Below, one piece after another: positions 1-64,000 of a stretch of 64,000 nucleotides of DNA (position 1 is its first letter; each line of letters opens with the position of its first letter). Position numbers and translations under genes: made by a program. The DNA comes from Nannobrachium achirus. Taxonomy: Eukaryota > Chordata > Actinopteri > Myctophiformes > Myctophidae. The stretch is from positions 5,077,104-5,141,103 of the forward strand of contig OY997653.1 in the NCBI GenBank assembly GCA_963921795.1, read 5' to 3'. Below the pieces are notes generated by a model, which saw only the letters and a program-made list of their open reading frames with translations, did not search any database and was not told where the DNA came from.

Positions 1-285
1 CGATTCTATAAGTGTCTTCTGAATCCTTCTAAGGTTTTTTGAAATGGTTATGTTTCTATGTCGGTGGTGCTCAAACTTTTTCATGTGAAGGACCCCCAAA
101 ATGATATGTATTTGGTCCTGGACCCCCATCTCAAAATATTGTATCAGGGACCCCCCAGAAGCAAATATTTGAGTTACAAATCTTCATGATTTTTCAAAAA
201 TAGCAGATCTAGATGGAGCTTGTATATCTGCTATTTTTCAATGGTTAAAGCATTCAATAATTCTAGGCCTAAATAGTTTAATCTC
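1..285 (+). repeat. Composite non-autonomous DNA transposon repeat, copy 1 (GGACCCCC family)
   Basis: It begins inside a unit shared with 1790-2355 and 5730-6325: a CTATAAGTGTCTT stretch, then GTGCTCAAACTTTTTCATG and GGACCCCC, then AT-rich DNA with the hairpin module, then TTCTAGGCCTAAA. The 'gg...ctcaaa...ggaccccc' type of end resembles hAT non-autonomous elements, but no target duplication is visible because the left edge is cut by the window. No coding potential. Confidence 0.6.
201..233. repeat. Palindromic module copy 1
   Basis: TA-GCAGATCTAGA...TATATCTGC-TA hairpin flanked by AAAAA and TTTTT. It sits inside the GGACCCCC-family repeat. The inner CACAACGC part of the consensus is missing. 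Confidence 0.75.
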
Positions 286-690
286 TTGTCCCGTATATCC
301 TAGCCTCTCTCTGCTTTGGGAGTGCCAAGTGGCTGAAAGAGGTGGTCCCTCAGACAAGGTGCCCTTCAAGAATGCCAGCCTATTCAATCTCATGTCATCC
401 CTCTGTCAACTGAGTGTCCGTAAGGACTGCCAAGTGCCCCGCGAAGTGTCCTTAAGCCAAGACATCTTGAAAACGGACATTGTTTTTCTTTAACAACGGG
501 TCGGCCAGGTTCGGGTTCGGGCAGAATTTGAGAACTCTTAACGGGGAAAGACTCCTGCGTTATCGGCTGATACCGACAACAAGCCTCCTCCGAGCTACTT
601 ACTTACTTACTTACTTACATACTTACTTACTTACTTACTTACTTACTTAGGTCCCATTCAATTTGTTTGGAAAGAAAGTTATAATTTTGG
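286..690. other. Unassigned stretch with (ACTT)n microsatellite
   Basis: No gene seen. An ACTT tetranucleotide array lies at about 600-648. The rest shows no repeat ends or exon signals that I can support. Confidence 0.7.
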
Positions 691-697
691 CCCAAAG

Positions 698-1598
698 CAG
701 GGGTCTTCAACAGGGGGTCCGCGACCCCTAGGGGGTCCGCGGGGATACTACAGGGCGTCCCCGAAATTGTTGGGAAAAAAAAACATTGGAGAAAAAAAAA
801 AGTTTAAATATACATATTTTTTTTATTTAAAAAAAGAAAAAACAAATGTAATGTGTCTTTAAAAAAAACATGATTCTGTCTCTTTTGAATACTGTACAGG
901 ATTATTGTGCAATTGACAGATTGTTAGTGATAGATTGATAGTATTTATAAATGGCAGTGTACAGTATGGCTACTTGTACATGCACGTTTAAAATTAAAGC
1001 ATGACTATATTATTTTAATAGCATAGTATTGAAAGCACAATAACATGGTATCACGTAATATGTATACACATTAAACACAATTGTATACATTAATATACAA
1101 TATATGTTGTAGCCCCAGCCCCACCCTACAAGGTAGGGCAGGGTTTCCCAATTAGTTTTCCCCAAGGGCCGAATTATATCTAGGGTACCAAGCCAAGGGC
1201 CACAACATTGCAGGGGGCGACGGCGGCGTTCCTGCTACTCCAGCGACAGTTCAGATATCGTCGTTGTCGGGTGAAAATCTTGTATGTCCAAAACCGTTCG
1301 TTTTGAATTTATAATTTTTAAAATAATTTAAACTCTTGAAAACAGCCGATCTACAAGCCTCGCGGTGCGAGGCGTTGTGTGCTTGTAGATCTGCTGTTTT
1401 CACTACTTTTGTGCGACGGCCTTGTATGATTTGCGAAAGAACGTACAAATTTGGAGATACAAGATTTCCAGCCGACAACGACGATATACTAGTGTTGTTG
1501 CTGCTCTTATACCACCATTATTACTGGGGTTGGTGCGCGGGCCGCCTATTGGGGAACCAGTTTGGGGGTCCCTGGCCTGAAAACATTGAAGACCCCTG
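698..1598 (+). mobile_element. Non-autonomous hAT element (CAGGGGTCTTCAAC ends)
   Basis: The ends are inverted: CAGGGGTCTTCAACAGGGGG on the left and ATTGAAGACCCCTG on the right. Flanking 8-mers are similar (gcccaaag and gcctatag, 6 of 8), as expected for an aged hAT target duplication. No transposase frame. A second pair of hAT-like ends (CAGGGTTTCCCAATTAG near 1137, ATTGGGGAACC near 1550) suggests a nested hAT inside it. It carries a palindromic module at 1345-1394. Confidence 0.75.
1345..1394. repeat. Palindromic module copy 2
   Basis: GCCGATCTACAAGC...GCTTGTAGATCTGC hairpin inside the 698-1598 hAT. Outer flanks GAAAACA and TGTTTTC extend the palindrome, with CA/TG in place of TA/TA. Confidence 0.8.
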
Positions 1599-1789
1599 GC
1601 CTATAGTAATCAACCTTCTCTCTCTCTCTCTCTGACTGCCCTAGCTCCCCACTGACTGTCCTGTGGAGTCTCCCATGGAGAAGGAAACCAACGGAGTCAA
1701 GCTCCAACATTCCTTCAGCTTCTCCCGCGAGACGTCTCTGTGAGCCCAGAGCACGTCGTGTCTCCGGACCGCAGGGAAAACGCCTCTCT
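1599..1789. other. Unassigned stretch with short (TC)n run
   Basis: A CT-repeat run near 1617-1634, then ordinary sequence. I see no gene. Confidence 0.6.
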
Positions 1790-1856
1790 TTAACCCATTC
1801 AGAACGGGTACACATTATTGTGTATCATTATTTTATGCTTTAACTATTGAAAAATA

Positions 1857-1888
1857 GCAAGTGCCGCGCTGTGAGCTTGTATATCTGC
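1857..1888. repeat. Palindromic module copy 3 (right half complete)
   Basis: The right arm GTGAGCTTGTATATCTGC is complete and the left arm is reduced to GCAAGTGCCGC. Flanks are GAAAAATA and TATTTTTT. Confidence 0.7.
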
Positions 1889-2252
1889 TATTTTTTTAAA
1901 TCGTGAAAATTAGAATTTTGACCCGATTCTATAAGTGTCTTTTGAATCCTTCTAAGGTTTTTTGAAAAACCTATATGTTTCTATGTCAGCAATCTGGCCA
2001 GCCATCGTCAAAGAAAAGGTCCTTTTCAGCTCAGTTGGTCTGTTCTTGAGAGACTGCTATGTCAGTGGTTCTCAAACCTTTTCATGTGAAGGACCCCCAA
2101 ACTGATATTTATTTTGGCCACGGACCTGCATCTCAAAATATTTAGTTCCAGGGACCACCCAGAAGCAAAATTTGAGTTACAAACTTTCGCTTTGAAATAC
2201 ATACCGGTATATTCAAAGATTTGCACACATTTTCACGACTTTAAAAAAAATA

Positions 2253-2311
2253 GGAGATCTACAAGCTCGCAGCATGTCACTCTGTGCCGCGCTGTGAGCT
2301 TGTATATCTGC
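2253..2311. repeat. Palindromic module copy 4
   Basis: GAGATCTACAAGCTCGCAGC...GCTGTGAGCTTGTATATCTGC inside the GGACCCCC-family repeat. The inner arms are of the CACAGCGC subtype rather than CACAACGC. Confidence 0.8.
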
Positions 2312-2447
2312 TATTTTTCACTGGTTAAAGCATTCAATAATTCTAGGCCTAAATGCACAAAGGATGTCATCAGGAACGTGCAGAGAATGTTAGAGAGGCA
2401 GGGGCTGACATTTCTAAAAGGGCCTTTTGGTGGAAATATCGAAAATA

Positions 2448-2482
2448 GCAGACCTCTAAGTACACAACGCTTGGAGGTATGC
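2448..2482. repeat. Palindromic module copy 5 (divergent subtype)
   Basis: GCAGACCTCTAAG...CTTGGAGGTATGC between GAAAATA and TATTTTC. Same outer arms and TA placement as the others but a diverged core. The CTTGGAGGTCTGC core recurs at 15661-15673. Confidence 0.65.
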
Positions 2483-2523
2483 TATTTTCCGTGCTTGATA
2501 CCACACTGAACTAAGCATCATTT

Positions 2524-3010
2524 TGTGAATACTGGAGATACTGGAGTACGGCATGGATTTCTACAACAGAGAGGGCGATTCTTTCAACATAAGACGCTGC
2601 ATTCAAGTTCAGGAGAGTTTGGACAAGACAGTCCTCTTGAACGCTGCCTTCAGGTATGGCATGGAAAGAGGGGCATTTGCATTCCTTTTACCACAGTAAA
2701 AACTGCATTTATGGTCTGGAGAAGGAACTTTTTACAGACGGATAAAAGCGCAGGGGCTCAAGCCCCCTTTGATGTCTACAAAATCATCTCCAATCTCCAT
2801 AACAATTTGAAAGGCAAAACAGGGAAAGAAAGCTGTGGGAAAAAAATGCCTGGATGTCAACGTGACGTCGGATCACAGGAGAAACAGAACAGATGTCGCT
2901 TTCCTGCTGACCTGGGACGCATGTATCCCAGTATAAACAAACATGTATACTGTGCGAAAAGCTTGATTTTCACGATGTCAAGCAACCGCGGGGTATAATT
3001 CTGATATGTG
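2524..3010 (+). pseudogene. Coding-looking relic, family not recognised
   Basis: Two stretches read like protein-coding DNA. The first, from the ATG at about 2552, gives a frame starting MDFYNREGDSFNIRRC and ending GAFAFLLPQ. The second, about 2840-2935, gives LDVNVTSDHRRNRTDVAFLL in another frame. Frame changes between blocks and the lack of splice sites at every junction suggest a decayed gene or processed copy; a 26-base poly(A) run follows at 3035. I do not recognise the protein. It could be a retrocopy ending in the poly(A), or part of a transposon. Confidence 0.25.
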
Positions 3011-3339
3011 GAAACTCTTAACCCGAGCCCACGCAAAAAAAAAAAAAAAAAAAAAAAAAACACAAAACACAAGCACACCAGAAGTATTTCACAGTCACAA
3101 TACGTGGGGTGGATTCTCTAACCCGGGTGGAGCGGGTCCCCCGACGACAAGGCACACCGGGAGTCTTATGTCCCAGCTTTCATCCCACATTCTGTGGCTG
3201 AACCCCAGCGCCCCCTGTGGTATATGGGGTTCAGCGCACGGCCCTTTTAACCGCATGTTCCCCAACACCCGCTGTGGAGATGGAAGAGGATTCTGCTCGA
3301 AACGAACACGGCTTTGGCTGCTGTGATGTCGTACTATTA
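3011..3339. other. Poly(A) run and unassigned GC-richer stretch
   Basis: A-run at about 3035-3060, then about 270 bp of GC-richer sequence in which I see no supported gene or repeat end. Confidence 0.5.
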
Positions 3340-3737
3340 GAGCATCGCAGCGGAAGTGGTTTACTGGTTCCACTAAAAAAATCTCCCATTCATTTTACCC
3401 ATAGACTTTTACAAAAATATTTATAACAGTTATGTTAAGCCTAGAACCAAGCCATCCAGGATTGCAGTGAATCATGACCATAAAACCTTTGATCCTATGT
3501 GAAAACATATTTTAATATTAAAGTATTTGATATAATAAATACCCTTTGTTTAGCAATTTTCAAAATGTTCTTTTCATAGAAACAAAGGTTTCATGGTCAT
3601 GATTCATTCACTGCCATCCTGGATGGCTTGGTTCTAGGCTTAACATAATTGTTATAAATATTTTCGTGAAAGTCTTTGAGGAGAATGAACGGGATATTAT
3701 TTAGTGGGACCAGTACACCACACCCACTGCGATGCTC
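3340..3737. mobile_element. Foldback MITE, long inverted arms, TA target
   Basis: Left end GAGCATCGCAGCGGAAGTGG and right end CCACTGCGATGCTC are inverted copies, with TA directly outside each end. The arms run about 140 bp each, including AAGCCTAGAACCAAGCCATC and its complement. There is no reading frame of note. TA flanks and long arms fit a Tc1/mariner-type non-autonomous element. Confidence 0.8.
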
Positions 3738-3901
3738 TATAGGGGCGTTTGGTTTGTCTGCAAAGTACAGAAGCACAGTGAAACACATACGAGAGAGAGT
3801 TAAAGGGCTCCGCTGCACTCGTTTTCCGTCTCTGTCGGGTGGATACCATTATGTCCAAGACTGTACCTTTTCAGGATTCAAATTCACACGCATCAAGAGT
3901 A

Positions 3902-3953
3902 GCAGATTGACAAGCTTGACACGCGTGGCAAAGTTTCAAGCGTGTGGATCTGC
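3902..3953. repeat. Palindromic module copy 6 (degenerate)
   Basis: GCAGATTGACAAGCTTGACACG...CGTGTGGATCTGC; the outer arms (GCATCAAGAGTA and TGATGC) extend the palindrome only in part. A diverged member. Confidence 0.5.
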
Positions 3954-3971
3954 TGATGCTTTCATTTAGGG

Positions 3972-4412
3972 CAAGGGTCTTCAACAGGGGGTCCGGGACC
4001 CCTAGGGGTCCTCAAGAGTTACTACAGGGGGGGCCTCCAAATCTTTGTGTGATAGAAACCTTTTTGTCCATATTCTGAGAACTTTAGCCAAAGATAGCAG
4101 ATCTACAAGCTCACAACACCTCGCGTTGCGAGGCGTTGTGAGCTTGTAGATCGGCTATTTTCGGCAAAGAGTTTTGGCGTAGAGGGGAACAAGAGCAGAC
4201 TAAGTACAGAGTGAAAGGTCATGTTTATTAAGTATTGACGGTTCAAGTGGTTAAATATCTGAAAACACATATTGACACGAATCCAAAATACACTGATGAT
4301 TGCCCTGTCAAACGATTAAACTATCTGGAATCTATGAAAAGGTTGTGGGGGTCCCTGCTTCATCTCTCCCTCAACTAAGGGGTCCTTGGCCTGAAAACGT
4401 TGAAGACCCCTG
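3972..4412 (+). mobile_element. Non-autonomous hAT element, same family as 698-1598
   Basis: Starts CAAGGGTCTTCAACAGGGGG and ends CGTTGAAGACCCCTG. Internal order matches the other copies: GGACCCCTAGGGGTCC, then ACTTTAGCC, the hairpin module, then CGGCAAAGAG. No transposase. Confidence 0.75.
4097..4155. repeat. Palindromic module copy 7
   Basis: GCAGATCTACAAGCTCACAA...GCGTTGTGAGCTTGTAGATC inside the hAT. Outer flanks TTTAGCCAAAGATA and TATTTTCGGCAAAG are near-complementary. Confidence 0.85.
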
Positions 4413-5012
4413 ACGTATAGGGCATTCATTTACAAGAAAGAAGTTTGAATATGGAGATTAGAGGTTTCTGCCCGACAGCGACAGTGTATTATCACAATGA
4501 TACTTTGGTAGAGGTGTGGGTTGGAGGTGTTGGTTGCCATGAACCAATATCGGTGAGATATCTTCAACAGTTGCTCCTTTGATCAGGAGTCGATCATTCA
4601 AATATTCTCATTGACTTTAGACGTGCACAATGAAACAAGAGTCTCCAAGTCAACCTTTTATGGTACAGCATTGAACGCATACAAAGCACATTTTGCCCAT
4701 TTCAAAACATGGCTCTCTTTTGATTTAATCAATTTCTTTCCGTTAAATAAATATATCAACTTCCTGTTCGTCTTTTTACGATTTGAAGATCTGAATCTGG
4801 ATTCTGGATCCACGCATCCATTCCGGATCTTCTTCCTAATTCAAATGTTAAAACTCAAAACCTCTACCAAAACCTCATTGTACTTTTAATGGCTTAGTAA
4901 ACATGTTATAAGTTGTGTAAATTCAACAACACGTTTTTACATTGCCATTTATGTCATACACTTACTTAACCAACATTCATTATTTGACTGTAGATGAGCC
5001 AGCAGCGATGTT
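4413..5012. other. No recognised feature
   Basis: AT-rich DNA with a 92-codon open frame (4611-4889) that shows no family resemblance, splice context or low-divergence copy in the window. I do not call it a gene. Confidence 0.6.
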
Positions 5013-5278
5013 TTAAAGGATTAGTTCACCACCAAAATGACAAGTTTCTATTGATTACTCATGCCATGGAGACTTGAGTTCAATATTTTTTGTATTTATT
5101 TGTTGCATTCCTAAGACATAAAATTTTATTATAGTACATTTACCCCCATTGATTTTCGATGGGGACCCGAATGTTTTTGTCTGAGGAATGTGACAAAAAA
5201 AATGTATTGAACTCAAGTCTCCATGGTGTGAGTAATTAATAGAATCAAAGTCATTTTGGGGTTGAACTACTCCTTTAA
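5013..5278. mobile_element. TTAA-flanked MITE
   Basis: TTAA at both edges with inverted ends TTAAAGGATTAGTTCACC and GAACTACTCCTTTAA; inner inverted arms share ATGGAGACTTGAGTTCAAT. The TTAA target fits piggyBac or Kolobok superfamilies. Related ends occur at 12182-12848 and 16765-16975. Confidence 0.8.
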
Positions 5279-5729
5279 TAGTGCAAGGCTCCTCCTGCAA
5301 TGGGCCATACTTTACCTGAGGTTACTTGAATTCTTTGTAGCTCTGCAGCAGCCTAGAGTAGTAATATAGTGGCTAAATATTGCATTATTAGCCATTTTCT
5401 TTAACTCTCTCAAACTCAACCCCTTCCTCACACCGTTTGTGACATATTAGTATCCTGACTATCTTTCTTTTTTATATAAGTTATACCCTTTTATAGTTTT
5501 AACTCCCTGAGCAGCCTGCCACTTGCACTTCGTAGATGAATCTTGTGCACACATACAGTATTTATTTCCTTTCATGTACTGTAGTTAATTTATGTGGACT
5601 GGTTAAATAGTTACATTATGTACTCTTTGGAATTCATGTAAACCAAATGCATCTTTGACCTCTTCTGGAAGTGATTTTGATTTGTACGTTCTGATCACCC
5701 AGCCCAGGACTACAGTAATGTTCTGTATA
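5279..5729. other. No recognised feature
   Basis: Ordinary AT-rich sequence. No gene, inverted ends or tandem repeat that I can support. Confidence 0.55.
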
Positions 5730-5849
5730 GCACTGGTACTCAAACCTTTTTTTGATTTTATTTCAAGGACCCCCATAACTCCAAGAGTTTCAGAACGGGT
5801 ACACATTATTGTGTATAATTATTTTATGCTTTAACTATTGAAAACAATT

Positions 5850-5868
5850 GCAAAACTTGTAGATCTGC
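5850..5868. repeat. Palindromic module copy 8 (right half only)
   Basis: CTTGTAGATCTGC followed by TATTTTTTG; the left arm is eroded to ATTGCAAAA. Confidence 0.55.
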
Positions 5869-6234
5869 TATTTTTTGAAAAATCGTGAAAATTAGAATTT
5901 TGACCCGATGCTATAAGTGTCTTTTGAATCCTTCTAAGGTTTTTTGAAAAACCTATGTTTCTATGTCAGCAATCTGGCCAGCCATCATCAATGAAATGGT
6001 CCTTTTCACTTAACTGGAGCTCAGTTAGTCTGCTCTTGAGAAACTACTATGTCAGTGGTTCTCAAACTTTTTCATGTGAAGGACCCCCAAAATTATATGT
6101 ATTTGGCCATCTCAAAATATTTAGTTCCAAGGACCACCCAGGCCAGAAGCAAAATTTAAGTTTCAAACGTTCGCTTTGAAAATACATATATTCAAAGATT
6201 TGCACACATTTTCACGTCTTTTTAAAAAAAAATA

Positions 6235-6278
6235 GCAGATCTACAAGCTCGCAGCGCGCTGTGAGCTTGTATATCTGC
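6235..6278. repeat. Palindromic module copy 9
   Basis: GCAGATCTACAAGCTCGCAG...GCTGTGAGCTTGTATATCTGC with A- and T-rich flanks around TA; CACAGCGC subtype. Confidence 0.8.
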
Positions 6279-6325
6279 TATTTTCAATAGTTAAAGTATT
6301 CAATGATTCTAGGCCTAAATGGGTT

Positions 6326-6550
6326 AACAATGGAACCAAATGGACCTGTGCGATGCGATGATGAGAGAGTGCGGTCTAAACACCAACCCAGGACTCCTGA
6401 ATGGTTGCCCTCCACACTCTCCTATCTAGCATCAGGGTTTGAGCTCTGCAGTGTTGTTAGCTGAGCTGTCACACTGCAGTGCATCTACGTAGGTGGTTCC
6501 GCTTCTTGCCTTTCCTGGCTTTGCCCTGGGTTGGCTCCCAGTCCCACAGT
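6326..6550. other. Unassigned
   Basis: Sequence left of the hAT at 6551. The same unassigned sequence resumes after 7230, so 6326-6550 and 7231-7500 were contiguous before that insertion. Confidence 0.5.
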
Positions 6551-6689
6551 TAGGGCTGTCACAATTATTACATTATCGTCTGATCGCAATTATTTGACAT
6601 AATCGTGATTATTTTTCATAATTGTCATAATCGTTTCCATGTTAAAAAATTGTCATATATTTTTGAAAAAGTCAAAAATAGTGGAAATA

Positions 6690-6726
6690 GCAGATCTACA
6701 AGCTCACTGTGAGCTTGTAGATCGGC
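6690..6726. repeat. Palindromic module copy 10 (cleanest insertion context)
   Basis: A 37-bp core: GCAGATCTACAAGCTCA then CTGTGAGCTTGTAGATCGGC. Flanks AGTGGAAATA and TATTTCCACT are perfect complements. Removing the core plus one TA leaves AGTGGAAATATTTCCACT, an 18-bp perfect palindrome with TA at its centre. Confidence 0.9.
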
Positions 6727-6770
6727 TATTTCCACTATCAATGTTCATTTTTTTTATTTTTTATTTTTTT

Positions 6771-7018
6771 CAATATTGAACTATGTCATTAATATAACTT
6801 TTAATATAAACTTCCCCCCCTTCTGTGTTGCCTAGAACTGGGAGATTGATTTTGGGGTTTGTATTGTAAAGTACAACGGTGTGATGTCATCAAGTTGTAC
6901 TTTACAATACAAACCCCAAAATCAATCCTCCAGTTCTAGGCAACACAGAAGGGGGGGAACTTTTTTTCTATTTCCACACAACTCCTCTAAGGTATATTAA
7001 TGACATAGTTCAATATTG
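6771..7018. mobile_element. Palindromic MITE, about 248 bp
   Basis: Nearly full-length palindrome. Outer arms contain AACTATGTCATTAATATA and its complement; inner arms contain TTGTATTGTAAAGTACAA and TTGTACTTTACAATACAA around a short spacer. Outer flank CAATATTG is itself a palindrome with TA at its centre. Confidence 0.8.
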
Positions 7019-7230
7019 AAAATGGGTGGTCTTCCCCTTTAAGTATAAAGTTGTCAAATATGTCAGTAATTTATTCTATATTTAGGTTATGTGTCATACT
7101 ACCATGTGCAACGTCAAAGCCTACAAGCCAAAGAGAAATGTAATTGTCAACGACAGAAACACAATGTTAATCGCAATTATTTGAGTGACAATTAATCGTC
7201 AAGTAAAATGTCATAATCGTGACAGCCCTA

Positions 7231-8180
7231 CCCACAGTGTCTGTGTGCTTGCCTCTAGTTCCGGGTGCCGACACAGTGGCTCTGCCAGCCTCATCCTTCT
7301 CTCTCTGACTGTCTGTGACCCGTAAGGGTCCATTTGGTTCCATTTATACACTCTCAGAGTTACAGCCCTGTAAGGGTTCATTTGGAAGGTCAAGGAACCC
7401 AGGGACCCCCCTACTGCAGTATGGAGTGAACCTGGTCATAACCACATCACCACATGAGCCCTATAGTGTCCCTATTCTGGGCCAGCATTTGGTGAAAATA
7501 GCAGAGATTGTGAGCTTGTAGATCTGCTATTTTCGGTGAAGAGATTTGGTGTAGAAAAGGACCAGACCAAGTAGAGCCCTTAGTTATGCTAATATATTTA
7601 TACTGTATCTGTATAAGTGGTTAAACATACAATATACAAACAGTCAACATGTTTGTATCTTAATGCGATGCTGCATCAAGTTATCATTATGGGAAGATCG
7701 GTTAAAAAATGATTCTTTAAATCATATAGCCGATTGACTGCGCTTATACTGTATACACACTTCATTGTTCCATCCTCCATCTATCCAGCTATTAACCCTG
7801 TTCACACCGTGGCCATTCTTCTAGGGGGGCGGGGTTTCATGTATGTTGTTTATTTATATAATGTAACAATATTATGCTGTCTCAACTAGTTTAGAAGTAA
7901 TAGGTTAAATAAAACATGTCTTATTAATTAATTCCACTTGGCGGCGCTAAAGTGCAGAGGGAAAAAAAACAGACTTCTCCTGTGGTTACCATCTGTATCT
8001 GGCATTAAAAAATAAAGCAAACTAATACAGTATTCACACTAAAGACTAGTGAGTGCATTGACTGAGAGGATGTCCATTGACTTTCTAAACAGGGTGTAGC
8101 TCGTCAGGGGCGTCACAAGGGGGGATGTGGGACTGAGTTACTAGGGCCCAAGGTGGAGGGGCCTTCATTATGTTATAAAA
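7231..8180. other. Mostly unassigned; carries module copy 11
   Basis: Continuation of the sequence interrupted at 6551. A module lies at 7501-7527 in TTTGGTGAAAATA...TATTTTCGGTG context. The remainder holds no gene or element end that I recognise. Confidence 0.5.
7501..7527. repeat. Palindromic module copy 11 (27 bp, left arm short)
   Basis: GCAGAGATTG then TGAGCTTGTAGATCTGC between GAAAATA and TATTTTC. Outer flanks are TTTGGT and CGGTGAAG. Confidence 0.75.
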
Positions 8181-8183
8181 ATA

Positions 8184-8226
8184 GCAGATACAAGCTCACA
8201 GCACAGCTGCAAGCTTGTAGATCTGC
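8184..8226. repeat. Palindromic module copy 12
   Basis: GCAGATACAAGCTCACAGC...GCAAGCTTGTAGATCTGC flanked by AAAAATA and TATTTTTG. Confidence 0.8.
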
Positions 8227-8497
8227 TATTTTTGAAAAGTCGTGAAAATGTGAGCACATCTTTTAATATAATGTATTTTTAAGCGAACATTTGTAACTCA
8301 ACATTTTGCTTCTGGGGGATCCCTGGAACAAAATATTTTGAGATGTGGGTCCGTGGCCAAATACACATCATTTTGGGGGTCCTTCACATGAAAAGGTTTG
8401 AGCACCATTGACATAGAAACATAGGTTTTTCAAAAAACTTTAGAAAGATTTGAAATATTCAAAGACTTGCACAAATTTTCACAATTTTTAAAAAATA

Positions 8498-8558
8498 GCT
8501 CCAAGCTCCAAGCTCACAGCGCGGCACTCGGTGCCGTGCTGTGAGCTTGTATATCTGC
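8498..8558. repeat. Palindromic module copy 13
   Basis: Eroded left outer arm (GCTCCAAGC), then AGCTCACAGCGCGGCAC and its complement to TATATCTGC; CACAGCGC subtype with a long inner stem. Confidence 0.75.
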
Positions 8559-8886
8559 TATTTTTCAATAGTTAAAGCACAAAATGTGAGTGGATCCTTG
8601 TACCCAGGGCCCAGAATTTGGTGCTACACCCTTGCAGCTCATGTGCATGTGATCAGCACTGCCAGTCTATCTTCATGGATTAAAGTTCTCAGGCTGATTT
8701 CATTTGGATTCTAGAGAAGTCAGCAGGTCTTCTATAGAAGCATTTTGCGCAGCAACAATAGTCTATTTTTTTTAAGAGCATTTGAAGTGGGCATTCAGAA
8801 TCATCTTCCATAAAATCCTAATGGTCTCTGATATTTCATTAAAAAATAAAAGGTTAAAGCCTCAGTGGAAACAATGTTCCTTAAAG

Positions 8887-9160
8887 CAGGGGTCTTCAAC
8901 AGGGGGTCCGGGACCCTTTAGGGGGTCCTCAGAGTTACTACAAATCTTTGTGTGATAGAAGCTTATTTATATAGATTATATATTCACCACTTGAACCGTA
9001 TGTGGGTCCATATTTTGAGAACTTTAGCCAAAAATAGCAGATCTACAAGCTTGTAGATCGGCTATTTTCGGCAAAGAGGTTTGGTGTAGAGGGGGAAAAA
9101 GCAGACTAAGTACAGAGTGAAATGTCAAGTAAAGTATTGACGGTTCAAGTGGTTAAATAT
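8887..9160 (+). mobile_element. hAT element of the 698-1598 family, right end lost
   Basis: Starts CAGGGGTCTTCAACAGGGGG, keeps the GGACCCTTTAGGGGGTCC stem, ACTTTAGCC, the module and CGGCAAAGAGG, then fades without a recognisable right end. Confidence 0.65.
9037..9062. repeat. Palindromic module copy 14 (26 bp, shortest complete copy)
   Basis: GCAGATCTACAAGC joined directly to TTGTAGATCGGC, with no CACAACGC inner part. A complete hairpin at half length, inside the same hAT position as copy 7. Confidence 0.8.
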
Positions 9161-9269
9161 CTGAAAACACAGAAATACACTGAATACCTTTCACACCGAT
9201 TCACCAATTCTGCACAATAGCACATTTTAATCCATGTATCTTAATCTATCTGATACTGAATCTAGACTA

Positions 9270-11180
9270 CAACACTGCCCCACAGAGGCAAGTAACAGTA
9301 ATGGCTTCTGTTGTTTTAAATGTCAAAGGTATTTCTTTGCTATAGGGCTTAGTTTCCATGTCAACAGTTCTACCATTACTAAGTGCATCTAGCTTGTAGT
9401 TTGACTATTTTCACAATAGTTATCTGTGGAACCGAGTTAAACTAAATGTAATGCTTCAACTCCTACATTCCAAGTGCTTGTCAAGATGGGGAGTAATTTC
9501 AAATTATTTTGGGAGGTCCTCAGTTCTTGTTTTGGGGCGTCACAGCCTGAACCCTTTTGCAGTATATTATGTTTGAAAGTGAAAAACAGCTTGAGTATAC
9601 TGTCCAACATTACACTGTCAGAATCCATATACTGCATCATTTATGACAATACTGTGATTTAATGGCAGCACACACTCGCCCTCTCTCAGCACAGGTGTGC
9701 GGGATAGGGCTAAACAGTGAGCACAATTTGCTTCAGCACAAACAACAAAGTGCTACTTCTTTGGCAGGAAAATAAGATTCAGTGTGTGACAGAATCATTT
9801 ATCTGGGACTTGAACCCTTGGTCTCCTGCACAACGAAGCGCCAAAATATTTACTAGGCCTGCTATTTTCACAATATTTATACAGTATGTGAAACCGAGTC
9901 GAAACAAAATCTAATGCCTCAACTCAGGGTCGGGGGTGCCCGGTTAACTTCAAATATGATTACTGTTGGGGGTCACCGACTGAAGATGTTGAGACCTACT
10001 GCTGCACACAATAAAGATAGTATGTGGCTACAGTCAAAATGCCCTTGTTTGAAATGATTCATTCTATATTCATGTTTAAGTTAGTGAATATAGCAGTCTT
10101 AAATATAATTGAGACTAATGGTTTGAACTATGCACAATTGTCAGCTTAGTATGGTAAGGCAGCTGTTTAACTACAGGGCCCAGACCTGGCTGGCCCGCCA
10201 CAACTGGCGCAAACCGAACATAGAAGATCTTCAAACCCACAACGTGTCGAGGCAGCGACGCGTTGTGGGCTTGTATCAGCTGTTAAATGTTTGGGTGGGA
10301 CTCCTGGGCCACAGTAGCCTGTGATTGGGCTACTAGGCCGGTATTCAGATGATAGACAAGCCTGTGGGCCAATCATGTGATGTCTCTGTGCTCTGTGGGC
10401 CGAAGCTAAAGGATTGGCCGTCTCCACTTAGTGGCCACCCAGCCCAAACATTACTGTAACTATTCTAAAATTGTAGCAAAACATTTCTTAAATGTTTTTA
10501 TTTTGGGGCCCACAGGGCCACCAGGCATATGCCCGGTATGCCAGATGACCAGTCCACCCCTGCTGTTGCTAAACACGTGAAAAGGGTATTAATGTGACAC
10601 ACACTCAAGTTCCCTAAACAATCCTATTTTAGTAGCATGATGTACATTTAGAAGTAACAAATACAAGCGTGTATCTCTGCATTAACAATATCTCCTGAGG
10701 AAATTGCTAAAACTGTGCAAGGCTGTGCAAGGAGAGATGGTTTATCTCTCTATTTGTTCATATACAGTACAAACTATGGATCTCTTTCAAGACTATATTT
10801 ATTTTATGTTTATGTGTGTGCCAGTATGGATGCATTTGCACATTTAGTGCATAACTCTTCGTGATGAAATGTTTGTATGTCAGAAGAACTAATGGTTTCC
10901 CTTTAACCATTAGTTTACCAAACCCTTTTTTTAAAAGCTCTGTAAATTAATCTACATATACTTTGTTAGCTCATGCGTCATTTCTTTTTCAACACTTGGT
11001 GAGAACCAGCATTTATTCTTCACACTTTATTGTCGTTTTCTGTTTTAGTTTTACTCCATTTCGAGAGAGCTGCAGTCTCATGTTATTTTATTCATCAGCC
11101 CCAGTTCATCTTCAGCCAGTTATGGTAGAAAATGTGTTGATCTTAATGAAGGTGAAACCTACACTAGCTCAGTAATTCTC
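9270..11180 (+). repeat. Segmental duplication, copy A (partner 60.6-63.9 kb)
   Basis: Blocks match the right end of the window in the same order: CTCCTACATTCCAAGTGCTT; TCCACTTAGTGGCC; GACCAGTCCACCCCTGC; ACTATGGATCTCTTTCAAGA; CAGCCAGTTATGGTAGAAAA. The copies are close but not identical, with different insertions. There is no gene inside. The Ig receptor relic begins 2 kb downstream in this copy. Confidence 0.85.
10223..10280. repeat. Palindromic module copy 15 (within duplicated segment)
   Basis: GATCTTCAAACCCACAACG...CGTTGTGGGCTTGTATCAGC; CCCACAACG subtype. Its partner lies at 61722-61766, so it predates the duplication. Confidence 0.6.
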
Positions 11181-11310
11181 AAACCTTTCGACCCCCAAAT
11201 TGATATATATTTGGCCACAAACCCCATCTGAAAATGTTTTTTTTTTTTTATAGATCTAAATTATTCAATTTCTTTTCATATACAAGCTTTTTCTAAAATG
11301 TTCAAAGATA

Positions 11311-11668
11311 GCAGATTTACAAGATAGATAGATACCTTTATTATCCCACAGGGGAAATTCAGTTGCCCAGAGGCAGCACAGCAGTTAAGGTTACAAGTTA
11401 CAGAGACTTAAGAAAAAGAAAAAGAGTACTGTAGTATACAGTCCAAAGAGCAAGCACAAAAAAAGATAAATAAAACATAAAGTGTCGAAAGCTATTGCAA
11501 AAAGAGAAGAAGAATATACTGTATACATAAACCACGAAACATTCAACGCTCATAAGTGACACGTCACACACACAAAAAAGCTATACTCAAGCATAACTTA
11601 GCAAACAGTGCCAAACAAAAGAGTTGCAGGGCGGCACAAAGTGATGCACTGTGAGCTTGTAGATCTGC
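11311..11668. repeat. Palindromic module copy 16, split by a LINE 3' end
   Basis: Left arm GCAGATTTACAAG (11311-11323) and right arm CACTGTGAGCTTGTAGATCTGC (about 11647-11668) are separated by about 320 bp of LINE-like tail. Flanks CAAAGATA and TATCTTTG match each other. Confidence 0.75.
11324..11640 (-). mobile_element. LINE (L2-like) 3' end, reverse orientation
   Basis: Starts ATAGATAGATACCTTTATTA then TCCCACAGGGGAAATTCAG, the reverse of a typical fish L2-group 3' end with its short tandem tail. It is 5'-truncated and non-coding. The insertion point lies inside a palindromic module. Confidence 0.65.
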
Positions 11669-11672
11669 TATC

Positions 11673-12181
11673 TTTGAGAACTACTGTTCTAAATCTAAAG
11701 AGTTTTCAGAAAAACGTACAGTATGTGCCAATACTGACCTGGGTTGTGTGGAGGTAATGTCTTCACAACAAGTTTTCTTTGATTATATCTCTGTATTATT
11801 CAAACTTGACTGGCATTATAATATGTAATATTTCAGGTAGATTGCCCAGACAATAGCTATGTATGCGCTTGTATTTGCAGACAATTGTGTTCAATGTCAA
11901 TACTGCTGTTAAAAGACATTGAGTTTCTTTTTACTTTTGAAGGTGCTGTTGTATACTTTGTTGAAAGCAGACCACAGGTAGAATCTGTTTGTCAAAGATA
12001 CAGTTGGCTCTGTCTGGACTCATCAATGATAATAACCTGTACTTTCATGTTTCAGTCAAAACATGTTGAGTAAAATCTGTAGGTCTACAATACAATGATT
12101 TTAATCCTCAGTCATCTGGTCTTCATTTCTTGTTTTTCACATGCAGCTACAGAATCACTTGATCATGATCATTTGAAATGG
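11673..12181. other. No recognised feature
   Basis: Single-copy-looking AT-rich DNA upstream of the Ig relic. A 62-codon frame here (11885-12073) has no supporting context. Confidence 0.55.
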
Positions 12182-12346
12182 TTAAAGGAGTAGTTCACCC
12201 CAAAAAATTACTTATTTTCTATCAACCAGTAAGACTTCCTATGGGTGTGAAACAACAGAGACTATTATGTCCATATATGGGCATTCCCAGACAGGCTTAA
12301 TATTGATGACATTAGGGATCTCCATAAGGGACAAGGACAGAATTAA

Positions 12347-12384
12347 TTTGCAAGTGTGACTAGCATCGTGACAACCACACTGGT
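12347..12384 (-). repeat. Second hairpin type, copy 1
   Basis: TTGCAAGTGTGACTAGCATC... to ACAACCACACTGG: the reverse of the hairpin at 12640 and 50759. Confidence 0.6.
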
Positions 12385-12639
12385 TATCATGATACTGACA
12401 CAATATGTCCATATTTAGGCATTCCCAGATATGGGCTTAATATTGATGACTTAAGGGATCTCCATATAAGGGCATAAAAGGGGCAATTTGTCCATATATG
12501 GGCATTCCCAGATATGGGCTTAATATTGATGACATCAGGGATCTCCATATAAGGGCATAAAAGGGTCAATTTGTCCATATATGGGCATTCCCATATATGG
12601 GCTTAATATTGATGACATCAGGACAAGGACAGAATTCAT

Positions 12640-12679
12640 TTGCAAGTGTGGTTGCCATGACGCGAGTCACACTTGCAAA
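12640..12679 (+). repeat. Second hairpin type, copy 2
   Basis: TTGCAAGTGTGGTTGCCATG to CGAGTCACACTTGCAA: 11-bp perfect arms around a 17-bp loop. Confidence 0.7.
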
Positions 12680-13183
12680 TGTCTTGGCCATATTTGGAGC
12701 GTGACATGAGGCGTGACTGACGTGATGTGATTTAGGCCTGCTCAGGAATGCGACAAAAACAAAAATCTCCATGAATTCGAGGTTTCATTGGGTGTGTAAT
12801 TGATATAATAAGTAATTGTTTTGGTTGAACTACCCCTTACCCCCTTAATTCATGTGGATGGATACAAATTAATTATGGGTTACAGTATGAACCCATATAT
12901 AGAGGAAACTGCTGTCGTGCCGTTTGTAGTTGTCCATTATAACTTATGAATTTAAATGTATGTTAATTTCATTTTAAAGGGCAGTGAAAATAGACCATCG
13001 GTTTTGCACCATCGCTTCTTTTGCAGAGTGAAAAACCCATAATGAGGAAGTGAAAGTATGATTCATAAAACTGTAAAACTGCATAGATACAGAATAGCAT
13101 CAAATAGTTGTAAGAACAAGGAGGAAGTCAATACATGTGTGTTCAGAGACAGCAGAGAGCAACAGAACAACAGTAGTCGAAGT

Positions 13184-13860
13184 ATGGCTGGATTCAAGTG
13201 GACTGGATTCACATTATTATTGAGAATATTGCTTCATCTGCCTGGTGAGAATACATTTAATTTACATATTACAATTTTTGTAAATGTAAGTACGGAAAGC
13301 TAATTTAAATAATAAATATACTTAAGAAATAAAAAGTATTGGCAATATGAAATATTCACCCTGTGACTATACTGCTCTAAGTTGCCTGATAATAACATCA
13401 AATTGAATCTAATCTGGGTGAAAACAAAAGACATGATCTAAACACACTCAATTCAACAGATCATATCGTATATAATATATTGTACATTGTATCTGTTATT
13501 TATTCATGAAGTCATTTTACTCAGCAAAAAAGAGCAATTGTTTGATCAGTTTTATCCCTGATGATGATGATGATGATGATGATGATACTAATTAACCCCA
13601 ACCAAAACCTTCCACTCCTCACCATTGGTTGTTGTAATATTTTGAACTATAGCCAAGAGTGTCAAGATAATTGTCTGGAATGAATGTGAATGCATTAGTG
13701 GGATGCAATAATTATCCTTTGTCCCTCAGCGAATAGCAGACAACAACATTTCCTTTTCCACGGCGTTGGAGATGAAGCCACTCTGCCCTGTGACAACGTG
13801 ACTTGTGTGAACGTTGAATGGCTTTTCCATGGCTTCAACGCCAAGACCCTATACGTTTAG
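13184..13860 (+). pseudogene. Fish immunoglobulin-superfamily receptor relic: signal exon and V-set exon
   Basis: Exon 1 (13184-13244) encodes a signal peptide, MAGFKWTGFTLLLRILLHLP, and ends at a good donor (CCTG|gtgaga) in phase 1. Exon 2 starts after TCCCTCAG at 13730. Joined in phase it reads ANSRQQHFLFHGVGDEATLP then CDNVTCVNVEWLFHG. That is the start of a V-set domain: GDEATLPC holds the first canonical cysteine, and the W of VEWLF is the core tryptophan. The frame meets TAG at 13858-13860, before the second cysteine, and a hAT-like element begins 48 bp later. Known relatives are cell-surface Ig receptors of fish; the ligand is unknown. Most likely a broken paralog, though the stop could be allelic or an assembly error. 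Confidence 0.75.
13559..13587. repeat. (GAT)n microsatellite in the Ig relic intron
   Basis: About nine GAT units between the leader and V-set exons. Confidence 0.85.
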
Positions 13861-13908
13861 TTTACAAAGGGAGGATTTTTGACACTGAGTACCTTCTTTA
13901 ACCCATAG

Positions 13909-14292
13909 CAGTGGTGGGAAAAGTACTAGTTTGCTTGAGTAAAATGTATTGGCATGAAAATGTATCAAAAGAAAAAGTACTCATTATGCAGAATGTCCCA
14001 TTTCACAAGTTGAAAATGTCTGAAAAATCTTTTGAAAATAGCCGATCTAAGCTCACAATGCATTGCATCGCGACGCATTGTGAGCTTGTAGATCTGCTAT
14101 TTTTGAGTGGCCAAAATGTATATAGGGCTGAAGTGGTTAATGTGTTTTTTGTAATAATGAAAAACTACAAAGTAACTAGTAACTAAAAGTTTCAAATAAT
14201 TGTAGTGGAGCAAAAGTACAATATTTGAAGAAAACTTTTTTGGAATTGGAAATACTCAAGTAAAGTAAAAATACCTCAAATTTCCACCACTG
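13909..14292. mobile_element. hAT-like non-autonomous element (CAGTGGTGG ends)
   Basis: Inverted ends CAGTGGTGGGAAAAGTACT and AAATTTCCACCACTG. The internal layout (ACTCAAGTAAAGTAAAAATA near the right) is shared with 46528-47020, 41.5-42.3 kb and 53495-54029. It carries a module at 14041-14097 and lies just after the stop in the Ig relic. Confidence 0.7.
14041..14097. repeat. Palindromic module copy 17
   Basis: GCCGATCTAAGCTCACAATG...CATTGTGAGCTTGTAGATC between TTTTGAAAATA and TATTTTTGAG. Confidence 0.85.
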
Positions 14293-14423
14293 CCATTAAG
14301 ACCAGAAGCCGATTCTAGAAAATGCCTTCTAAATCAGTAGCTTTCATCTGAAAAGGTTTTTGTGAAGATTTGTGTTAAATAAAAAAAAAAAAAAAAAAAC
14401 TATTCAACATTTTTCAAACACTT

Positions 14424-14532
14424 TCAAGGGTGTCAGGCATAATCGCCTATAACATTTTCGCCAGGTCTTTTCGCGGGGCACTTTTGCCGTGGAGGAGAGT
14501 CTTTTCACCTACCTGTCTGAGCCATTTCGCCT
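14424..14532 (+). repeat. Left arm of a large inverted-repeat pair
   Basis: Contains TCGCCTATAACATTTTCGCC, AGGAGAGTCTTTTCACCTAC and TGTCTGAGCCATTTCGCCTA. The arm resumes at 15199-15275 (TCAATTCTGCTGTCAGACTG) after the LINE tail. The complementary arm is at 19395-19615. Confidence 0.75.
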
Positions 14533-15198
14533 AGCCTCAGAGTAGATGACAGAGTACAGCAACTTGCAATGGGCCTGGTGTACAAGATACACCACACCAC
14601 TATGATACCCAAGTACCTGTCAAAATACTTTATAAACGTTAAGGATGTCCATAATTACAACACCAGAGGCAGTGCCACAGATCACGTTCAACCCAGAGTC
14701 AACTCAAAGAAAGGGTCGAACTCGTTCTTCTGCTACACCACAAAAATGTGGAATGCCTTACCGAAGGCCATAAAGGAGTGTGGATCACTAGCATCCTTTA
14801 AAAATGCCCTGAAAAACCACTTACAGGCAGCAGCCGTTCGCAACTGGTAAAAAACCTAGCCCAACCCTACCCTCCCTGCCCCTTCCTATACTGTACATAC
14901 TGATTGTTTAGACTTACTGTTACCTGCCCCTTCCTTGTATATATTGTATATACTGTACTTACTGATTGTATAGACCTACTGTTTTCTTTTTTTCTTTACA
15001 TATCTACTGCATAGTACTGTGTTCTATTTGTCTGTCATTCAATGTTATATGAGATACTTTAATGGTTTCCTGTTGAAATAAGCTTAGTCTTTTCATGGAT
15101 CTCCTTTTAGTAGACCTTGTACCAGTGAACTGTACCGTCATGAATCTGTACATTTTCCTATGCAAACTTCTAATAAAGCCTTCAATCAATCAATCAAA
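14533..15198 (+). mobile_element. 5'-truncated LINE, RT C-terminus and 3' tail
   Basis: The 14533-14850 frame reads LRVDDRVQQLAMGLVYKIHH through VHNYNTRGSATDHVQPRV and FFCYTTKMWNALPKAIKEC, the usual C-terminal block after the reverse transcriptase in L2/CR1-group LINEs. A 3' UTR follows (AGTAGACCTTGTACCAGTG) with a TCAATCAATCAATCAA tail. It is truncated at its 5' side, as is common for LINEs, and splits the inverted-repeat arm at 14424. The same tail appears at 19804, 39419 (reverse) and 59246 (reverse). Confidence 0.8.
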
Positions 15199-15275
15199 CC
15201 TCAATTCTGCTGTCAGACTGTCCATGTTTTCATATTATCTCTTTGTCATTTAAATATTATAGTGACTGTGACAGT

Positions 15276-15738
15276 GGTGTTACATGTCAAACCTACACAC
15301 GGCTATCCTATGCACTCCATAGTAATCACATAAATACAGAGCTATTGGAATCAGGTGCGCCCAAATAATTAATTAATCCATGTCCGATAAGACCAATTAT
15401 TTGTTTACAAACATTGAGACTGAATGCACAGCTGACTGTATCATGTAATCAATTCCCAACAGATCCCCAAACCTGTTGTTTTGGGGAGCACCATAGACTG
15501 TAGGGGGAGCACTGGTTATTCAACCTCCTCTTGTGTGCTAGTGAGGTGCTCCCATGGGAGCGCCCTTATCGAGACATATACTTCATTGCGCAACGGTATT
15601 CCGCGTCAAGAGTAGCTGATATACAAACTCACATCGCGTCACCAATGCAACCCTTCTGAGCTTGGAGGTCTGCGGCTCTGCGCGCGACACCGTCGCAGGA
15701 CGGAGCATAATTAGGCTTCATGGACTGCAGGTCTGGTG
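15276..15738. other. Unassigned; carries degenerate module copy 18
   Basis: Inner part of the inverted-repeat element up to the P-element insertion. A diverged hairpin lies at 15614-15673. No gene. Confidence 0.5.
15614..15673. repeat. Palindromic module copy 18 (degenerate)
   Basis: GCTGATATACAAACTCACAT...CTGAGCTTGGAGGTCTGC; the core resembles both the standard type and the 2448 subtype. Confidence 0.5.
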
Positions 15739-16764
15739 ATCCAGTGCATAGATATATATAAGAAGGCTAGATGGCGCAAGGCGGAGTCGGCGGCGTCGTT
15801 CACTGGCGGCCATCTTAGGACAGGACCATCCCCCGCGTCCTGCCGTTGTATTGTGCCTGTAAGGTGAGTGATCTGCACACTTAAATACTCTTTACTCTCT
15901 GAAATCTTGACCGATTTACTAACGGTTTGGATTATTACAAACATTATTAGCGTGGCTATGAGCTCAGGCTGGTTGACATGTTGAAATTGAAGCTTTTCAT
16001 TTCGAAAAAAGAGCATGCAGCATAGTTAAGTGACATGGCTGCTTGCACAAGTTCATCAAGACAACAACAATCGAGATTTTCAAATATTATCAGGTTTTCC
16101 TGAGACCAATAACGATTTCATGACAACTAATCTTTTGTCTAAATTACATTTCTTTGTGTGGATATTGTTGTATTTTTTAGCTGCAGGCTAAGAGACAAGA
16201 AAGAGGCTGTGAGTGTGAGCTAGACCTATATCTTATTACAAAGTTGACAGCAAAGTTACAATGGTGGGAGAGGCAGAATTACATGATTTCCAAGCGGTTT
16301 GGTTTGTTAAAAATATCTTACATTTAGATACATTGATACAGGGAATTGCTGGCTTTTTGTTTACAGAAATAGGATAGGCTACTGTATGTGAACTTAAGTC
16401 TGTTGTGAAGATGCCTGATTGTTTTGCTGCCTAATGCCTATGGCTGCTCCAATGAAAGGAGTAGGCCTATCCAAATGGAACCTGTGGGATCACCTGCCAC
16501 AAATATGACAATATTATATTATAATTAGGATAATCATTATGTACAATACAAGTTCTGCTTCACAGGAACAACAGGGCTGTGAGATAATAACATTGCAAGA
16601 GTGTTGTTGACCCTGGCTTTTAGAAATATTTCTACCACCTGTTTACACACTTTTTAACTCTTTTATTGTGGTTGTCTTATTCTCAAAGTTTGCATAGGCT
16701 AATGCATACATGCATACATACATAGTGTACATAGGCCTGCCCTACATACATCCTACATAAATCC

Positions 16765-16975
16765 TTAAAGGAGTAATTCACCCCCAAAACGACTTTTTTT
16801 ATATAGATTATTCACACCATGGAGACTTGAGTTCAATAATTTCTTTTTGTGTTTGTCACATTCTTCACAAAAAATGATTATAGTAAATTTACCTCCATTG
16901 ATTCCGGATGGGGACGAATGCATTTGGGTCCCCTTCCGGAATCAATGGGGGTAAATTTATTGGGGTAATAATAAT
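16765..16975. mobile_element. TTAA-type MITE fragment inside the P element
   Basis: Starts TTAAAGGAGTAATTCACCCC, with ATGGAGACTTGAGTTCAAT as in 5013-5278, then a palindrome GATTCCGGATGGGGACG... to CCTTCCGGAATCAATGGGGG. The right TTAA end is not seen. Confidence 0.65.
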
Positions 16976-17037
16976 ATTAATAATATTATAATAATCTGTC
17001 TACTGCTAATTTCAGGAATGTCTACTGCTAATTTCAG

Positions 17038-17243
17038 GATTTGTTGTGCGACGCTCTTTGAAGAAGCTGTCCTGTGATGTCTGCCGGGCCAGCCTTGTGA
17101 CCGATGCTGAATCTGCCTGTAAGGACAAGAGCTACCACCTGCTGACCCTGAAAAGCAATGGAGGTCTGGTGATACCATCTGTTCTGAAGGCATGGTGAAG
17201 GCAGCAGAGTGGGTCGTTCGCCAGGCATCTGCAGAATCCAGAT
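17038..17243 (+). pseudogene. P-element (THAP9-type) transposase C-terminal exon, frameshifted
   Basis: After acceptor TAATTTCAG the frame gives GFVVRRSLKKLSCDVCRASL then KSYHLLTLKSNGGLVIPS. This matches the C-terminal pattern of P-element/THAP9 transposases (GFVV...L.C..C...L, then L..LK..GGL..PS). After VIPS the frame shifts: the continuation EGMVKAAEWVVRQASAESR ending at TGA lies in another frame, so about one net frameshift is present. The intron boundary is doubled, with the TCTACTGCTAATTTCAGGA unit occurring twice in tandem. No N-terminal THAP domain or catalytic core was found nearby. Confidence 0.75.
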
Positions 17244-17482
17244 GAAAACAGCCCATAGGATAGGAGGATAGGTTCAGAGGATGTGTTTTTGCTCAGGCAT
17301 TGACAGTCACCACCATACACTGATGAAGTTAGTTATGTCCCTGTTTTTTAAGCTGAGGCTGCACCATATTGCTAAAATGACTACCCAAAACAGTCCTTTT
17401 TAAAGGCCATTCGCTCAAACTCTGTGTGCACATACAGAAGCCTAATTTTGGCTTCGAGCCAATGTTCCTCAGTGGTTTATAC

Positions 17483-17485
<3 letters not shown>

Positions 17486-17547
<62 letters not shown>
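17486..17547. repeat. (TA)n microsatellite
   Basis: About 30 TA units inside the P element. Confidence 0.95.
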
Positions 17548-17556
<9 letters not shown>

Positions 17557-18820
17557 GAAACATTTCATCCACAATTCCATGCTGTATTGATCTGGTACCA
17601 TAGGAGAGATAACAGGCAAACAATGATCAAATAAAACATTCTTCTACATTCTATAATTATGTAGTCTTCTTGTAAGTAATGCAGATGTTAAATAATGGGT
17701 CATTTTTCCCCCAATGAATGTATTTGAGTCTGGTTTACCTCCTTTTTAGGCTTTACATTTAAAGTTGACTCCAAGCAAGAACGTATGAGCCCATGAGTAG
17801 TGCACTGAATGCCATCTGAGAAAAGGAACACACTGTGATTTTGCTATTCAGTTAATGCTACAGGTATACTTGATGATGGTAAATCCTGTCTGTCTCTCTA
17901 CACTGCCACACCACTGCCCTCTCAACAGCCCCCAACAGTTCCAGTCTAACCCCCAACCTCATTGATCATTGTTGAGCTGTTCAATACAATATTGGTCCAT
18001 TGAACCTTCAAACAGGTGTACTGCATGTAGCCTACTTCAATATCAAGGGCCACCAAAAGCTACCTGTGCAGCATGGGGTTTAACACAAAAAAAAAAGATT
18101 ATTATATATCATGATTATTGCTGTTATGACTATAGTTGGTATATATTATGTATGTACTCGTCTAGCTGTTAGTGGTCTGATTTCAGAGGGAGGGGAGGAT
18201 TGGTCATGTTACTGATTGGGAAATGACTTGCAGTTGCAGTGCTGAAATAAAATGTATTATTTTAGTTAAAAAAGAGGTTTATTTGGTTTTGTTATGTCCT
18301 TAATAAAATAACCTTGAAGCCCCATCTCTAATCTCATATTTTACAGAATGGCAACATGAGACTATTTTATATGAAATAAATATAAGCCAAATGAGACAGT
18401 TTTTTATATTAAATAAATACATTGATACATTTAATACATAATGTATTAAATAATATAAATATTACTAATAATGGAACTATTACATGTTATATTTACAATA
18501 TAAATACAGTGTGTATAGCTAATTGCTTTACTTTACCTATATACTTAATGTTATTTCATATGGAAATCCATGGTTATAATTATTCTAAGTATACAGTAAC
18601 GTAGCTACGTTTCTTAGGTTTATAACAAACCAATCCGTTTCAAAATAGGTTGAAAATTGAGCAAGCTCTGGTCATTTAAATAGTTCATGCACTATAGAAA
18701 TGAATGTTAAACTGGGCGATCGGTCCTGTCCCAAGATGGCCGACCTGTAGCGTCGTCAGTCCCCATTGGCCAACAGCGGGCGTGAGCTATCTAGCCTTTA
18801 TATATATCTATGATCCAGTG

Positions 18821-19394
18821 GATCGGGTGGGTGATCATGAGGAGCGCTCCCTCTGTTCTGATGACGGTGAATAGAGGTGGGGTTTGAAGGACAACTGTTT
18901 TGAATCGCTATTATTGTTTACAATCAACAGAAACTAAGGATTATATATTTCAAGAGTGAGAATTTACAGTAAAAATCCTAAGCATTCTTCCTCCACACTG
19001 GGAGAAAAACGGCATCTGAAAGTTTGATGGAATGCATTTTTAAACACGAGTGCCATCCATTGCATCCTATGAACGGTGGGGTTCATTTGGTGCCGACCGG
19101 CGTGCGCATACTGGTTTATATCAATGTGACGTGGACCATTAAGGCATCTATACATTCTTTGGTGCAGTATTGAACAGTATTGTAAAATGAACAGTATTGT
19201 AGGCCTATATTGTTTTAACATTAGGCTATAGGCCTACAAAATATATATATGTAGGCTGTTAGCCTATATAGGTCTATATAAGATAATGCTACACCTAAAT
19301 AGCCTATAGAATCAACCTTGCCTGTCAACAGGCATAACAAACTATTTTGCCATTTTTTAGGAATAAAATGTGATGTAAATAATAAATGTCAAGT
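18821..19394. other. Unassigned, inner part of the inverted-repeat element
   Basis: No gene. GGCCTATA-type short repeats near 19200-19290. The right inverted arm follows. Confidence 0.5.
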
Positions 19395-19615
19395 AAACTG
19401 TTAGATTCACTTGACACCACTGTCACAGTCACTATAATATTTAAATGACAAAGAGATATTTTGCATGGACAGTCTGACAGCAGAATTGAGGGTAGGCGAA
19501 ATGGCTCAGACAGGTAGGTGAAAAGACTCTCCTCCAAGGTGAAAATGCCAGGCGAAAGGACCAAATGCGTGTAGGCGAATATGTTATAGGCGAAAGTGCT
19601 GGTGACCCTTTCAAG
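19395..19615 (-). repeat. Right arm of the inverted-repeat pair
   Basis: Reverse of 14424-14532 plus 15199-15275: CAGTCTGACAGCAGAATTGA, TAGGCGAAATGGCTCAGACA, GTAGGTGAAAAGACTCTCCT, TTATAGGCGAAAGTGC. The pair bounds 14.4-19.6 kb, with a LINE and a P element inserted between. Confidence 0.75.
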
Positions 19616-19647
19616 ATGTTTAAAGATTTTTTTTTCTTAAAAAAATA

Positions 19648-19698
19648 GCAGATTTACAAGCTTGCAGTGTGGAACGAAGCTGTGAGCTTGTATATCTG
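19648..19698. repeat. Palindromic module copy 19
   Basis: GCAGATTTACAAGCTTGCAG...GCTGTGAGCTTGTATATCTG just outside the right inverted arm; the last bases of the right arm are lost. Confidence 0.7.
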
Positions 19699-19803
19699 AA
19701 AGACTTATGTTTCTGTATACTGTATAGCAAAAACTTTCCAGTTTTAGTGGGGGTCAACGCTTATTCAGCTCAATATACTGAATTATTTTTGTGATTTCCT
19801 GAC

Positions 19804-20006
19804 TATATCTACTGCATAGTACTGTGTTCTATCCGTCTGTCATTCAATGTTATATGAGATACTTAAATGGTTTCCTATGGAAATAAGCTTAGTCTTTTCT
19901 AGGATCTCCTTTTAGTAGACCTTGTACCAGTGAACTGTACCGTCATGAAACTGTACTTTTTCCTATGCAAACTTATTCTAATAAAGTCTTCTATCAATCA
20001 ATCAAA
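19804..20006 (+). mobile_element. LINE 3' tail, same family as 14533-15198
   Basis: TACTGCATAGTACTGTGTTC, AGTAGACCTTGTACCAGTG and a TCAATCAATCAA tail. Non-coding 3' UTR only. Confidence 0.75.
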
Positions 20007-20009
20007 AAA

Positions 20010-20177
20010 GCAGGACCCTAATTTGTTTGTTTTGGGCTGTTTGGAGCTTAGTTTTCAGGGCTTGCGGGGCGTCACGATACCATACGTGGACTCCGTAGTC
20101 AAAGAGGGGCTGAATTATTGCACCAGCTATGGTCTTCGGTGTGTTGAGTTTGACCATCGGGGCGATCCTCTGTAGGA
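20010..20177 (-). pseudogene. LINE reverse-transcriptase C-terminal fragment
   Basis: The minus strand reads LQRIAPMVKLNTPKTIAGAI then IQPLFDYGVHVWYRDAPQAL and KTKLQTAQNKQIRVL, the 'thumb' region that follows the RT in CR1/L2-group LINEs (P.L.Y...VW...L..LQ...R.). Only about 56 codons remain. It abuts the tail of another LINE in the opposite orientation. Confidence 0.65.
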
Positions 20178-20450
20178 AACGAGTTCAGGGGCGAAACTAC
20201 CGCGATGCAGCCGACGCATGCGCATTGGGGCCCATGGCATCAGGGGCACACGCAGGTCGGAGGAAAAAAAAAGACTGCCCCTTAAACATGATTTTTTTTA
20301 ACCAAGGTTGATTTCATGTTGCAAAAACATAATGTTTTAAATTCGGACCCATGGCTGTTACTTTTATGTGAGGGGGCAGGCGGCGGCGCTGTCCCGACGT
20401 TGGGTACAAAATGCCGGAAGGATAAAGACAGGTCACAGGTTAAAGGTGTA

Positions 20451-22262
20451 ATGGCGCGATAGAGTGGAGAGGGACACAATAACAATGGGTAAACAGAAAC
20501 AGAAGCAGAAAAAAACGTCAGCCAGGACCCCAGATATGGGGTCATCGGTACCATCTGAGGGCAATAATTCTCATAGTGATTTTTGGGAAGGTATATATCC
20601 CTAGTACTTAGAAACATGTGATAGCATTGCAGTGGTGGTAGCTGTCAGTGTGTTATCACTCCTTTTATAACAACATGCTAAAAAAACAGTTTTCAAAATC
20701 CGAATGGAACATTGTACTTCAAACTGATGGTTCTCTCTTATTATTGATCCTATCTCTTTGAAAAATGGTTTGGATAAAGCTCAGACTATATATAGTTCAG
20801 TAACGTTGTTAAAATCTAGCATATCTAGAATTGTTCTTTATTACAGGCAGTGACAACATAGTGACTATATAATTATGACATTATACTCTGTGAGCGAGGG
20901 CCCCAAATTTGGGGTCATCTGTACCTTCTGGTTGCAATGATTCTCATAGTGATTTTTGGGAAGGTATACATCCTAGTACTAGGAAATATATGATAGCCTT
21001 GCATCTGTGGTAGCTTTCTGTGTGTTATCTAGTGATGCGCGGGTCAGCTTTTTTTCATAACCCGCACGACCCACAGCCCGCACGAAACGTAACCCGCCCG
21101 CGCCCGCCCCGCAGAACAATATATAAATCAACGAATCCGCCCGCCCCGCAACCCGCATTTAAAAAAAAAGATGGTATATCATCTCCACAATAGCTCATCT
21201 TTATATATGGCTCTTCTAAGTACCCAAAGTCGCTTTACAGAAAGGTTTACAGTAGCACAATATTGTCATGGGCTAAATAAACAAACGTGTTGTTCAAATT
21301 GGGGTTAAGCCTAAAAGACATTCATTCAAAGACGTTCATTCTCTCTGGGGCATCGTCGGGGTAAGAATGGCGTTTCAGGTTTTATGTCAATCATATTTAT
21401 AGGTACAGCGCCTCGCACTTTAAACAGACAGGAAAAGACGGACAATATTAAATCCTGTTGGTGGTTATTGATTAATCACCAGATTGGAGATGGGAGCGAC
21501 TGGAGTCTCGAGGTGAGCGTGGTTGGTTCAATTCAGTCAAAAAATCCGCCTCACTTGCGAAAGTTGTGTTTCAAATCGTATCCGTTGATTGGCTGGTTAT
21601 ATAACTTAACCGACACAAAGTATTTATAAACGGACTTGTGTGGATGACAGAGACATATAAGTGAAATCCTGATCAGCGACACGCTGAATTGTTTGTGCAT
21701 CTTCTCTGCTGTGCTCGCGACCTCACGTTGTGTAAAATGTTGGCAAACTGTGGTTCGCGGCCCCAACAGGAGCGGAATTGGGACGGTCCTGGCACCAAGG
21801 AGCGGAGGAGAAACCTTGCTCCTCTCTGGCGCATTTTAAAACTCGCTCGCTCGTCGTGCTCGTATTCAAACGTTGTATTCGTATTCTTATAGGCCTACTC
21901 TTATTAAGAATAAAGGGCAAATAAGAACAGGTGATTATTCTTATTTACGTTTTGCACATGAGTGGTGATAACCCGCCCGCCCGCCGCCCGCCAATGGAGT
22001 CTGAAAACCTCGACCCACCCGCGGGCTGGCGGGCGGGTTGGCGGGCGGGTGGGGGCACCGGGTCGGCCCGCGCATCACTAGTGTTATCACTCCATTTATA
22101 ACCACAGTTTTCAAAATCTGAATGAAGAATTCAACCTCAAACTGATGGTTCTCTCTTAATATTGATTCTCTCTCTTTCAAAAATGGTTGAGATAAAGCTT
22201 AGGCTATATATTTTTCTAAAAAGTTGTTTGCATCTCCAGAAATATTACAGCAGTGACAGCAT
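20451..22262 (+). repeat. Two tandem ~370-bp units, second split by a hAT
   Basis: Unit 1 (20530-20880) and unit 2 (20904-21029 plus 22081-22262) share ATTCTCATAGTGATTTTTGG, ATGGTTCTCTCTTA and TTACAG..CAGTGACA. Before unit 1 a short frame starts MGKQKQKQKKTSARTPDMG, which might be the N-terminus of a LINE ORF1, so the tandem units could be a LINE 5' region. An inverted partial copy lies at 24915-25013. Confidence 0.65.
21030..22080. mobile_element. hAT non-autonomous element with perfect 8-bp target duplication
   Basis: Inverted ends TAGTGATGCGCGGGTCAG and GGCCCGCGCATCACTA; target duplication GTGTTATC at 21022-21029 and 22081-22088. The ends are very CpG- and GC-rich (ACCCGCCCGCGCCCG); the middle is AT-rich. 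No transposase frame that I recognise. Confidence 0.9.
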
Positions 22263-22269
22263 AGTGACT

Positions 22270-24914
22270 ACTAGTACATGAGAGTTACTTTGCATTTTTT
22301 AGAAAGATGTAACACAAAAGTTTCCCAAAGATTTAAAACCATCCAAGGAAATCTTTGATGAAATTCAATAAACTAAATATAGTGTAGGTGTGTAACTAAT
22401 GCATACGATAACAATCTGTTTACCAATACATACATGAATATCAACATTTAATCCATCCATTTTACACCTCTATCTGTTCAACCTAGAAATCTTTTTTCCT
22501 ATGATGTTTTTGTTGTTGATTTGTATTCATATGGGACCTAGCCTGACATTAGCCAGACTGATAACATGGATTCACTCACACGTTATCAGTCTGGACTTCG
22601 GCCCATAGGCAGCGATTATGAGAAATCAGAAAATGACTGGGCCAATATCTGCATAATATTCCAACTCATAATGGAGATTAGAAAGTCCACCCACGTCCTC
22701 CTGGACCTTCCCCTCCTGATTGACACACACACAATTCTCTTACCCTGTTCTACCTCATCCTCAAAAGTATCCTCCATATCGACATCACTCCTCATCTGTA
22801 ACTTGAACATCGCATCAGCCACCATCTTCACCAGAGAAATTACAGTAGCTCAACAACAACAACAACAGTGATGCATTTCTTTCTCTGTGCCCTAAAGTGA
22901 TACTGGACCACTACAATGGACCACATCACACCAGGTCATCATTAGCAAAAATGTTATCTCCCATCCAAAGTTGACATCAGTGACTTGCCAGGTGGAGCAT
23001 GGCGGTCTGCCACTTTCCACAACATCACTTGTATATGAGCCCTCAACACGTGGTGCAACAGGGCAACTGGCTGTTGTTAACTTGTGGCACCCACTTACCC
23101 ACTCAGGGAAGCCTGGAACGTTCCCTGTCAGCAAATGTTTTAATGCTCTCATATTCCCTTTGCATACAAATATGAGGTTGCACAGGACTGTTCCATCCCA
23201 ATGCTCCATCTGTACTTTACACTGTACTGTAGGTCCACCTGATACACCCAATACACCAACAGGACAGTTTCATCCCTGAGCATGTGAATCACACCCTTTC
23301 CAGAGATGACAGCAGTATCCATCGTTGACACTTAAGGTGTACCCGTACAACTTGCTCAACTTGTTATTGCTCTTCAGGATGACATCTCGTTTGGGTAAAG
23401 AACATTACTATTCACAGCATTCACAACAGAGTGGGTACAATTGATGGTATTGTTGAGATGAGGGCGTGATCTTTCAGTGGGTGATGATACACCCCAATCT
23501 TTAACAACCAAGACACACTAGTCCTTCAACTTCCCCTGTGTCGGCACATTTTGGGGAAGGTATCTATTCACACACAAGCTCAGCAGACTTTTCTGATCTT
23601 CTGCTCTTCTGCTCCCCTACTAGTCATCAGAGACAATGTTGCAGAATCCATCATAGTGCTGGCAGACCAGGTCTGGCTTACCCTCTATGCCGGCATGGAG
23701 CACAATGCACATGTATCTTCAGCAGGTACTGGGTTCTCTAGCATACTGTAGTCTACATGGCCAGAAAGGAAGTAGTACTTCAGGAAGTGCTCCATGAGAG
23801 GGAAGCTCACCTTGTCACCAATGGTAGATGTGAAGTGTATGGAAAATTAAGTTGTCTACCCACTGTCAGCCAGTAGGATGGAGATGAGGCGCAGTGTCCA
23901 GGTACTGCTTTATCTGTTCAATTATCTTTGGCCCAGTTGACAGAAAACACTTTAAGTGTCCTGCTGATAAGCTACAAAAGGCCCTCATCACTTTCATTCA
24001 GGACCTATAACTGAAGTTGCCTGTCAGCCCCTCATATGCTGCAACCACATGTATTTGATCCTTGCATCAGTTTTGCACAATTACATTGTTGAATGTCGCC
24101 ATGTTTCCAGCATACTTGCTACACTGTAGATTACAACAAATAACTACATGTCAATGGTGAGGTGAATACTGTACATGTCATTCCCATGTCAACCAGTCAG
24201 ATCTTAATTGAAGGTAATTTCACTGATTCAGGCACATTTCTTGAGCCCTAAAACTTAGGGTTAGATACCAAAAGCACCTTTATAGGTTGAGAAGTATTAG
24301 CATTAGTATTATATAGCCATTTTAAGCTCCTGACAGCCATCTTGGACGCCATCTTGCCATATATACATATATTCTCCCAGATTTTCAGTACGTTTTTCAG
24401 CATGCCTAGATATCAGAACCAATTGGAAAAACCTTCTGTAATCTTTCTGGAAGTGTGCCAAATGCCAAAATGGCTCCAAGGTAGCTGTGCCACGGTTTTG
24501 TATGTTTTTCTTTACTATGCAATGAAAAAAAATGTTTTTTGTTATATCCCCACAGAAACAGACATAGTTGTTGTGATTCAGTGGCAAAAAGAATTTTGTC
24601 AATCAGACAAATGGTTCCAGAGATAGAGCTGTTTGAATCAAAAAAAGTGTCCATCCACTAGAATGAACACACATTTTCTCAATCAGCTAAACGAGGGAGC
24701 CAATACACAAACAGAGAAAAGCATCTCTCTGATCTCAGGTCATTTTGACATCTTTAAAAAAAATAAAAAAAATAATGAAAAAAAAAATCTTTCTATACAA
24801 AAAACACAAAAGACGTCATGAGACGTCATTGGCACAGAATGAGTTAAGAAGTATGTTTTAATATATTGACCCATCAAATTTTCGCCTAGTGTTATATAAA
24901 TAAATTGCATGATA
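22270..24914. other. Unassigned; possible decayed transposon coding on minus strand
   Basis: Several minus-strand frames of 60-119 codons cluster at 22616-23331, and a minus-strand stretch near 23620-23700 reads YMCIVLHAGIEGKPDLVCQH then YDGFCNIVS, with a faint hAT-transposase feel. A terminal hairpin ATTAGCCAGACTGATAAC / GTTATCAGTCTGG lies at 22550-22600. I cannot assign a family or boundaries. Confidence 0.3.
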
Positions 24915-25013
24915 GCACCTATACAGCTACCACTGGTGCAATGCTATCACATATTTTCACATGTATACCTTGACAAAAATCACTATGAGAATTATTGCCC
25001 TCAGATGGTACCG
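24915..25013 (-). repeat. Inverted partial copy of the 20.5-kb tandem unit
   Basis: CCACTGGTGCAATGCTATCA and CAAAAATCACTATGAGAATT are the reverse of the 20530-20640 unit. Confidence 0.75.
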
Positions 25014-25350
25014 ACCAACCCCAGTGGCTCACGGTCTATTCCCAAAATACTTGGTTTCTTAAAAAAGAAAGATGATAGTGTTGAGCCGATCGAAGGGGCC
25101 GCGGGTGGACAAGAAGAGGAGGATGCTGCTGCGGCTCCGGCCGCGGCTAGCGACCCGGTGGACCGAGTCAACTTGGCTGAAGTTGAGGAGGAGCCGATGA
25201 CTTTGACAGTGGCAGTCCACTGGGAGAACAGCAGACTGTACCACAAGGTGAGCAGACATAAGTGCATGTGTAAGAGTATAATGAGACATGCATGCATAAT
25301 GTGTACATCTGAAGGCCTATATGAGACATGAACTGTTTTTCTTAATATTG

Positions 25351-25351
<1 letters not shown>

Positions 25352-25442
<91 letters not shown>
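25352..25442. repeat. (CT)n microsatellite
   Basis: About 45 CT units; the Arg-Glu and Ser-Leu frames across it are artefacts. Confidence 0.95.
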
Positions 25443-25446
<4 letters not shown>

Positions 25447-25858
25447 GTGTTTGCATTGGAGACTGAGGCAGAGGCACCCAACCACAGTAGTGGCGGAAAA
25501 AAATACCTCTGGGAACTCAGATTGCAGTGATGGAGACATAATATTATGGAGATCATATGGATGAGGAGGAGGACATGCCACCGACGGAGCCAGTAATAAA
25601 TAAATACCCCACTGATCTGGGACATTTCCCTGATAATGTTGACTCTAAAGTCAAGCGTTATATCGTGTCTATGGGACCATGCAAGCCAACTGGCCCTTTC
25701 CCACGCGACCAGGACAACAACCGCTCATTTTCTACAACGTATTACAAGCGCAAAACAAAGTCCGGTTTGGAGATACCACGGACGTGGCTATGTTATTCAC
25801 CCAAGCAAAATGTATCCTACTGTGAGCCCTGTTAGGCTCTTTGCAGACCGCGCATCAC

Positions 25859-26118
25859 TACGGCTGTAGCTCAGGAGGTAGAGTGGGTTGGCCAATGCTC
25901 CATGGGTCAGCGGTTCAAATCCCAGCTTCTCCTGTCTACATGTCGAAGTGTCCTTGGGCAAGACACTGAACCCCAAGTTGCCTCCAGTGAGCTGGTGGTG
26001 CCTTGCATGGTTTCCACCGCCACCGGTGTATGAATGTGTGTGTGAATGGGTGAATGTAATGCACATTGTAAAGCGCTTTGGATAAAAATGCTATATAAAT
26101 GCACCATTTACCATTTTA
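25859..26118 (+). mobile_element. tRNA-derived SINE
   Basis: Head GGCTGTAGCTCAGGAGGTAG resembles a tRNA A box and GGTCAGCGGTTCAAATCCC a B box, typical of pol III promoters. The tail has GTAAAGCGCTTTGGATAAA and TGCTATATAAATGCA, a tail shared by fish SINEs and their partner LINEs. Short flanks ACTACG on both sides may be target duplications. It is inserted in the hAT transposase relic. Confidence 0.85.
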
Positions 26119-26451
26119 CTACGTGGGCATTCATGGAGAACACATCATTGTCAGAATTTATCCACCAGAATTAAGGTACATGAATCATCAAATATGCATA
26201 CCGCTGCGTGTATGATATGACCAGTGGTGTTTGCACGGAACAATCAACGAGGAAATGGAGAGAGAAATTAGAGTGGAGGCCAACTTTTGGAGAAATGTTA
26301 CACTTACATTAGCAACAAATAACATGCCCTTCAGAGGACACCGGGAAAAAATAGGCGAAGCAAACAGTGGGAATTTCTTGGCTATTAAGCTTGTGTCATA
26401 TGGACATTATTGTGTTAATTGGAAGTTTGTGAAGGACTTGTATCTGTGATT

Positions 26452-26592
26452 ACCGTTCACCTCCACCACCTGTTCCCTCCCCGCCAGGTGCATCCAACTC
26501 ACTACTGCGCTGTCAAGACCGATAGCTTTTAGTTTCTCAATCAGAATAGAGTGATTTACTGTGTCAATTGCCTTCGTGTTTGATTTGGTCAG
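26452..26592 (-). pseudogene. LINE reverse-transcriptase fragment
   Basis: The minus strand reads KAIDTVNHSILIEKLKAIGL then DSAVVSWMHLAGREQVVEVNG, the RT segment that begins with the (A/S)FDTV.H motif and runs to the L.GR..V.VNG block. About 46 codons of an L2/CR1-group LINE; no rest of the element nearby. Confidence 0.7.
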
Positions 26593-27830
26593 TCAAATAG
26601 AGAAGGCATGTGTCAGTGGAATGGGATTAAGACCAACCAATTACACACCTTTCTTTCTACATGCTTTTCTTTTTTGGGGGAAAAATGCCTATATTCCTCT
26701 CTTGGTAAGTGACATTTTCGAGTTGTGGCAACAAATATGGTGGTTGTTAGCCTATGTATCCAGTCCAGCTGCTACGTGGAAACTACTGTGTGTGTGCAGC
26801 GAACGTCAGAGAGCAGCCGGAGGGGGAGGGACCGAGGGACGTGTATAGAACAACTGGAATGTACCAAGTCCAGTCAACTATGTAGGGGACAATGTATAGG
26901 TGAAACTTGGTATACTAACTTGATGTTGTTTAGATAAAGAACAAAGCTAAGCATTTTTTATTACAAATTTCGACAAATTAAAGTTGCATGACCCCCCCCC
27001 CCCCCATAGCCAAAAAATTATAAAAATCATGATCCCCAAGTGCTCAAAAAAATATTTGATGACTTTTTCAGGCTCTCAACTTGAAAGCCCTCAACCAGAG
27101 AAACCTACACACACCTATCAGCCATGTTAAATCTCAGAACATTTGTGTTCTTCAGGAACTTCACAAGCAAACCAGAAAACAGTCAGAGGTTCTGAAAGGC
27201 ATGGCCATCGTATGGGATTAAAAGGAGACCACCCCGGGTGACCTAAATGTTTTATGCCATGTTAACAAATATTCCTAAACCTTTATCATTCATTTAAATG
27301 TCATTTGTTTTTCTTCAGGCTCTTCAGTAACAGCAAGCATGATGGCCCAATGCAACATGTTTAGGAAGGGGAGTAAAGAGAAGCGTGCTATTGTGAAGAC
27401 CAATTTGTATAGAGCAACTCAAGGTAAGCTCATATTTCAGGTTCTCCAAGGAAAGAAAATTGTCACCTAGTAATCTGTAAATAAGTTGATCGGCAAAACA
27501 TTTCCCTGTTGACTTTTTTTTAAACTGCTGTCTACAGAGAGTTTGACATAACATTTTAAATAGCTACTGTGCTGGTTAGGTGTAGAAAGAAGCTGACTTT
27601 GTATTATGCTCTAGTAGTGGATGTACAGGCAACACTTTTTTTGTATGAATATGCGGACTGTTTGACTGCATGTTGCCTTTGCTGTAATTTAGCTGTTCTA
27701 TACTCTGCAGATGTAGTCCTGAAAGTCTACCCTGAGGCTACATAGGCCACAGCATAAAGCCGACCACCTCAAACATGCTCCAGAAAGGGGACACACAAGG
27801 GGCACTAACTAACCGCACTCAGCAGTGTGT
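26593..27830. other. Unassigned
   Basis: Includes a poly(C) run (26992-27005). A coding-looking stretch, 27071-27222, follows an acceptor-like TTTTTCAG and reads ALNLKALNQRNLHTPISHVK then SQNICVLQELHKQTRKQSEV; it vaguely resembles a LINE endonuclease start, but too weakly to call. Confidence 0.4.
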
Positions 27831-27831
27831 G

Positions 27832-27835
27832 TATA

Positions 27836-27885
<50 letters not shown>

Positions 27886-27917
27886 TATTATATATATATA
27901 TATACCGTATATATATA

Positions 27918-27957
<40 letters not shown>
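27832..27957. repeat. (TA)n array
   Basis: Imperfect TA repeats interrupted by TTA and CCG steps. Confidence 0.9.
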
Positions 27958-28140
27958 ACGAGTTTCCTACGCCCCATAGTGCATTGCGCACAGGTCTGCA
28001 CCGATCTTCCGCCGCCGATTTACAAGCTCACAACGGGTTGCATCTGCGACGCGACGTGAGCTTGTATGTCTGCTGTTAAACCCGGAAGTTTGGTCCTGAT
28101 AGTCTCCAGTAAACTCCCGCGGAAACTTGTGGATATATAT
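27955..28140. repeat. Palindrome with module copy 20 at its centre
   Basis: Outer arms TATATCCACGAGTTTCC and GGAAACTTGTGGATATA; middle arms CTTCCG and CGGAAG; inside lies the module GATTTACAAGCTCACAACG...CGACGTGAGCTTGTATGTC (28016-28073). Three nested levels of symmetry. Confidence 0.7.
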
Positions 28141-29100
28141 ATATATATATAAGCGCCCCTTGAGGGAAGCAGTCGCATCTCAGTTCGGCTCTGCAGTTAT
28201 TTTCCTACTTTCTCTTTTTCTTGCTTTTTTTCCTGTCTTCTTTTTTTTTTTGTGGTGACTCATCACATTGCCCAAGCTGGGCATGTCTTGAGGAACTTTG
28301 TTTTATTCGTGTATATAGTAGTTTAGTCTTTTTTTCGTGTTTTTTCTGATCGGCTGGCAGAACAAGTGGGGGAAGGGCCTTCTGTGCCTTGCGTGGAACA
28401 ATGCATAGGAAACAGCGGCCTACCTCTTATCTGTTTAGCCTGTCTTAAGCATGTGGCCCTGGGGTAACGGGACTGGCTCGTTGCTTTGGTGTTTTTATGG
28501 AGACATCAGTCTGTTGGTGCCGTAGGCATGGAGATGTACGTGGACCTTGTTTTGGATGCCTGCGCGAACGGCATGCATCACGTTCCCGGGATGCGGCATG
28601 CGGCGGGAGTCAGATCCGGAGTAAACTACTTCCACGCGATGTTCACGCAGGAGAGGAGGTCTACACGCTGTCGTCGTTGGGCCAGAGGCGCGCGCCGTGC
28701 ACCGGAGGAGCGGAGCCCTCACCGCGGAGGATCGTGGCGTGTACCGGAGGATGTGTCGCTGTGGAGGTCCATAACGGCGGAGGAGACGCTGTACTATCGA
28801 GGCTCGGAATGACGTTTGCAACACACACACAACTCCACGTTATTGTTCCAAACTTCCATCCCGGGCCATCCAAATTACTCCAAATTACCCCCCCCCCCCT
28901 TCCTCCTGTATTGCAGAGAGGGGCATCTATCTGTGTTTTTTTCTTTTTCTTTGTTGTGACTCGACACTGGTCACTTCTTTTTTGCACATACTTTTGGACA
29001 CTTTTTTGGCTCTGCAATTTTTCTTTTATTTAGGCATTATTATTATTGTCTTGTGCAAACACTTATGCATACTGTATATATGTGTATATTTTTGTGTTGC
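28140..29100 (+). mobile_element. Possible DIRS-like retroelement leader with gag-like start (fossil)
   Basis: A TATATATAAGCGCC promoter-like start, a T-rich leader, then a frame with a CFGCLRERHA motif (about 28540-28570). It resembles the cysteine/histidine block near the start of fish DIRS-type gag proteins. No tyrosine recombinase or reverse transcriptase follows, so at most a 5' fragment of a broken element. It could instead be a host CpG-rich first exon. Confidence 0.3.
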
Positions 29101-29777
29101 ACTACGTTGAGAAATAGTTCCTAATGTTTGAATGACTGGACCATTGTAAGTTCTTTGAGTTTGCAATATGCTTTGAAAAGTCCCTTAACTCATACAGTGC
29201 CGCCGGCCACAAGGGGCGCTAGAGTGCCAGAAATGTCTCTATAGACCTTCGCTCTAGCTTCCGTCGACACTGTCCTAAGTGCCTTGGGATTTCACTCCAG
29301 CCAATGCTATGGGTGACGAGAGGAGGAAGCTAGCTGACACGTAGCCAAAATGCTAACCCATTTAGAAGCCCGATCTAAAGCTATTTCAGTCGCAAAAAAC
29401 TTTCTCTTTGGGTCTGGGAACACAATCCGGAGAAAATCCTGTCTAAAGATGTGATTTATTATTGGAGTGGGCGGTGCGATGCGGCCGTTAGCGCGACTAC
29501 GGCCCGTGTTGGCCTGGACCATGGATGGACGTTTAGACCGGGGCTTCGTTGAGGCCTCCGATTAAATAATTAATTTTATTAAATATCCCGAACTAGTTCG
29601 GGATAGGCACCCTGGAATACGTCGCGCCGCCGACAGTATATATTGAGGGTTTTTTGGGGGGCTCTAAACTTTATTTTAAACCATTTTCAATGGAATAAAT
29701 CGTCGGACCATCTAGCGTCTCTCGTTGGCTAGCGCTGGACGAGCAAGGACCACCCACGTTGCTCCAAGCAGCGCGGG
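29101..29777. other. CpG-rich stretch ending at a splice-donor-like site
   Basis: GC- and CpG-rich DNA (29190-29780) that could be a promoter or first exon. Its end, GCGCGG|GTAAGT once the retrovirus is set aside, is a strong donor consensus. CGAACTAGTTCGGGATAGGCA at 29589 is nearly repeated at 35606. No protein recognised. Confidence 0.35.
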
Positions 29778-29782
29778 GTAAG

Positions 29783-30281
29783 TGATAGTAAAATATGTTA
29801 TTGTTGTTTAACATGGTATAGATACCATTTTCAGTGTCAATGTCATGATGTTTTGAACAACTAACTAACGCAGGAGAATGACCACTGAGAGATGCCAATC
29901 AGGTCATTATGTACAGGACACAGGATAACAAAACGCCAAACATACTATCTGCCCTTACGACTGGTGCCTGTAACACGAAAACATCTGATATCCATTGCTC
30001 TACTGTACTTGTCATGTTTAACTTTGTCCAATCAGAATGTGACTAATGTATTCTGTAAATCCATATATCTGTGAAATCATTATGCTTGTCACTCAGAGAG
30101 AAGCAAAGATGGGTGATTTTGCTCTACTGTACTGCTGTACAGTAATTTGAACTCTGACTAAACTTCAACACAAAACGCATATTCCCTGGTGTGGACATTC
30201 ATCATTTCTTGTGTGTGGAGTATTTTATTATGATTGGGGAAACTGTTTATCCATATGGAATATGATTTTACATTTCCATCA
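29783..30281 (+). repeat. 5' LTR of the ERV
   Basis: TGATAGTAAAATATG... to CATTTCCATCA; 499 bp, matching 35057-35555 almost base for base. Confidence 0.92.
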
Positions 30282-30282
30282 A

Positions 30283-30300
30283 TGGTCCTTCGAGCCGGAT
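30283..30300 (+). promoter_or_regulatory. Primer-binding site, tRNA-Tyr type
   Basis: TGGTCCTTCGAGCCGGAT is complementary to the 3' end of vertebrate tRNA-Tyr (CCGGCTCGAAGGA plus CCA) and lies one base after the LTR. Confidence 0.8.
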
Positions 30301-31860
30301 TAGCTCCGAGGAGATATTGGGGACTCAACATTGTTGGACTCATTTTGTCTTCTCCGCTGCTAGAACCAGTTACGGATTTCTACTGATTTGACGTTTATGG
30401 ATTCGATACAGCTGGACAGTTTGTTTTGGAATCCCACTTCGTTCATCTCTGCTAGTAACAACCAGCCGAGGATATTATCAGACGTTTCCCCTGCAAGCAA
30501 ACTAGCTTTTATTTCATCCTCCACCTACCCGACCAGCTGCAAAATGGGGAATGCACAGGGAGGCAGAAAACACCTGCCGAAATCTAAACAACCTTTTTAC
30601 AAACGGAACAACACCTTTGAGTTTGAAGCGTCTCTTCAAAGCTTGGGGAATGAACTGATAACAGCTTTAAGGGCTAAGATAGACAATGAGGAAATGAAAC
30701 AGGTTGTTTCTAGGTGCCCCACAATTGCACCATTTTTGCCCATATGGAGAAAGGAATTCGGATATGATGACTCTCTCCCACATCAACATATCGATAAAAT
30801 CTCACAACGGTCTGAAGAAAGCCGAAATGGAGGCGGCCAGGTTTGGCTCTGGCACAGCGTTCCACACCAGGAGCCTTTCACGGACGGTCTCTCTCCCCTC
30901 ATCTCTCCGCACAGAGACTTTGAGAGGGCGACATGCTTCATTCTCACACACTGTCTGAGTCCTAATTCAACAGAACCCAGGTCATACGTTTATACCTGCT
31001 GTCTTAAGAGTCTAGCTAGCTCTTAACACAGCTGCGTTTTTAATGTTTAATGTTTTTAGTATATTGGTTTTGTCGCTTTTTGTTGCACGAAGGAGTAACA
31101 GAATAGAGACTGAGGTTTCCTATTCTGAAGACATAGCAGCCGTTTGGCCGCGGAGATTGCATGTCAATAGTTGGTGTATCAGTACAAGACTTAATTTAGA
31201 TTTCATGTATACTCCAGAACGGCTGCGGTTTCAAGTTCTGAGAAAAAAAAATCTTTATGTTGAGTATACTCCAGAACGGCTGCGGTTTTAAGTTCTGAGA
31301 AGAAATCTTTTGTGTTGAGCCAGAACATATTCTTGTTCTGAAGAAGTCTTTTTGGCCAGTACGGTACCCAATACGGCTGTTTCAAGCCACTTAATCACAT
31401 AAGAAATAGCGTGGTTATTTTAATTGGTAGATTTCCTTTATGTTCCAGAACCGAACGTTCTGACGGAAATCTTCATGCTTTACGCTTACACGTCTTCGTT
31501 TTCGTCTCAGTCTTATCTTATTTTATTTATTTTTTATTTCCATCTCAGGCGACTCTGAGATGTTGAATAAAGGAGCTTTTTATCTCAGCGCTCCCAAGAA
31601 CATTTTAAGAAACATGACCATTCAAGCTAAAGAAGCCCCCTGCTCCGAGAAGCAGTGTTTTTATCGTGTAAAACCTGGACCCACACGGATGAGAGGTTAC
31701 AATCTAAACCCGGACCTCAAGTCACTTTGGAAGATCACCGGGGACTTCCAACCATCAATACCTAAAACCTTTCCTGGAACATTTCAATGGATATGTGCGA
31801 AGCCGCAGAGAAATTGGACATTATTGCCACTGGATGCCTTTCACTCACAAAGCGATGGGA

Positions 31861-31884
31861 CGCGTTGTGAGCTTGTAGATCTGC
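31861..31884. repeat. Palindromic module copy 21 (right half) inside the ERV
   Basis: CGCGTTGTGAGCTTGTAGATC then TGCTA; the left side keeps only CTCACAAAGCG. It shows the module reached a retroviral context as well as DNA transposons. Confidence 0.65.
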
Positions 31885-33699
31885 TACGTGACTTTCATGG
31901 ATTACAATTTCCCGAAAAGAACAAACACTCTTTTGACCCTGGGGACGCCCCGAGACAATGGTACTATATATTTTGTTTACTTTTGACTAAGTACGACTTC
32001 TGAAAAAAAAAAAAAAAAAAAAATCAAGTTCTGACTGACAAACCCATGTGTTAAATGTTTTTGATAATCTATCTCTGTCTAATCATCTCTAATCCCCTTT
32101 TCCTCCCCGGGTTACAACTATTATGAAAAAAAAAAGGGAAACTAAAAAATCAAACCAAGTATGAAGTGAGCAGTGCTCATGTGTTCTGTGCATAAACTGC
32201 AGTGTGTGCTTATCTCGCTTATGCTGCTGGCTTGCTGCTTGCCCGCGCTCGCTTGACCGATACTTACATTTTGGTTTATTATTGTTTTATTTTGAAAAAA
32301 AAAACTATGAGGGGCTGGAATTGTTTTTTTATTTTCATTTTTTCTTATTTTTACCTTGAGAGGCCACGAGCCGTTTCAGTTTCTGTGTGACCTTGCTCTC
32401 TCTTTCTCTCTCAAAAATGGGTTTCATTCGCTCTTGTTCTGTATAATTTACTGTTTACATTCTAATACAGGGCTTGATAACAATGTGCTGGGGTTATATT
32501 TGAATCTGTCTTATTTGAATCTGTCTTGGGTTTTTCTCCCTCTGTTTGTGTTCTAACTCACTTGCCTGGTTTGCAAAACTAGGAATTATTTACACATATG
32601 ACTGTCTCTCTCTCTCTCTCTAAAAAGGGATCTCATTCACTCTTGGTATGACTACACTCGTACTGATAACAACCAACGCTTGGGTTTATTTGAATGTTTA
32701 TATATGATGCCCCTAACGTCTTAATAATTTTTTTTTCTCCCTAATGTATTAATTCTTTTTCACCAATGTGGTAGGGATTATTTTTACTTTATTTATTTCA
32801 TTTTAGGGGACAGGACGGACTCGACCTGGATAGACAGGTATCGTGGAAGGAACTCCACTAACTCGCTAACCAACTTGACTGACACTCAACTTGACGGACT
32901 GACGGTTTTATTTCAATCTTATTTTAGCCAGTTTAATTTCATGACTGTTTATTTTATTATAACCCATTTTCTCCTGTCCTACTGTTTTGTCGTGAAAACC
33001 GTTCCTCTTGCAGAGAACGTGTAAACAACTGACTTGCTTTCATTCCTTTCTAAAACAACTGATAGTCTGCTAGAAGACAGGCCTTCAAGGTCAGAGGGTC
33101 TGTGTGTGTGAGATTTATTATTTAGTAATCCTGTTCTTTTAAACCACATCTTATGGACAAGAACCAAAAACATTTACTTTTACCATTCTTAACACATAAA
33201 CTGCAGTATGGGTTAAGGATGGAAGAGGCCTAGCCCTGCTTTACTCAACCTTTAATTTCTCATGTTGGTTTATTTTTGGTAATACTTTATCCTCTTTACT
33301 TGAGTAAAAGCAGGCTGAGACGGTTCCAAAAACAATTTAGATGGCTGGGCTCCATTCAAACCTTCCCAGTCAAATTCCACAATTATTACAACCCTACTGG
33401 GTTTATACGGGATTACACATTAAAAAATAATAATAATAATAATAATAATAATGACATTATGATTATGTTATGTGTTTCTATTTAATTTTTCTTATTTTTA
33501 TTTCTTTAAAGTTTCATTCATTTTCTGGTTAGAGAGGCTTTAAACAGGCCTCGCTAACTATTGTATGGTACACTTCCCCCCTCACAGGCCTGGAAGTTTC
33601 TCATTTAACCATATTTTAACAAATTATCCTCCAAACAAAACAATTTTTGTCACACCCAATATTTTTGGCTGTGGCAAACGGGAGGGAATGTGTTTGGAG

Positions 33700-33800
33700 A
33701 ATTTCATTTTCTGAATTCATATTTCATTTTCTGAATTCATATTTTATTTTCTGAATTCATATTTCATTTTCTGATTTCATATTTACATATTTCATTTTGT
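33700..33800 (+). repeat. Short tandem repeat in the ERV interior
   Basis: About five units of TTTCATTTTCTGAATTCATA. Confidence 0.8.
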
Positions 33801-35056
33801 TTTCATCTCATTTTATTTCAGAATATATATATATATATTTCACTTTGCTTAACCATGTTTAAATCTGTTTACCCCTAACAGAACAAACTTAATACAATTT
33901 GACACAAATGGTGTCCCTTGGTGATGTATATCTAAAACAAATCAAACATGTCTATACCTAAATACACACAATGGTCTTAACTTCCATGTAATTCTGATGT
34001 TTATTCTATTTTTCAGACTTATCTATTTGATAGACGGTCCATATCTCTTCCCATGATCTGTGAGGAAGGATCATTTTTCGTGAGTACGAGGATTCAAGTC
34101 ACCTGAGTTCCTATATCATTTTGTTTTGTTAATATATTTTGTTAATATTTACAGTTGTCTTGTCCCAAAATGCAACTCTCTTCTTTTGATAAGATTTCAT
34201 AGCCTCGTCCTGGAAATGAAATGTCATATTCGTTATAAAACCTTACTGGAAATGATGAGGACAGAGGTCCTACCTTACTGTTGTGGAGTCAAAAAGTCCC
34301 CCCTGGCTGGGACACCCTGGCGAAGGTCATAGGTCAAGCAAGGAATGGACCATGACGCTCCACCACACTAATCAAATTTTCAAAATTCTACATTCGTCAA
34401 TCTCAGGTGATGACTTCACCAAATAAATCAAAACTTCTAAAGAAAAAAATATATTCTCTTTCATTAAATGCACTCTCTGGAGTGCACCTCCACCAAACCC
34501 AGGTGAGGCTGTGAAGAAACTTTGGAAAGATTCTAAATTTAGTGATAAAGTTTGTCATGGTGCGACAGGACAATGTTTGTTATTGATGGATCAAAGGTTT
34601 CCTTTTTCTATCAATATATTTTAAGGAACGTGTGATTGTCTCCTCACTCTCATAAAAATATTCTAACTCATGTTATCTAAACTTAAACAGGCCCCAAATT
34701 AAACAGGCCTTATTTGAGAAAATATCCTTGGTTTAATCTCAGACTGCCCTTTGACGCACTCCCCCTAATGATTCCAAATTATACAGTCCTTTATCTTTCA
34801 TTATCAAAATATTTTCACCTTTGGTTGTATTCTGATTTAAATACCTTTAAAAATACTTAAATACCTTTGGAAATATACAGTTCTTTTAACTCTCCTCTTT
34901 AAAACTTAAAGCTATCGAAATGTTCATGTTGACTTAAAATTTTCAATGATTGTTTTCCGTTTCAAATACTTTTAAAAAGTTTAACCCATGTTTTCTTCCC
35001 TTGTTGTTTATGCTGCCTTGACATTTAACACTTCAAATGCTATCTCAGGAGGGAAT

Positions 35057-35555
35057 TGATAGTAAAATATGTTATTTTTGTTTAACATGGTATAGATACC
35101 ATTTTCAGTGTCAATGTCATGATGTTTTGAACAACTAACTAACGCAGGAGAATGACCACTGAGAGATGCCAATCAGGTCATTATGTACAGGACACAGGAT
35201 AACAAAACACCAAACATACTATCTGCCCTTACGACTGGTGCCTGTAACACGAAAACATCTGATATCCATTGCTCTACTGTACTTGTCATGTTTAACTTTG
35301 TCCAATCAGAATGTGACTAATGTATTCTGTAAATCCATATATCTGTGAAATCATTATGCTTGTCACTCAGAGAGAAGCAAAGATGGGTGATTTTGCTCTA
35401 CTGTACTGCTGTACAGTAATTTGAACTCTGACTAAACTTCAACACAAAACGCATATTCCCTGGTGTGGACATTCATCATTTCTTGTGTGTGGAGTATTTT
35501 ATTATGATTGGGGAAACTGTTTATCCATATGGAATATGATTTTACATTTCCATCA
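35057..35555 (+). repeat. 3' LTR of the ERV
   Basis: 499 bp, TG...CA, followed by GTAAG. See the 5' LTR. Confidence 0.92.
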
Positions 35556-35560
35556 GTAAG

Positions 35561-35928
35561 TAAAATAGCAAATAAAATATTGTATTGGATTGAAATAAAG
35601 CCGAACTTGTTCGGGATAGGCACTTATAGGGTTAAAATTGCAATCCTTTACAGTAACGTTAGTACTACTTTTTTTGTTGTTGTGTTGTGTTCTGTATCGA
35701 CACTTTATGTATATACCACCGGTTTATATATATATATTATTTTTTTAACTTGATTGCTCTGTATGGTTGATTCTCCTGTATTGTTAATTCTTCTTGTTTG
35801 CTTTTGTCGCTTGGCTGTACACAACAGTCCTTTTCTTTTTTTCTTACTGTCCTGTATAACCTTTAACTGCTGTACCTTCTGGGTAACTTAATTTCCCCCT
35901 TGGGATAATAAAGGTATCTATCTATCTA
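35561..35928 (+). mobile_element. ERV flank and LINE-type 3' end
   Basis: The last part, ACTTAATTTCCCCCTTGGGA then TAATAAAGGTATCTATCTAT, is a LINE/SINE 3' end whose tail runs into the microsatellite. A similar end at 46057-46172 leads into (CT)n. Non-coding. Confidence 0.55.
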
Positions 35929-36223
<295 letters not shown>

Positions 36224-36307
36224 CGTTCTGGTTCAAGTTATAGTGACTGCTGTGACCTGCTGTGACCTGTATTTATTGGAGTACTTGAGCTAGACTGTTA
36301 ACGCTCA

Positions 36308-36520
36308 AATTCTGTCTGTGTAAGCTGTCCTGCTTTTATTACTTTTGTTTTCAAAATGATAGCAATTTCCCCTTTTGGTAGTTGTGGCCTGTTAAAGTTC
36401 AATGCTGTTATCTCGGTCTGTGTAAGCTGTCCTGCTTTTATTACTTTTGTTTTCAAAATGATAGCAATTTCACTGTTGGTAGTTGTGTTAATGTTCAACC
36501 GCGCAATTTTACTGGTTGTG
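36308..36520 (+). repeat. Tandem duplication of about 107 bp
   Basis: CTGTGTAAGCTGTCCTGCTT with TTTCAAAATGATAGCAATTT occurs twice in a row with few differences. Confidence 0.8.
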
Positions 36521-36602
36521 ACCTATGTTCAAAGCCAATATGCCACAGATGGGAGAAGACAACGCAATGCCATTTTCAGAAGTCTTTACTTGAACTAAAG
36601 TA

Positions 36603-39418
36603 AATCATCATCATTATCACCTTTATAAGTACAGTTGAGGGTAAACCCTCTTTTTCAATGTAGCCGAGGTTACAATACAGAACAATAAAAACACAATATT
36701 AAAACATTATAAATGAAACAGAGTAAATTACAAAAGAACAGCAACTAATAAATCAAGTGAAACATGTACAATCATGATTAAAGGTGGTAAGGATCAATCC
36801 TTTGAACCTGCCAAGAGATGGCAGGGAGGACAGTTTTAAGAATTATTGAAGTAAGTTCCAGGTTGTTGGGCCGCTGATGGAGAAAGCTGCCTCTCCCAGT
36901 ACTGTGTGCGCTAGAGGAGCCTTTAACATAAGATCACTAGAGCGGGTGTGATAAATGCTTTCACTCGGTTCTAGCATGGAGCAAATATATGAGGGGAGCA
37001 TACCTGAAATACCTTAAAATAAAAACAAGTACCAGTGTTTGTCCTGCCTCTCGGTCAGAGAGTATAAGCCTGCACTCTCATAGAGTGCACAGTGGTGGGT
37101 ACCAACGGAATCACCAGTAATCCACCTTAAGGCATGGTGGTAGACAGTGAGCAGCAAATCTATATAGTGTCACCATAATCCAGAACTGAGGGGAATGTGG
37201 ATTATGTGGATAATATCTTTTTTACTAGAAATAGGTAGATCGGCTATATGGAATTTAAAGGAAAGTTTTATCATCAAGCCAGATGCCAAGATATGTATAT
37301 TCAGATACCCTCTCAATCGTGGAACCACTAGTAGACTATTAAAATCAATGTCAATAGCTCTAGAGAACAACATAATTTTGGTTTTACTTGTATTTGGCAC
37401 AAGCCTTGACCAGGGCATTCTGTAGAGAATTGAAGGCCAGCTGTAAATTATCAACAGCAAGCTCAACTGAATTGGCAACACAATATAAAACAGTGTCATC
37501 AGCATAAAGATGAAACTGACAGTCAATGTGGACATAATATTGTTGATGTATAAAGTAAAAAGCAGCCTTGCGGGACCCCTGAAGAGACAGGTAGGAAGTC
37601 GGACTGCAAACTCCCAATTTTAACAGATTGAAATCTAGCACCCAGATAATTTATGAAACCATTCTAAGGTGGCGTTATGAAATCCAAGAATATGTAGCTT
37701 CTGTATGAGTAGCTCATGATGAACTGTGTCAAAGGCTTTTGATAAATCCACAAAAAGAGTGGCACAATGTATTTTATTATCTAGGGCAGTGATAATATCA
37801 GTAACGAGAGTAACTGCAGTTACTGTACTATGATTGGCTCTGAAGCTGGATTGATTTGGGTTTAACACTGAGAAACTTAGGAGAAATGTTTTTAGCAGAG
37901 AGTTTATGAATGATTCTAGGATTTTACGCAGGCATGGTAGTTTTGTAATTGGCCTATAGTTATCTAAAACAGGGGCAAAGTTTCACCGATTTAAAATGAT
38001 TCCAATGCGGAACGCAAACCTCCTATGATTGGTTGCTAGTTGCGCTGTTTGGAATTTGAAGTTGGTCATAGCAGGCTTCAGCGACGTGATGTTATGGCAA
38101 TTATCTGGCGTTTTGTAAATAATAATAATTTAAAAATAACACTGAGGCTACAGTATAATTGTCAATAGAATAGTCTGCACATCAAACTAAGTTAGCACTT
38201 ACTTTCACATACAAATGTCACACAAATAGGCAATAGGAGCATAGGAACGCACACAAATAGGCATAGGAGTTGATCTCACATTTTATTTCCAAAATATAAA
38301 CCAGAATGAAATTGACTGAATCAAAGAAAGAGGAAGAATAGGCTACATGAATGATGTACTACTGTAAATAAAAAAAATGATATGAATCAAGCGCATTTAC
38401 GTTAACAATCGCTGATTGAAATAACCTCTTTAATATGTAGGAATAATTAACCCACGATACTGCATATGTCAGCTCAATAATTAGTTCATGAATCCATTCA
38501 TGAATCCAGCTTCACGTCTACACTGTACTTAGCATGTCAATTCATATGCATATTGCATCCATTCCCACATTAATTGCATTGTTAACATAGGTGTCACATT
38601 GTTCACAGCTTTTGTTAAGAGGTGTGAAAACTATTAATGCAACTTCAGTCCTATAAACATCACAAATCCCTGTTAATAAATATGAAAAAAACACATGCAT
38701 ATTTCTCTGGACGAATGCCTCTTTGCTTGGTGAAAAGTCTTGTGGACAACTCAATCTGGATTATTAAAAGACCCAGCGGAACTGCACGGGCACTTTCAAA
38801 AGGGGGGTCCTCAATAAGGCTTCCAATGCGGGGTACAGAGTCCTAGACGGCCCAGCCAGGTTAGCGGCGGCTGCAGCGGCTACTCCAGAGTCCAAACGTT
38901 CGGTGCACAAATCTCTGTGGCAAAACTAAAAAGTTACTTGGACATTTACTGGCACTGTGGTCCGTCTGTGTCAGCCATACTGGATTTGTTTTTCGCTGGC
39001 TGTCTTGTAGGCGGTCCACGTTTTCTTCTTCGTCTGCTTTATTTTCGGCAAGCTCAACACATTCTCCCAAGTATCCTTGCGGTTGCACGTGACCGTTGGC
39101 AGCCAATAGCCTCCTCTGGTCGCATTTCAATCTATGATGGCGACACCCATGCCAAGGACCCAAAATGCTTCATTTGCGCTGCATAGAAACCAATGGCTTT
39201 GCACTGTCCATATATTTGTATGGTCTATAATCTAAAACCTGCCTGTCACCCCCCTTATGCAGTGGAGTTACATGGGCAAATTTCCAGATCAAAGGAAAAC
39301 AGTTTGAGGAAATTGAGAGATAAAAAATATGGGTGATCTGATCAACAATGAGAGGTGCTGCTAGCTTTAACAAAAATAGGTCCAATCTATCCTCACTAAT
39401 AGAGCTCTTGTGGTTTAT
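36603..39418 (-). mobile_element. 5'-truncated LINE (L2/Crack-like), split by a 1.24-kb insertion
   Basis: Minus-strand blocks, in order: 39418-39222 LAAPLIVDQITHIF, LIWKFAHVTPLHKGGDRQ and LDYRP; after the insertion, 37868-37640 LNPNQSSFRANHSTVTAVTL and CATLFVDLSKAFDTVHHELL; then FHLYADDTVLYCVANSVELA, the catalytic YADD box; then TKTKIMLFSR. A C-terminal and 3' UTR region ends near 36603 in an ATG/ATC-type tail. The frame is broken in several places (stops, frame shifts and the insertion). No endonuclease remains, so the copy is 5'-truncated. Confidence 0.8.
37979..39220. mobile_element. 1.24-kb insertion in the LINE
   Basis: The host LINE sequence is partly repeated on each side (GCCTATAGTTATCTAAAAC before, GGTCTATAATCTAAAACC after), a long imperfect duplication of about 17 bp. 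The inserted left end AGGGGCAAAGTTTCACCG then ATTTAAAATGATTCCAAT recurs at 62493-62590. No reading frame was recognised and no matching inverted right end seen, so the class is unknown. Confidence 0.55.
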
Positions 39419-39580
39419 ATTTTGATTGATTGAAGAATTTATTAGAAGTTTGCAATAGAAAAAAAAGTACAGTTTCATGACAGTACAAATCACTGGTACA
39501 AGGTCAACTAAAAGGAGATCCTAGAAAGCCGAGGCTTATTTCCACAGGAACCACACTTTAAGTATCTCATATAACATTGA
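39419..39580 (-). mobile_element. LINE 3' tail, reverse (family of 14533-15198)
   Basis: TTGATTGATTGAAGAATTTA and AAGGTCAACTAAAAGGAGAT are the reverse of the 15.0-15.2 kb tail. It sits at the truncated 5' edge of the LINE above. Confidence 0.75.
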
Positions 39581-41490
39581 AAGACAGTTGAGTTGCGCTT
39601 CTAGGACAGCAGGGGCGGAGAGGAGCTAAATGTTTGATTCTGGACTTTAATTGTTCACAGGACAGAACAGCAATTCAGATAAAACGTCAAAGGATTTAAA
39701 CCACAAGCAGACACATCGGCTAGTTTTATTCACCCTGTAATTCCTGGAACACATATTTGGCGTTAGACTAGAACTAGTCTGGAGGGATTCGCATTGAAAC
39801 CTGGTCTGCAGGGGCGTTGCCCTGTGATTTTTTTCACAAATCAACAGCCAATGAAGAAAAGGAGGCGTCGCCCACAGTAGTGGGTGCTCAGTGTAAAACG
39901 AGACCGTAGGAAACCCCTACCGGGAAGTGGGAACGTTCCTGCAGGGTCGCTACAATACAAAATAAACCCAATCTACTTTGAATCACCCAGTTCAAATAAC
40001 AATCCAATCCTTAAACATACATTTATATGCCTACATGTTAGAAATAGCAATGTTATTATAAAGGGTCAAGGATTTCAATGAATGTGAATTGTTTGTGTAA
40101 TGGTCTGATTCTAGTGCATTTGACTGACCAAAGTCACCACCACCGATTACATTATCATGTTTCATTGATCTTTTTGTTGTTGTTGTTGTTGTCCAAGTCC
40201 AGTGCAACGTGCATGCATGTATGCAGCCAAAATGGTGATTTCAAATAGGCCTAAACATACAACTCACCTTAATGTGTCAGCCAGCCATATGCTAATGCTA
40301 CCGACAGAAAGCATTAAGTACCGAACTCGTTAGCATAATAAACTGTCGTCTGTGATTGTCGAGCAGTTTAATCTGAGTTACCAGAATAAGCAGCAATCAA
40401 ACAATGGAAAGATATGCTGTACGTTTTAATAGCCTTCATGAAAACACCACCAAAACGCATAAATCAGGCATTCATAGGGTGAGGATATGACTTACTGGTT
40501 TAGTTGTTTTACAGCTAGTAGTATAGCCTACTACTAATAATGTAATATTAAACACGAAATCCAATAGTAGCATATGGCCCCAACAATCATAATATTCTGT
40601 TACTTTATTTCTTACAGAGGTAAAGTTAGTTAGACTTGAATATAAAAGTAATCAAATCAGTAGGCTTACATCTCTGTAATGGCCCAGCACTTCCACAGAA
40701 ATTGTATTACTACCCAGCCTGTACAAACGGCATCCATGGCTAATTTTAGAAATGTAAATGAAAATCCCAAACAGCAGAGCTGTCTATGTATGCATTTGCT
40801 CAATCATTAAACATAATAATTCTATAGCCCCTACTTGATGTAGTTGGGATTATATTTGAACAAAACATAAATAGGTCTGTCAAGGAATATTTGCAAGAGC
40901 AGTTCCTTATTATATGCTCATACATTATACAAATAACCTGAAATCTACATTTGTCATAATATCCAGCGGCAGACTGATATTGAACCTTTATAGTAATACT
41001 CACAGCACAGGTGATACATTAAGCTAGGTAAAACATTCTACATATAGTGCATATCCAAATAAATGTCCAGGCAAGTGTCATAACAGGCTTTATTTGTACA
41101 CCCAGAGGTTGCATTTTGACCAGAATGCAAGTGTGTCCAACACCAAATCTGCATTTCATTTCTACATGAATGTTCTCCCTAAGACGCTGATGCTGTGAGT
41201 GCACTGGTATTGATGCAAACAGGATGGAATACAGCTCTCCATGGCACTTCCTAAAAGGAACTTCTGTCCCTGGCTGTCACAGGCCCTGTGGGAGAAGAGA
41301 AAAAACAAACATCACAACACTGAAACAACAACAATGATTGAGCTAATTATGAACCCTTTACAATTAGAAATAAGCAAAAGTTTTCAAACAGTCCCTTTAC
41401 TTAAAACAAATGGGAAACTGTGTCTGACAGCATTCTTGTTACTGCTATTAAAATATCAATGTAAATTGGCACCCTTTGTTTGGCTATATA
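39581..41490. other. No recognised feature
   Basis: A (TTG)n run at 40172-40190. Otherwise AT-rich with no gene, element ends or exon signals that I can support. Confidence 0.5.
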
Positions 41491-41697
41491 CCCTTAAATT
41501 TACACAAGGGCAAAACATCTATTGTCTATAAAGTACCTGGAATGCCAGGCACACACCTAGACCACTTAGCACCACATCATCTAATTCTAAGGCTTACTCT
41601 GTGTAGCTATTGAGTATCAGGAATCATGGTGTCAGGTCTACTATATTGTGTTGCAAATTAATGTCCTCTGACTGATGGTCCCTTTTAATATAAAACG

Positions 41698-41714
41698 AGC
41701 TGTAGATCAACCAT
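41698..41714. repeat. Palindromic module copy 22 (right half)
   Basis: GAGCTGTAGATC then ATTTTCAAACAGCC, the same right context as copy 24 at 46824-46882. Confidence 0.55.
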
Positions 41715-41918
41715 TTTCAAACAGCCTATAGGTATAAAATAGGGCTAACGTGTTCTATGTATGTTTTATAATATTATGTATTAATGGATGCATCTAAAGT
41801 TTTCAAATAATATAGTGGAATAAAATTACAATATTTGGATCCGGGATGGAGTAGAAATAAAAATATGGCTACAAAACCTACAGTACAGTGAGTAAATGTA
41901 CTTACTTTACACCATTGA

Positions 41919-42094
41919 TGTCCGGCCATACCACGCCAACAAGAACTGTTTATCATCACATTCAACTGCCATAAGTGGTTGAAAGATAGGACCTATATAG
42001 TTATTATAGTGGCCCATGTGGGAATGATGCTTTACTGTTTGTGATCGGTTGAATGTGATTAAAGCAGTTCTTGTTTGCATGATATGGTCGGACA
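41919..42094. mobile_element. Palindromic MITE, 176 bp
   Basis: Ends TGTCCGGCCATACCACG and TATGGTCGGACA; inner arms AACAAGAACTG and CAGTTCTTGTT, ACATTCAAC and GTTGAATGT. Its flanks CTTTACACCATTG and CAATGGTGTAAAG are complements, so it sits at the centre of another palindrome. Confidence 0.8.
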
Positions 42095-42224
42095 ATGGTG
42101 TAAAGTAGCTACATTTACTCCAGTACTGTACTTTGCAGACATTATAGCCTAATAAATATTACATTGAGCACTGTAGCCCTACTTTATACATAGTCTGGAT
42201 TTACACGGCGCGATGCAACACTAT

Positions 42225-42240
42225 CGTGAGCTTGTAGTCT
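42225..42240. repeat. Palindromic module copy 23 (right half)
   Basis: CGTGAGCTTGTAGTC then TATTTTCAAAC. Confidence 0.55.
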
Positions 42241-42360
42241 ATTTTCAAACATTCTGGACTTACTTTTGATGCTTTTAAGTAGATTTTGATGGCAATACTT
42301 TCCGGAGGATTTCTACATTGCAGTATTGATACATTTTGGGCCCTTTTTTACACCACTGCC

Positions 42361-43379
42361 AGACAGATAATAACATTGATTTGCTTACCAATACGTTGTA
42401 TGGTATCCTTTAGCTTCGATGTAGCTGCTGGATGCTAGTGAATCCTCAATCCGGTGAAACAAAAACAAAGTAAATTTTCTCGTCCATTCCAATTAGGTAG
42501 CGACCGCTTCAATGCAAAAAACAAGTCATGAGTACACGGCTGGGAGTCAATAAATACATTGGCAGCGTTCTGTGTTAAAACAAAACGTGCATCCTTCACG
42601 TCTATATGCTACAGAGTGAGCGAAAGTTTATCTACAAACTGTTTACACGGACCCTCGCCTCGGGAACACAGGATTTTATTTTGGCAAATCCGGTATGGGC
42701 GGGTTTGCTCCGAGCTGGCCGAGACATGATTGGAGGCTCAGATACAGAGCGGGGCCAACTTCCTTTGGCCAGAAAAATAGACGTTTCTTACCAGGCGCTT
42801 TATTTTTTTTCCGATCGCCAAAATAAAAGCCTGGTTCACGAGGCTAGACTAGAACTGCTTTAACAATTTTATGCTCTAGCTATTGAAACATAGCAGCTGT
42901 ACAAGTTAAAGTCTTTGAATACTTTTGACCTGATCCTGTCTTCTAAATCAGTGGTTCTCAAATGTTTTCATGTCAGTGGAAAGGAGGGTCCGGCCGATAG
43001 TCGAACCTCAGATACAAGAGGAACAATGTGGATTCCGTCCTGGACTTCCTTCCAAACCTAGACTGACGGAACTATTGCTGTATTGACTTTGACCTCTAAG
43101 GACCTTCCAGGGAGAGTGCTCATGTGCGTCTTGCGGTGACACGCTTCCTAGTTTCTTCTTCTCTGAGCTGTTTTTTTTTTTTTTTTTTCGCACTGATTTT
43201 TGACATTGCACTATTAGGTTGTGTTGGTAGTTTCTGAGTATTTTGCTTTGTTTAACAATGACAGTGAGATACTTGTTGCACTAACTAGCATTGACTGCTA
43301 TGGTCTCTTTTTGTAAGACACTTTATGTATATACTTATATATTATTCGCCCCCTCTATTGATGCACCTTCTCTTTATTG
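42361..43379. other. Unassigned
   Basis: No gene. A T-run at 43171-43189; the 43017-43345 part resembles a LINE-type untranslated region but I cannot place it. Confidence 0.4.
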
Positions 43380-44400
43380 TCTCCACCAGCCGAAGGCTGA
43401 GGGAGAGTATGTTTTCCCCTCCGTCCGTCCGTCCGTGCGTGCGTCCGTCCGTCCGTCCGTCCGTCCGTCCGTGCGTCCGTGCGTCCTCGCAGTTTGTGTG
43501 CACCTAATCTCAGTCGCCGTTGGCCCGGTCGCTGCCAAAGTGAGCACACACATTCCCTGGATGCCAATCTAGAACCTCTGCCCTAAATTTTTCAAATGGG
43601 ACTTTTCTAGCGCCACCTAGTGGCCGATGTTTGCAAGACACATTTCTGTGCACTACTCTTACAGATTTTGTCCAAAAATCCTACAAATCGGTAGGCAGTA
43701 TCTCGACAGTCATGTGATCGACACCGATCTGTCCGATTTTTCATATTCCATCCTGATTGGCTAATATTGGCTTCCAAAGTTTGTAGGATTGAGCCGTTTG
43801 GAACAAAATGCCTCAAATCCCAAACGCAAAGTGCAATTATCATGAAATCGCACACACACGTTCCTACTAGGTCGAAGAAGAAATGCCACTTAAAATTTTT
43901 GAAAGCAGCCTCATGGTGGCGCTATAACAGGCCCATTTGTGGTTTTACCTATAACTCCATCGATCAGTTTCAAACTTTGTAAGCGCATTCCCTAGAGGCC
44001 AAGGAAAAACCCTTTCCCTGCATTTTTCACATCAGCCTTTTATAGCGCCACCAGGAGGCCGACTTATGTAAAACACAATTTTTCCTATTATTCCTTGAGA
44101 TTTTATCCAAAAATCATGCAAATCGGTACACAGTATCTCTATAGTCATGTGATCAAGTCCGATCCATCTGATTTTCCATATTCCATCTTCATTGGCATGA
44201 TTGTCTTCCAAAGTTTATAGGATCGGGCTGGTTTTAATAAAATGTCTCAAATTACAAACGCACTGTGCAATTATAATGAAATCGTGCACACACGTTTCCA
44301 CAAGGCCGAGGAAGAAATGCCACTTCAAATTTTTGAAATCAGCCTCATGGTGGCGCTATAACAGGCTGAATTGTTGTTTCCACCGATCAGTTTAAAACTT
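43380..44400 (+). mobile_element. Helentron-like non-autonomous element (HINE), 3' end lost
   Basis: Starts TCTCCACCAGCCGAAGGC, then a (CCGT)n microsatellite, then two tandem ~420-bp units sharing GTCCAAAAATC..CAAATCGGTA, CATATTCCATC and GCCTCATGGTGGCGCTATAA. The same order is seen at 45180-46056, whose 3' hairpin is intact. Confidence 0.65.
43421..43486. repeat. (CCGT)n microsatellite
   Basis: Fixed internal position in both HINE copies (also 45220-45290). Confidence 0.95.
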
Positions 44401-45179
44401 TGTTTGTACTTTGTAGGCCATAGTTTGCCAAAGAGGATGAATGTCAGATGGATAGAACACACTACAGTACATAGCCTAGAATAGTCAGGCAAAGAAGGGA
44501 TATAAAAAATACAGTGTGCGTGCGTGCGTGTTGTCGAGGAAACGAGCATGACACGTCACGTCATGGCATGACGTCATATTTAGTTATAAATTAGCTATAT
44601 ACCGAAGAAATATAGAAGCATACAGATCTACAGAGATATCTAGAGATAGATTCAGATACAGAGATTCATAGAAGAATATTGAATAGATGCATTATAGAAC
44701 TTAGTGTATCAACAGAGCCTACAGTACCTTTATACAGATACAGAGATTCATAGAAGAATATTGAATAGATGCATTATAGAACTTAGTGTATCAACAGAGC
44801 CTACAGTACCTTTATACAGTAATTATAGGGGTTCAATGGTGCTGGCCATGGGCTTTCCGGTTAACTAGACTTTATTATACCAGATTCAACTGAGATACTA
44901 TTACCAGCGACCTCACCTTACCTAAATACAGTCCACCTATTTTCTATTATTTTTACTTTGTTCTTATAAGCAGAATGCTGTGCAGTTGGCAACTCTAGTT
45001 AATTTATTTTATTTTGTTTTCTTTTTGAGGTTTTCATTGTTCTGTTGATGACAACACAAAACGGTTTTAGCTGTGTTAATACTATAATAAGATTCCCCAT
45101 CACGAATCTTCTGGCGGAATTGCACCAGGTTTTGTGTCATAGGTTATATCATATGCCTGTAAATACACATAGCTAATTG
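44401..45179. other. Unassigned, with an 82-bp perfect tandem duplication
   Basis: Two identical-looking 82-bp units at 44653-44819 (CAGATACAGAGATTCATAGA to ACAGTACCTTTATA). No gene. Confidence 0.6.
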
Positions 45180-46056
45180 TCTCCACCAGCCGAAGGCATG
45201 GGGGAGAGTATGTTTTCCCCTCCGTCCGTCCGTCCGTCCGTGCGTCCGTGCGTCCGTGCGTGCGTGCGTCCGTCCGTCCGTGCGTCCTCGCAGTTTGTGA
45301 GCACCTAATCTCAGTCGCCGTTGGCCCGATCGCTGCCAAAGTGAGCACACACATTCCCTGGATGCCAATCTAGAACCTCTGCCCTAAATTTTTTAAATGG
45401 GCCTTTTCTAGCGCCACCTAGTGGCCGATGTTCGCAAAACACATTTCTGTGCACTACTCTTACAGATTTTGTCCAAAAATCATACAAATCGGTAGGCAGT
45501 ATCTCGACAGTCATGTGATCGACACGGATCTGTCCGATTTTGCATATTCCATCCTGATTGGCTAAGATTGGCTTCCAAAGTTTGTAGGATCGAGCCGTTT
45601 TGAACAAAATGCCTCAAATCACAAACTTGAATTATTATCATGAAATCGCACACACACGTTCCCACTAGGCCGAGGAAGAAATGCCACTTATTTTTTTTTA
45701 AATCAGCCTCATGGTGGCGCTATAACAGGCCGATTTGTGGTTTTACCTATAACTCCACCGATCAGTTTCAAACTTTGCAAGCACACTCCCTAGAAGCTAA
45801 GGATAAACCTTTGCCCTGCATTTTTCACATAAGCCTTTTATAGCGCCACCTTTGGGCCGACTTATGTAAAACACATTTTTGGATATTACTCCTTGAGATT
45901 TTATCCCAAAATCACGCAAATCGGTACACAGTATCTCTATAGTCATGTGATCAAGTCTGATCCGTCTGATATTTCATATGCCATCCTGATTGGCTAATAT
46001 TAGCTTCCAAAGTTTGCCTGGTGGAGACCTGTGCTCGGAAGAGCACTGCTTCTAGT
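45180..46056 (+). mobile_element. Helentron-like non-autonomous element (HINE), both ends present
   Basis: 5' end TCTCCACCAGCCGAAGGCAT; near the 3' end GGTGGAGAC is its inverted complement, followed by hairpin GTGCTC-GGAA-GAGCAC and terminal TGCTTCTAGT|T. A CTAGT end, 3' hairpin, short asymmetric inverted repeats and an internal microsatellite are the layout of Helentron-associated (DINE-1-like) elements. No Rep/helicase. Confidence 0.75.
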
Positions 46057-46171
46057 TGGTACTGTACTGCTCTTGTTTTTTCCTCTTATCTATCTTTTTT
46101 CTTACTTCTTTGTAACTTTGTAAATAACTGTATACTGCTGTGCTACAACTATCCCCTTGGGATAATAAAGG

Positions 46172-46226
<55 letters not shown>
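46057..46226 (+). mobile_element. LINE-type 3' end with (CT)n tail
   Basis: CTATCCCCTTGGGATAATAA then AGGTATCTCTCTCT, with a CT array at 46173-46224. Counterpart of 35561-35928. Confidence 0.55.
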
Positions 46227-46230
<4 letters not shown>

Positions 46231-46589
46231 GAGTGCAAGAACTCTAGCATAGTGAATTTCAGAAAAAAAATACTTGCCAAAGTTCCACATAATCCAGCCA
46301 TCTATGTGGAAATTGACATTATTACTACAAAACGACAAGCCAAAAGTTATTTGTAAATTGGGTGCTTTCCTAAAGAGTGTTATACCCTTGTTCAAATAAT
46401 GTTCGCCATGCCCCCTTTTTGCTACATCTGTTTGAATATGGTATTGTATTGTTATGTAGTGTATACTGTATGTATATAATCTGTGCTCCATACCATGAGT
46501 TAAATAAATGATGATAAATGATGAGAAAGTATTCAAATATGTTAGTTAAGTAAAAGTATCAATACTGCAAAGTCTGCAATATAGAAAGT

Positions 46590-46782
46590 AAGGCTGAAAC
46601 CACACCAAAGTACCTATGAGAGTGGATTTCCCATTCCGCAAATGCATTTCAACGAGAATGGAGCATTTATTATTTTTTTCCCAGAAATCCTCTACTGGCA
46701 TGAAACCGCTCCATTCTCATCGAAAAGCATTGGCGGAATGGGGAATCCACTCTCATAGGTACTTTGGTGTGGGTGCAGCTTA
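46590..46782. mobile_element. Palindromic MITE, about 193 bp
   Basis: Arms CACACCAAAGTACCTATGAG and CTCATAGGTACTTTGGTGTG; inner arms AACGAGAATGGAGC and GCTCCATTCTCATCG. Confidence 0.8.
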
Positions 46783-46823
46783 AAAATCCATAATTCATAT
46801 AGTGTTGAAAATGGTTGAAAATA

Positions 46824-46882
46824 GCAGATCTACAAGCTCACAACGCATTGCAATGTGAGGCGTTGTGAGCTTGTAGATCGTC
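46824..46882. repeat. Palindromic module copy 24
   Basis: GCAGATCTACAAGCTCACAA...GCGTTGTGAGCTTGTAGATC. Without it and one TA the flanks read GGTTGAAAATATTTTCAAAC, a near-perfect TA-centred palindrome. Confidence 0.88.
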
Positions 46883-47469
46883 TATTTTCAAACAGCCAGG
46901 GTATAACACACAATATTTGGATCTGAAATGTAGTGGAGTAAAGTAAAAGTATTGGAAATACTCAAGTAAAGTACAAATACCTCAATATTGTAAAAATACA
47001 GTACTTAGTTGCTTTACACGACTGTAAACAGTGACATCACAGACAAATCCTTGTATCTTCTTACGATGAGCATTTCTGCAGCGCAAAAAAAAAAAAGTTG
47101 AGATTCATTGCATAGCTACTCTGTACCCAGAGTCTGTACCATATAGCCTACTACAAGGCAAGCCAGCTGACGACAAGCTGTTTTATAAACACTGACGTCC
47201 AATCATGGATCACTTTTTTGAAGGGTGGGTGTGAGTGGACATTGGTAAAAGTGGATGGAGGTACAGTAGGTCAGGGTGTTTGAGGTCTTCTTTCTCTCAA
47301 GTTCAGTCTTCCATGTTTCTATGGTTTATAGTCCATATTGTTTATAGTTTTGTACGCCATAGTCTATAGACCATTTTCAAAGTGGATGACGGGGCACCCT
47401 GGGGTGCCCTGACGGCAGTCCAGGGGTGCCGCAAGATAATTTGATAATATTTGGATGTTATTTGGACAC

Positions 47470-48458
47470 TTAAAGTTGTACCATGTAACTTTTTTTATAA
47501 AACAAATCTTAAAATTGTCCTAACTGTTAAATCGCTAAAGTTTTAGAACACCCACTCCGTTATTTTCAGCTTCTGAAGCCTTCTCTTTATATGTTTTCTT
47601 CTTAGCAGTGACAGGGGCGGGATTTCGCGCCAAAATGACGTAATCTGCATCATCTGTATACGTTGTGTATATGTTACAGTTAGTTTGGGTAACTCAGTTA
47701 GATTGGGGTAGGAGCGCTTGTTTTTGTTCACCTCATGTCCCAGTGGTAGATCATTTGACTGCATTAGTCCCACGCTGGTGAATGCTACTATGCCTAAACC
47801 TAAACCTAACCCTAACCCTAAACCTTACCCTAAACCTCACCCTAACCCCTAACCCTAAACCTAACCCTAACCCTAACCCTAAACCTTAGCCTAAACCTAA
47901 CCCTAACACCTAACCCTAAACCTAAACCTTACCCTAAACCTAACCCTAACCCCTTACCCTAAACCTAACCCTAACCTCAGTAAAACTATGCCTAAACCTA
48001 ATCCTAACCCTAACCTCAGTCAAATTATTCCTAGTTCCCCGAAGGAGGCGGCGCCTGCTCCACATTGTGCACAAAAACGAGCGCTCCTGTTCTCAATCTA
48101 ACTGAATCTCAAACTAACTGTGACATATACGTTGCCCAATCACATCGCCGATCATGCACACATGGTACACTACCGGCCAATCACAGCTTATCTGCTCTGG
48201 TCTCCAGGAAGCGCCTCCGCTTGGCTACAGTGTTTACCATGGTGAAGGATTTTAACCTCTTAATCCACAAATCCTGGCCAGAAAATTACTTCTACCATGC
48301 GTTCTACCCCTCCACGGATTACTATCGGTTGCGGTGGTTTGCGGCGCCGCTCCGGTGGTCCGCGGCGGTGGTCCGCGACGACCCCGGCCGAAAAACGTCC
48401 GAAAAAAGCAATACCGCTACTGATCACTAGTTGAGCAACTTACACAGTATAGCTTTAA
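47470..48458. mobile_element. TTAA-flanked element with internal telomere-like block
   Basis: TTAA at 47470-47473 and 48455-48458; ends TTAAAGTTGTACCATGTAAC and TTACACAGTATAGCTTTAA are inverted (9 of the first 12 inner positions match by eye). Internal inverted arms of about 70 bp (47657-47733 and 48071-48134; AGGAGCGCTTGTTTTTG and CAAAAACGAGCGCTCCT) enclose the CCCTAA-like array. Confidence 0.65.
47792..48015. repeat. Interstitial telomere-like repeat (CCCTAA/CCTAAA variants)
   Basis: About 35 units mixing CCCTAA, CCTAAA and CCTTAC-type variants. Degenerate, so not a fresh chromosome end; it lies wholly between the inverted arms of the TTAA element. Confidence 0.85.
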
Positions 48459-48690
48459 AACAATATTTAGTATAATTTTAAACTTGAAGTACAAAGTTAT
48501 TTTCAGTCAGTTCTAACCAAAATGGCTATTATCTCAATGTTTTCCTCTTAACATAATCGCTAAAATATGGCATAAATTGAAGGTGTTGGGAGTGCAAATT
48601 ATGAATAAAATGTAGGGGTACCTCGGATGACAATAATATTTATAGGGGTGTCCTGGGCCAAAAAAGTTTGGGAACCCCTGCTATAGCTTG

Positions 48691-50308
48691 GCCCGATTAT
48701 CGCTGCTTGAGCAGCTATATTGTTTTATTTGTAATAGATGTGCATATTGATGAAATTTATGTTATTTCTTACACATCCTACACATTATGAACAAAGATTC
48801 CCAGAGTTGTTGTTATACCCTCTTTGTCTGGAATGCTGCTGCATGTCCACATGTTAAGTCTGGAAATCCTGATCAGAATCACATGCGCCTTAGTGGGGGT
48901 GGGGGGGTTGGTTTTCTAAAGATGGTGTGTAGGTATTTGTAGTCATCCTTTGGTATCCGTAGGTAAAAAAAAGTGAATTATTCCAAGCTCAAATGCAGGT
49001 TTTCATGTAATACTATTCACAGATTGCGGAAGACTAGAAGCTCTTGTTCTATGCCTGAAAATAACATTACATCATCCATGTATCCCACACCACCACACAA
49101 TGTTGTCTTTGGAATGGGTTATTGTTTGACATAATGTGTTGCTCTTCCCATATTCAGGACCTGGGTGGTGTATGGAAGGCAAAAGCTAAACTGCTCTCTT
49201 ACTCCTCCTACTGCGTGTATCAAAACAGCATCCCGGTATCGGCAGTGGAAACTTGTGATTGGCTGAACCGGAGGTAGGGAGCGCTCCGTTGTGTTTCCCC
49301 TGGACCGCGGGGAGGTGACGAAATTCGGGGGGGTGAAGATTTACTATTCTGTCCATAACGGCACATTAAGTCGGTAACGACGCTGAGTCGGCTCATGCGA
49401 CCGTCGCAACGCTCGACTATGCAATGTTTCATAACATATATAATCATAAACATGTCAAGTATTATACTTAATAATTGGGACTAAATAAGAACCATTATCA
49501 TAGTTATAATAGGCCTACATTAACAGTGGTTAAGGCATTTTGGTTTGATAAGGTTGTGGGCAGAACAATTTGTCCTTGTTTATTTGACTATTTTTACTTT
49601 AATTATAATTAACGACACTTCTGTAGTGAATTAGTGATTATAATAAATAGCCTATGTCATGATTGCTAGATCAGATTGTGTTTATAATATAAGGCCGGAG
49701 TGCCTCCGCCATCTCCACCGAAAACAAGCGCTCCCCCCTTGTTCCATTGTCGAAACCGGGATGCTGTTTTTATTCACACCTTCCTACCAGGCCCTTATAA
49801 TACAAGCTCTGATCACATGCAGGCACTCACACTCGCTGTGCTACCTTACCTGACTGATCTGCTCCAGCTGCTCAGGGCTACACTTTGTTTTACCAGGTAA
49901 ATAGGCCTATGTTTTTTTTGTCTTCTTTTTTTTTAATTATTATTTTGCTGCCTGCTCTCTTCTCACTTCTAAAATGTAGAGATCAACAATCTTGTATTGT
50001 GTAAATATTAATACTACTTTAAAAGCATAAATACTTTGATCAGAAAAAAATATAATATAATAAGAATATAACTTTATAAGAATAAATAAACTGAAACAAG
50101 TGTGAACCGGGTAAAGATCTCTAAAGACGCTCTAGAAAGATGATACCGTTTTTCATAACTGCTAGCTGCTAAACTCACGATTAACTTGGAGAAGGTTGAA
50201 GAAGAAAAACAAAGCTCTTTATAAGAGACCAATTTCGTATCTGATCTGCCTAAATATTCAACTGGTGGCCCGCAGGACAAATCCGGACCCTGGGATACTT
50301 TCTTGTGG

Positions 50309-50310
<2 letters not shown>
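48691..50310. other. Unassigned
   Basis: An inverted ~20-bp pair (AAACAGCATCCCGGTATCG at 49212 and CGAAACCGGGATGCTGTTT at 49741) may bound a 550-bp element; the part near 49260-49440 is CpG-rich. No gene supported. Confidence 0.4.

Positions 50311-50396
<86 letters not shown>
50311..50396. repeat. (GT)n microsatellite
   Basis: About 43 units. Confidence 0.95.
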
Positions 50397-50399
<3 letters not shown>

Positions 50400-50695
50400 A
50401 CTGTGCATATATTTGTCCAAAAAACACGCAAATCGGTACACAGACATTAAACAAGATTAGCTAAACAAGTAATCAGATTTTTCATATTCCATCCTGATTG
50501 ACTAAGATGTTGCACGCATATTCCTAACAAATGCAACCCTTTCACATTGGCCACCAGCAGGTCGACATTTGTAAAACCGATCGCCATGAAAGGCCTAAGA
50601 GGACACGGCACCCTTTTCACATTGGCCTATTATAGCGCCACCACGAGGCCACTATAACCTGACATGGAAGAGCACTGCTTATAGTTTAATTTTGT
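50397..50695 (+). mobile_element. HINE fragment (3' part)
   Basis: TTGTCCAAAAAACACGCAAA, CATATTCCATCCTGATTG, TAGCGCCACCACGAGGCC and an eroded 3' end GAAGAGCACTGCTTATAGT match 45180-46056. Confidence 0.65.
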
Positions 50696-50758
50696 CATTA
50701 AATGTATCCAATCTGAATGGTAAAGTTAATACACTAACTAGAACGATGCAATTGGAAA

Positions 50759-50798
50759 TTGCAAGTGTGGTTGCTGTGACCTGAGTCACACTTGCAAA
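50759..50798 (+). repeat. Second hairpin type, copy 3
   Basis: TTGCAAGTGTGGTTGCTGTG to TGAGTCACACTTGCAA; the same hairpin as in the TTAA MITE at 12.3-12.7 kb but in other surroundings. Confidence 0.75.
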
Positions 50799-50839
50799 TC
50801 AATTCCATCTTACCATTTGAATGTTCCCCATTCAAGTCA

Positions 50840-52353
50840 ATGGGGAACGTTTTGTGTCTCAATGATGCCGGTTGATTTGACATAATGGCCCAAGTGTGTC
50901 CCACCAAAACTGTGGGAGGAGTAGCGCGGCAAAAAGATTTATCTGGAAAGATTGATGGAAGGAATAAAGTCGAACAAGTACTATAGTCAGGGCAACCACA
51001 CTAAATATAACTTAATTGGGGTGGTTGTATTTTGTCTCCCTGCTCTTAAGGCAGGCTCAATTAGCTCAATGGTAAAAATGTTGGCACTTAAATCAGGAAA
51101 CTGGGTCCAAAATCCGATAGAAGACGAGGGTTACATAATAATACTGCTTATAATGTTTAAACTGTTGAGCATGAACATTGTTGTTATTTTTTGTTGCCCC
51201 CGACTTCAAGTCATTTTACAATTTTGGCCCACTGCTTAGTTGAATAGCCCTTGAATTGACCTTTATTACCATATCACAAGGCTCATAGATAGAAAATAAC
51301 AATGAAACAGGGTTATTTTAATGTCCCTAATGTGTGTCTTACGTTACAGTATAAGTACAGGATTTTACAATCATGTGCCAAAGTGCAAAAAGTGATAGGA
51401 GGCAAATGACAATATTATGATCAAAATGTCCTCCACTCACTCATGTACTTTGAGCACTTGCTTTGATGCAAGAGGTTGAGCATGTAAATCATTAAGAAAT
51501 AACTAGTCAATCTGTCTCTGTCTAAGCAGTCATGCTTTTTCTTTTATCCTCTCTCTACTTCCTCTTAGTTTTTGAGACCACAACACCTGCAACTAACCTT
51601 GTAAGGACAAAGAAAGGAAGACTACCCTGGACTACATTTTACATAAAAAGTAAAACATTATAGCACATATTTATGTTGCAATTAATTTATAGCCAAGCAT
51701 AACCAAAAATATTAGACAGACGGGCTATCAAAGTGAACAAATAAAACCACAGTTGATCCAGTGTAGTGTAGAATCAGTGTAGACTATCTCCTCTGGAGAC
51801 AGTGACGTGGACATTTGATCTAACATTCATTTAATATTATTAGCATATTAATGAGGCTTGATCCTACATGTGTGGCATATTAGATAATTATTCATCCTGG
51901 AAATTCAATGTTACATGAGTGCAGAGATGGAGCCAAGTTAGAATTAATATAAAACCTCTTATAAGGCCTTTTTTGGAGTGAGAAATATTTGACATGAACT
52001 TTGATCAGAGATTGTTTTGTTATTGTTGTTCTTTTGAAGGATTTAAAGTCATTTGTCCTAATTGTACCACATTACAAAAACGTGTGTGAATTCAATAAAT
52101 TCCCTGGCTGCTGATTTGGTATCCGGTTTAGCTTTTCAAAATAAGTCATACAAATATTTTCAATTTGTTGGCATGTACAGTAGTATTACTGTACAGCAGT
52201 ACAGTAATATACAATATAGTACATGTGCAGTGGTTGGAGGAGCTCTTTTATTGAGATGTTTTAGACCCTGGTGTGGTGAAGGACACCTACTGTTTGACAG
52301 CCAGTTACAGTTATCTTACAACGATCTTTGTTTATCCTTGACTGTCTTCACAG
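50840..52353 (+). other. Upstream region of the small spliced gene
   Basis: A possible untranslated exon (TTTTTGAGACCACAACACC after CCTCTTAG at 51568, donor CCTT|gtaagg at 51600) and a TATAAAA-like box (51950) are seen but unproven. The rest is unassigned. Confidence 0.3.
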
Positions 52354-52373
52354 GTCTGCACAAGAAGATCACA

Positions 52374-55300
52374 ATGACTACCTACAAGAAATCGGGTAAG
52401 CATCAATACATTTTTACTTTGTAGGAAAATCTTATTTCAGAGAAAGTCAAACACATTAGATAGGCCTATTTAAATTCTGCCCAAATTCTTATGTATAAAC
52501 ATTTCAACAGTGTTATGAGATTCGAGATATGCAATACATTTATACTAAAAAGTCCACTATGTGATATAGCTCATAGAGAATTCATGAATGTGTGTTAGAC
52601 ATAGACCGTAGAAAATATGGACAGTGGGAGATGTCACTATTGGTTTCTATCAGAGCGAAAATGGAGCTTTTTTTGCCCTCGTATGGGTGTCCGTCTTCAT
52701 ATTAACAAGGAAGGCTATTGGCTGTCAACGGTCACGTGCAACAGAGATACTTGGGAGAATGTGTTAAACTTGCCGAAAACAAAGAAGAAGAAGAAGGAGG
52801 AGGAGGAGGAGGAGGAGGAGGAGGAGGAGGAGGACGGGACAAGTAGTAGAGTCTCAACCTGAGGTTCTGTGACCATTTGACCTCTATGGACCCTTTATGA
52901 TTTAGACCCCATGTCCCTCGCAAAAATGTGGGCAAAATGTTTGACAGCTAGGGTAATTTTCAGTCTCATTCACTTACTCTACACTACAATATAAAGGAAA
53001 AAAATGACCAAGAAAACTGCTTTAAGTGGGTTGTGAGGGGTCAAACTAGGGGTTTTTAATTATTCTGAATCCATTGCAAGCATTTGTTTTGCATGAGAAA
53101 CATTCCTTGGGCTAAAAACGGACCCCAAAAGACTGTGAAAATTGATGACTCATCACTAAACCATAGTTTTGTTGGCCGTTCTTAGTCCAAGGAATGTATT
53201 TCGTGCAAAACAAATGCTTGCAATGGATTCAGAATAATTTAAAAATCCCTAGTTTGACCCCTCACATCCCACTTAAAGCAGATTTTTTGGGAGTAATTCT
53301 TTCCTTTATAGTGTAGTGTAGAGTAAGTGAATGAGACTGATAATTACCCTAGCTGTCAAACATTTTGCCCACATTTTTGCGAGGGACATGGGGTCTAAAT
53401 CTTTTATAAAGGGTCCATAGAGGTCAAATCAATCATCAAACCATCCTTCCCAGAGGATGGTCACAGAAGCTCAGGTTGAGACTCTACTAAAGGGCAGTGG
53501 TGGAAAAAGTACTCACATTCTTTACTCAAGTAAAAGTATCAATACTGCAATAGTATAAAAGTATCAATATAGCAATAGTATAAAAGTATCAACACTGCAA
53601 TAGTATAAAAGTATCAATATAGCAATAGTATAAAAGTATCAATATAGCAATAGTATAAAAGTATCAATACTGTAATAGTATAAAAGTATCAATATAGCAA
53701 TAGTATAAAGTATCAATACTGCAATAGTATAAAAGTATCAATACTGCAATAGTATAAAAGTATCAATACTGCAATAGGAATACTAATATAATTCAAAATT
53801 TACTTGAGTGAAAGTACAAAAGTATTGGTATGAAAATGTATAGTGTTCAATAGTGTTTAATATATGTTTTGTACTAATAATACACATCTACAAAGTAACT
53901 AATAATTTAAATTTTCAAATAAATGTAGTGGAGTACAATATTTGGATCCGAGATGTAAGTAAAAGTATTAGAAATACTCTACAGAAGTACAGCACTCAAG
54001 TAAAAGTACTTAGTTACTTTACACCTCTGGACAAGCCGTGCGAAGGGTGCGTAGCCACGCCCCTCCTACAGCATACCTTCTTTATCATCAATTCTAAAAT
54101 AAATGGAACCATATTTAAAATGAGCCAATTGATTGCCATGGCAACCCCACAAATGGTAATTTCCCAGTGTTTTGACCAGGTCAATGTGGTTATGAGGTTA
54201 GGGTTAGACTTAGTTTCTGTGAGGTTAGCATGGCTAGCAAGCCTAGCACTGAAACAGAACTGTCAGAAAGATGACTCTTAAGCATGGCCATGTTATGGCA
54301 TAGTTTTGGTGAAGTTAAAGGTTATTGTTTAGGAAGGAAGACAGAGTCCCGGCAAACCCAGCCTAATTTGATTTGGTCCAACAAATGCTACAACAACTTT
54401 CTTTTTTTACCAGGGTATGATATTACAGTGAGGAAGAACGGTAGCAGAAACATCGATGACAATGAAATGGCCTGTGTCATGAACATCATCGCTAACGGAA
54501 TGGTAGTGAACATGACCACCGATACTGCAGAAAAAGGAAACCCGAATGGAGCATACCGAATGGGCAAAAATATCCGTGAGGTAAGTTCAGGTTCAGGTTC
54601 GGTTTATTAGTCAAATGCGTATCCATACAAGTACAGACAAACAATGAAATGCTTGTGCCAAGAGCACTCTCGGCCTTATTGCACACAAAAACAATACGAC
54701 AACAACAGGTCACCCAGGACAACCCAAAAAACAACAAAACAACCATACAGTGTGACAGTGTACAGTTTAAAAACTGCGTATATTGCACATGACTACCTAC
54801 GTCTCGCTTCCATCTCTTCGTTAAGCAACCTGATTGCTTGAGCATAAAAACTATTACTGAAACGGGTGGTGTGAGATTTGATGCTCTGGTAACGTTTTTT
54901 TGAAGGGAGGAGATAGAACAGGGAATGGGCGGGATGACAGCTGTCCTTTAAGATGTTCTCTGTCTTTTTCTTACAGCGTGTGTTATAGATTGTGTGTAGC
55001 TGTGGTAATTCTGTGCCAATGATTTTGGCAGCTCTCTTCACAATTCTCTGTAACTGTTTACTGTCTTGAGCAGTCACGTTACCAAACCACACTGTTATGC
55101 ATCCTGTCAATACACTTTCTATGGTACAGCGATAGAAATTAACAAGAGCCTTGGTGCTTAGGCCAAATCTCCTGAGGCGCCGCAGAAAGTACAGTCGCTG
55201 CTGCGCTTTCTTAAGGATACCTTCGCTGTTTTGAGACCATGTGAGTGAGTTTGTTATGTGAACACCCAGGAATTTGAAACTGTCCACTATGTCTACAGGT

Positions 55301-58300
55301 GAACCATTTATGGTTACGGGACTGTGATTGACTTCAGATTTCCTAAAGTCAACGATGATCTCTTTTGTTTTACTAACATTTAGAGAGAGATTGTTATTCT
55401 GGCACCATAGGGTTAGCTCTTCAATTTCCCTCCTATAGGCCCTCTCATCATCGTTGGATATTAGTCCTATAACCGTGGTGTCATCTGCAAATTTGAGAAT
55501 AGAATTATTTCCACACCTGGCAACACAGTCATGGGTGAACAGACTATACAACAAGGGACTGAGGCAACAGCCCTGGGGCGCTCCAGTCCTGGTCAATATC
55601 TTAGATGAATGCTTGTTCCCTATTCGTACAGATTGTGGCCTGCCTGTCAAAAAGTCAAACAGCCAGTTGCAGATACTACTGCCCAGACCAAGACCCTTGA
55701 GTTTCAACACAAGCTTAGATGGTACAATCGTGTTAAAGGCAGAGCTATAATCTATGAAGAGTAGTCTGACATAAGAGTTCTTATTCTCCAGATGTTTCAA
55801 GGCAATGTGTAGTGCGAGAGAAATAGCATCATCGACTGATCTATTAGCACAGTATGCAAACTGTAATGGATCAGTATTGGCAGGGATAATGTGCGTTATA
55901 TGTGATATAACCATTTTTTCCAGACACTTCATAAGAACAGAGGTCAAAGCCACAGGGCGATAATCATTAAGACAGGTGACAGGTTTTTTCTTTGCTATGG
56001 GTACAATTATGGTTTCCTTGAAACACAACGGTACCACACACAATGACAGGGACATATTGAAAATGTCAGTAAAGACTCCCGAAAGCTGGTCAAAACACAA
56101 CTTAAGGACACGTGAGGCAATCCCATCAGGACCGGCCGCCTTATGAGTCCCAACGCTTTTAAAAGTTTTACTCACATCTCGTTGTGTCACCTGCAGCTCC
56201 ACCGCACCGGGTGTACCCCGCACCGGTGTAACTGGGTCCGTGTTGTGAGATTCAAAGCGGGCGAAAAAGTTATTCAATTCGTCCGGTAGAGAGTCCGAGG
56301 TGTTAATAACAGCCGGCTTCGGTTTGTAATCCGTAATCGCCTGCAGCCCTCTCCACATACGCCGTGCGTCACAGCCACTATAGTTGTTCTCCAGTTTGTC
56401 CCTATATTGTCTCTTAGCGTCTCTGATCGCCCTCCTCAGGTCGTATCTGGATTTTTTGTACCGTTCCTCGTCCCCAGATTGAAAAGCGACTCGGCGCTCC
56501 CTCAACTTCAGACGAGTATCCTGGTTCATCCACGGCTTCTCGTTGGGATAGGAGCGAACGGTTCGCGCTGGGATGCAAATATCCACACAGAATTTAACAT
56601 AGCTGGTGACAGTGTCAGCATAGTTATCCAAACTTGTGGCTGAGTCTTTGAAGATGGACCATTCTGTCAATTCAAAGCAGCCCTGGAGTTTAGATACATT
56701 ATCTGTGGACCAGCACTGTACAGACCTCACCCTGGGTTGTTCGCTCTTCATTCTCTGCTTGTAGGCAGGTAGTAGTAGCACCGCATGGTGGTCAGATCTC
56801 CCAAAGTGGGGCCGTTGGACCGCTTTGTAGGCATCCTTGATGGTGGAATAACAGTGATCCAGCGTCCTTACCTTCCTTGTTGGGCACTTAACGTGCTGGT
56901 AGAAGTGCGGCAACACCGATTTCAAGTTGCAGTGGTTAAAGTCCCCCGCCACGATTGAAATGGCTTCCGGGTGCTTATTTTCCTGCTTACAAATGACATC
57001 GCTTAGCTCGTCCATAGCTTCGGTTGCATTCACTTCTGGTGGGATGTATACAGCCGTCAGCAACACACAAGGAAATTCTCTGGGTAGGTAAAACGGTCTG
57101 CACCGTAGTGTTAAGTGCTCCAGCACCGACGAGCAGTGGTGAGAGACTATATCCACATTAGTGCACCAAGAGTCGTTGATGTAAAATAGAACACCGCCCG
57201 CTTTCGTCTTCCCCGTGTTTGCCATCGAACGGTCCGTACGGAACACAGAGAAGCCATCTAGCTGTACCGCCCTGTCAGGAACGTCAGCCTTCAGCCACGT
57301 CTCCGTGAAACAGAGCACACAGCAGTTCTTTATATCCCTTTCAACGCGTAGCCGGGTTCGGAGGTCGTCCATCTTGTTGTCGATCGCTTGGACGTTTGCC
57401 AACAGTATGCTGGGGATGGGTGGTCGCGAAGGGCGTCCACGTAGCTTCACTAGTGAACCCCCTCGCTTCCCTCTCTTCCTCCTATGGCCACGCCATGTTG
57501 GAACCGTGCTGCTGTTGTTGTTATACAGTTCTCCCGGCAAATCCGGTCTGAAAACGTCCGAGGCAACAAATCTCAAGTCCAGTAACGTCTGGCGATCGTA
57601 GGTCATCGTACAGGACGCATTACGTGCAAAAACAGTGACATACAACATAAAAACCAGCAACAAGGCAAGAGCAGCTCTCAACGTGTCGCCATGCCACGGC
57701 GCCATCTTGGGAATATTAGCAGTGGGGCAACAATCTCAAAGGAATGCTCCACCGTCAAAGTTTATGGATGCTTAATCAATTATTATCACTAACTGTGGTC
57801 AAGTGACCAACGTTTTGATTACATGCAATACAGGCTGCAACAATGTAATCTTTCATGTCATAAAATCGATTTTAATTTGCAATGATCTACTATATCGTTT
57901 GAAAAAGCAAAATATCGTACCGTTTTGGCTCTGTATCGTATCGCATCGTTTTAAAATACGGTAATCGGTATCGAATCGTTTTGCAATGCAAATAATTTAT
58001 TGTATGGAAACTAAGTATTTGTGCCTTGTATTTGGCAATTTTAAGAGGGAACATTAAAAAGAGGGGTCTAATTACCTTTCCATTCCATATAGCTTCTCTT
58101 GGTCTATCGATAAATGTGTGTAATATCTGTGTTTATGTCAAGGTGCAGGTTTGTCCATATGTGTTGAAATATAATGACCATGTAATTGCTAGAGAATCAC
58201 AGCATTTATTTCCAGAATAATAGATTTTGTACATGTTTTACACAGATTTAATTTCTTTGCTAAATAGTTACTATATCGATTTTAAATCATTGAATCAAAT

Positions 58301-59040
58301 CGTATCGTATCGCCATGAATGAACCAATATCGTCCATGTATCGTACCCTATCGTTGTTAAAATGTATCGTTACACCCCTAGCATTCCCCCATCACCCCAT
58401 CACCTAAAAAAGTGAGGAGCTACTCACTTCACCCTAGTATGAATGAGCCTTTAGCATCTTGTGGATCATTGCTCTCATTATAGAGACATGGAGATTATGC
58501 TTGGAAAACTGTGTTGTGTTGGTTAATATGCACTTGTATAGTGCCCTCTAGTGCAGTGTTTCCAAACCTTTTTTTCAGGGGACCCATTTTTAAATAATGA
58601 AAATCCAGGGGACACATTTTTTTAAAGATGAAAATCCAGGAAAATATATATAATATACGATATAACATTATATCGTTTTATAATGTTAGTAGTAATAGAT
58701 ATAATGTCAGGTTTTACTGCCACATCGCTCCGCCACTGCGGACGTCCCGTTTTTAACCAGGGAAGAAAAAATGTAATTCTCCCAGTGCTTGGGAAACACT
58801 GCTCTAGTGTATAATACAATGCATGTTTCTGTGTTGTTCCTTCAGGCCATGAATGAAGCCCTCCTAGTCCTAGGCAGCTGGACTGTCATAGTGATAAATG
58901 ACATAGACTCTGGCAATGCTTTCAGTGGAGAGTATGAGATGTTTGGTCGGTTTAAGGTGACTGCAGAACCCAAGTCTGCAAGACCCCCACATGAAGCTAA
59001 AAATGATCCAACCGTGAAAGTACTTGTCTTTTCCACTTAA
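52374..59040 (+). CDS. Spliced host gene, 127-aa protein, family not recognised
   Basis: Three coding exons join in frame. Exon 52354-52395 has an acceptor (CTTCACAG), ATG at 52374 and ends TCGG|gtaagc in phase 1. Exon 54414-54580 follows TTTTTTTACCAG and ends GAG|gtaagt in phase 0. Exon 58846-59040 follows TTCCTTCAG and ends in TAA. The protein starts MTTYKKSGYDITVRKNGSRN, continues MACVMNIIANGMVVNMTTDT, then ALLVLGSWTVIVINDIDSGN and EYEMFGRFKVTAEP, and ends VKVLVFST. There is no signal peptide or clear membrane segment. Alternating hydrophobic residues suggest a beta-rich, soluble protein; two N-x-T/S sites are probably irrelevant without secretion. Start choice: first ATG after the acceptor. 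The acceptor implies an upstream untranslated exon. Intron 1 (2.0 kb) and intron 2 (4.3 kb) are mostly transposons, yet the frame and all splice sites are intact, which argues for a functioning gene. Confidence 0.7.
52784..52835. repeat. (GGA)n microsatellite in intron 1
   Basis: AAG/AGG/GGA trinucleotide array. Confidence 0.95.
52846..53487. mobile_element. Foldback MITE, 642 bp, TA target
   Basis: Ends GTAGAGTCTCAACCTGAGG and CTCAGGTTGAGACTCTAC flanked by TA. Arms of about 300 bp match along nearly all their length (CATGTCCCTCGCAAAAATGT, AAACAAATGCTTGCAATGGA and complements). No frame. Inserted in intron 1 of the small gene. Confidence 0.9.
53495..54029. mobile_element. CAGTGGTGG-type hAT-like element with 25-bp minisatellite
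   Basis: Starts CAGTGGTGGAAAAAGTACTC and ends TTAGTTACTTTACACCTCTG. Inside, about ten units of TATAAAAGTATCAATA(C/T) with CTGCAATAG or TAGCAATAG (53531-53780). This copy has no module. Confidence 0.75.
54587..57720 (-). mobile_element. L2-type LINE, 3.1 kb, in intron 2 of the small gene
   Basis: The minus-strand element ends in a short GAACCTGAACCT-like 3' tail only six bases after the exon donor at 54580. A single long frame (54793-57705) fills it. The 5' end near 57720 may be truncated; no clear target duplication is seen. Confidence 0.85.
54793..57705 (-). CDS. LINE endonuclease-reverse transcriptase (L2/CR1 group), intact 970-aa frame
   Basis: Performs target-primed reverse transcription for its own element. 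Residues about 98-312 are an apurinic-type endonuclease: FTETWL (133-138), GDFNH (254-258), RSDHHAV (303-309). Residues about 520-800 are the reverse transcriptase: AAGPDGIASRVLK, NDYRPVALTS (580-589), LLFIDYSSAFNTI (648-660), TGAPQGCCLSPLLYS (707-721), the catalytic FADD (739-742), and FKFLGVHITNSLTW. The C-terminus has RLYFLRRLRRFGLSTKAL and HPAHSLFYLLPSKKRYQSIK. No stops in 970 codons and all key residues kept, so it is young and possibly still competent. The hydrophobic N-terminus (AALALLLVFMLYVTVFA) is unusual and may not be the true start. Confidence 0.92.
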   Translation of the reverse strand: MAPWHGDTLRAALALLLVFMLYVTVFARNASCTMTYDRQTLLDLRFVASDVFRPDLPGELYNNNSSTVPTWRGHRRKRGKRGGSLVKLRGRPSRPPIPSILLANVQAIDNKMDDLRTRLRVERDIKNCCVLCFTETWLKADVPDRAVQLDGFSVFRTDRSMANTGKTKAGGVLFYINDSWCTNVDIVSHHCSSVLEHLTLRCRPFYLPREFPCVLLTAVYIPPEVNATEAMDELSDVICKQENKHPEAISIVAGDFNHCNLKSVLPHFYQHVKCPTRKVRTLDHCYSTIKDAYKAVQRPHFGRSDHHAVLLLPAYKQRMKSEQPRVRSVQCWSTDNVSKLQGCFELTEWSIFKDSATSLDNYADTVTSYVKFCVDICIPARTVRSYPNEKPWMNQDTRLKLRERRVAFQSGDEERYKKSRYDLRRAIRDAKRQYRDKLENNYSGCDARRMWRGLQAITDYKPKPAVINTSDSLPDELNNFFARFESHNTDPVTPVRGTPGAVELQVTQRDVSKTFKSVGTHKAAGPDGIASRVLKLCFDQLSGVFTDIFNMSLSLCVVPLCFKETIIVPIAKKKPVTCLNDYRPVALTSVLMKCLEKMVISHITHIIPANTDPLQFAYCANRSVDDAISLALHIALKHLENKNSYVRLLFIDYSSAFNTIVPSKLVLKLKGLGLGSSICNWLFDFLTGRPQSVRIGNKHSSKILTRTGAPQGCCLSPLLYSLFTHDCVARCGNNSILKFADDTTVIGLISNDDERAYRREIEELTLWCQNNNLSLNVSKTKEIIVDFRKSEVNHSPVTINGSPVDIVDSFKFLGVHITNSLTWSQNSEGILKKAQQRLYFLRRLRRFGLSTKALVNFYRCTIESVLTGCITVWFGNVTAQDSKQLQRIVKRAAKIIGTELPQLHTIYNTRCKKKTENILKDSCHPAHSLFYLLPSKKRYQSIKSHTTRFSNSFYAQAIRLLNEEMEARRR
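57800..58382. mobile_element. hAT-like fragment (ATCGTTACACCCCTA end)
   Basis: Repeated ATCGTATCGTATCG-type words and the right end TATCGTTACACCCCTAG are typical of a common fish hAT non-autonomous family. The left end is not defined. Confidence 0.5.
58554..58801. mobile_element. hAT MITE, 248 bp, perfect 8-bp target duplication
   Basis: Ends CAGTGTTTCCAAACCTTTTT and GCTTGGGAAACACTG; target duplication CTCTAGTG at 58546-58553 and 58802-58809. It lies 45 bp upstream of the last coding exon of the small gene. Confidence 0.92.
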
Positions 59041-59330
59041 TATACATGAATGTGGTTCACGGAATACCAGAAGAGTCGCCGGAAAGAAACTCGCCTGAGC
59101 TGAGCTGGTTTATAATAATAATATCTCAGATTTATATAGCGCTTTTCTAAGTACCCAAAGACGCTTTACATGGGGGTGCAAGAGAAAACTAAAACTAAAA
59201 ACAACTTTATTAGAGAAAAAAACACATGAAGACTGCATGCCTTTTGATTGATTTGAGGTATTTATTAGAAGTTTTGTATAGGAAAAGGTACCGTTTCATG
59301 CAGCAGTTCACTGATACAATGTCAACTATT
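59041..59330 (-). repeat. 3' flank of the gene with two reversed LINE/SINE tails
   Basis: TTTATATAGCGCTTTTCTAA then GTACCCAAAGACGCTTTACA (59125-59170; also near 21200) and TTGATTGATTTGAGG...AAAAGGTACCG (59246-59330), the reversed tail of the 14.5-kb LINE family. Confidence 0.6.
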
Positions 59331-60599
59331 GTTGGCAAGGTTATTTGTTATTTTCCATTGAGATCCTTAATATCCTTATATACCCCTGTAAACTATTCCT
59401 AAAGGGTTAAACCTAACCCTATTCCTAATCTTGACCTCAGAAAGATATGCGTAATCCTAAAGTTATTTCTAACGTTATTCACAGTAAAACAAATACAAGA
59501 ATACAAGTGCAATCTTGGCGAGTTTCTTTCTGGCGACTCTTATCGGTTACCGGTTCATGAATAAATAAATAAAAAAATGTATTGCAGCATACTGCCAATA
59601 AATCCTATTTTGGTCTTAACATGTGTTTTGTGATGCTCTGATCATTTGGACTGGTGAGTTACAATTTGAAAGATATGCAATAATGCACATCAAGTAACTA
59701 ATGCATTTTATTGTCATTTGAAGTTTGCTACTCATTCTTTGGGGTTAGATGTACAAGATCAAAGTTAAGCGAACCATTACTTTAGAAGGGTTTCCCAAAC
59801 TATTCAGACCATGACCCCCCGAAATAATCATATTTGGCCATACCTTTTAAACCCTCAACTTGGCTTTTTTTTTCCTTCTACACCAACTCTCCGAAAATAT
59901 CCCATCTACAAGCTCAACCTTGTAGATCAGTTATTTTCAGCTAATGTCCCCCACCACAAAAATTTGGCGTCCCACCTGATGTAACTCTGTGGCCCCCACG
60001 AGGGGTCCCACACCCCCTGTTGAAGACCCTTATGTTACAGTATACATTTGGTAGATTTCCGTGCTGGTGTGAGAAATGTCTAGCTGGATGCTGCATCTGA
60101 AAGGAGTTCCCCACTTCCCCTTCAGTCTATATCTGTTTTTTCTTAATCCTTGAAGATTGTGTTTTATGATTCTGCAAGGTAACAGGCTAATAATAATGTC
60201 CCATGGGGTTCATTTTAACCATTGCCTTTATTACACATATCCGACCTGAACCCAAACCTGAAAATGGAAAAGATAACTTTTGAAGGAAACAGACTAACAA
60301 TAAAAAAGGAGTCAATGAAGTGTTTTTTTTTAGATTTTAAGTATACATGACTCTATTACAGGACAAAACCGCAAGAAACGAAGCTGGAACTGTTCAGATC
60401 ACATATATAATTCTGTTTTTACTAAATACTTGAGGTGGACTTTTCTTACCAACTGCATTTTCTCAATCCTTGAATGCAAGGTACCATACTAAGTTTAACC
60501 CCATGTCTCACACATCCTACCAAAACCAAAAATGGAAAAAGAAAATAACTAATCTTATGAAATACTGTATAAAACATACAAAGCCAAATTAACACATTT
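59331..60599. other. Unassigned, with a hAT-like fragment and module copy 25
   Basis: 59785-60035 starts AGGGTTTCCCAAACTATTCA and ends CCCCTGTTGAAGACCC, a hAT-type fragment. A possible poly(A) signal, AATAAA, lies near 59594. No gene. Confidence 0.5.
59901..59930. repeat. Palindromic module copy 25
   Basis: ATCTACAAGCTCAACC joined to TTGTAGATCAG between CCGAAAATA and TTATTTTCAG; short form like the 9037 copy. Confidence 0.7.
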
Positions 60600-61721
60600 T
60601 TCCATTCAATAAGGATTTAAGGACTTCAGTAAAATTGATATCATGCTACACTTATTTCTTAATATCTTGACTCAAATTTATATATTTCGATTTCAAAATA
60701 GCAAACAGAGGAAAAGCTAGCTTGTAGTTTGACTATTTTCATAATCACAATGTTTATCTGTAGAACCGAGTCATACTAAAATTAATGCCTGAACTCCTAC
60801 ATTCCAAGTGCTTGTCAGGGTGGGGCGTCACCAGTTCAAATAGGATTATTTTGGGAGGTCCTCAGTTCTTATTTTGGATCGTCACAGCCTATATTATGTT
60901 TGAAAGTGAAAAACAGCTTGAGTATACACTGTCCAACATTACAGATACTGCATCATTTATGCCAATACTAATGTGATTCAATGGCAGCACAGGTGTGCGG
61001 GATAAAGCTAAACATTGAGCACAATTTGCTTCAGCACAAACAACAAAGTGCTACTTCTGTGGCAGGAAAATAAGATAAAGGTTCAGTGTGTGACATAATC
61101 ATTTATTTGTTAAAAGCTACAATCTGTAAAAATTATGTCCTATCTGGGACTTAAACTCTTGGTATCCTGCACAACAAGCGCCAAACTGTTTACTTGGTCT
61201 GCTATTTTCACAATATGTGGAACCGAGTCGAACAAAATCTAATGCCTCAACTCCTACAATGCTTGCCCGCCCTACAAGTGCTTGTCAGGGTGCGGGGGGT
61301 CCCCGGTTAACTTCAAATATGATTACTGTTGGTGGTCACATGATGTTGCGAACCACTGCTGCACACTGGGGGAGAAGACGACAGCCTCCACGCGGCCTCC
61401 CCTGCAAGTAACAAGAACATCTTGTGAAACAAATGTCGCCACCCAATCATCAAGGACGATGATACACGAAAGAAGAAGAAGACGACTGCTGCACACAATA
61501 ACGATAGTATGTGGCTACAGTCAAAATGCCCTTTGAAATGATTCATTCTATATTCATGTTTAGGTTAGTGAATATAGCAGTCTTAAATACAACTGAGTAC
61601 AATTGAGTCTAATGGTTTGAACTATGCACACTTGTCAGCTTAGTATGGTATGGTAAGGCAGCTGTTTAACTACAGGGCCCAGACCGGCCCACCACAACCG
61701 GCTCAAACCGAACATACTGTA

Positions 61722-61766
61722 GAAGATCTACAAGGCCATGCGTTGCGTTGTGGGCTTGTATCAGCT
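61722..61766. repeat. Palindromic module copy 26 (duplicate of copy 15)
   Basis: GAAGATCTACAAGGCCATGC...GTTGTGGGCTTGTATCAGC. Confidence 0.6.
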
Positions 61767-62492
61767 GTTAAATGTTTGAGTGGGACTCCTGGGCCACAAT
61801 AGCCTGTGATTGGGCTATTAGGCCAGTATTCAGATGATAGACAAGCCAGTGGGCCAATCATGTGATGTCTCTCTGCTCTGTGGGCTGGTGCTACTAAAGG
61901 ATTGGCCCTCTCCACTTAGTGGCCGCCCAGCCCAAACGTTACTGTAACCAGAGTGAATTGAGAGAGAGAGTGGTGCCACCGAGGGGTCAGAGAATGAACT
62001 GTGTCACGTGACCCATGTTTCAGCTCTAAATTGACAAGCGAGCGATTTAAATAACATTGGTTTCAATAGCAGCGTTGCGAATATCGGCATTTTTAGATAA
62101 ATATACAACATGACAACTGTTTTAAAGTATTTTACAGTGACAACAAAGTCTAAGTAATATTTACTTTATACTATTGCCAAAAAACAATGTAAAATAATGT
62201 GGTTTAAGATCATTAAAGTCAGGCTGTTGCCCTGTCACTGGCTAATCAATGCATCATCATAATTGTTAATATGCACAATAGCACCACCGAGAGGCAGCTG
62301 AAAGTAAGGCAATGAAAGGCATGTACTCAGTTATCTGAGACTCTGACTGTAACTATCCTAAAACTGAAGCAAAAAATAATAATAAGTAAAACTTTTTTTC
62401 TTTTGTGGCCCACAGGCCCATGTATATTCAGCCCAACAGGCATATGCCTGGTATGCCAGATGACCAGTCCACCCCTGCCGTTGCTAAACCAG

Positions 62493-62590
62493 GGGCATAG
62501 TTCCGCCGATTTAAAATGATTCCAATACGGAACTAAAACTTCCTATCATTGGCCGCTAGTTGTTTAAAATTAGCGGCTTTATGCGGTTTT
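62493..62590. mobile_element. Fragment of the element inserted at 37979
   Basis: AGGGGCATAGTTCCGCCG then ATTTAAAATGATTCCAAT; the same end as at 37979, here cutting into segmental copy B. Confidence 0.6.
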
Positions 62591-62896
62591 GATCGTGTTT
62601 TATTCGGGTTTCCGCAGTCTATTTTTTAGCTAAATGTAACACAATCGGGAACGGCTTTCCCTTTGCATCTCCACATGCACCATCCAGCAAGATATAGTCT
62701 GGATTTCTTGGTACCAACAGTCAGACAACAAGTGCCAGTTTCATAAAATCATTCAGTTCCCAGAGCTTTTCAGTTAATCTACTTAGTTACTTTACACCAC
62801 TGTCTACAACAGCAAGCATGATGGTTCCCAAACTTTTTAGCCCGTGAACCAAGAGACATTAGGGTACCCTGTACCAAACAAGTAGTAATGAAAATA

Positions 62897-62941
62897 GCAG
62901 ATCTACAAGCTCACAACAAGTCGCTTCGCACTGCGTTGTGA
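62897..62941. repeat. Palindromic module copy 27 (right outer arm lost)
   Basis: GCAGATCTACAAGCTCACAA then CTGCGTTGTG; it follows a hAT-like GGTTCCCAAACTTTTTAG fragment. Confidence 0.75.
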
Positions 62942-64000
62942 CCCATACAATGTGTCCGCCGCATCGGTCCCGACCCCAGTGTTAGGAAACAGCTGGTTCT
63001 GGTTATCCCAAACAGTACATTAGCCAGCACAGCAGCATAGCATAGCATTCATCATTATAAGTATATATAACCACGACTCACCAGTGAGGACGCGAGTCAC
63101 GCGAGGACTAGCAGAGGGCGGTGTTTAATGCCTAGGTTGTGTTGTCTTGGTGTTCTGTTTATATTCCTTTATGCCCGTGTTGTTATATTTCACCGAGTCC
63201 AAGACGCACCGTAGTACGCACAGGGAGACAAGAGTCTTTATATTTTTTTTGTCTATACAATCGATCATTCAACACATGTTTATTTTGAAATTGTACTTCA
63301 CGCCACTGATGTCAGAGCCTCTACTTGCCGAGGGGCAATATTTTTCCCCCAACCCCCCTTTAGGGGGTGCGGTTGGGGGTGCGGTGGGACCTGGGGGAGA
63401 CCCTCGGGTATGTAGTGGTCCATTGTTTACAATGGAGAGATGATTTATCTCTGCATTGGTTCATATACAGTACAAACTATGGATCTCTTTCAAGACTATA
63501 TTTATTTTATGTTTATGCGTGTGCCAGTATGGATGTATTATGCACATTTAGTGCATAACTCTTCATGATGACATGTTTGTATGTTAGAAGAACTGTCATG
63601 GTTTCCCTTCAGTTAATAATGTATTTGTTTATTATTATATACAGTATATCTTTTTTTAAAACCTCTGTAAATTAATCTACATATACTTTGTTAGCTCATG
63701 CATCATTTCTTTTTCAACACTTGGTAAATGAAGAACCAGCATTTATTCTTCACACTTTATTGTCATTTTCTATTTTTGTTTTACTCCGTTTTGAGAGAGC
63801 TGCATTCTCCTATATTAGATTCAAATGACATATTTATTTTATTTTATTCATCAGCCCTAAGTAATCTTCAGCCAGTTATGGTAGAAAATGTGTTGAGCTT
63901 AATGAAGGTGAATGACTTGATCTACAGTAGCATACACAGCATATTATAACAGCACAACATTGGCATTTCTGAGCACAAAAAATGCACCTACACTAGGCTC

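Follow-up and report, generated by a model that had tools for sequence, protein, structure and literature searches.

The window, by which we mean the whole 64-kb stretch of DNA analysed here, contains many copies of a short palindromic module. Our preferred reading, to which we give a probability of about one half, is that this palindrome lies internally in non-autonomous hAT-like transposons, is multiplied by them, and is passed between elements by exchange.

The module is abundant throughout the genome

In its typical form the module is a near-perfect palindrome of 71–75 bp. A search profile made from 14 arms of the window, applied with a cut-off of at least 10 bits, identified 23 module sites in the window (13 full and 10 half), which with weaker matches nears the approximately 27 copies counted in a sequence-only reading of this DNA. 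The exact 20-base arm or its complement is matched six times in the window, and the genome-wide arm search that the same reading had proposed as a check returned 50,208 exact occurrences (25,166 + 25,042) and none for the reversed pattern. In twenty 10-kb blocks elsewhere in the genome the profile gave 119 arm matches of at least 8 bits, compared to 0 in the same blocks reversed, and 72 module sites in 190.9 kb of non-N sequence, i.e. one per 2.65 kb; because this is comparable to the 23 sites in 64 kb of the window, the window has an ordinary module density for this genome. Extrapolation from the blocks, which lie at chosen even positions, gives approximately 6 × 10^5 whole or half sites, a figure to be read as an order of magnitude only. 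Copies were found on at least 20 large contigs and in varied contexts.

The possibility that the module is a known structured RNA was ruled out by the finding of 0 Rfam matches at gathering score in the window, and the exact 20-mer had 0 matches in viral contigs. One bacterial match (L001), a single 19-base exact match at which nhmmer found no further arm among the matches listed, was rejected as a relative; about two chance matches of that kind are expected in 257 Gb. Searches of the literature by sequence words or topic, made mostly at the level of search results, found no publication on the module.

The module occupies a fixed place inside hAT-like elements

The module sits within seven or more non-autonomous families of hAT-like elements that have 8-bp target duplications (CAGTGGTTCTCAACC, CAGGGGTCTTCAAC, CAGGGTTCCCCAAT, CAGTGTTTTTCAACC, CAGTGGTTCCAAAACCC, CAGGGGCGTCAATTGGG, and TAGGGCTGTCAC), the duplication being exact in six of them and having one mismatch in the seventh (CAGTGGTTCCAAAACCC). 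The carriers have hAT-type terminal inverted repeats in which 10 to 14 of 14 end bases match. A permissive search for a terminal repeat paired with a duplication succeeded around 14 of 95 module sites, a few of them spurious, as against 4 of 95 random positions. Flank pairs are mostly constant for each family, with both flanks shared by 7 modules in C, 5 in D, 4 in B, and 4 in C2, and the position of the module is likewise constant within families. Multiplication of whole elements by hAT transposition is evident for several families from these fixed flanks together with the 8-bp duplications, and we suggest that such transposition would account for the copy number of the module.

In the window, family A (GGACCCCC) accounts for full modules at 196–237 (with the inner part missing), 2247–2317, 6229–6286, and 8177–8233, half modules on the minus strand at 1867–1894 and 5856–5874, and a minus-strand module with a damaged left arm at 8538–8564. 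Family B (CAGGGGTCTTCAAC) is represented by full modules at 4090–4162 and, without the inner part, at 9030–9069; a minus-strand half module at 7508–7534 has a B-like right flank. The copy at 1345 had been assigned to a CAGGGGTCTTCAAC hAT. It lies instead in a CAGGGTTTCCCAAT-like, D-type element (approximately 1139–1560) nested in, and splitting, a plus-strand carrier with CAGGGGTCTTCAAC-type ends (698–1598) whose flanking 8-mers match at 6 of 8 positions; profile and flank clustering place this full module (1337–1402), which has the variants AAAACAG and GCACAC on both arms, in family D. A full module at 6683–6733 lies within a plus-strand TAGGGCTGTCAC hAT-like element (6551–7230) with the target duplication CCCACAGT.

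Family E (CAGTGGTGG) contributes a full module at 14033–14104. As the sequence-only reading had it, this copy (14041) does lie between CAGTGGTGG ends (13909–14292, plus strand), but the matching 8-bp duplication looked for at this element was not found. The copy at 46824, given to the same family, has no exact CAGTGGTGG end nearby, although the E-like right flank of this full 75-bp module (46816–46890) clusters with that family. A weak minus-strand half module (42226–42246, 10.2 bits) also has an E-like flank. The remaining sites outside the LTR-flanked element described below are full modules at 19642–19698, 28014–28077 (divergent), and 59893–59938 (degenerate), half modules at 11304–11323 (plus strand; weak, 11.8 bits) and 11648–11675 (minus strand), a plus-strand left arm at 62889–62917 whose right arm is mostly gone, and a weak plus-strand half module (61720–61734, 10.2 bits) in a copy of a segmental duplication. 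Copies had been reported in both halves of this duplication; arms are present near 10220–10283 and 61720–61768 but are weak, at 8–10 bits.

Probable passage of the module between families

Flank clustering bears out the claim that the module occurs in several element families, since, with two partial exceptions, flanks are unlike between families beyond the arms. Families without common flanks beyond the module indicate that it does not simply represent a fragment of a single larger ancestral repeat, the outcome that the sequence-only reading had named as fatal to its own proposal. The partial exceptions are C and C2, which share the module and approximately 33 bp of one flank and differ in their ends, and L018 and D, which share a half module and approximately 140 bp of one flank and again differ in their ends. 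In addition, L026 is a recombinant inside the palindrome, in which an AAG-type left arm with a foreign left flank is joined to an ATG-type right arm and a C right half. Taken with the pairs that have just the module and one flank in common, this recombinant suggests that elements acquire the module from one another, through recombination, template switching, or nesting. The junctions lead us to propose that the module reached the different families by such exchange and not by transposing on its own, with elements recombining at the palindrome, replication switching templates there, or nesting followed by internal deletion. The reading of L014 (2066–2576) as a module chimera was rejected, since a C element is here nested within a TAGGGCATTCAC element.

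L026 is the only clear recombinant within the palindrome that we read, an observation that counts against exchange. Stable unpaired differences between arms also exist: position 11 is A/C in 32 of 83, and positions 15 and 25 differ in family A, so that arm pairing is not enforced everywhere. Among 29 distinct modules selected as full, changes on both arms occur as 12 pairs versus 6.9 when shuffled (reached in 1 of 500 shuffles) and, counted by cell, as 45 cells versus 17.0 (0 of 500); the trend is the same in 84 modules. The arms could be kept alike by copying from arm to arm in the folded strand or by selection for folding. In family C the module is under no constraint after insertion. In 22 alignments of this family, the arms show substitutions at 0.063 and 0.039, similar to the 0.049 and 0.041 of the flanks, whereas their gaps stand at 0.214 and 0.123 and those of the flanks at 0.064 and 0.021. 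Arms thus lose bases far more often than flanks, which explains the half copies: hairpin deletion would remove the centre or a single arm from individual copies, as seen in this one family. As to the module's function, we infer that its retention in many families reflects a fold that would stall replication and favour template switching and gap repair, and thereby the palindrome's own spread between elements.

Does the module move by itself?

The sequence-only reading held that the module seems able to move or be copied by itself. Passage between families is borne out; movement of its own finds no support. Direct repeats of at least 8 bp were absent around 65 full modules (0 seen, 1.5 expected), with little excess at 7 bp or more (6 versus 4.5) and a modest one at 6 bp or more (22 versus 15.1), and given the lack of an excess at 8 bp we rejected the reading of the module as a classical transposon that duplicates its own target. 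Sites at which the two flanks are joined, of which we read 14 in C and 5 in B, mostly differ from one another and retain module remnants in the manner of deletions, and these "empty" sites appear to be mostly assorted deletions. Self-mobility of the module is not supported.

A less conventional route, which we regard as unlikely, is that the module, folded as a single strand or through a replication template switch into it, becomes inserted at short homology to its outer arm (AAATAGC) with no transposase of its own. Family E is in keeping with this: module-free copies read TTTGAAAATAGCC|AAGG and filled ones TTTGAAAATAGC[core]...CTATTTTCAAATAGCCAAGG, with AAATAGC doubled around the core, and 8 of 20 fetched junctions are identical with one more differing by one change. 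However, insertion and a slippage deletion between the AAATAGC repeats would yield the same junction, making the E junction ambiguous, and none of the E copies among unselected loci had it. Flanks are joined precisely at one junction of 5 in B (L055) and one of 14 in C (L057), but three of the 14 in C are AATAG slippages and most others differ. AATAG stands at or close to the start of the right flank in A, C, and E alike, a feature that is not expected from simple recombination and counts against exchange.

Further support for hairpin insertion comes from modules outside recognised hAT ends. No such ends were detected at L040, L042, and L044, and these modules, like the one in the LTR-flanked element, sit poorly with our preferred reading. 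That element (29777–35350) had been called an ERV; it does carry a half module between 300-nt direct repeats (29777–30076 and 35051–35350, 99% identical), but neither of its two longest open frames has a match among Pfam families. The half module (31863–31886, minus strand) could still form a short hairpin with an upstream CTCACAAAGCG. Two copies of the element, L050 and L051, have a second module copy, approximately 50 bp long and some 110 bp upstream from the common copy, whereas L052 and L053 are without it; the junctions in the latter two are unlike each other and so may be scars. In its fullest form the proposal is of a nuclear palindrome of approximately 75 bp that moves without a transposase between transposons and into the LTR element, its folded strand acting as the donor for template switches at short stretches of homology (AAATAGC), and that hAT elements carry to several hundred thousand sites. 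We hold this to be doubtful. If true, the palindrome would parasitise transposons through DNA repair.

Equally doubtful, in our estimation, is that the module is a functional hAT part, such as a binding or folding site for transposition, inherited from one ancestor while the rest of the element diverged. The main carriers are indeed hAT-like, the arms co-vary, and B and C have end sequence in common beyond the terminal repeat, with the module subterminal in both. Against common descent, the arms resemble one another between families more than do the ends, which a transposase must recognise (mean likeness 0.89 versus 0.51 among 8 single representatives), the distance from the module to the nearer end ranges from approximately 42 to 190 bp, E and TAGGGCTGTCAC elements have ends of another type, and a half copy is present in the LTR element. 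Chance likeness or an assembly artefact, in whose favour there is nothing apart from our having examined a single assembly, is hardly credible given the arm count against an empty control and the differing contexts of copies on large contigs.

Relation to known systems

Perfect palindromes of approximately 75 bp are unstable. One that is nonetheless widespread offers a natural test of how hairpin DNA is copied, how its symmetry is maintained, and how it is lost. Its variants in different families, its halves, and its junctions together provide an extensive natural archive of hairpin repair, symmetry, and deletion, and also of the swapping of internal parts among non-autonomous transposons. The old proposal that hairpins drive the amplification of fish MITEs becomes testable via orthologous sites.

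That proposal concerns Angel, a group of short teleost elements with inverted repeats (Izsvak et al. 1999), for which, as described in PMC12628747, a stem-loop made at replication is inserted at local homology, a model comparable to hairpin insertion here and put forward for zebrafish. Our module resembles Angel in form, as a fish-type MITE with strong foldback, and the AAATAGC repeat in E and the AATAG close to the right flank in both A and C could be traces of such insertion; Angel, however, is a whole element, whereas the module is a 75-bp part common to unlike families. Template-switch mutations create and keep hairpins in RNA genes (Monttinen and Loytynoja 2022, PMC8794818) and explain, without invoking selection, why stems are perfect and paired changes simultaneous, whereas here the hairpin is a repeated DNA module within transposons. 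The Xenopus MITE miDNA4 captured a satellite monomer with short direct repeats (Scalvenzi and Pollet, as related in PMC12628747). It is likewise a module within MITEs whose flanking microhomologies, on the same account, drive internal loss and gain, but there one tandem repeat occupies one Tc1/mariner MITE, whereas a palindrome here extends across hAT-like families.

The carriers otherwise look like vertebrate non-autonomous hAT MITEs, with short terminal repeats of the form CAGNGGT... or TAGGG..., 8-bp target duplications, and no coding capacity in those copies that we read, and differ in the common 75-bp palindrome. With bacterial REP/BIME and Rickettsia palindromic elements the module shares a short palindrome, high copy number, scattered distribution, and the occurrence of halves and composites. 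Bacterial REPs are linked to a Y1 transposase (TnpA-REP), whereas the carriers of the module are hAT-like; we know of no enzyme acting on the bare module. Tol2 also has internal inverted repeats.

Abundance and anatomy of the palindromic module

The window contains six exact copies of the module arm, GCAGATCTACAAGCTCACAA, counted on both strands, and a profile built from 14 arms identifies 23 module sites in it at ≥10 bits, of which 13 are full palindromes and 10 are halves that retain one arm. A genome-wide search with the 20-bp arm, a check proposed by the sequence-only reading that had counted about 27 copies in the window, returned 25,166 forward and 25,042 reverse exact matches in the 1,658,514,493 bases (564 contigs) of this genome, against none for the arm written backwards. 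In twenty 10-kb blocks, one from each of contigs 1–20 and placed at even megabase positions, the profile scored 119 arms at ≥8 bits, and the reversed blocks yielded none at that threshold. Because these hits pair into 72 sites (37 full, 35 half) in 19 of the 20 blocks, over 190,850 non-N bases, the module density of the window is ordinary for its genome.

A complete module of 71–75 bp consists, for example, of TGAAAATAGCAGATCTACAAGCTCACAACGC, a short C+G-rich inner stem that differs by family, and the complement. We use letters for families of small hAT-like elements that carry the module, and L-numbers for loci mostly elsewhere in the genome, with coordinates within each piece. Families B, C and D have CCTCGC as inner stem; E-like copies and those of L046 and L047 have GTCGC, and family A has GGCAC. 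On both arms, family C carries ATG in place of AAG, and family D carries AAAACAG for AAAATAG and GCACAC for GCTCAC. At L003:5731-5844 the inner stem has grown into GCGCGTCGCA repeats, making a 114-bp palindrome. At L040:31-604, A-type half arms (GCTGTGAGCTTGTATATCT) separated by AAAGTTACCAGGG spacers follow one another in tandem at distances of about 31 and 52 bp; here the module is giving rise to a satellite. A recent local duplication has left two modules 2,011 bp from each other with the same printed flanks (L048:1150-1223 and L048:3161-3234).

Flanks and carrier elements

Clustering the 144 flanks of 95 sites gave 17 groups with at least two members, plus 41 singles. Under a stricter rule applied to 84 full modules (from the window, the blocks and loci chosen by other queries), both flanks are shared by seven modules in C, five in D, four in B and four in C2, so the module has been inherited in place within families. 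From family to family the flanks are unrelated, except for about 33 bp of one flank common to C and C2, about 140 bp of one flank common to D and L018, and AATAG at or near the start of the right flank in A, C and E. The module is therefore not merely a conserved piece of one larger ancestral repeat, the alternative that the sequence-only reading had set against its own proposal.

A scan of the loci and the window places the module inside elements that have ends of hAT type and an 8-bp duplication: in family C at L003 2347-2753 and L012 2510-2940, with C ends at L004 5661-6528, in C2 at L017 3660-4249, in D at L016 5227-5605, in B at L019 3401-3848, and also at L018 4341-4610, at L012 1657-2020 (one mismatch in the duplication) and in the TAGGGCTGTCAC element at window 6551-7230. 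The last has a second, longer inverted repeat (6808-6877 and 6894-6963; 70 nt, 96% complementary). A stricter scan found the module in 6 of 11 candidates, one of them (L002) with a G-rich, doubtful duplication, and a permissive one found an element around 14 of 95 module sites, some clearly spurious, versus 4 of 95 random places. For family E (window 13909-14292) and family A, whose ends are hAT-like, no 8-bp duplication was found; hAT ends were not recognised around the modules of L040, L042 and L044. L046 and L047 contain a larger inverted repeat (L046:1378-1608, L047:1447-1643) with ends rich in GTGTGTGGACGTTGTGTGTG and a module at each. One carrier is nested in another at window 698-1598, where a B-type element contains a D-type element with its module. 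Elsewhere in the window, the minus strand of 54793-57705 contains a LINE-type open frame of 970 aa that matches PF00078 (reverse transcriptase, E 4.8e-29) as well as PF09004 (E 4.5e-15).

Probable exchange between families and possible movement of the module

At L026 an AAG-type arm with a foreign left flank is joined to an ATG-type arm with the right half of C, which makes this copy a recombinant inside the palindrome. Among eight family representatives (one copy each, private mutations included, the D and L018 arms shared by descent), arm identity averages 0.89 over 22 nt (minimum 0.77), against a mean of 0.51 for the best pair of 40-nt ends. By these identities, conservation across families is stronger for the module than for the ends that a transposase needs, which speaks for exchange after the ends had diverged or for tighter constraint.

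Most likely, hAT-like MITEs carry and multiply the palindrome and pass it from one to another, while it is kept symmetrical and worn down by hairpin deletion. Exchange would proceed by recombination, template switching or nesting (the last is directly visible at window 698-1598), and symmetry would be maintained by selection or by copying between arms (PMC8794818). The fold may also be advantageous to the carriers.

The main rival is a hairpin-insertion model, as told for Angel in PMC12628747. The sequence-only reading had proposed that the module moves or is copied by itself, and the direct repeats do not support this: around 65 full modules, repeats of ≥8 bp number 0 versus 1.5 expected from re-paired flanks (≥7 bp, 6 versus 4.5; ≥6 bp, 22 versus 15.1). 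Inverted agreement of the outward flanks of these modules is 0.34–0.47 over about the first six positions, versus 0.24–0.30. Sites without the module, a sign of mobility for the same reading, gave a divided answer. In favour are one precise join (L057) among 14 C junctions read, out of 41 matches listed for a joined-flank query, and one (L055) among the five of 40 scored places that span both B flanks, all read. Most of the others speak against it: three C junctions are joined at an AATAG repeat (L034, L039, L060), ten are different, and three B junctions keep remnants. The fifth B junction (L063) is nearly precise. Family E is ambiguous. The exact TTTGAAAATAGCC junction, found in 8 of 20 spanning places read (and with one change in L083), fits both an insertion doubling AAATAGC and a slippage deletion between two AAATAGC. 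It is absent from E copies with both flanks readable in loci not picked by E, where the module is whole, damaged or half, or the interior is another (L015, window 53812).

Loss, pairing and short-range copying of arms

In 22 alignments to one C copy, with part of the loci chosen by a right-flank query, substitutions per site are similar in arms (0.063 and 0.039) and flanks (0.049 and 0.041), whereas gaps are higher in arms (0.214 and 0.123) than in flanks (0.064 and 0.021). Dead copies thus show no visible constraint and frequently lose arm sequence, which accounts for the half modules. Comparison of arm with arm in 84 modules gave concordant double changes above expectation at positions 7, 20, 23, 28, 32 and 33 (at position 20, 11 versus 1.9 expected) and stable unpaired differences at positions 11, 15 and 25. 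Among 32 chosen full modules (29 distinct), 12 pairs changed on both sides versus 6.9 in shuffles (1/500), and 94.7% of cells pair, versus 26–45% in slid controls; kinship among sequences inflates counts of this kind.

The LTR-flanked element at window 29777-35350 holds a half module at 31863-31886. A 136-base query from it, which contains the half module and so finds only copies having it, matched over its whole length in 8 of 40 scored places, the window included; the remaining 32 begin at query base 29-32. L050 and L051 carry an additional copy, about 50 bp long and some 110 bp upstream, at GGATG|...|AAACC; different short bases occupy this place in L052 and L053, and in L054 and the window the two copies look as if they had collapsed into each other. 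Short-range copying of the half module, in one direction or the other, has therefore taken place within the LTR element.
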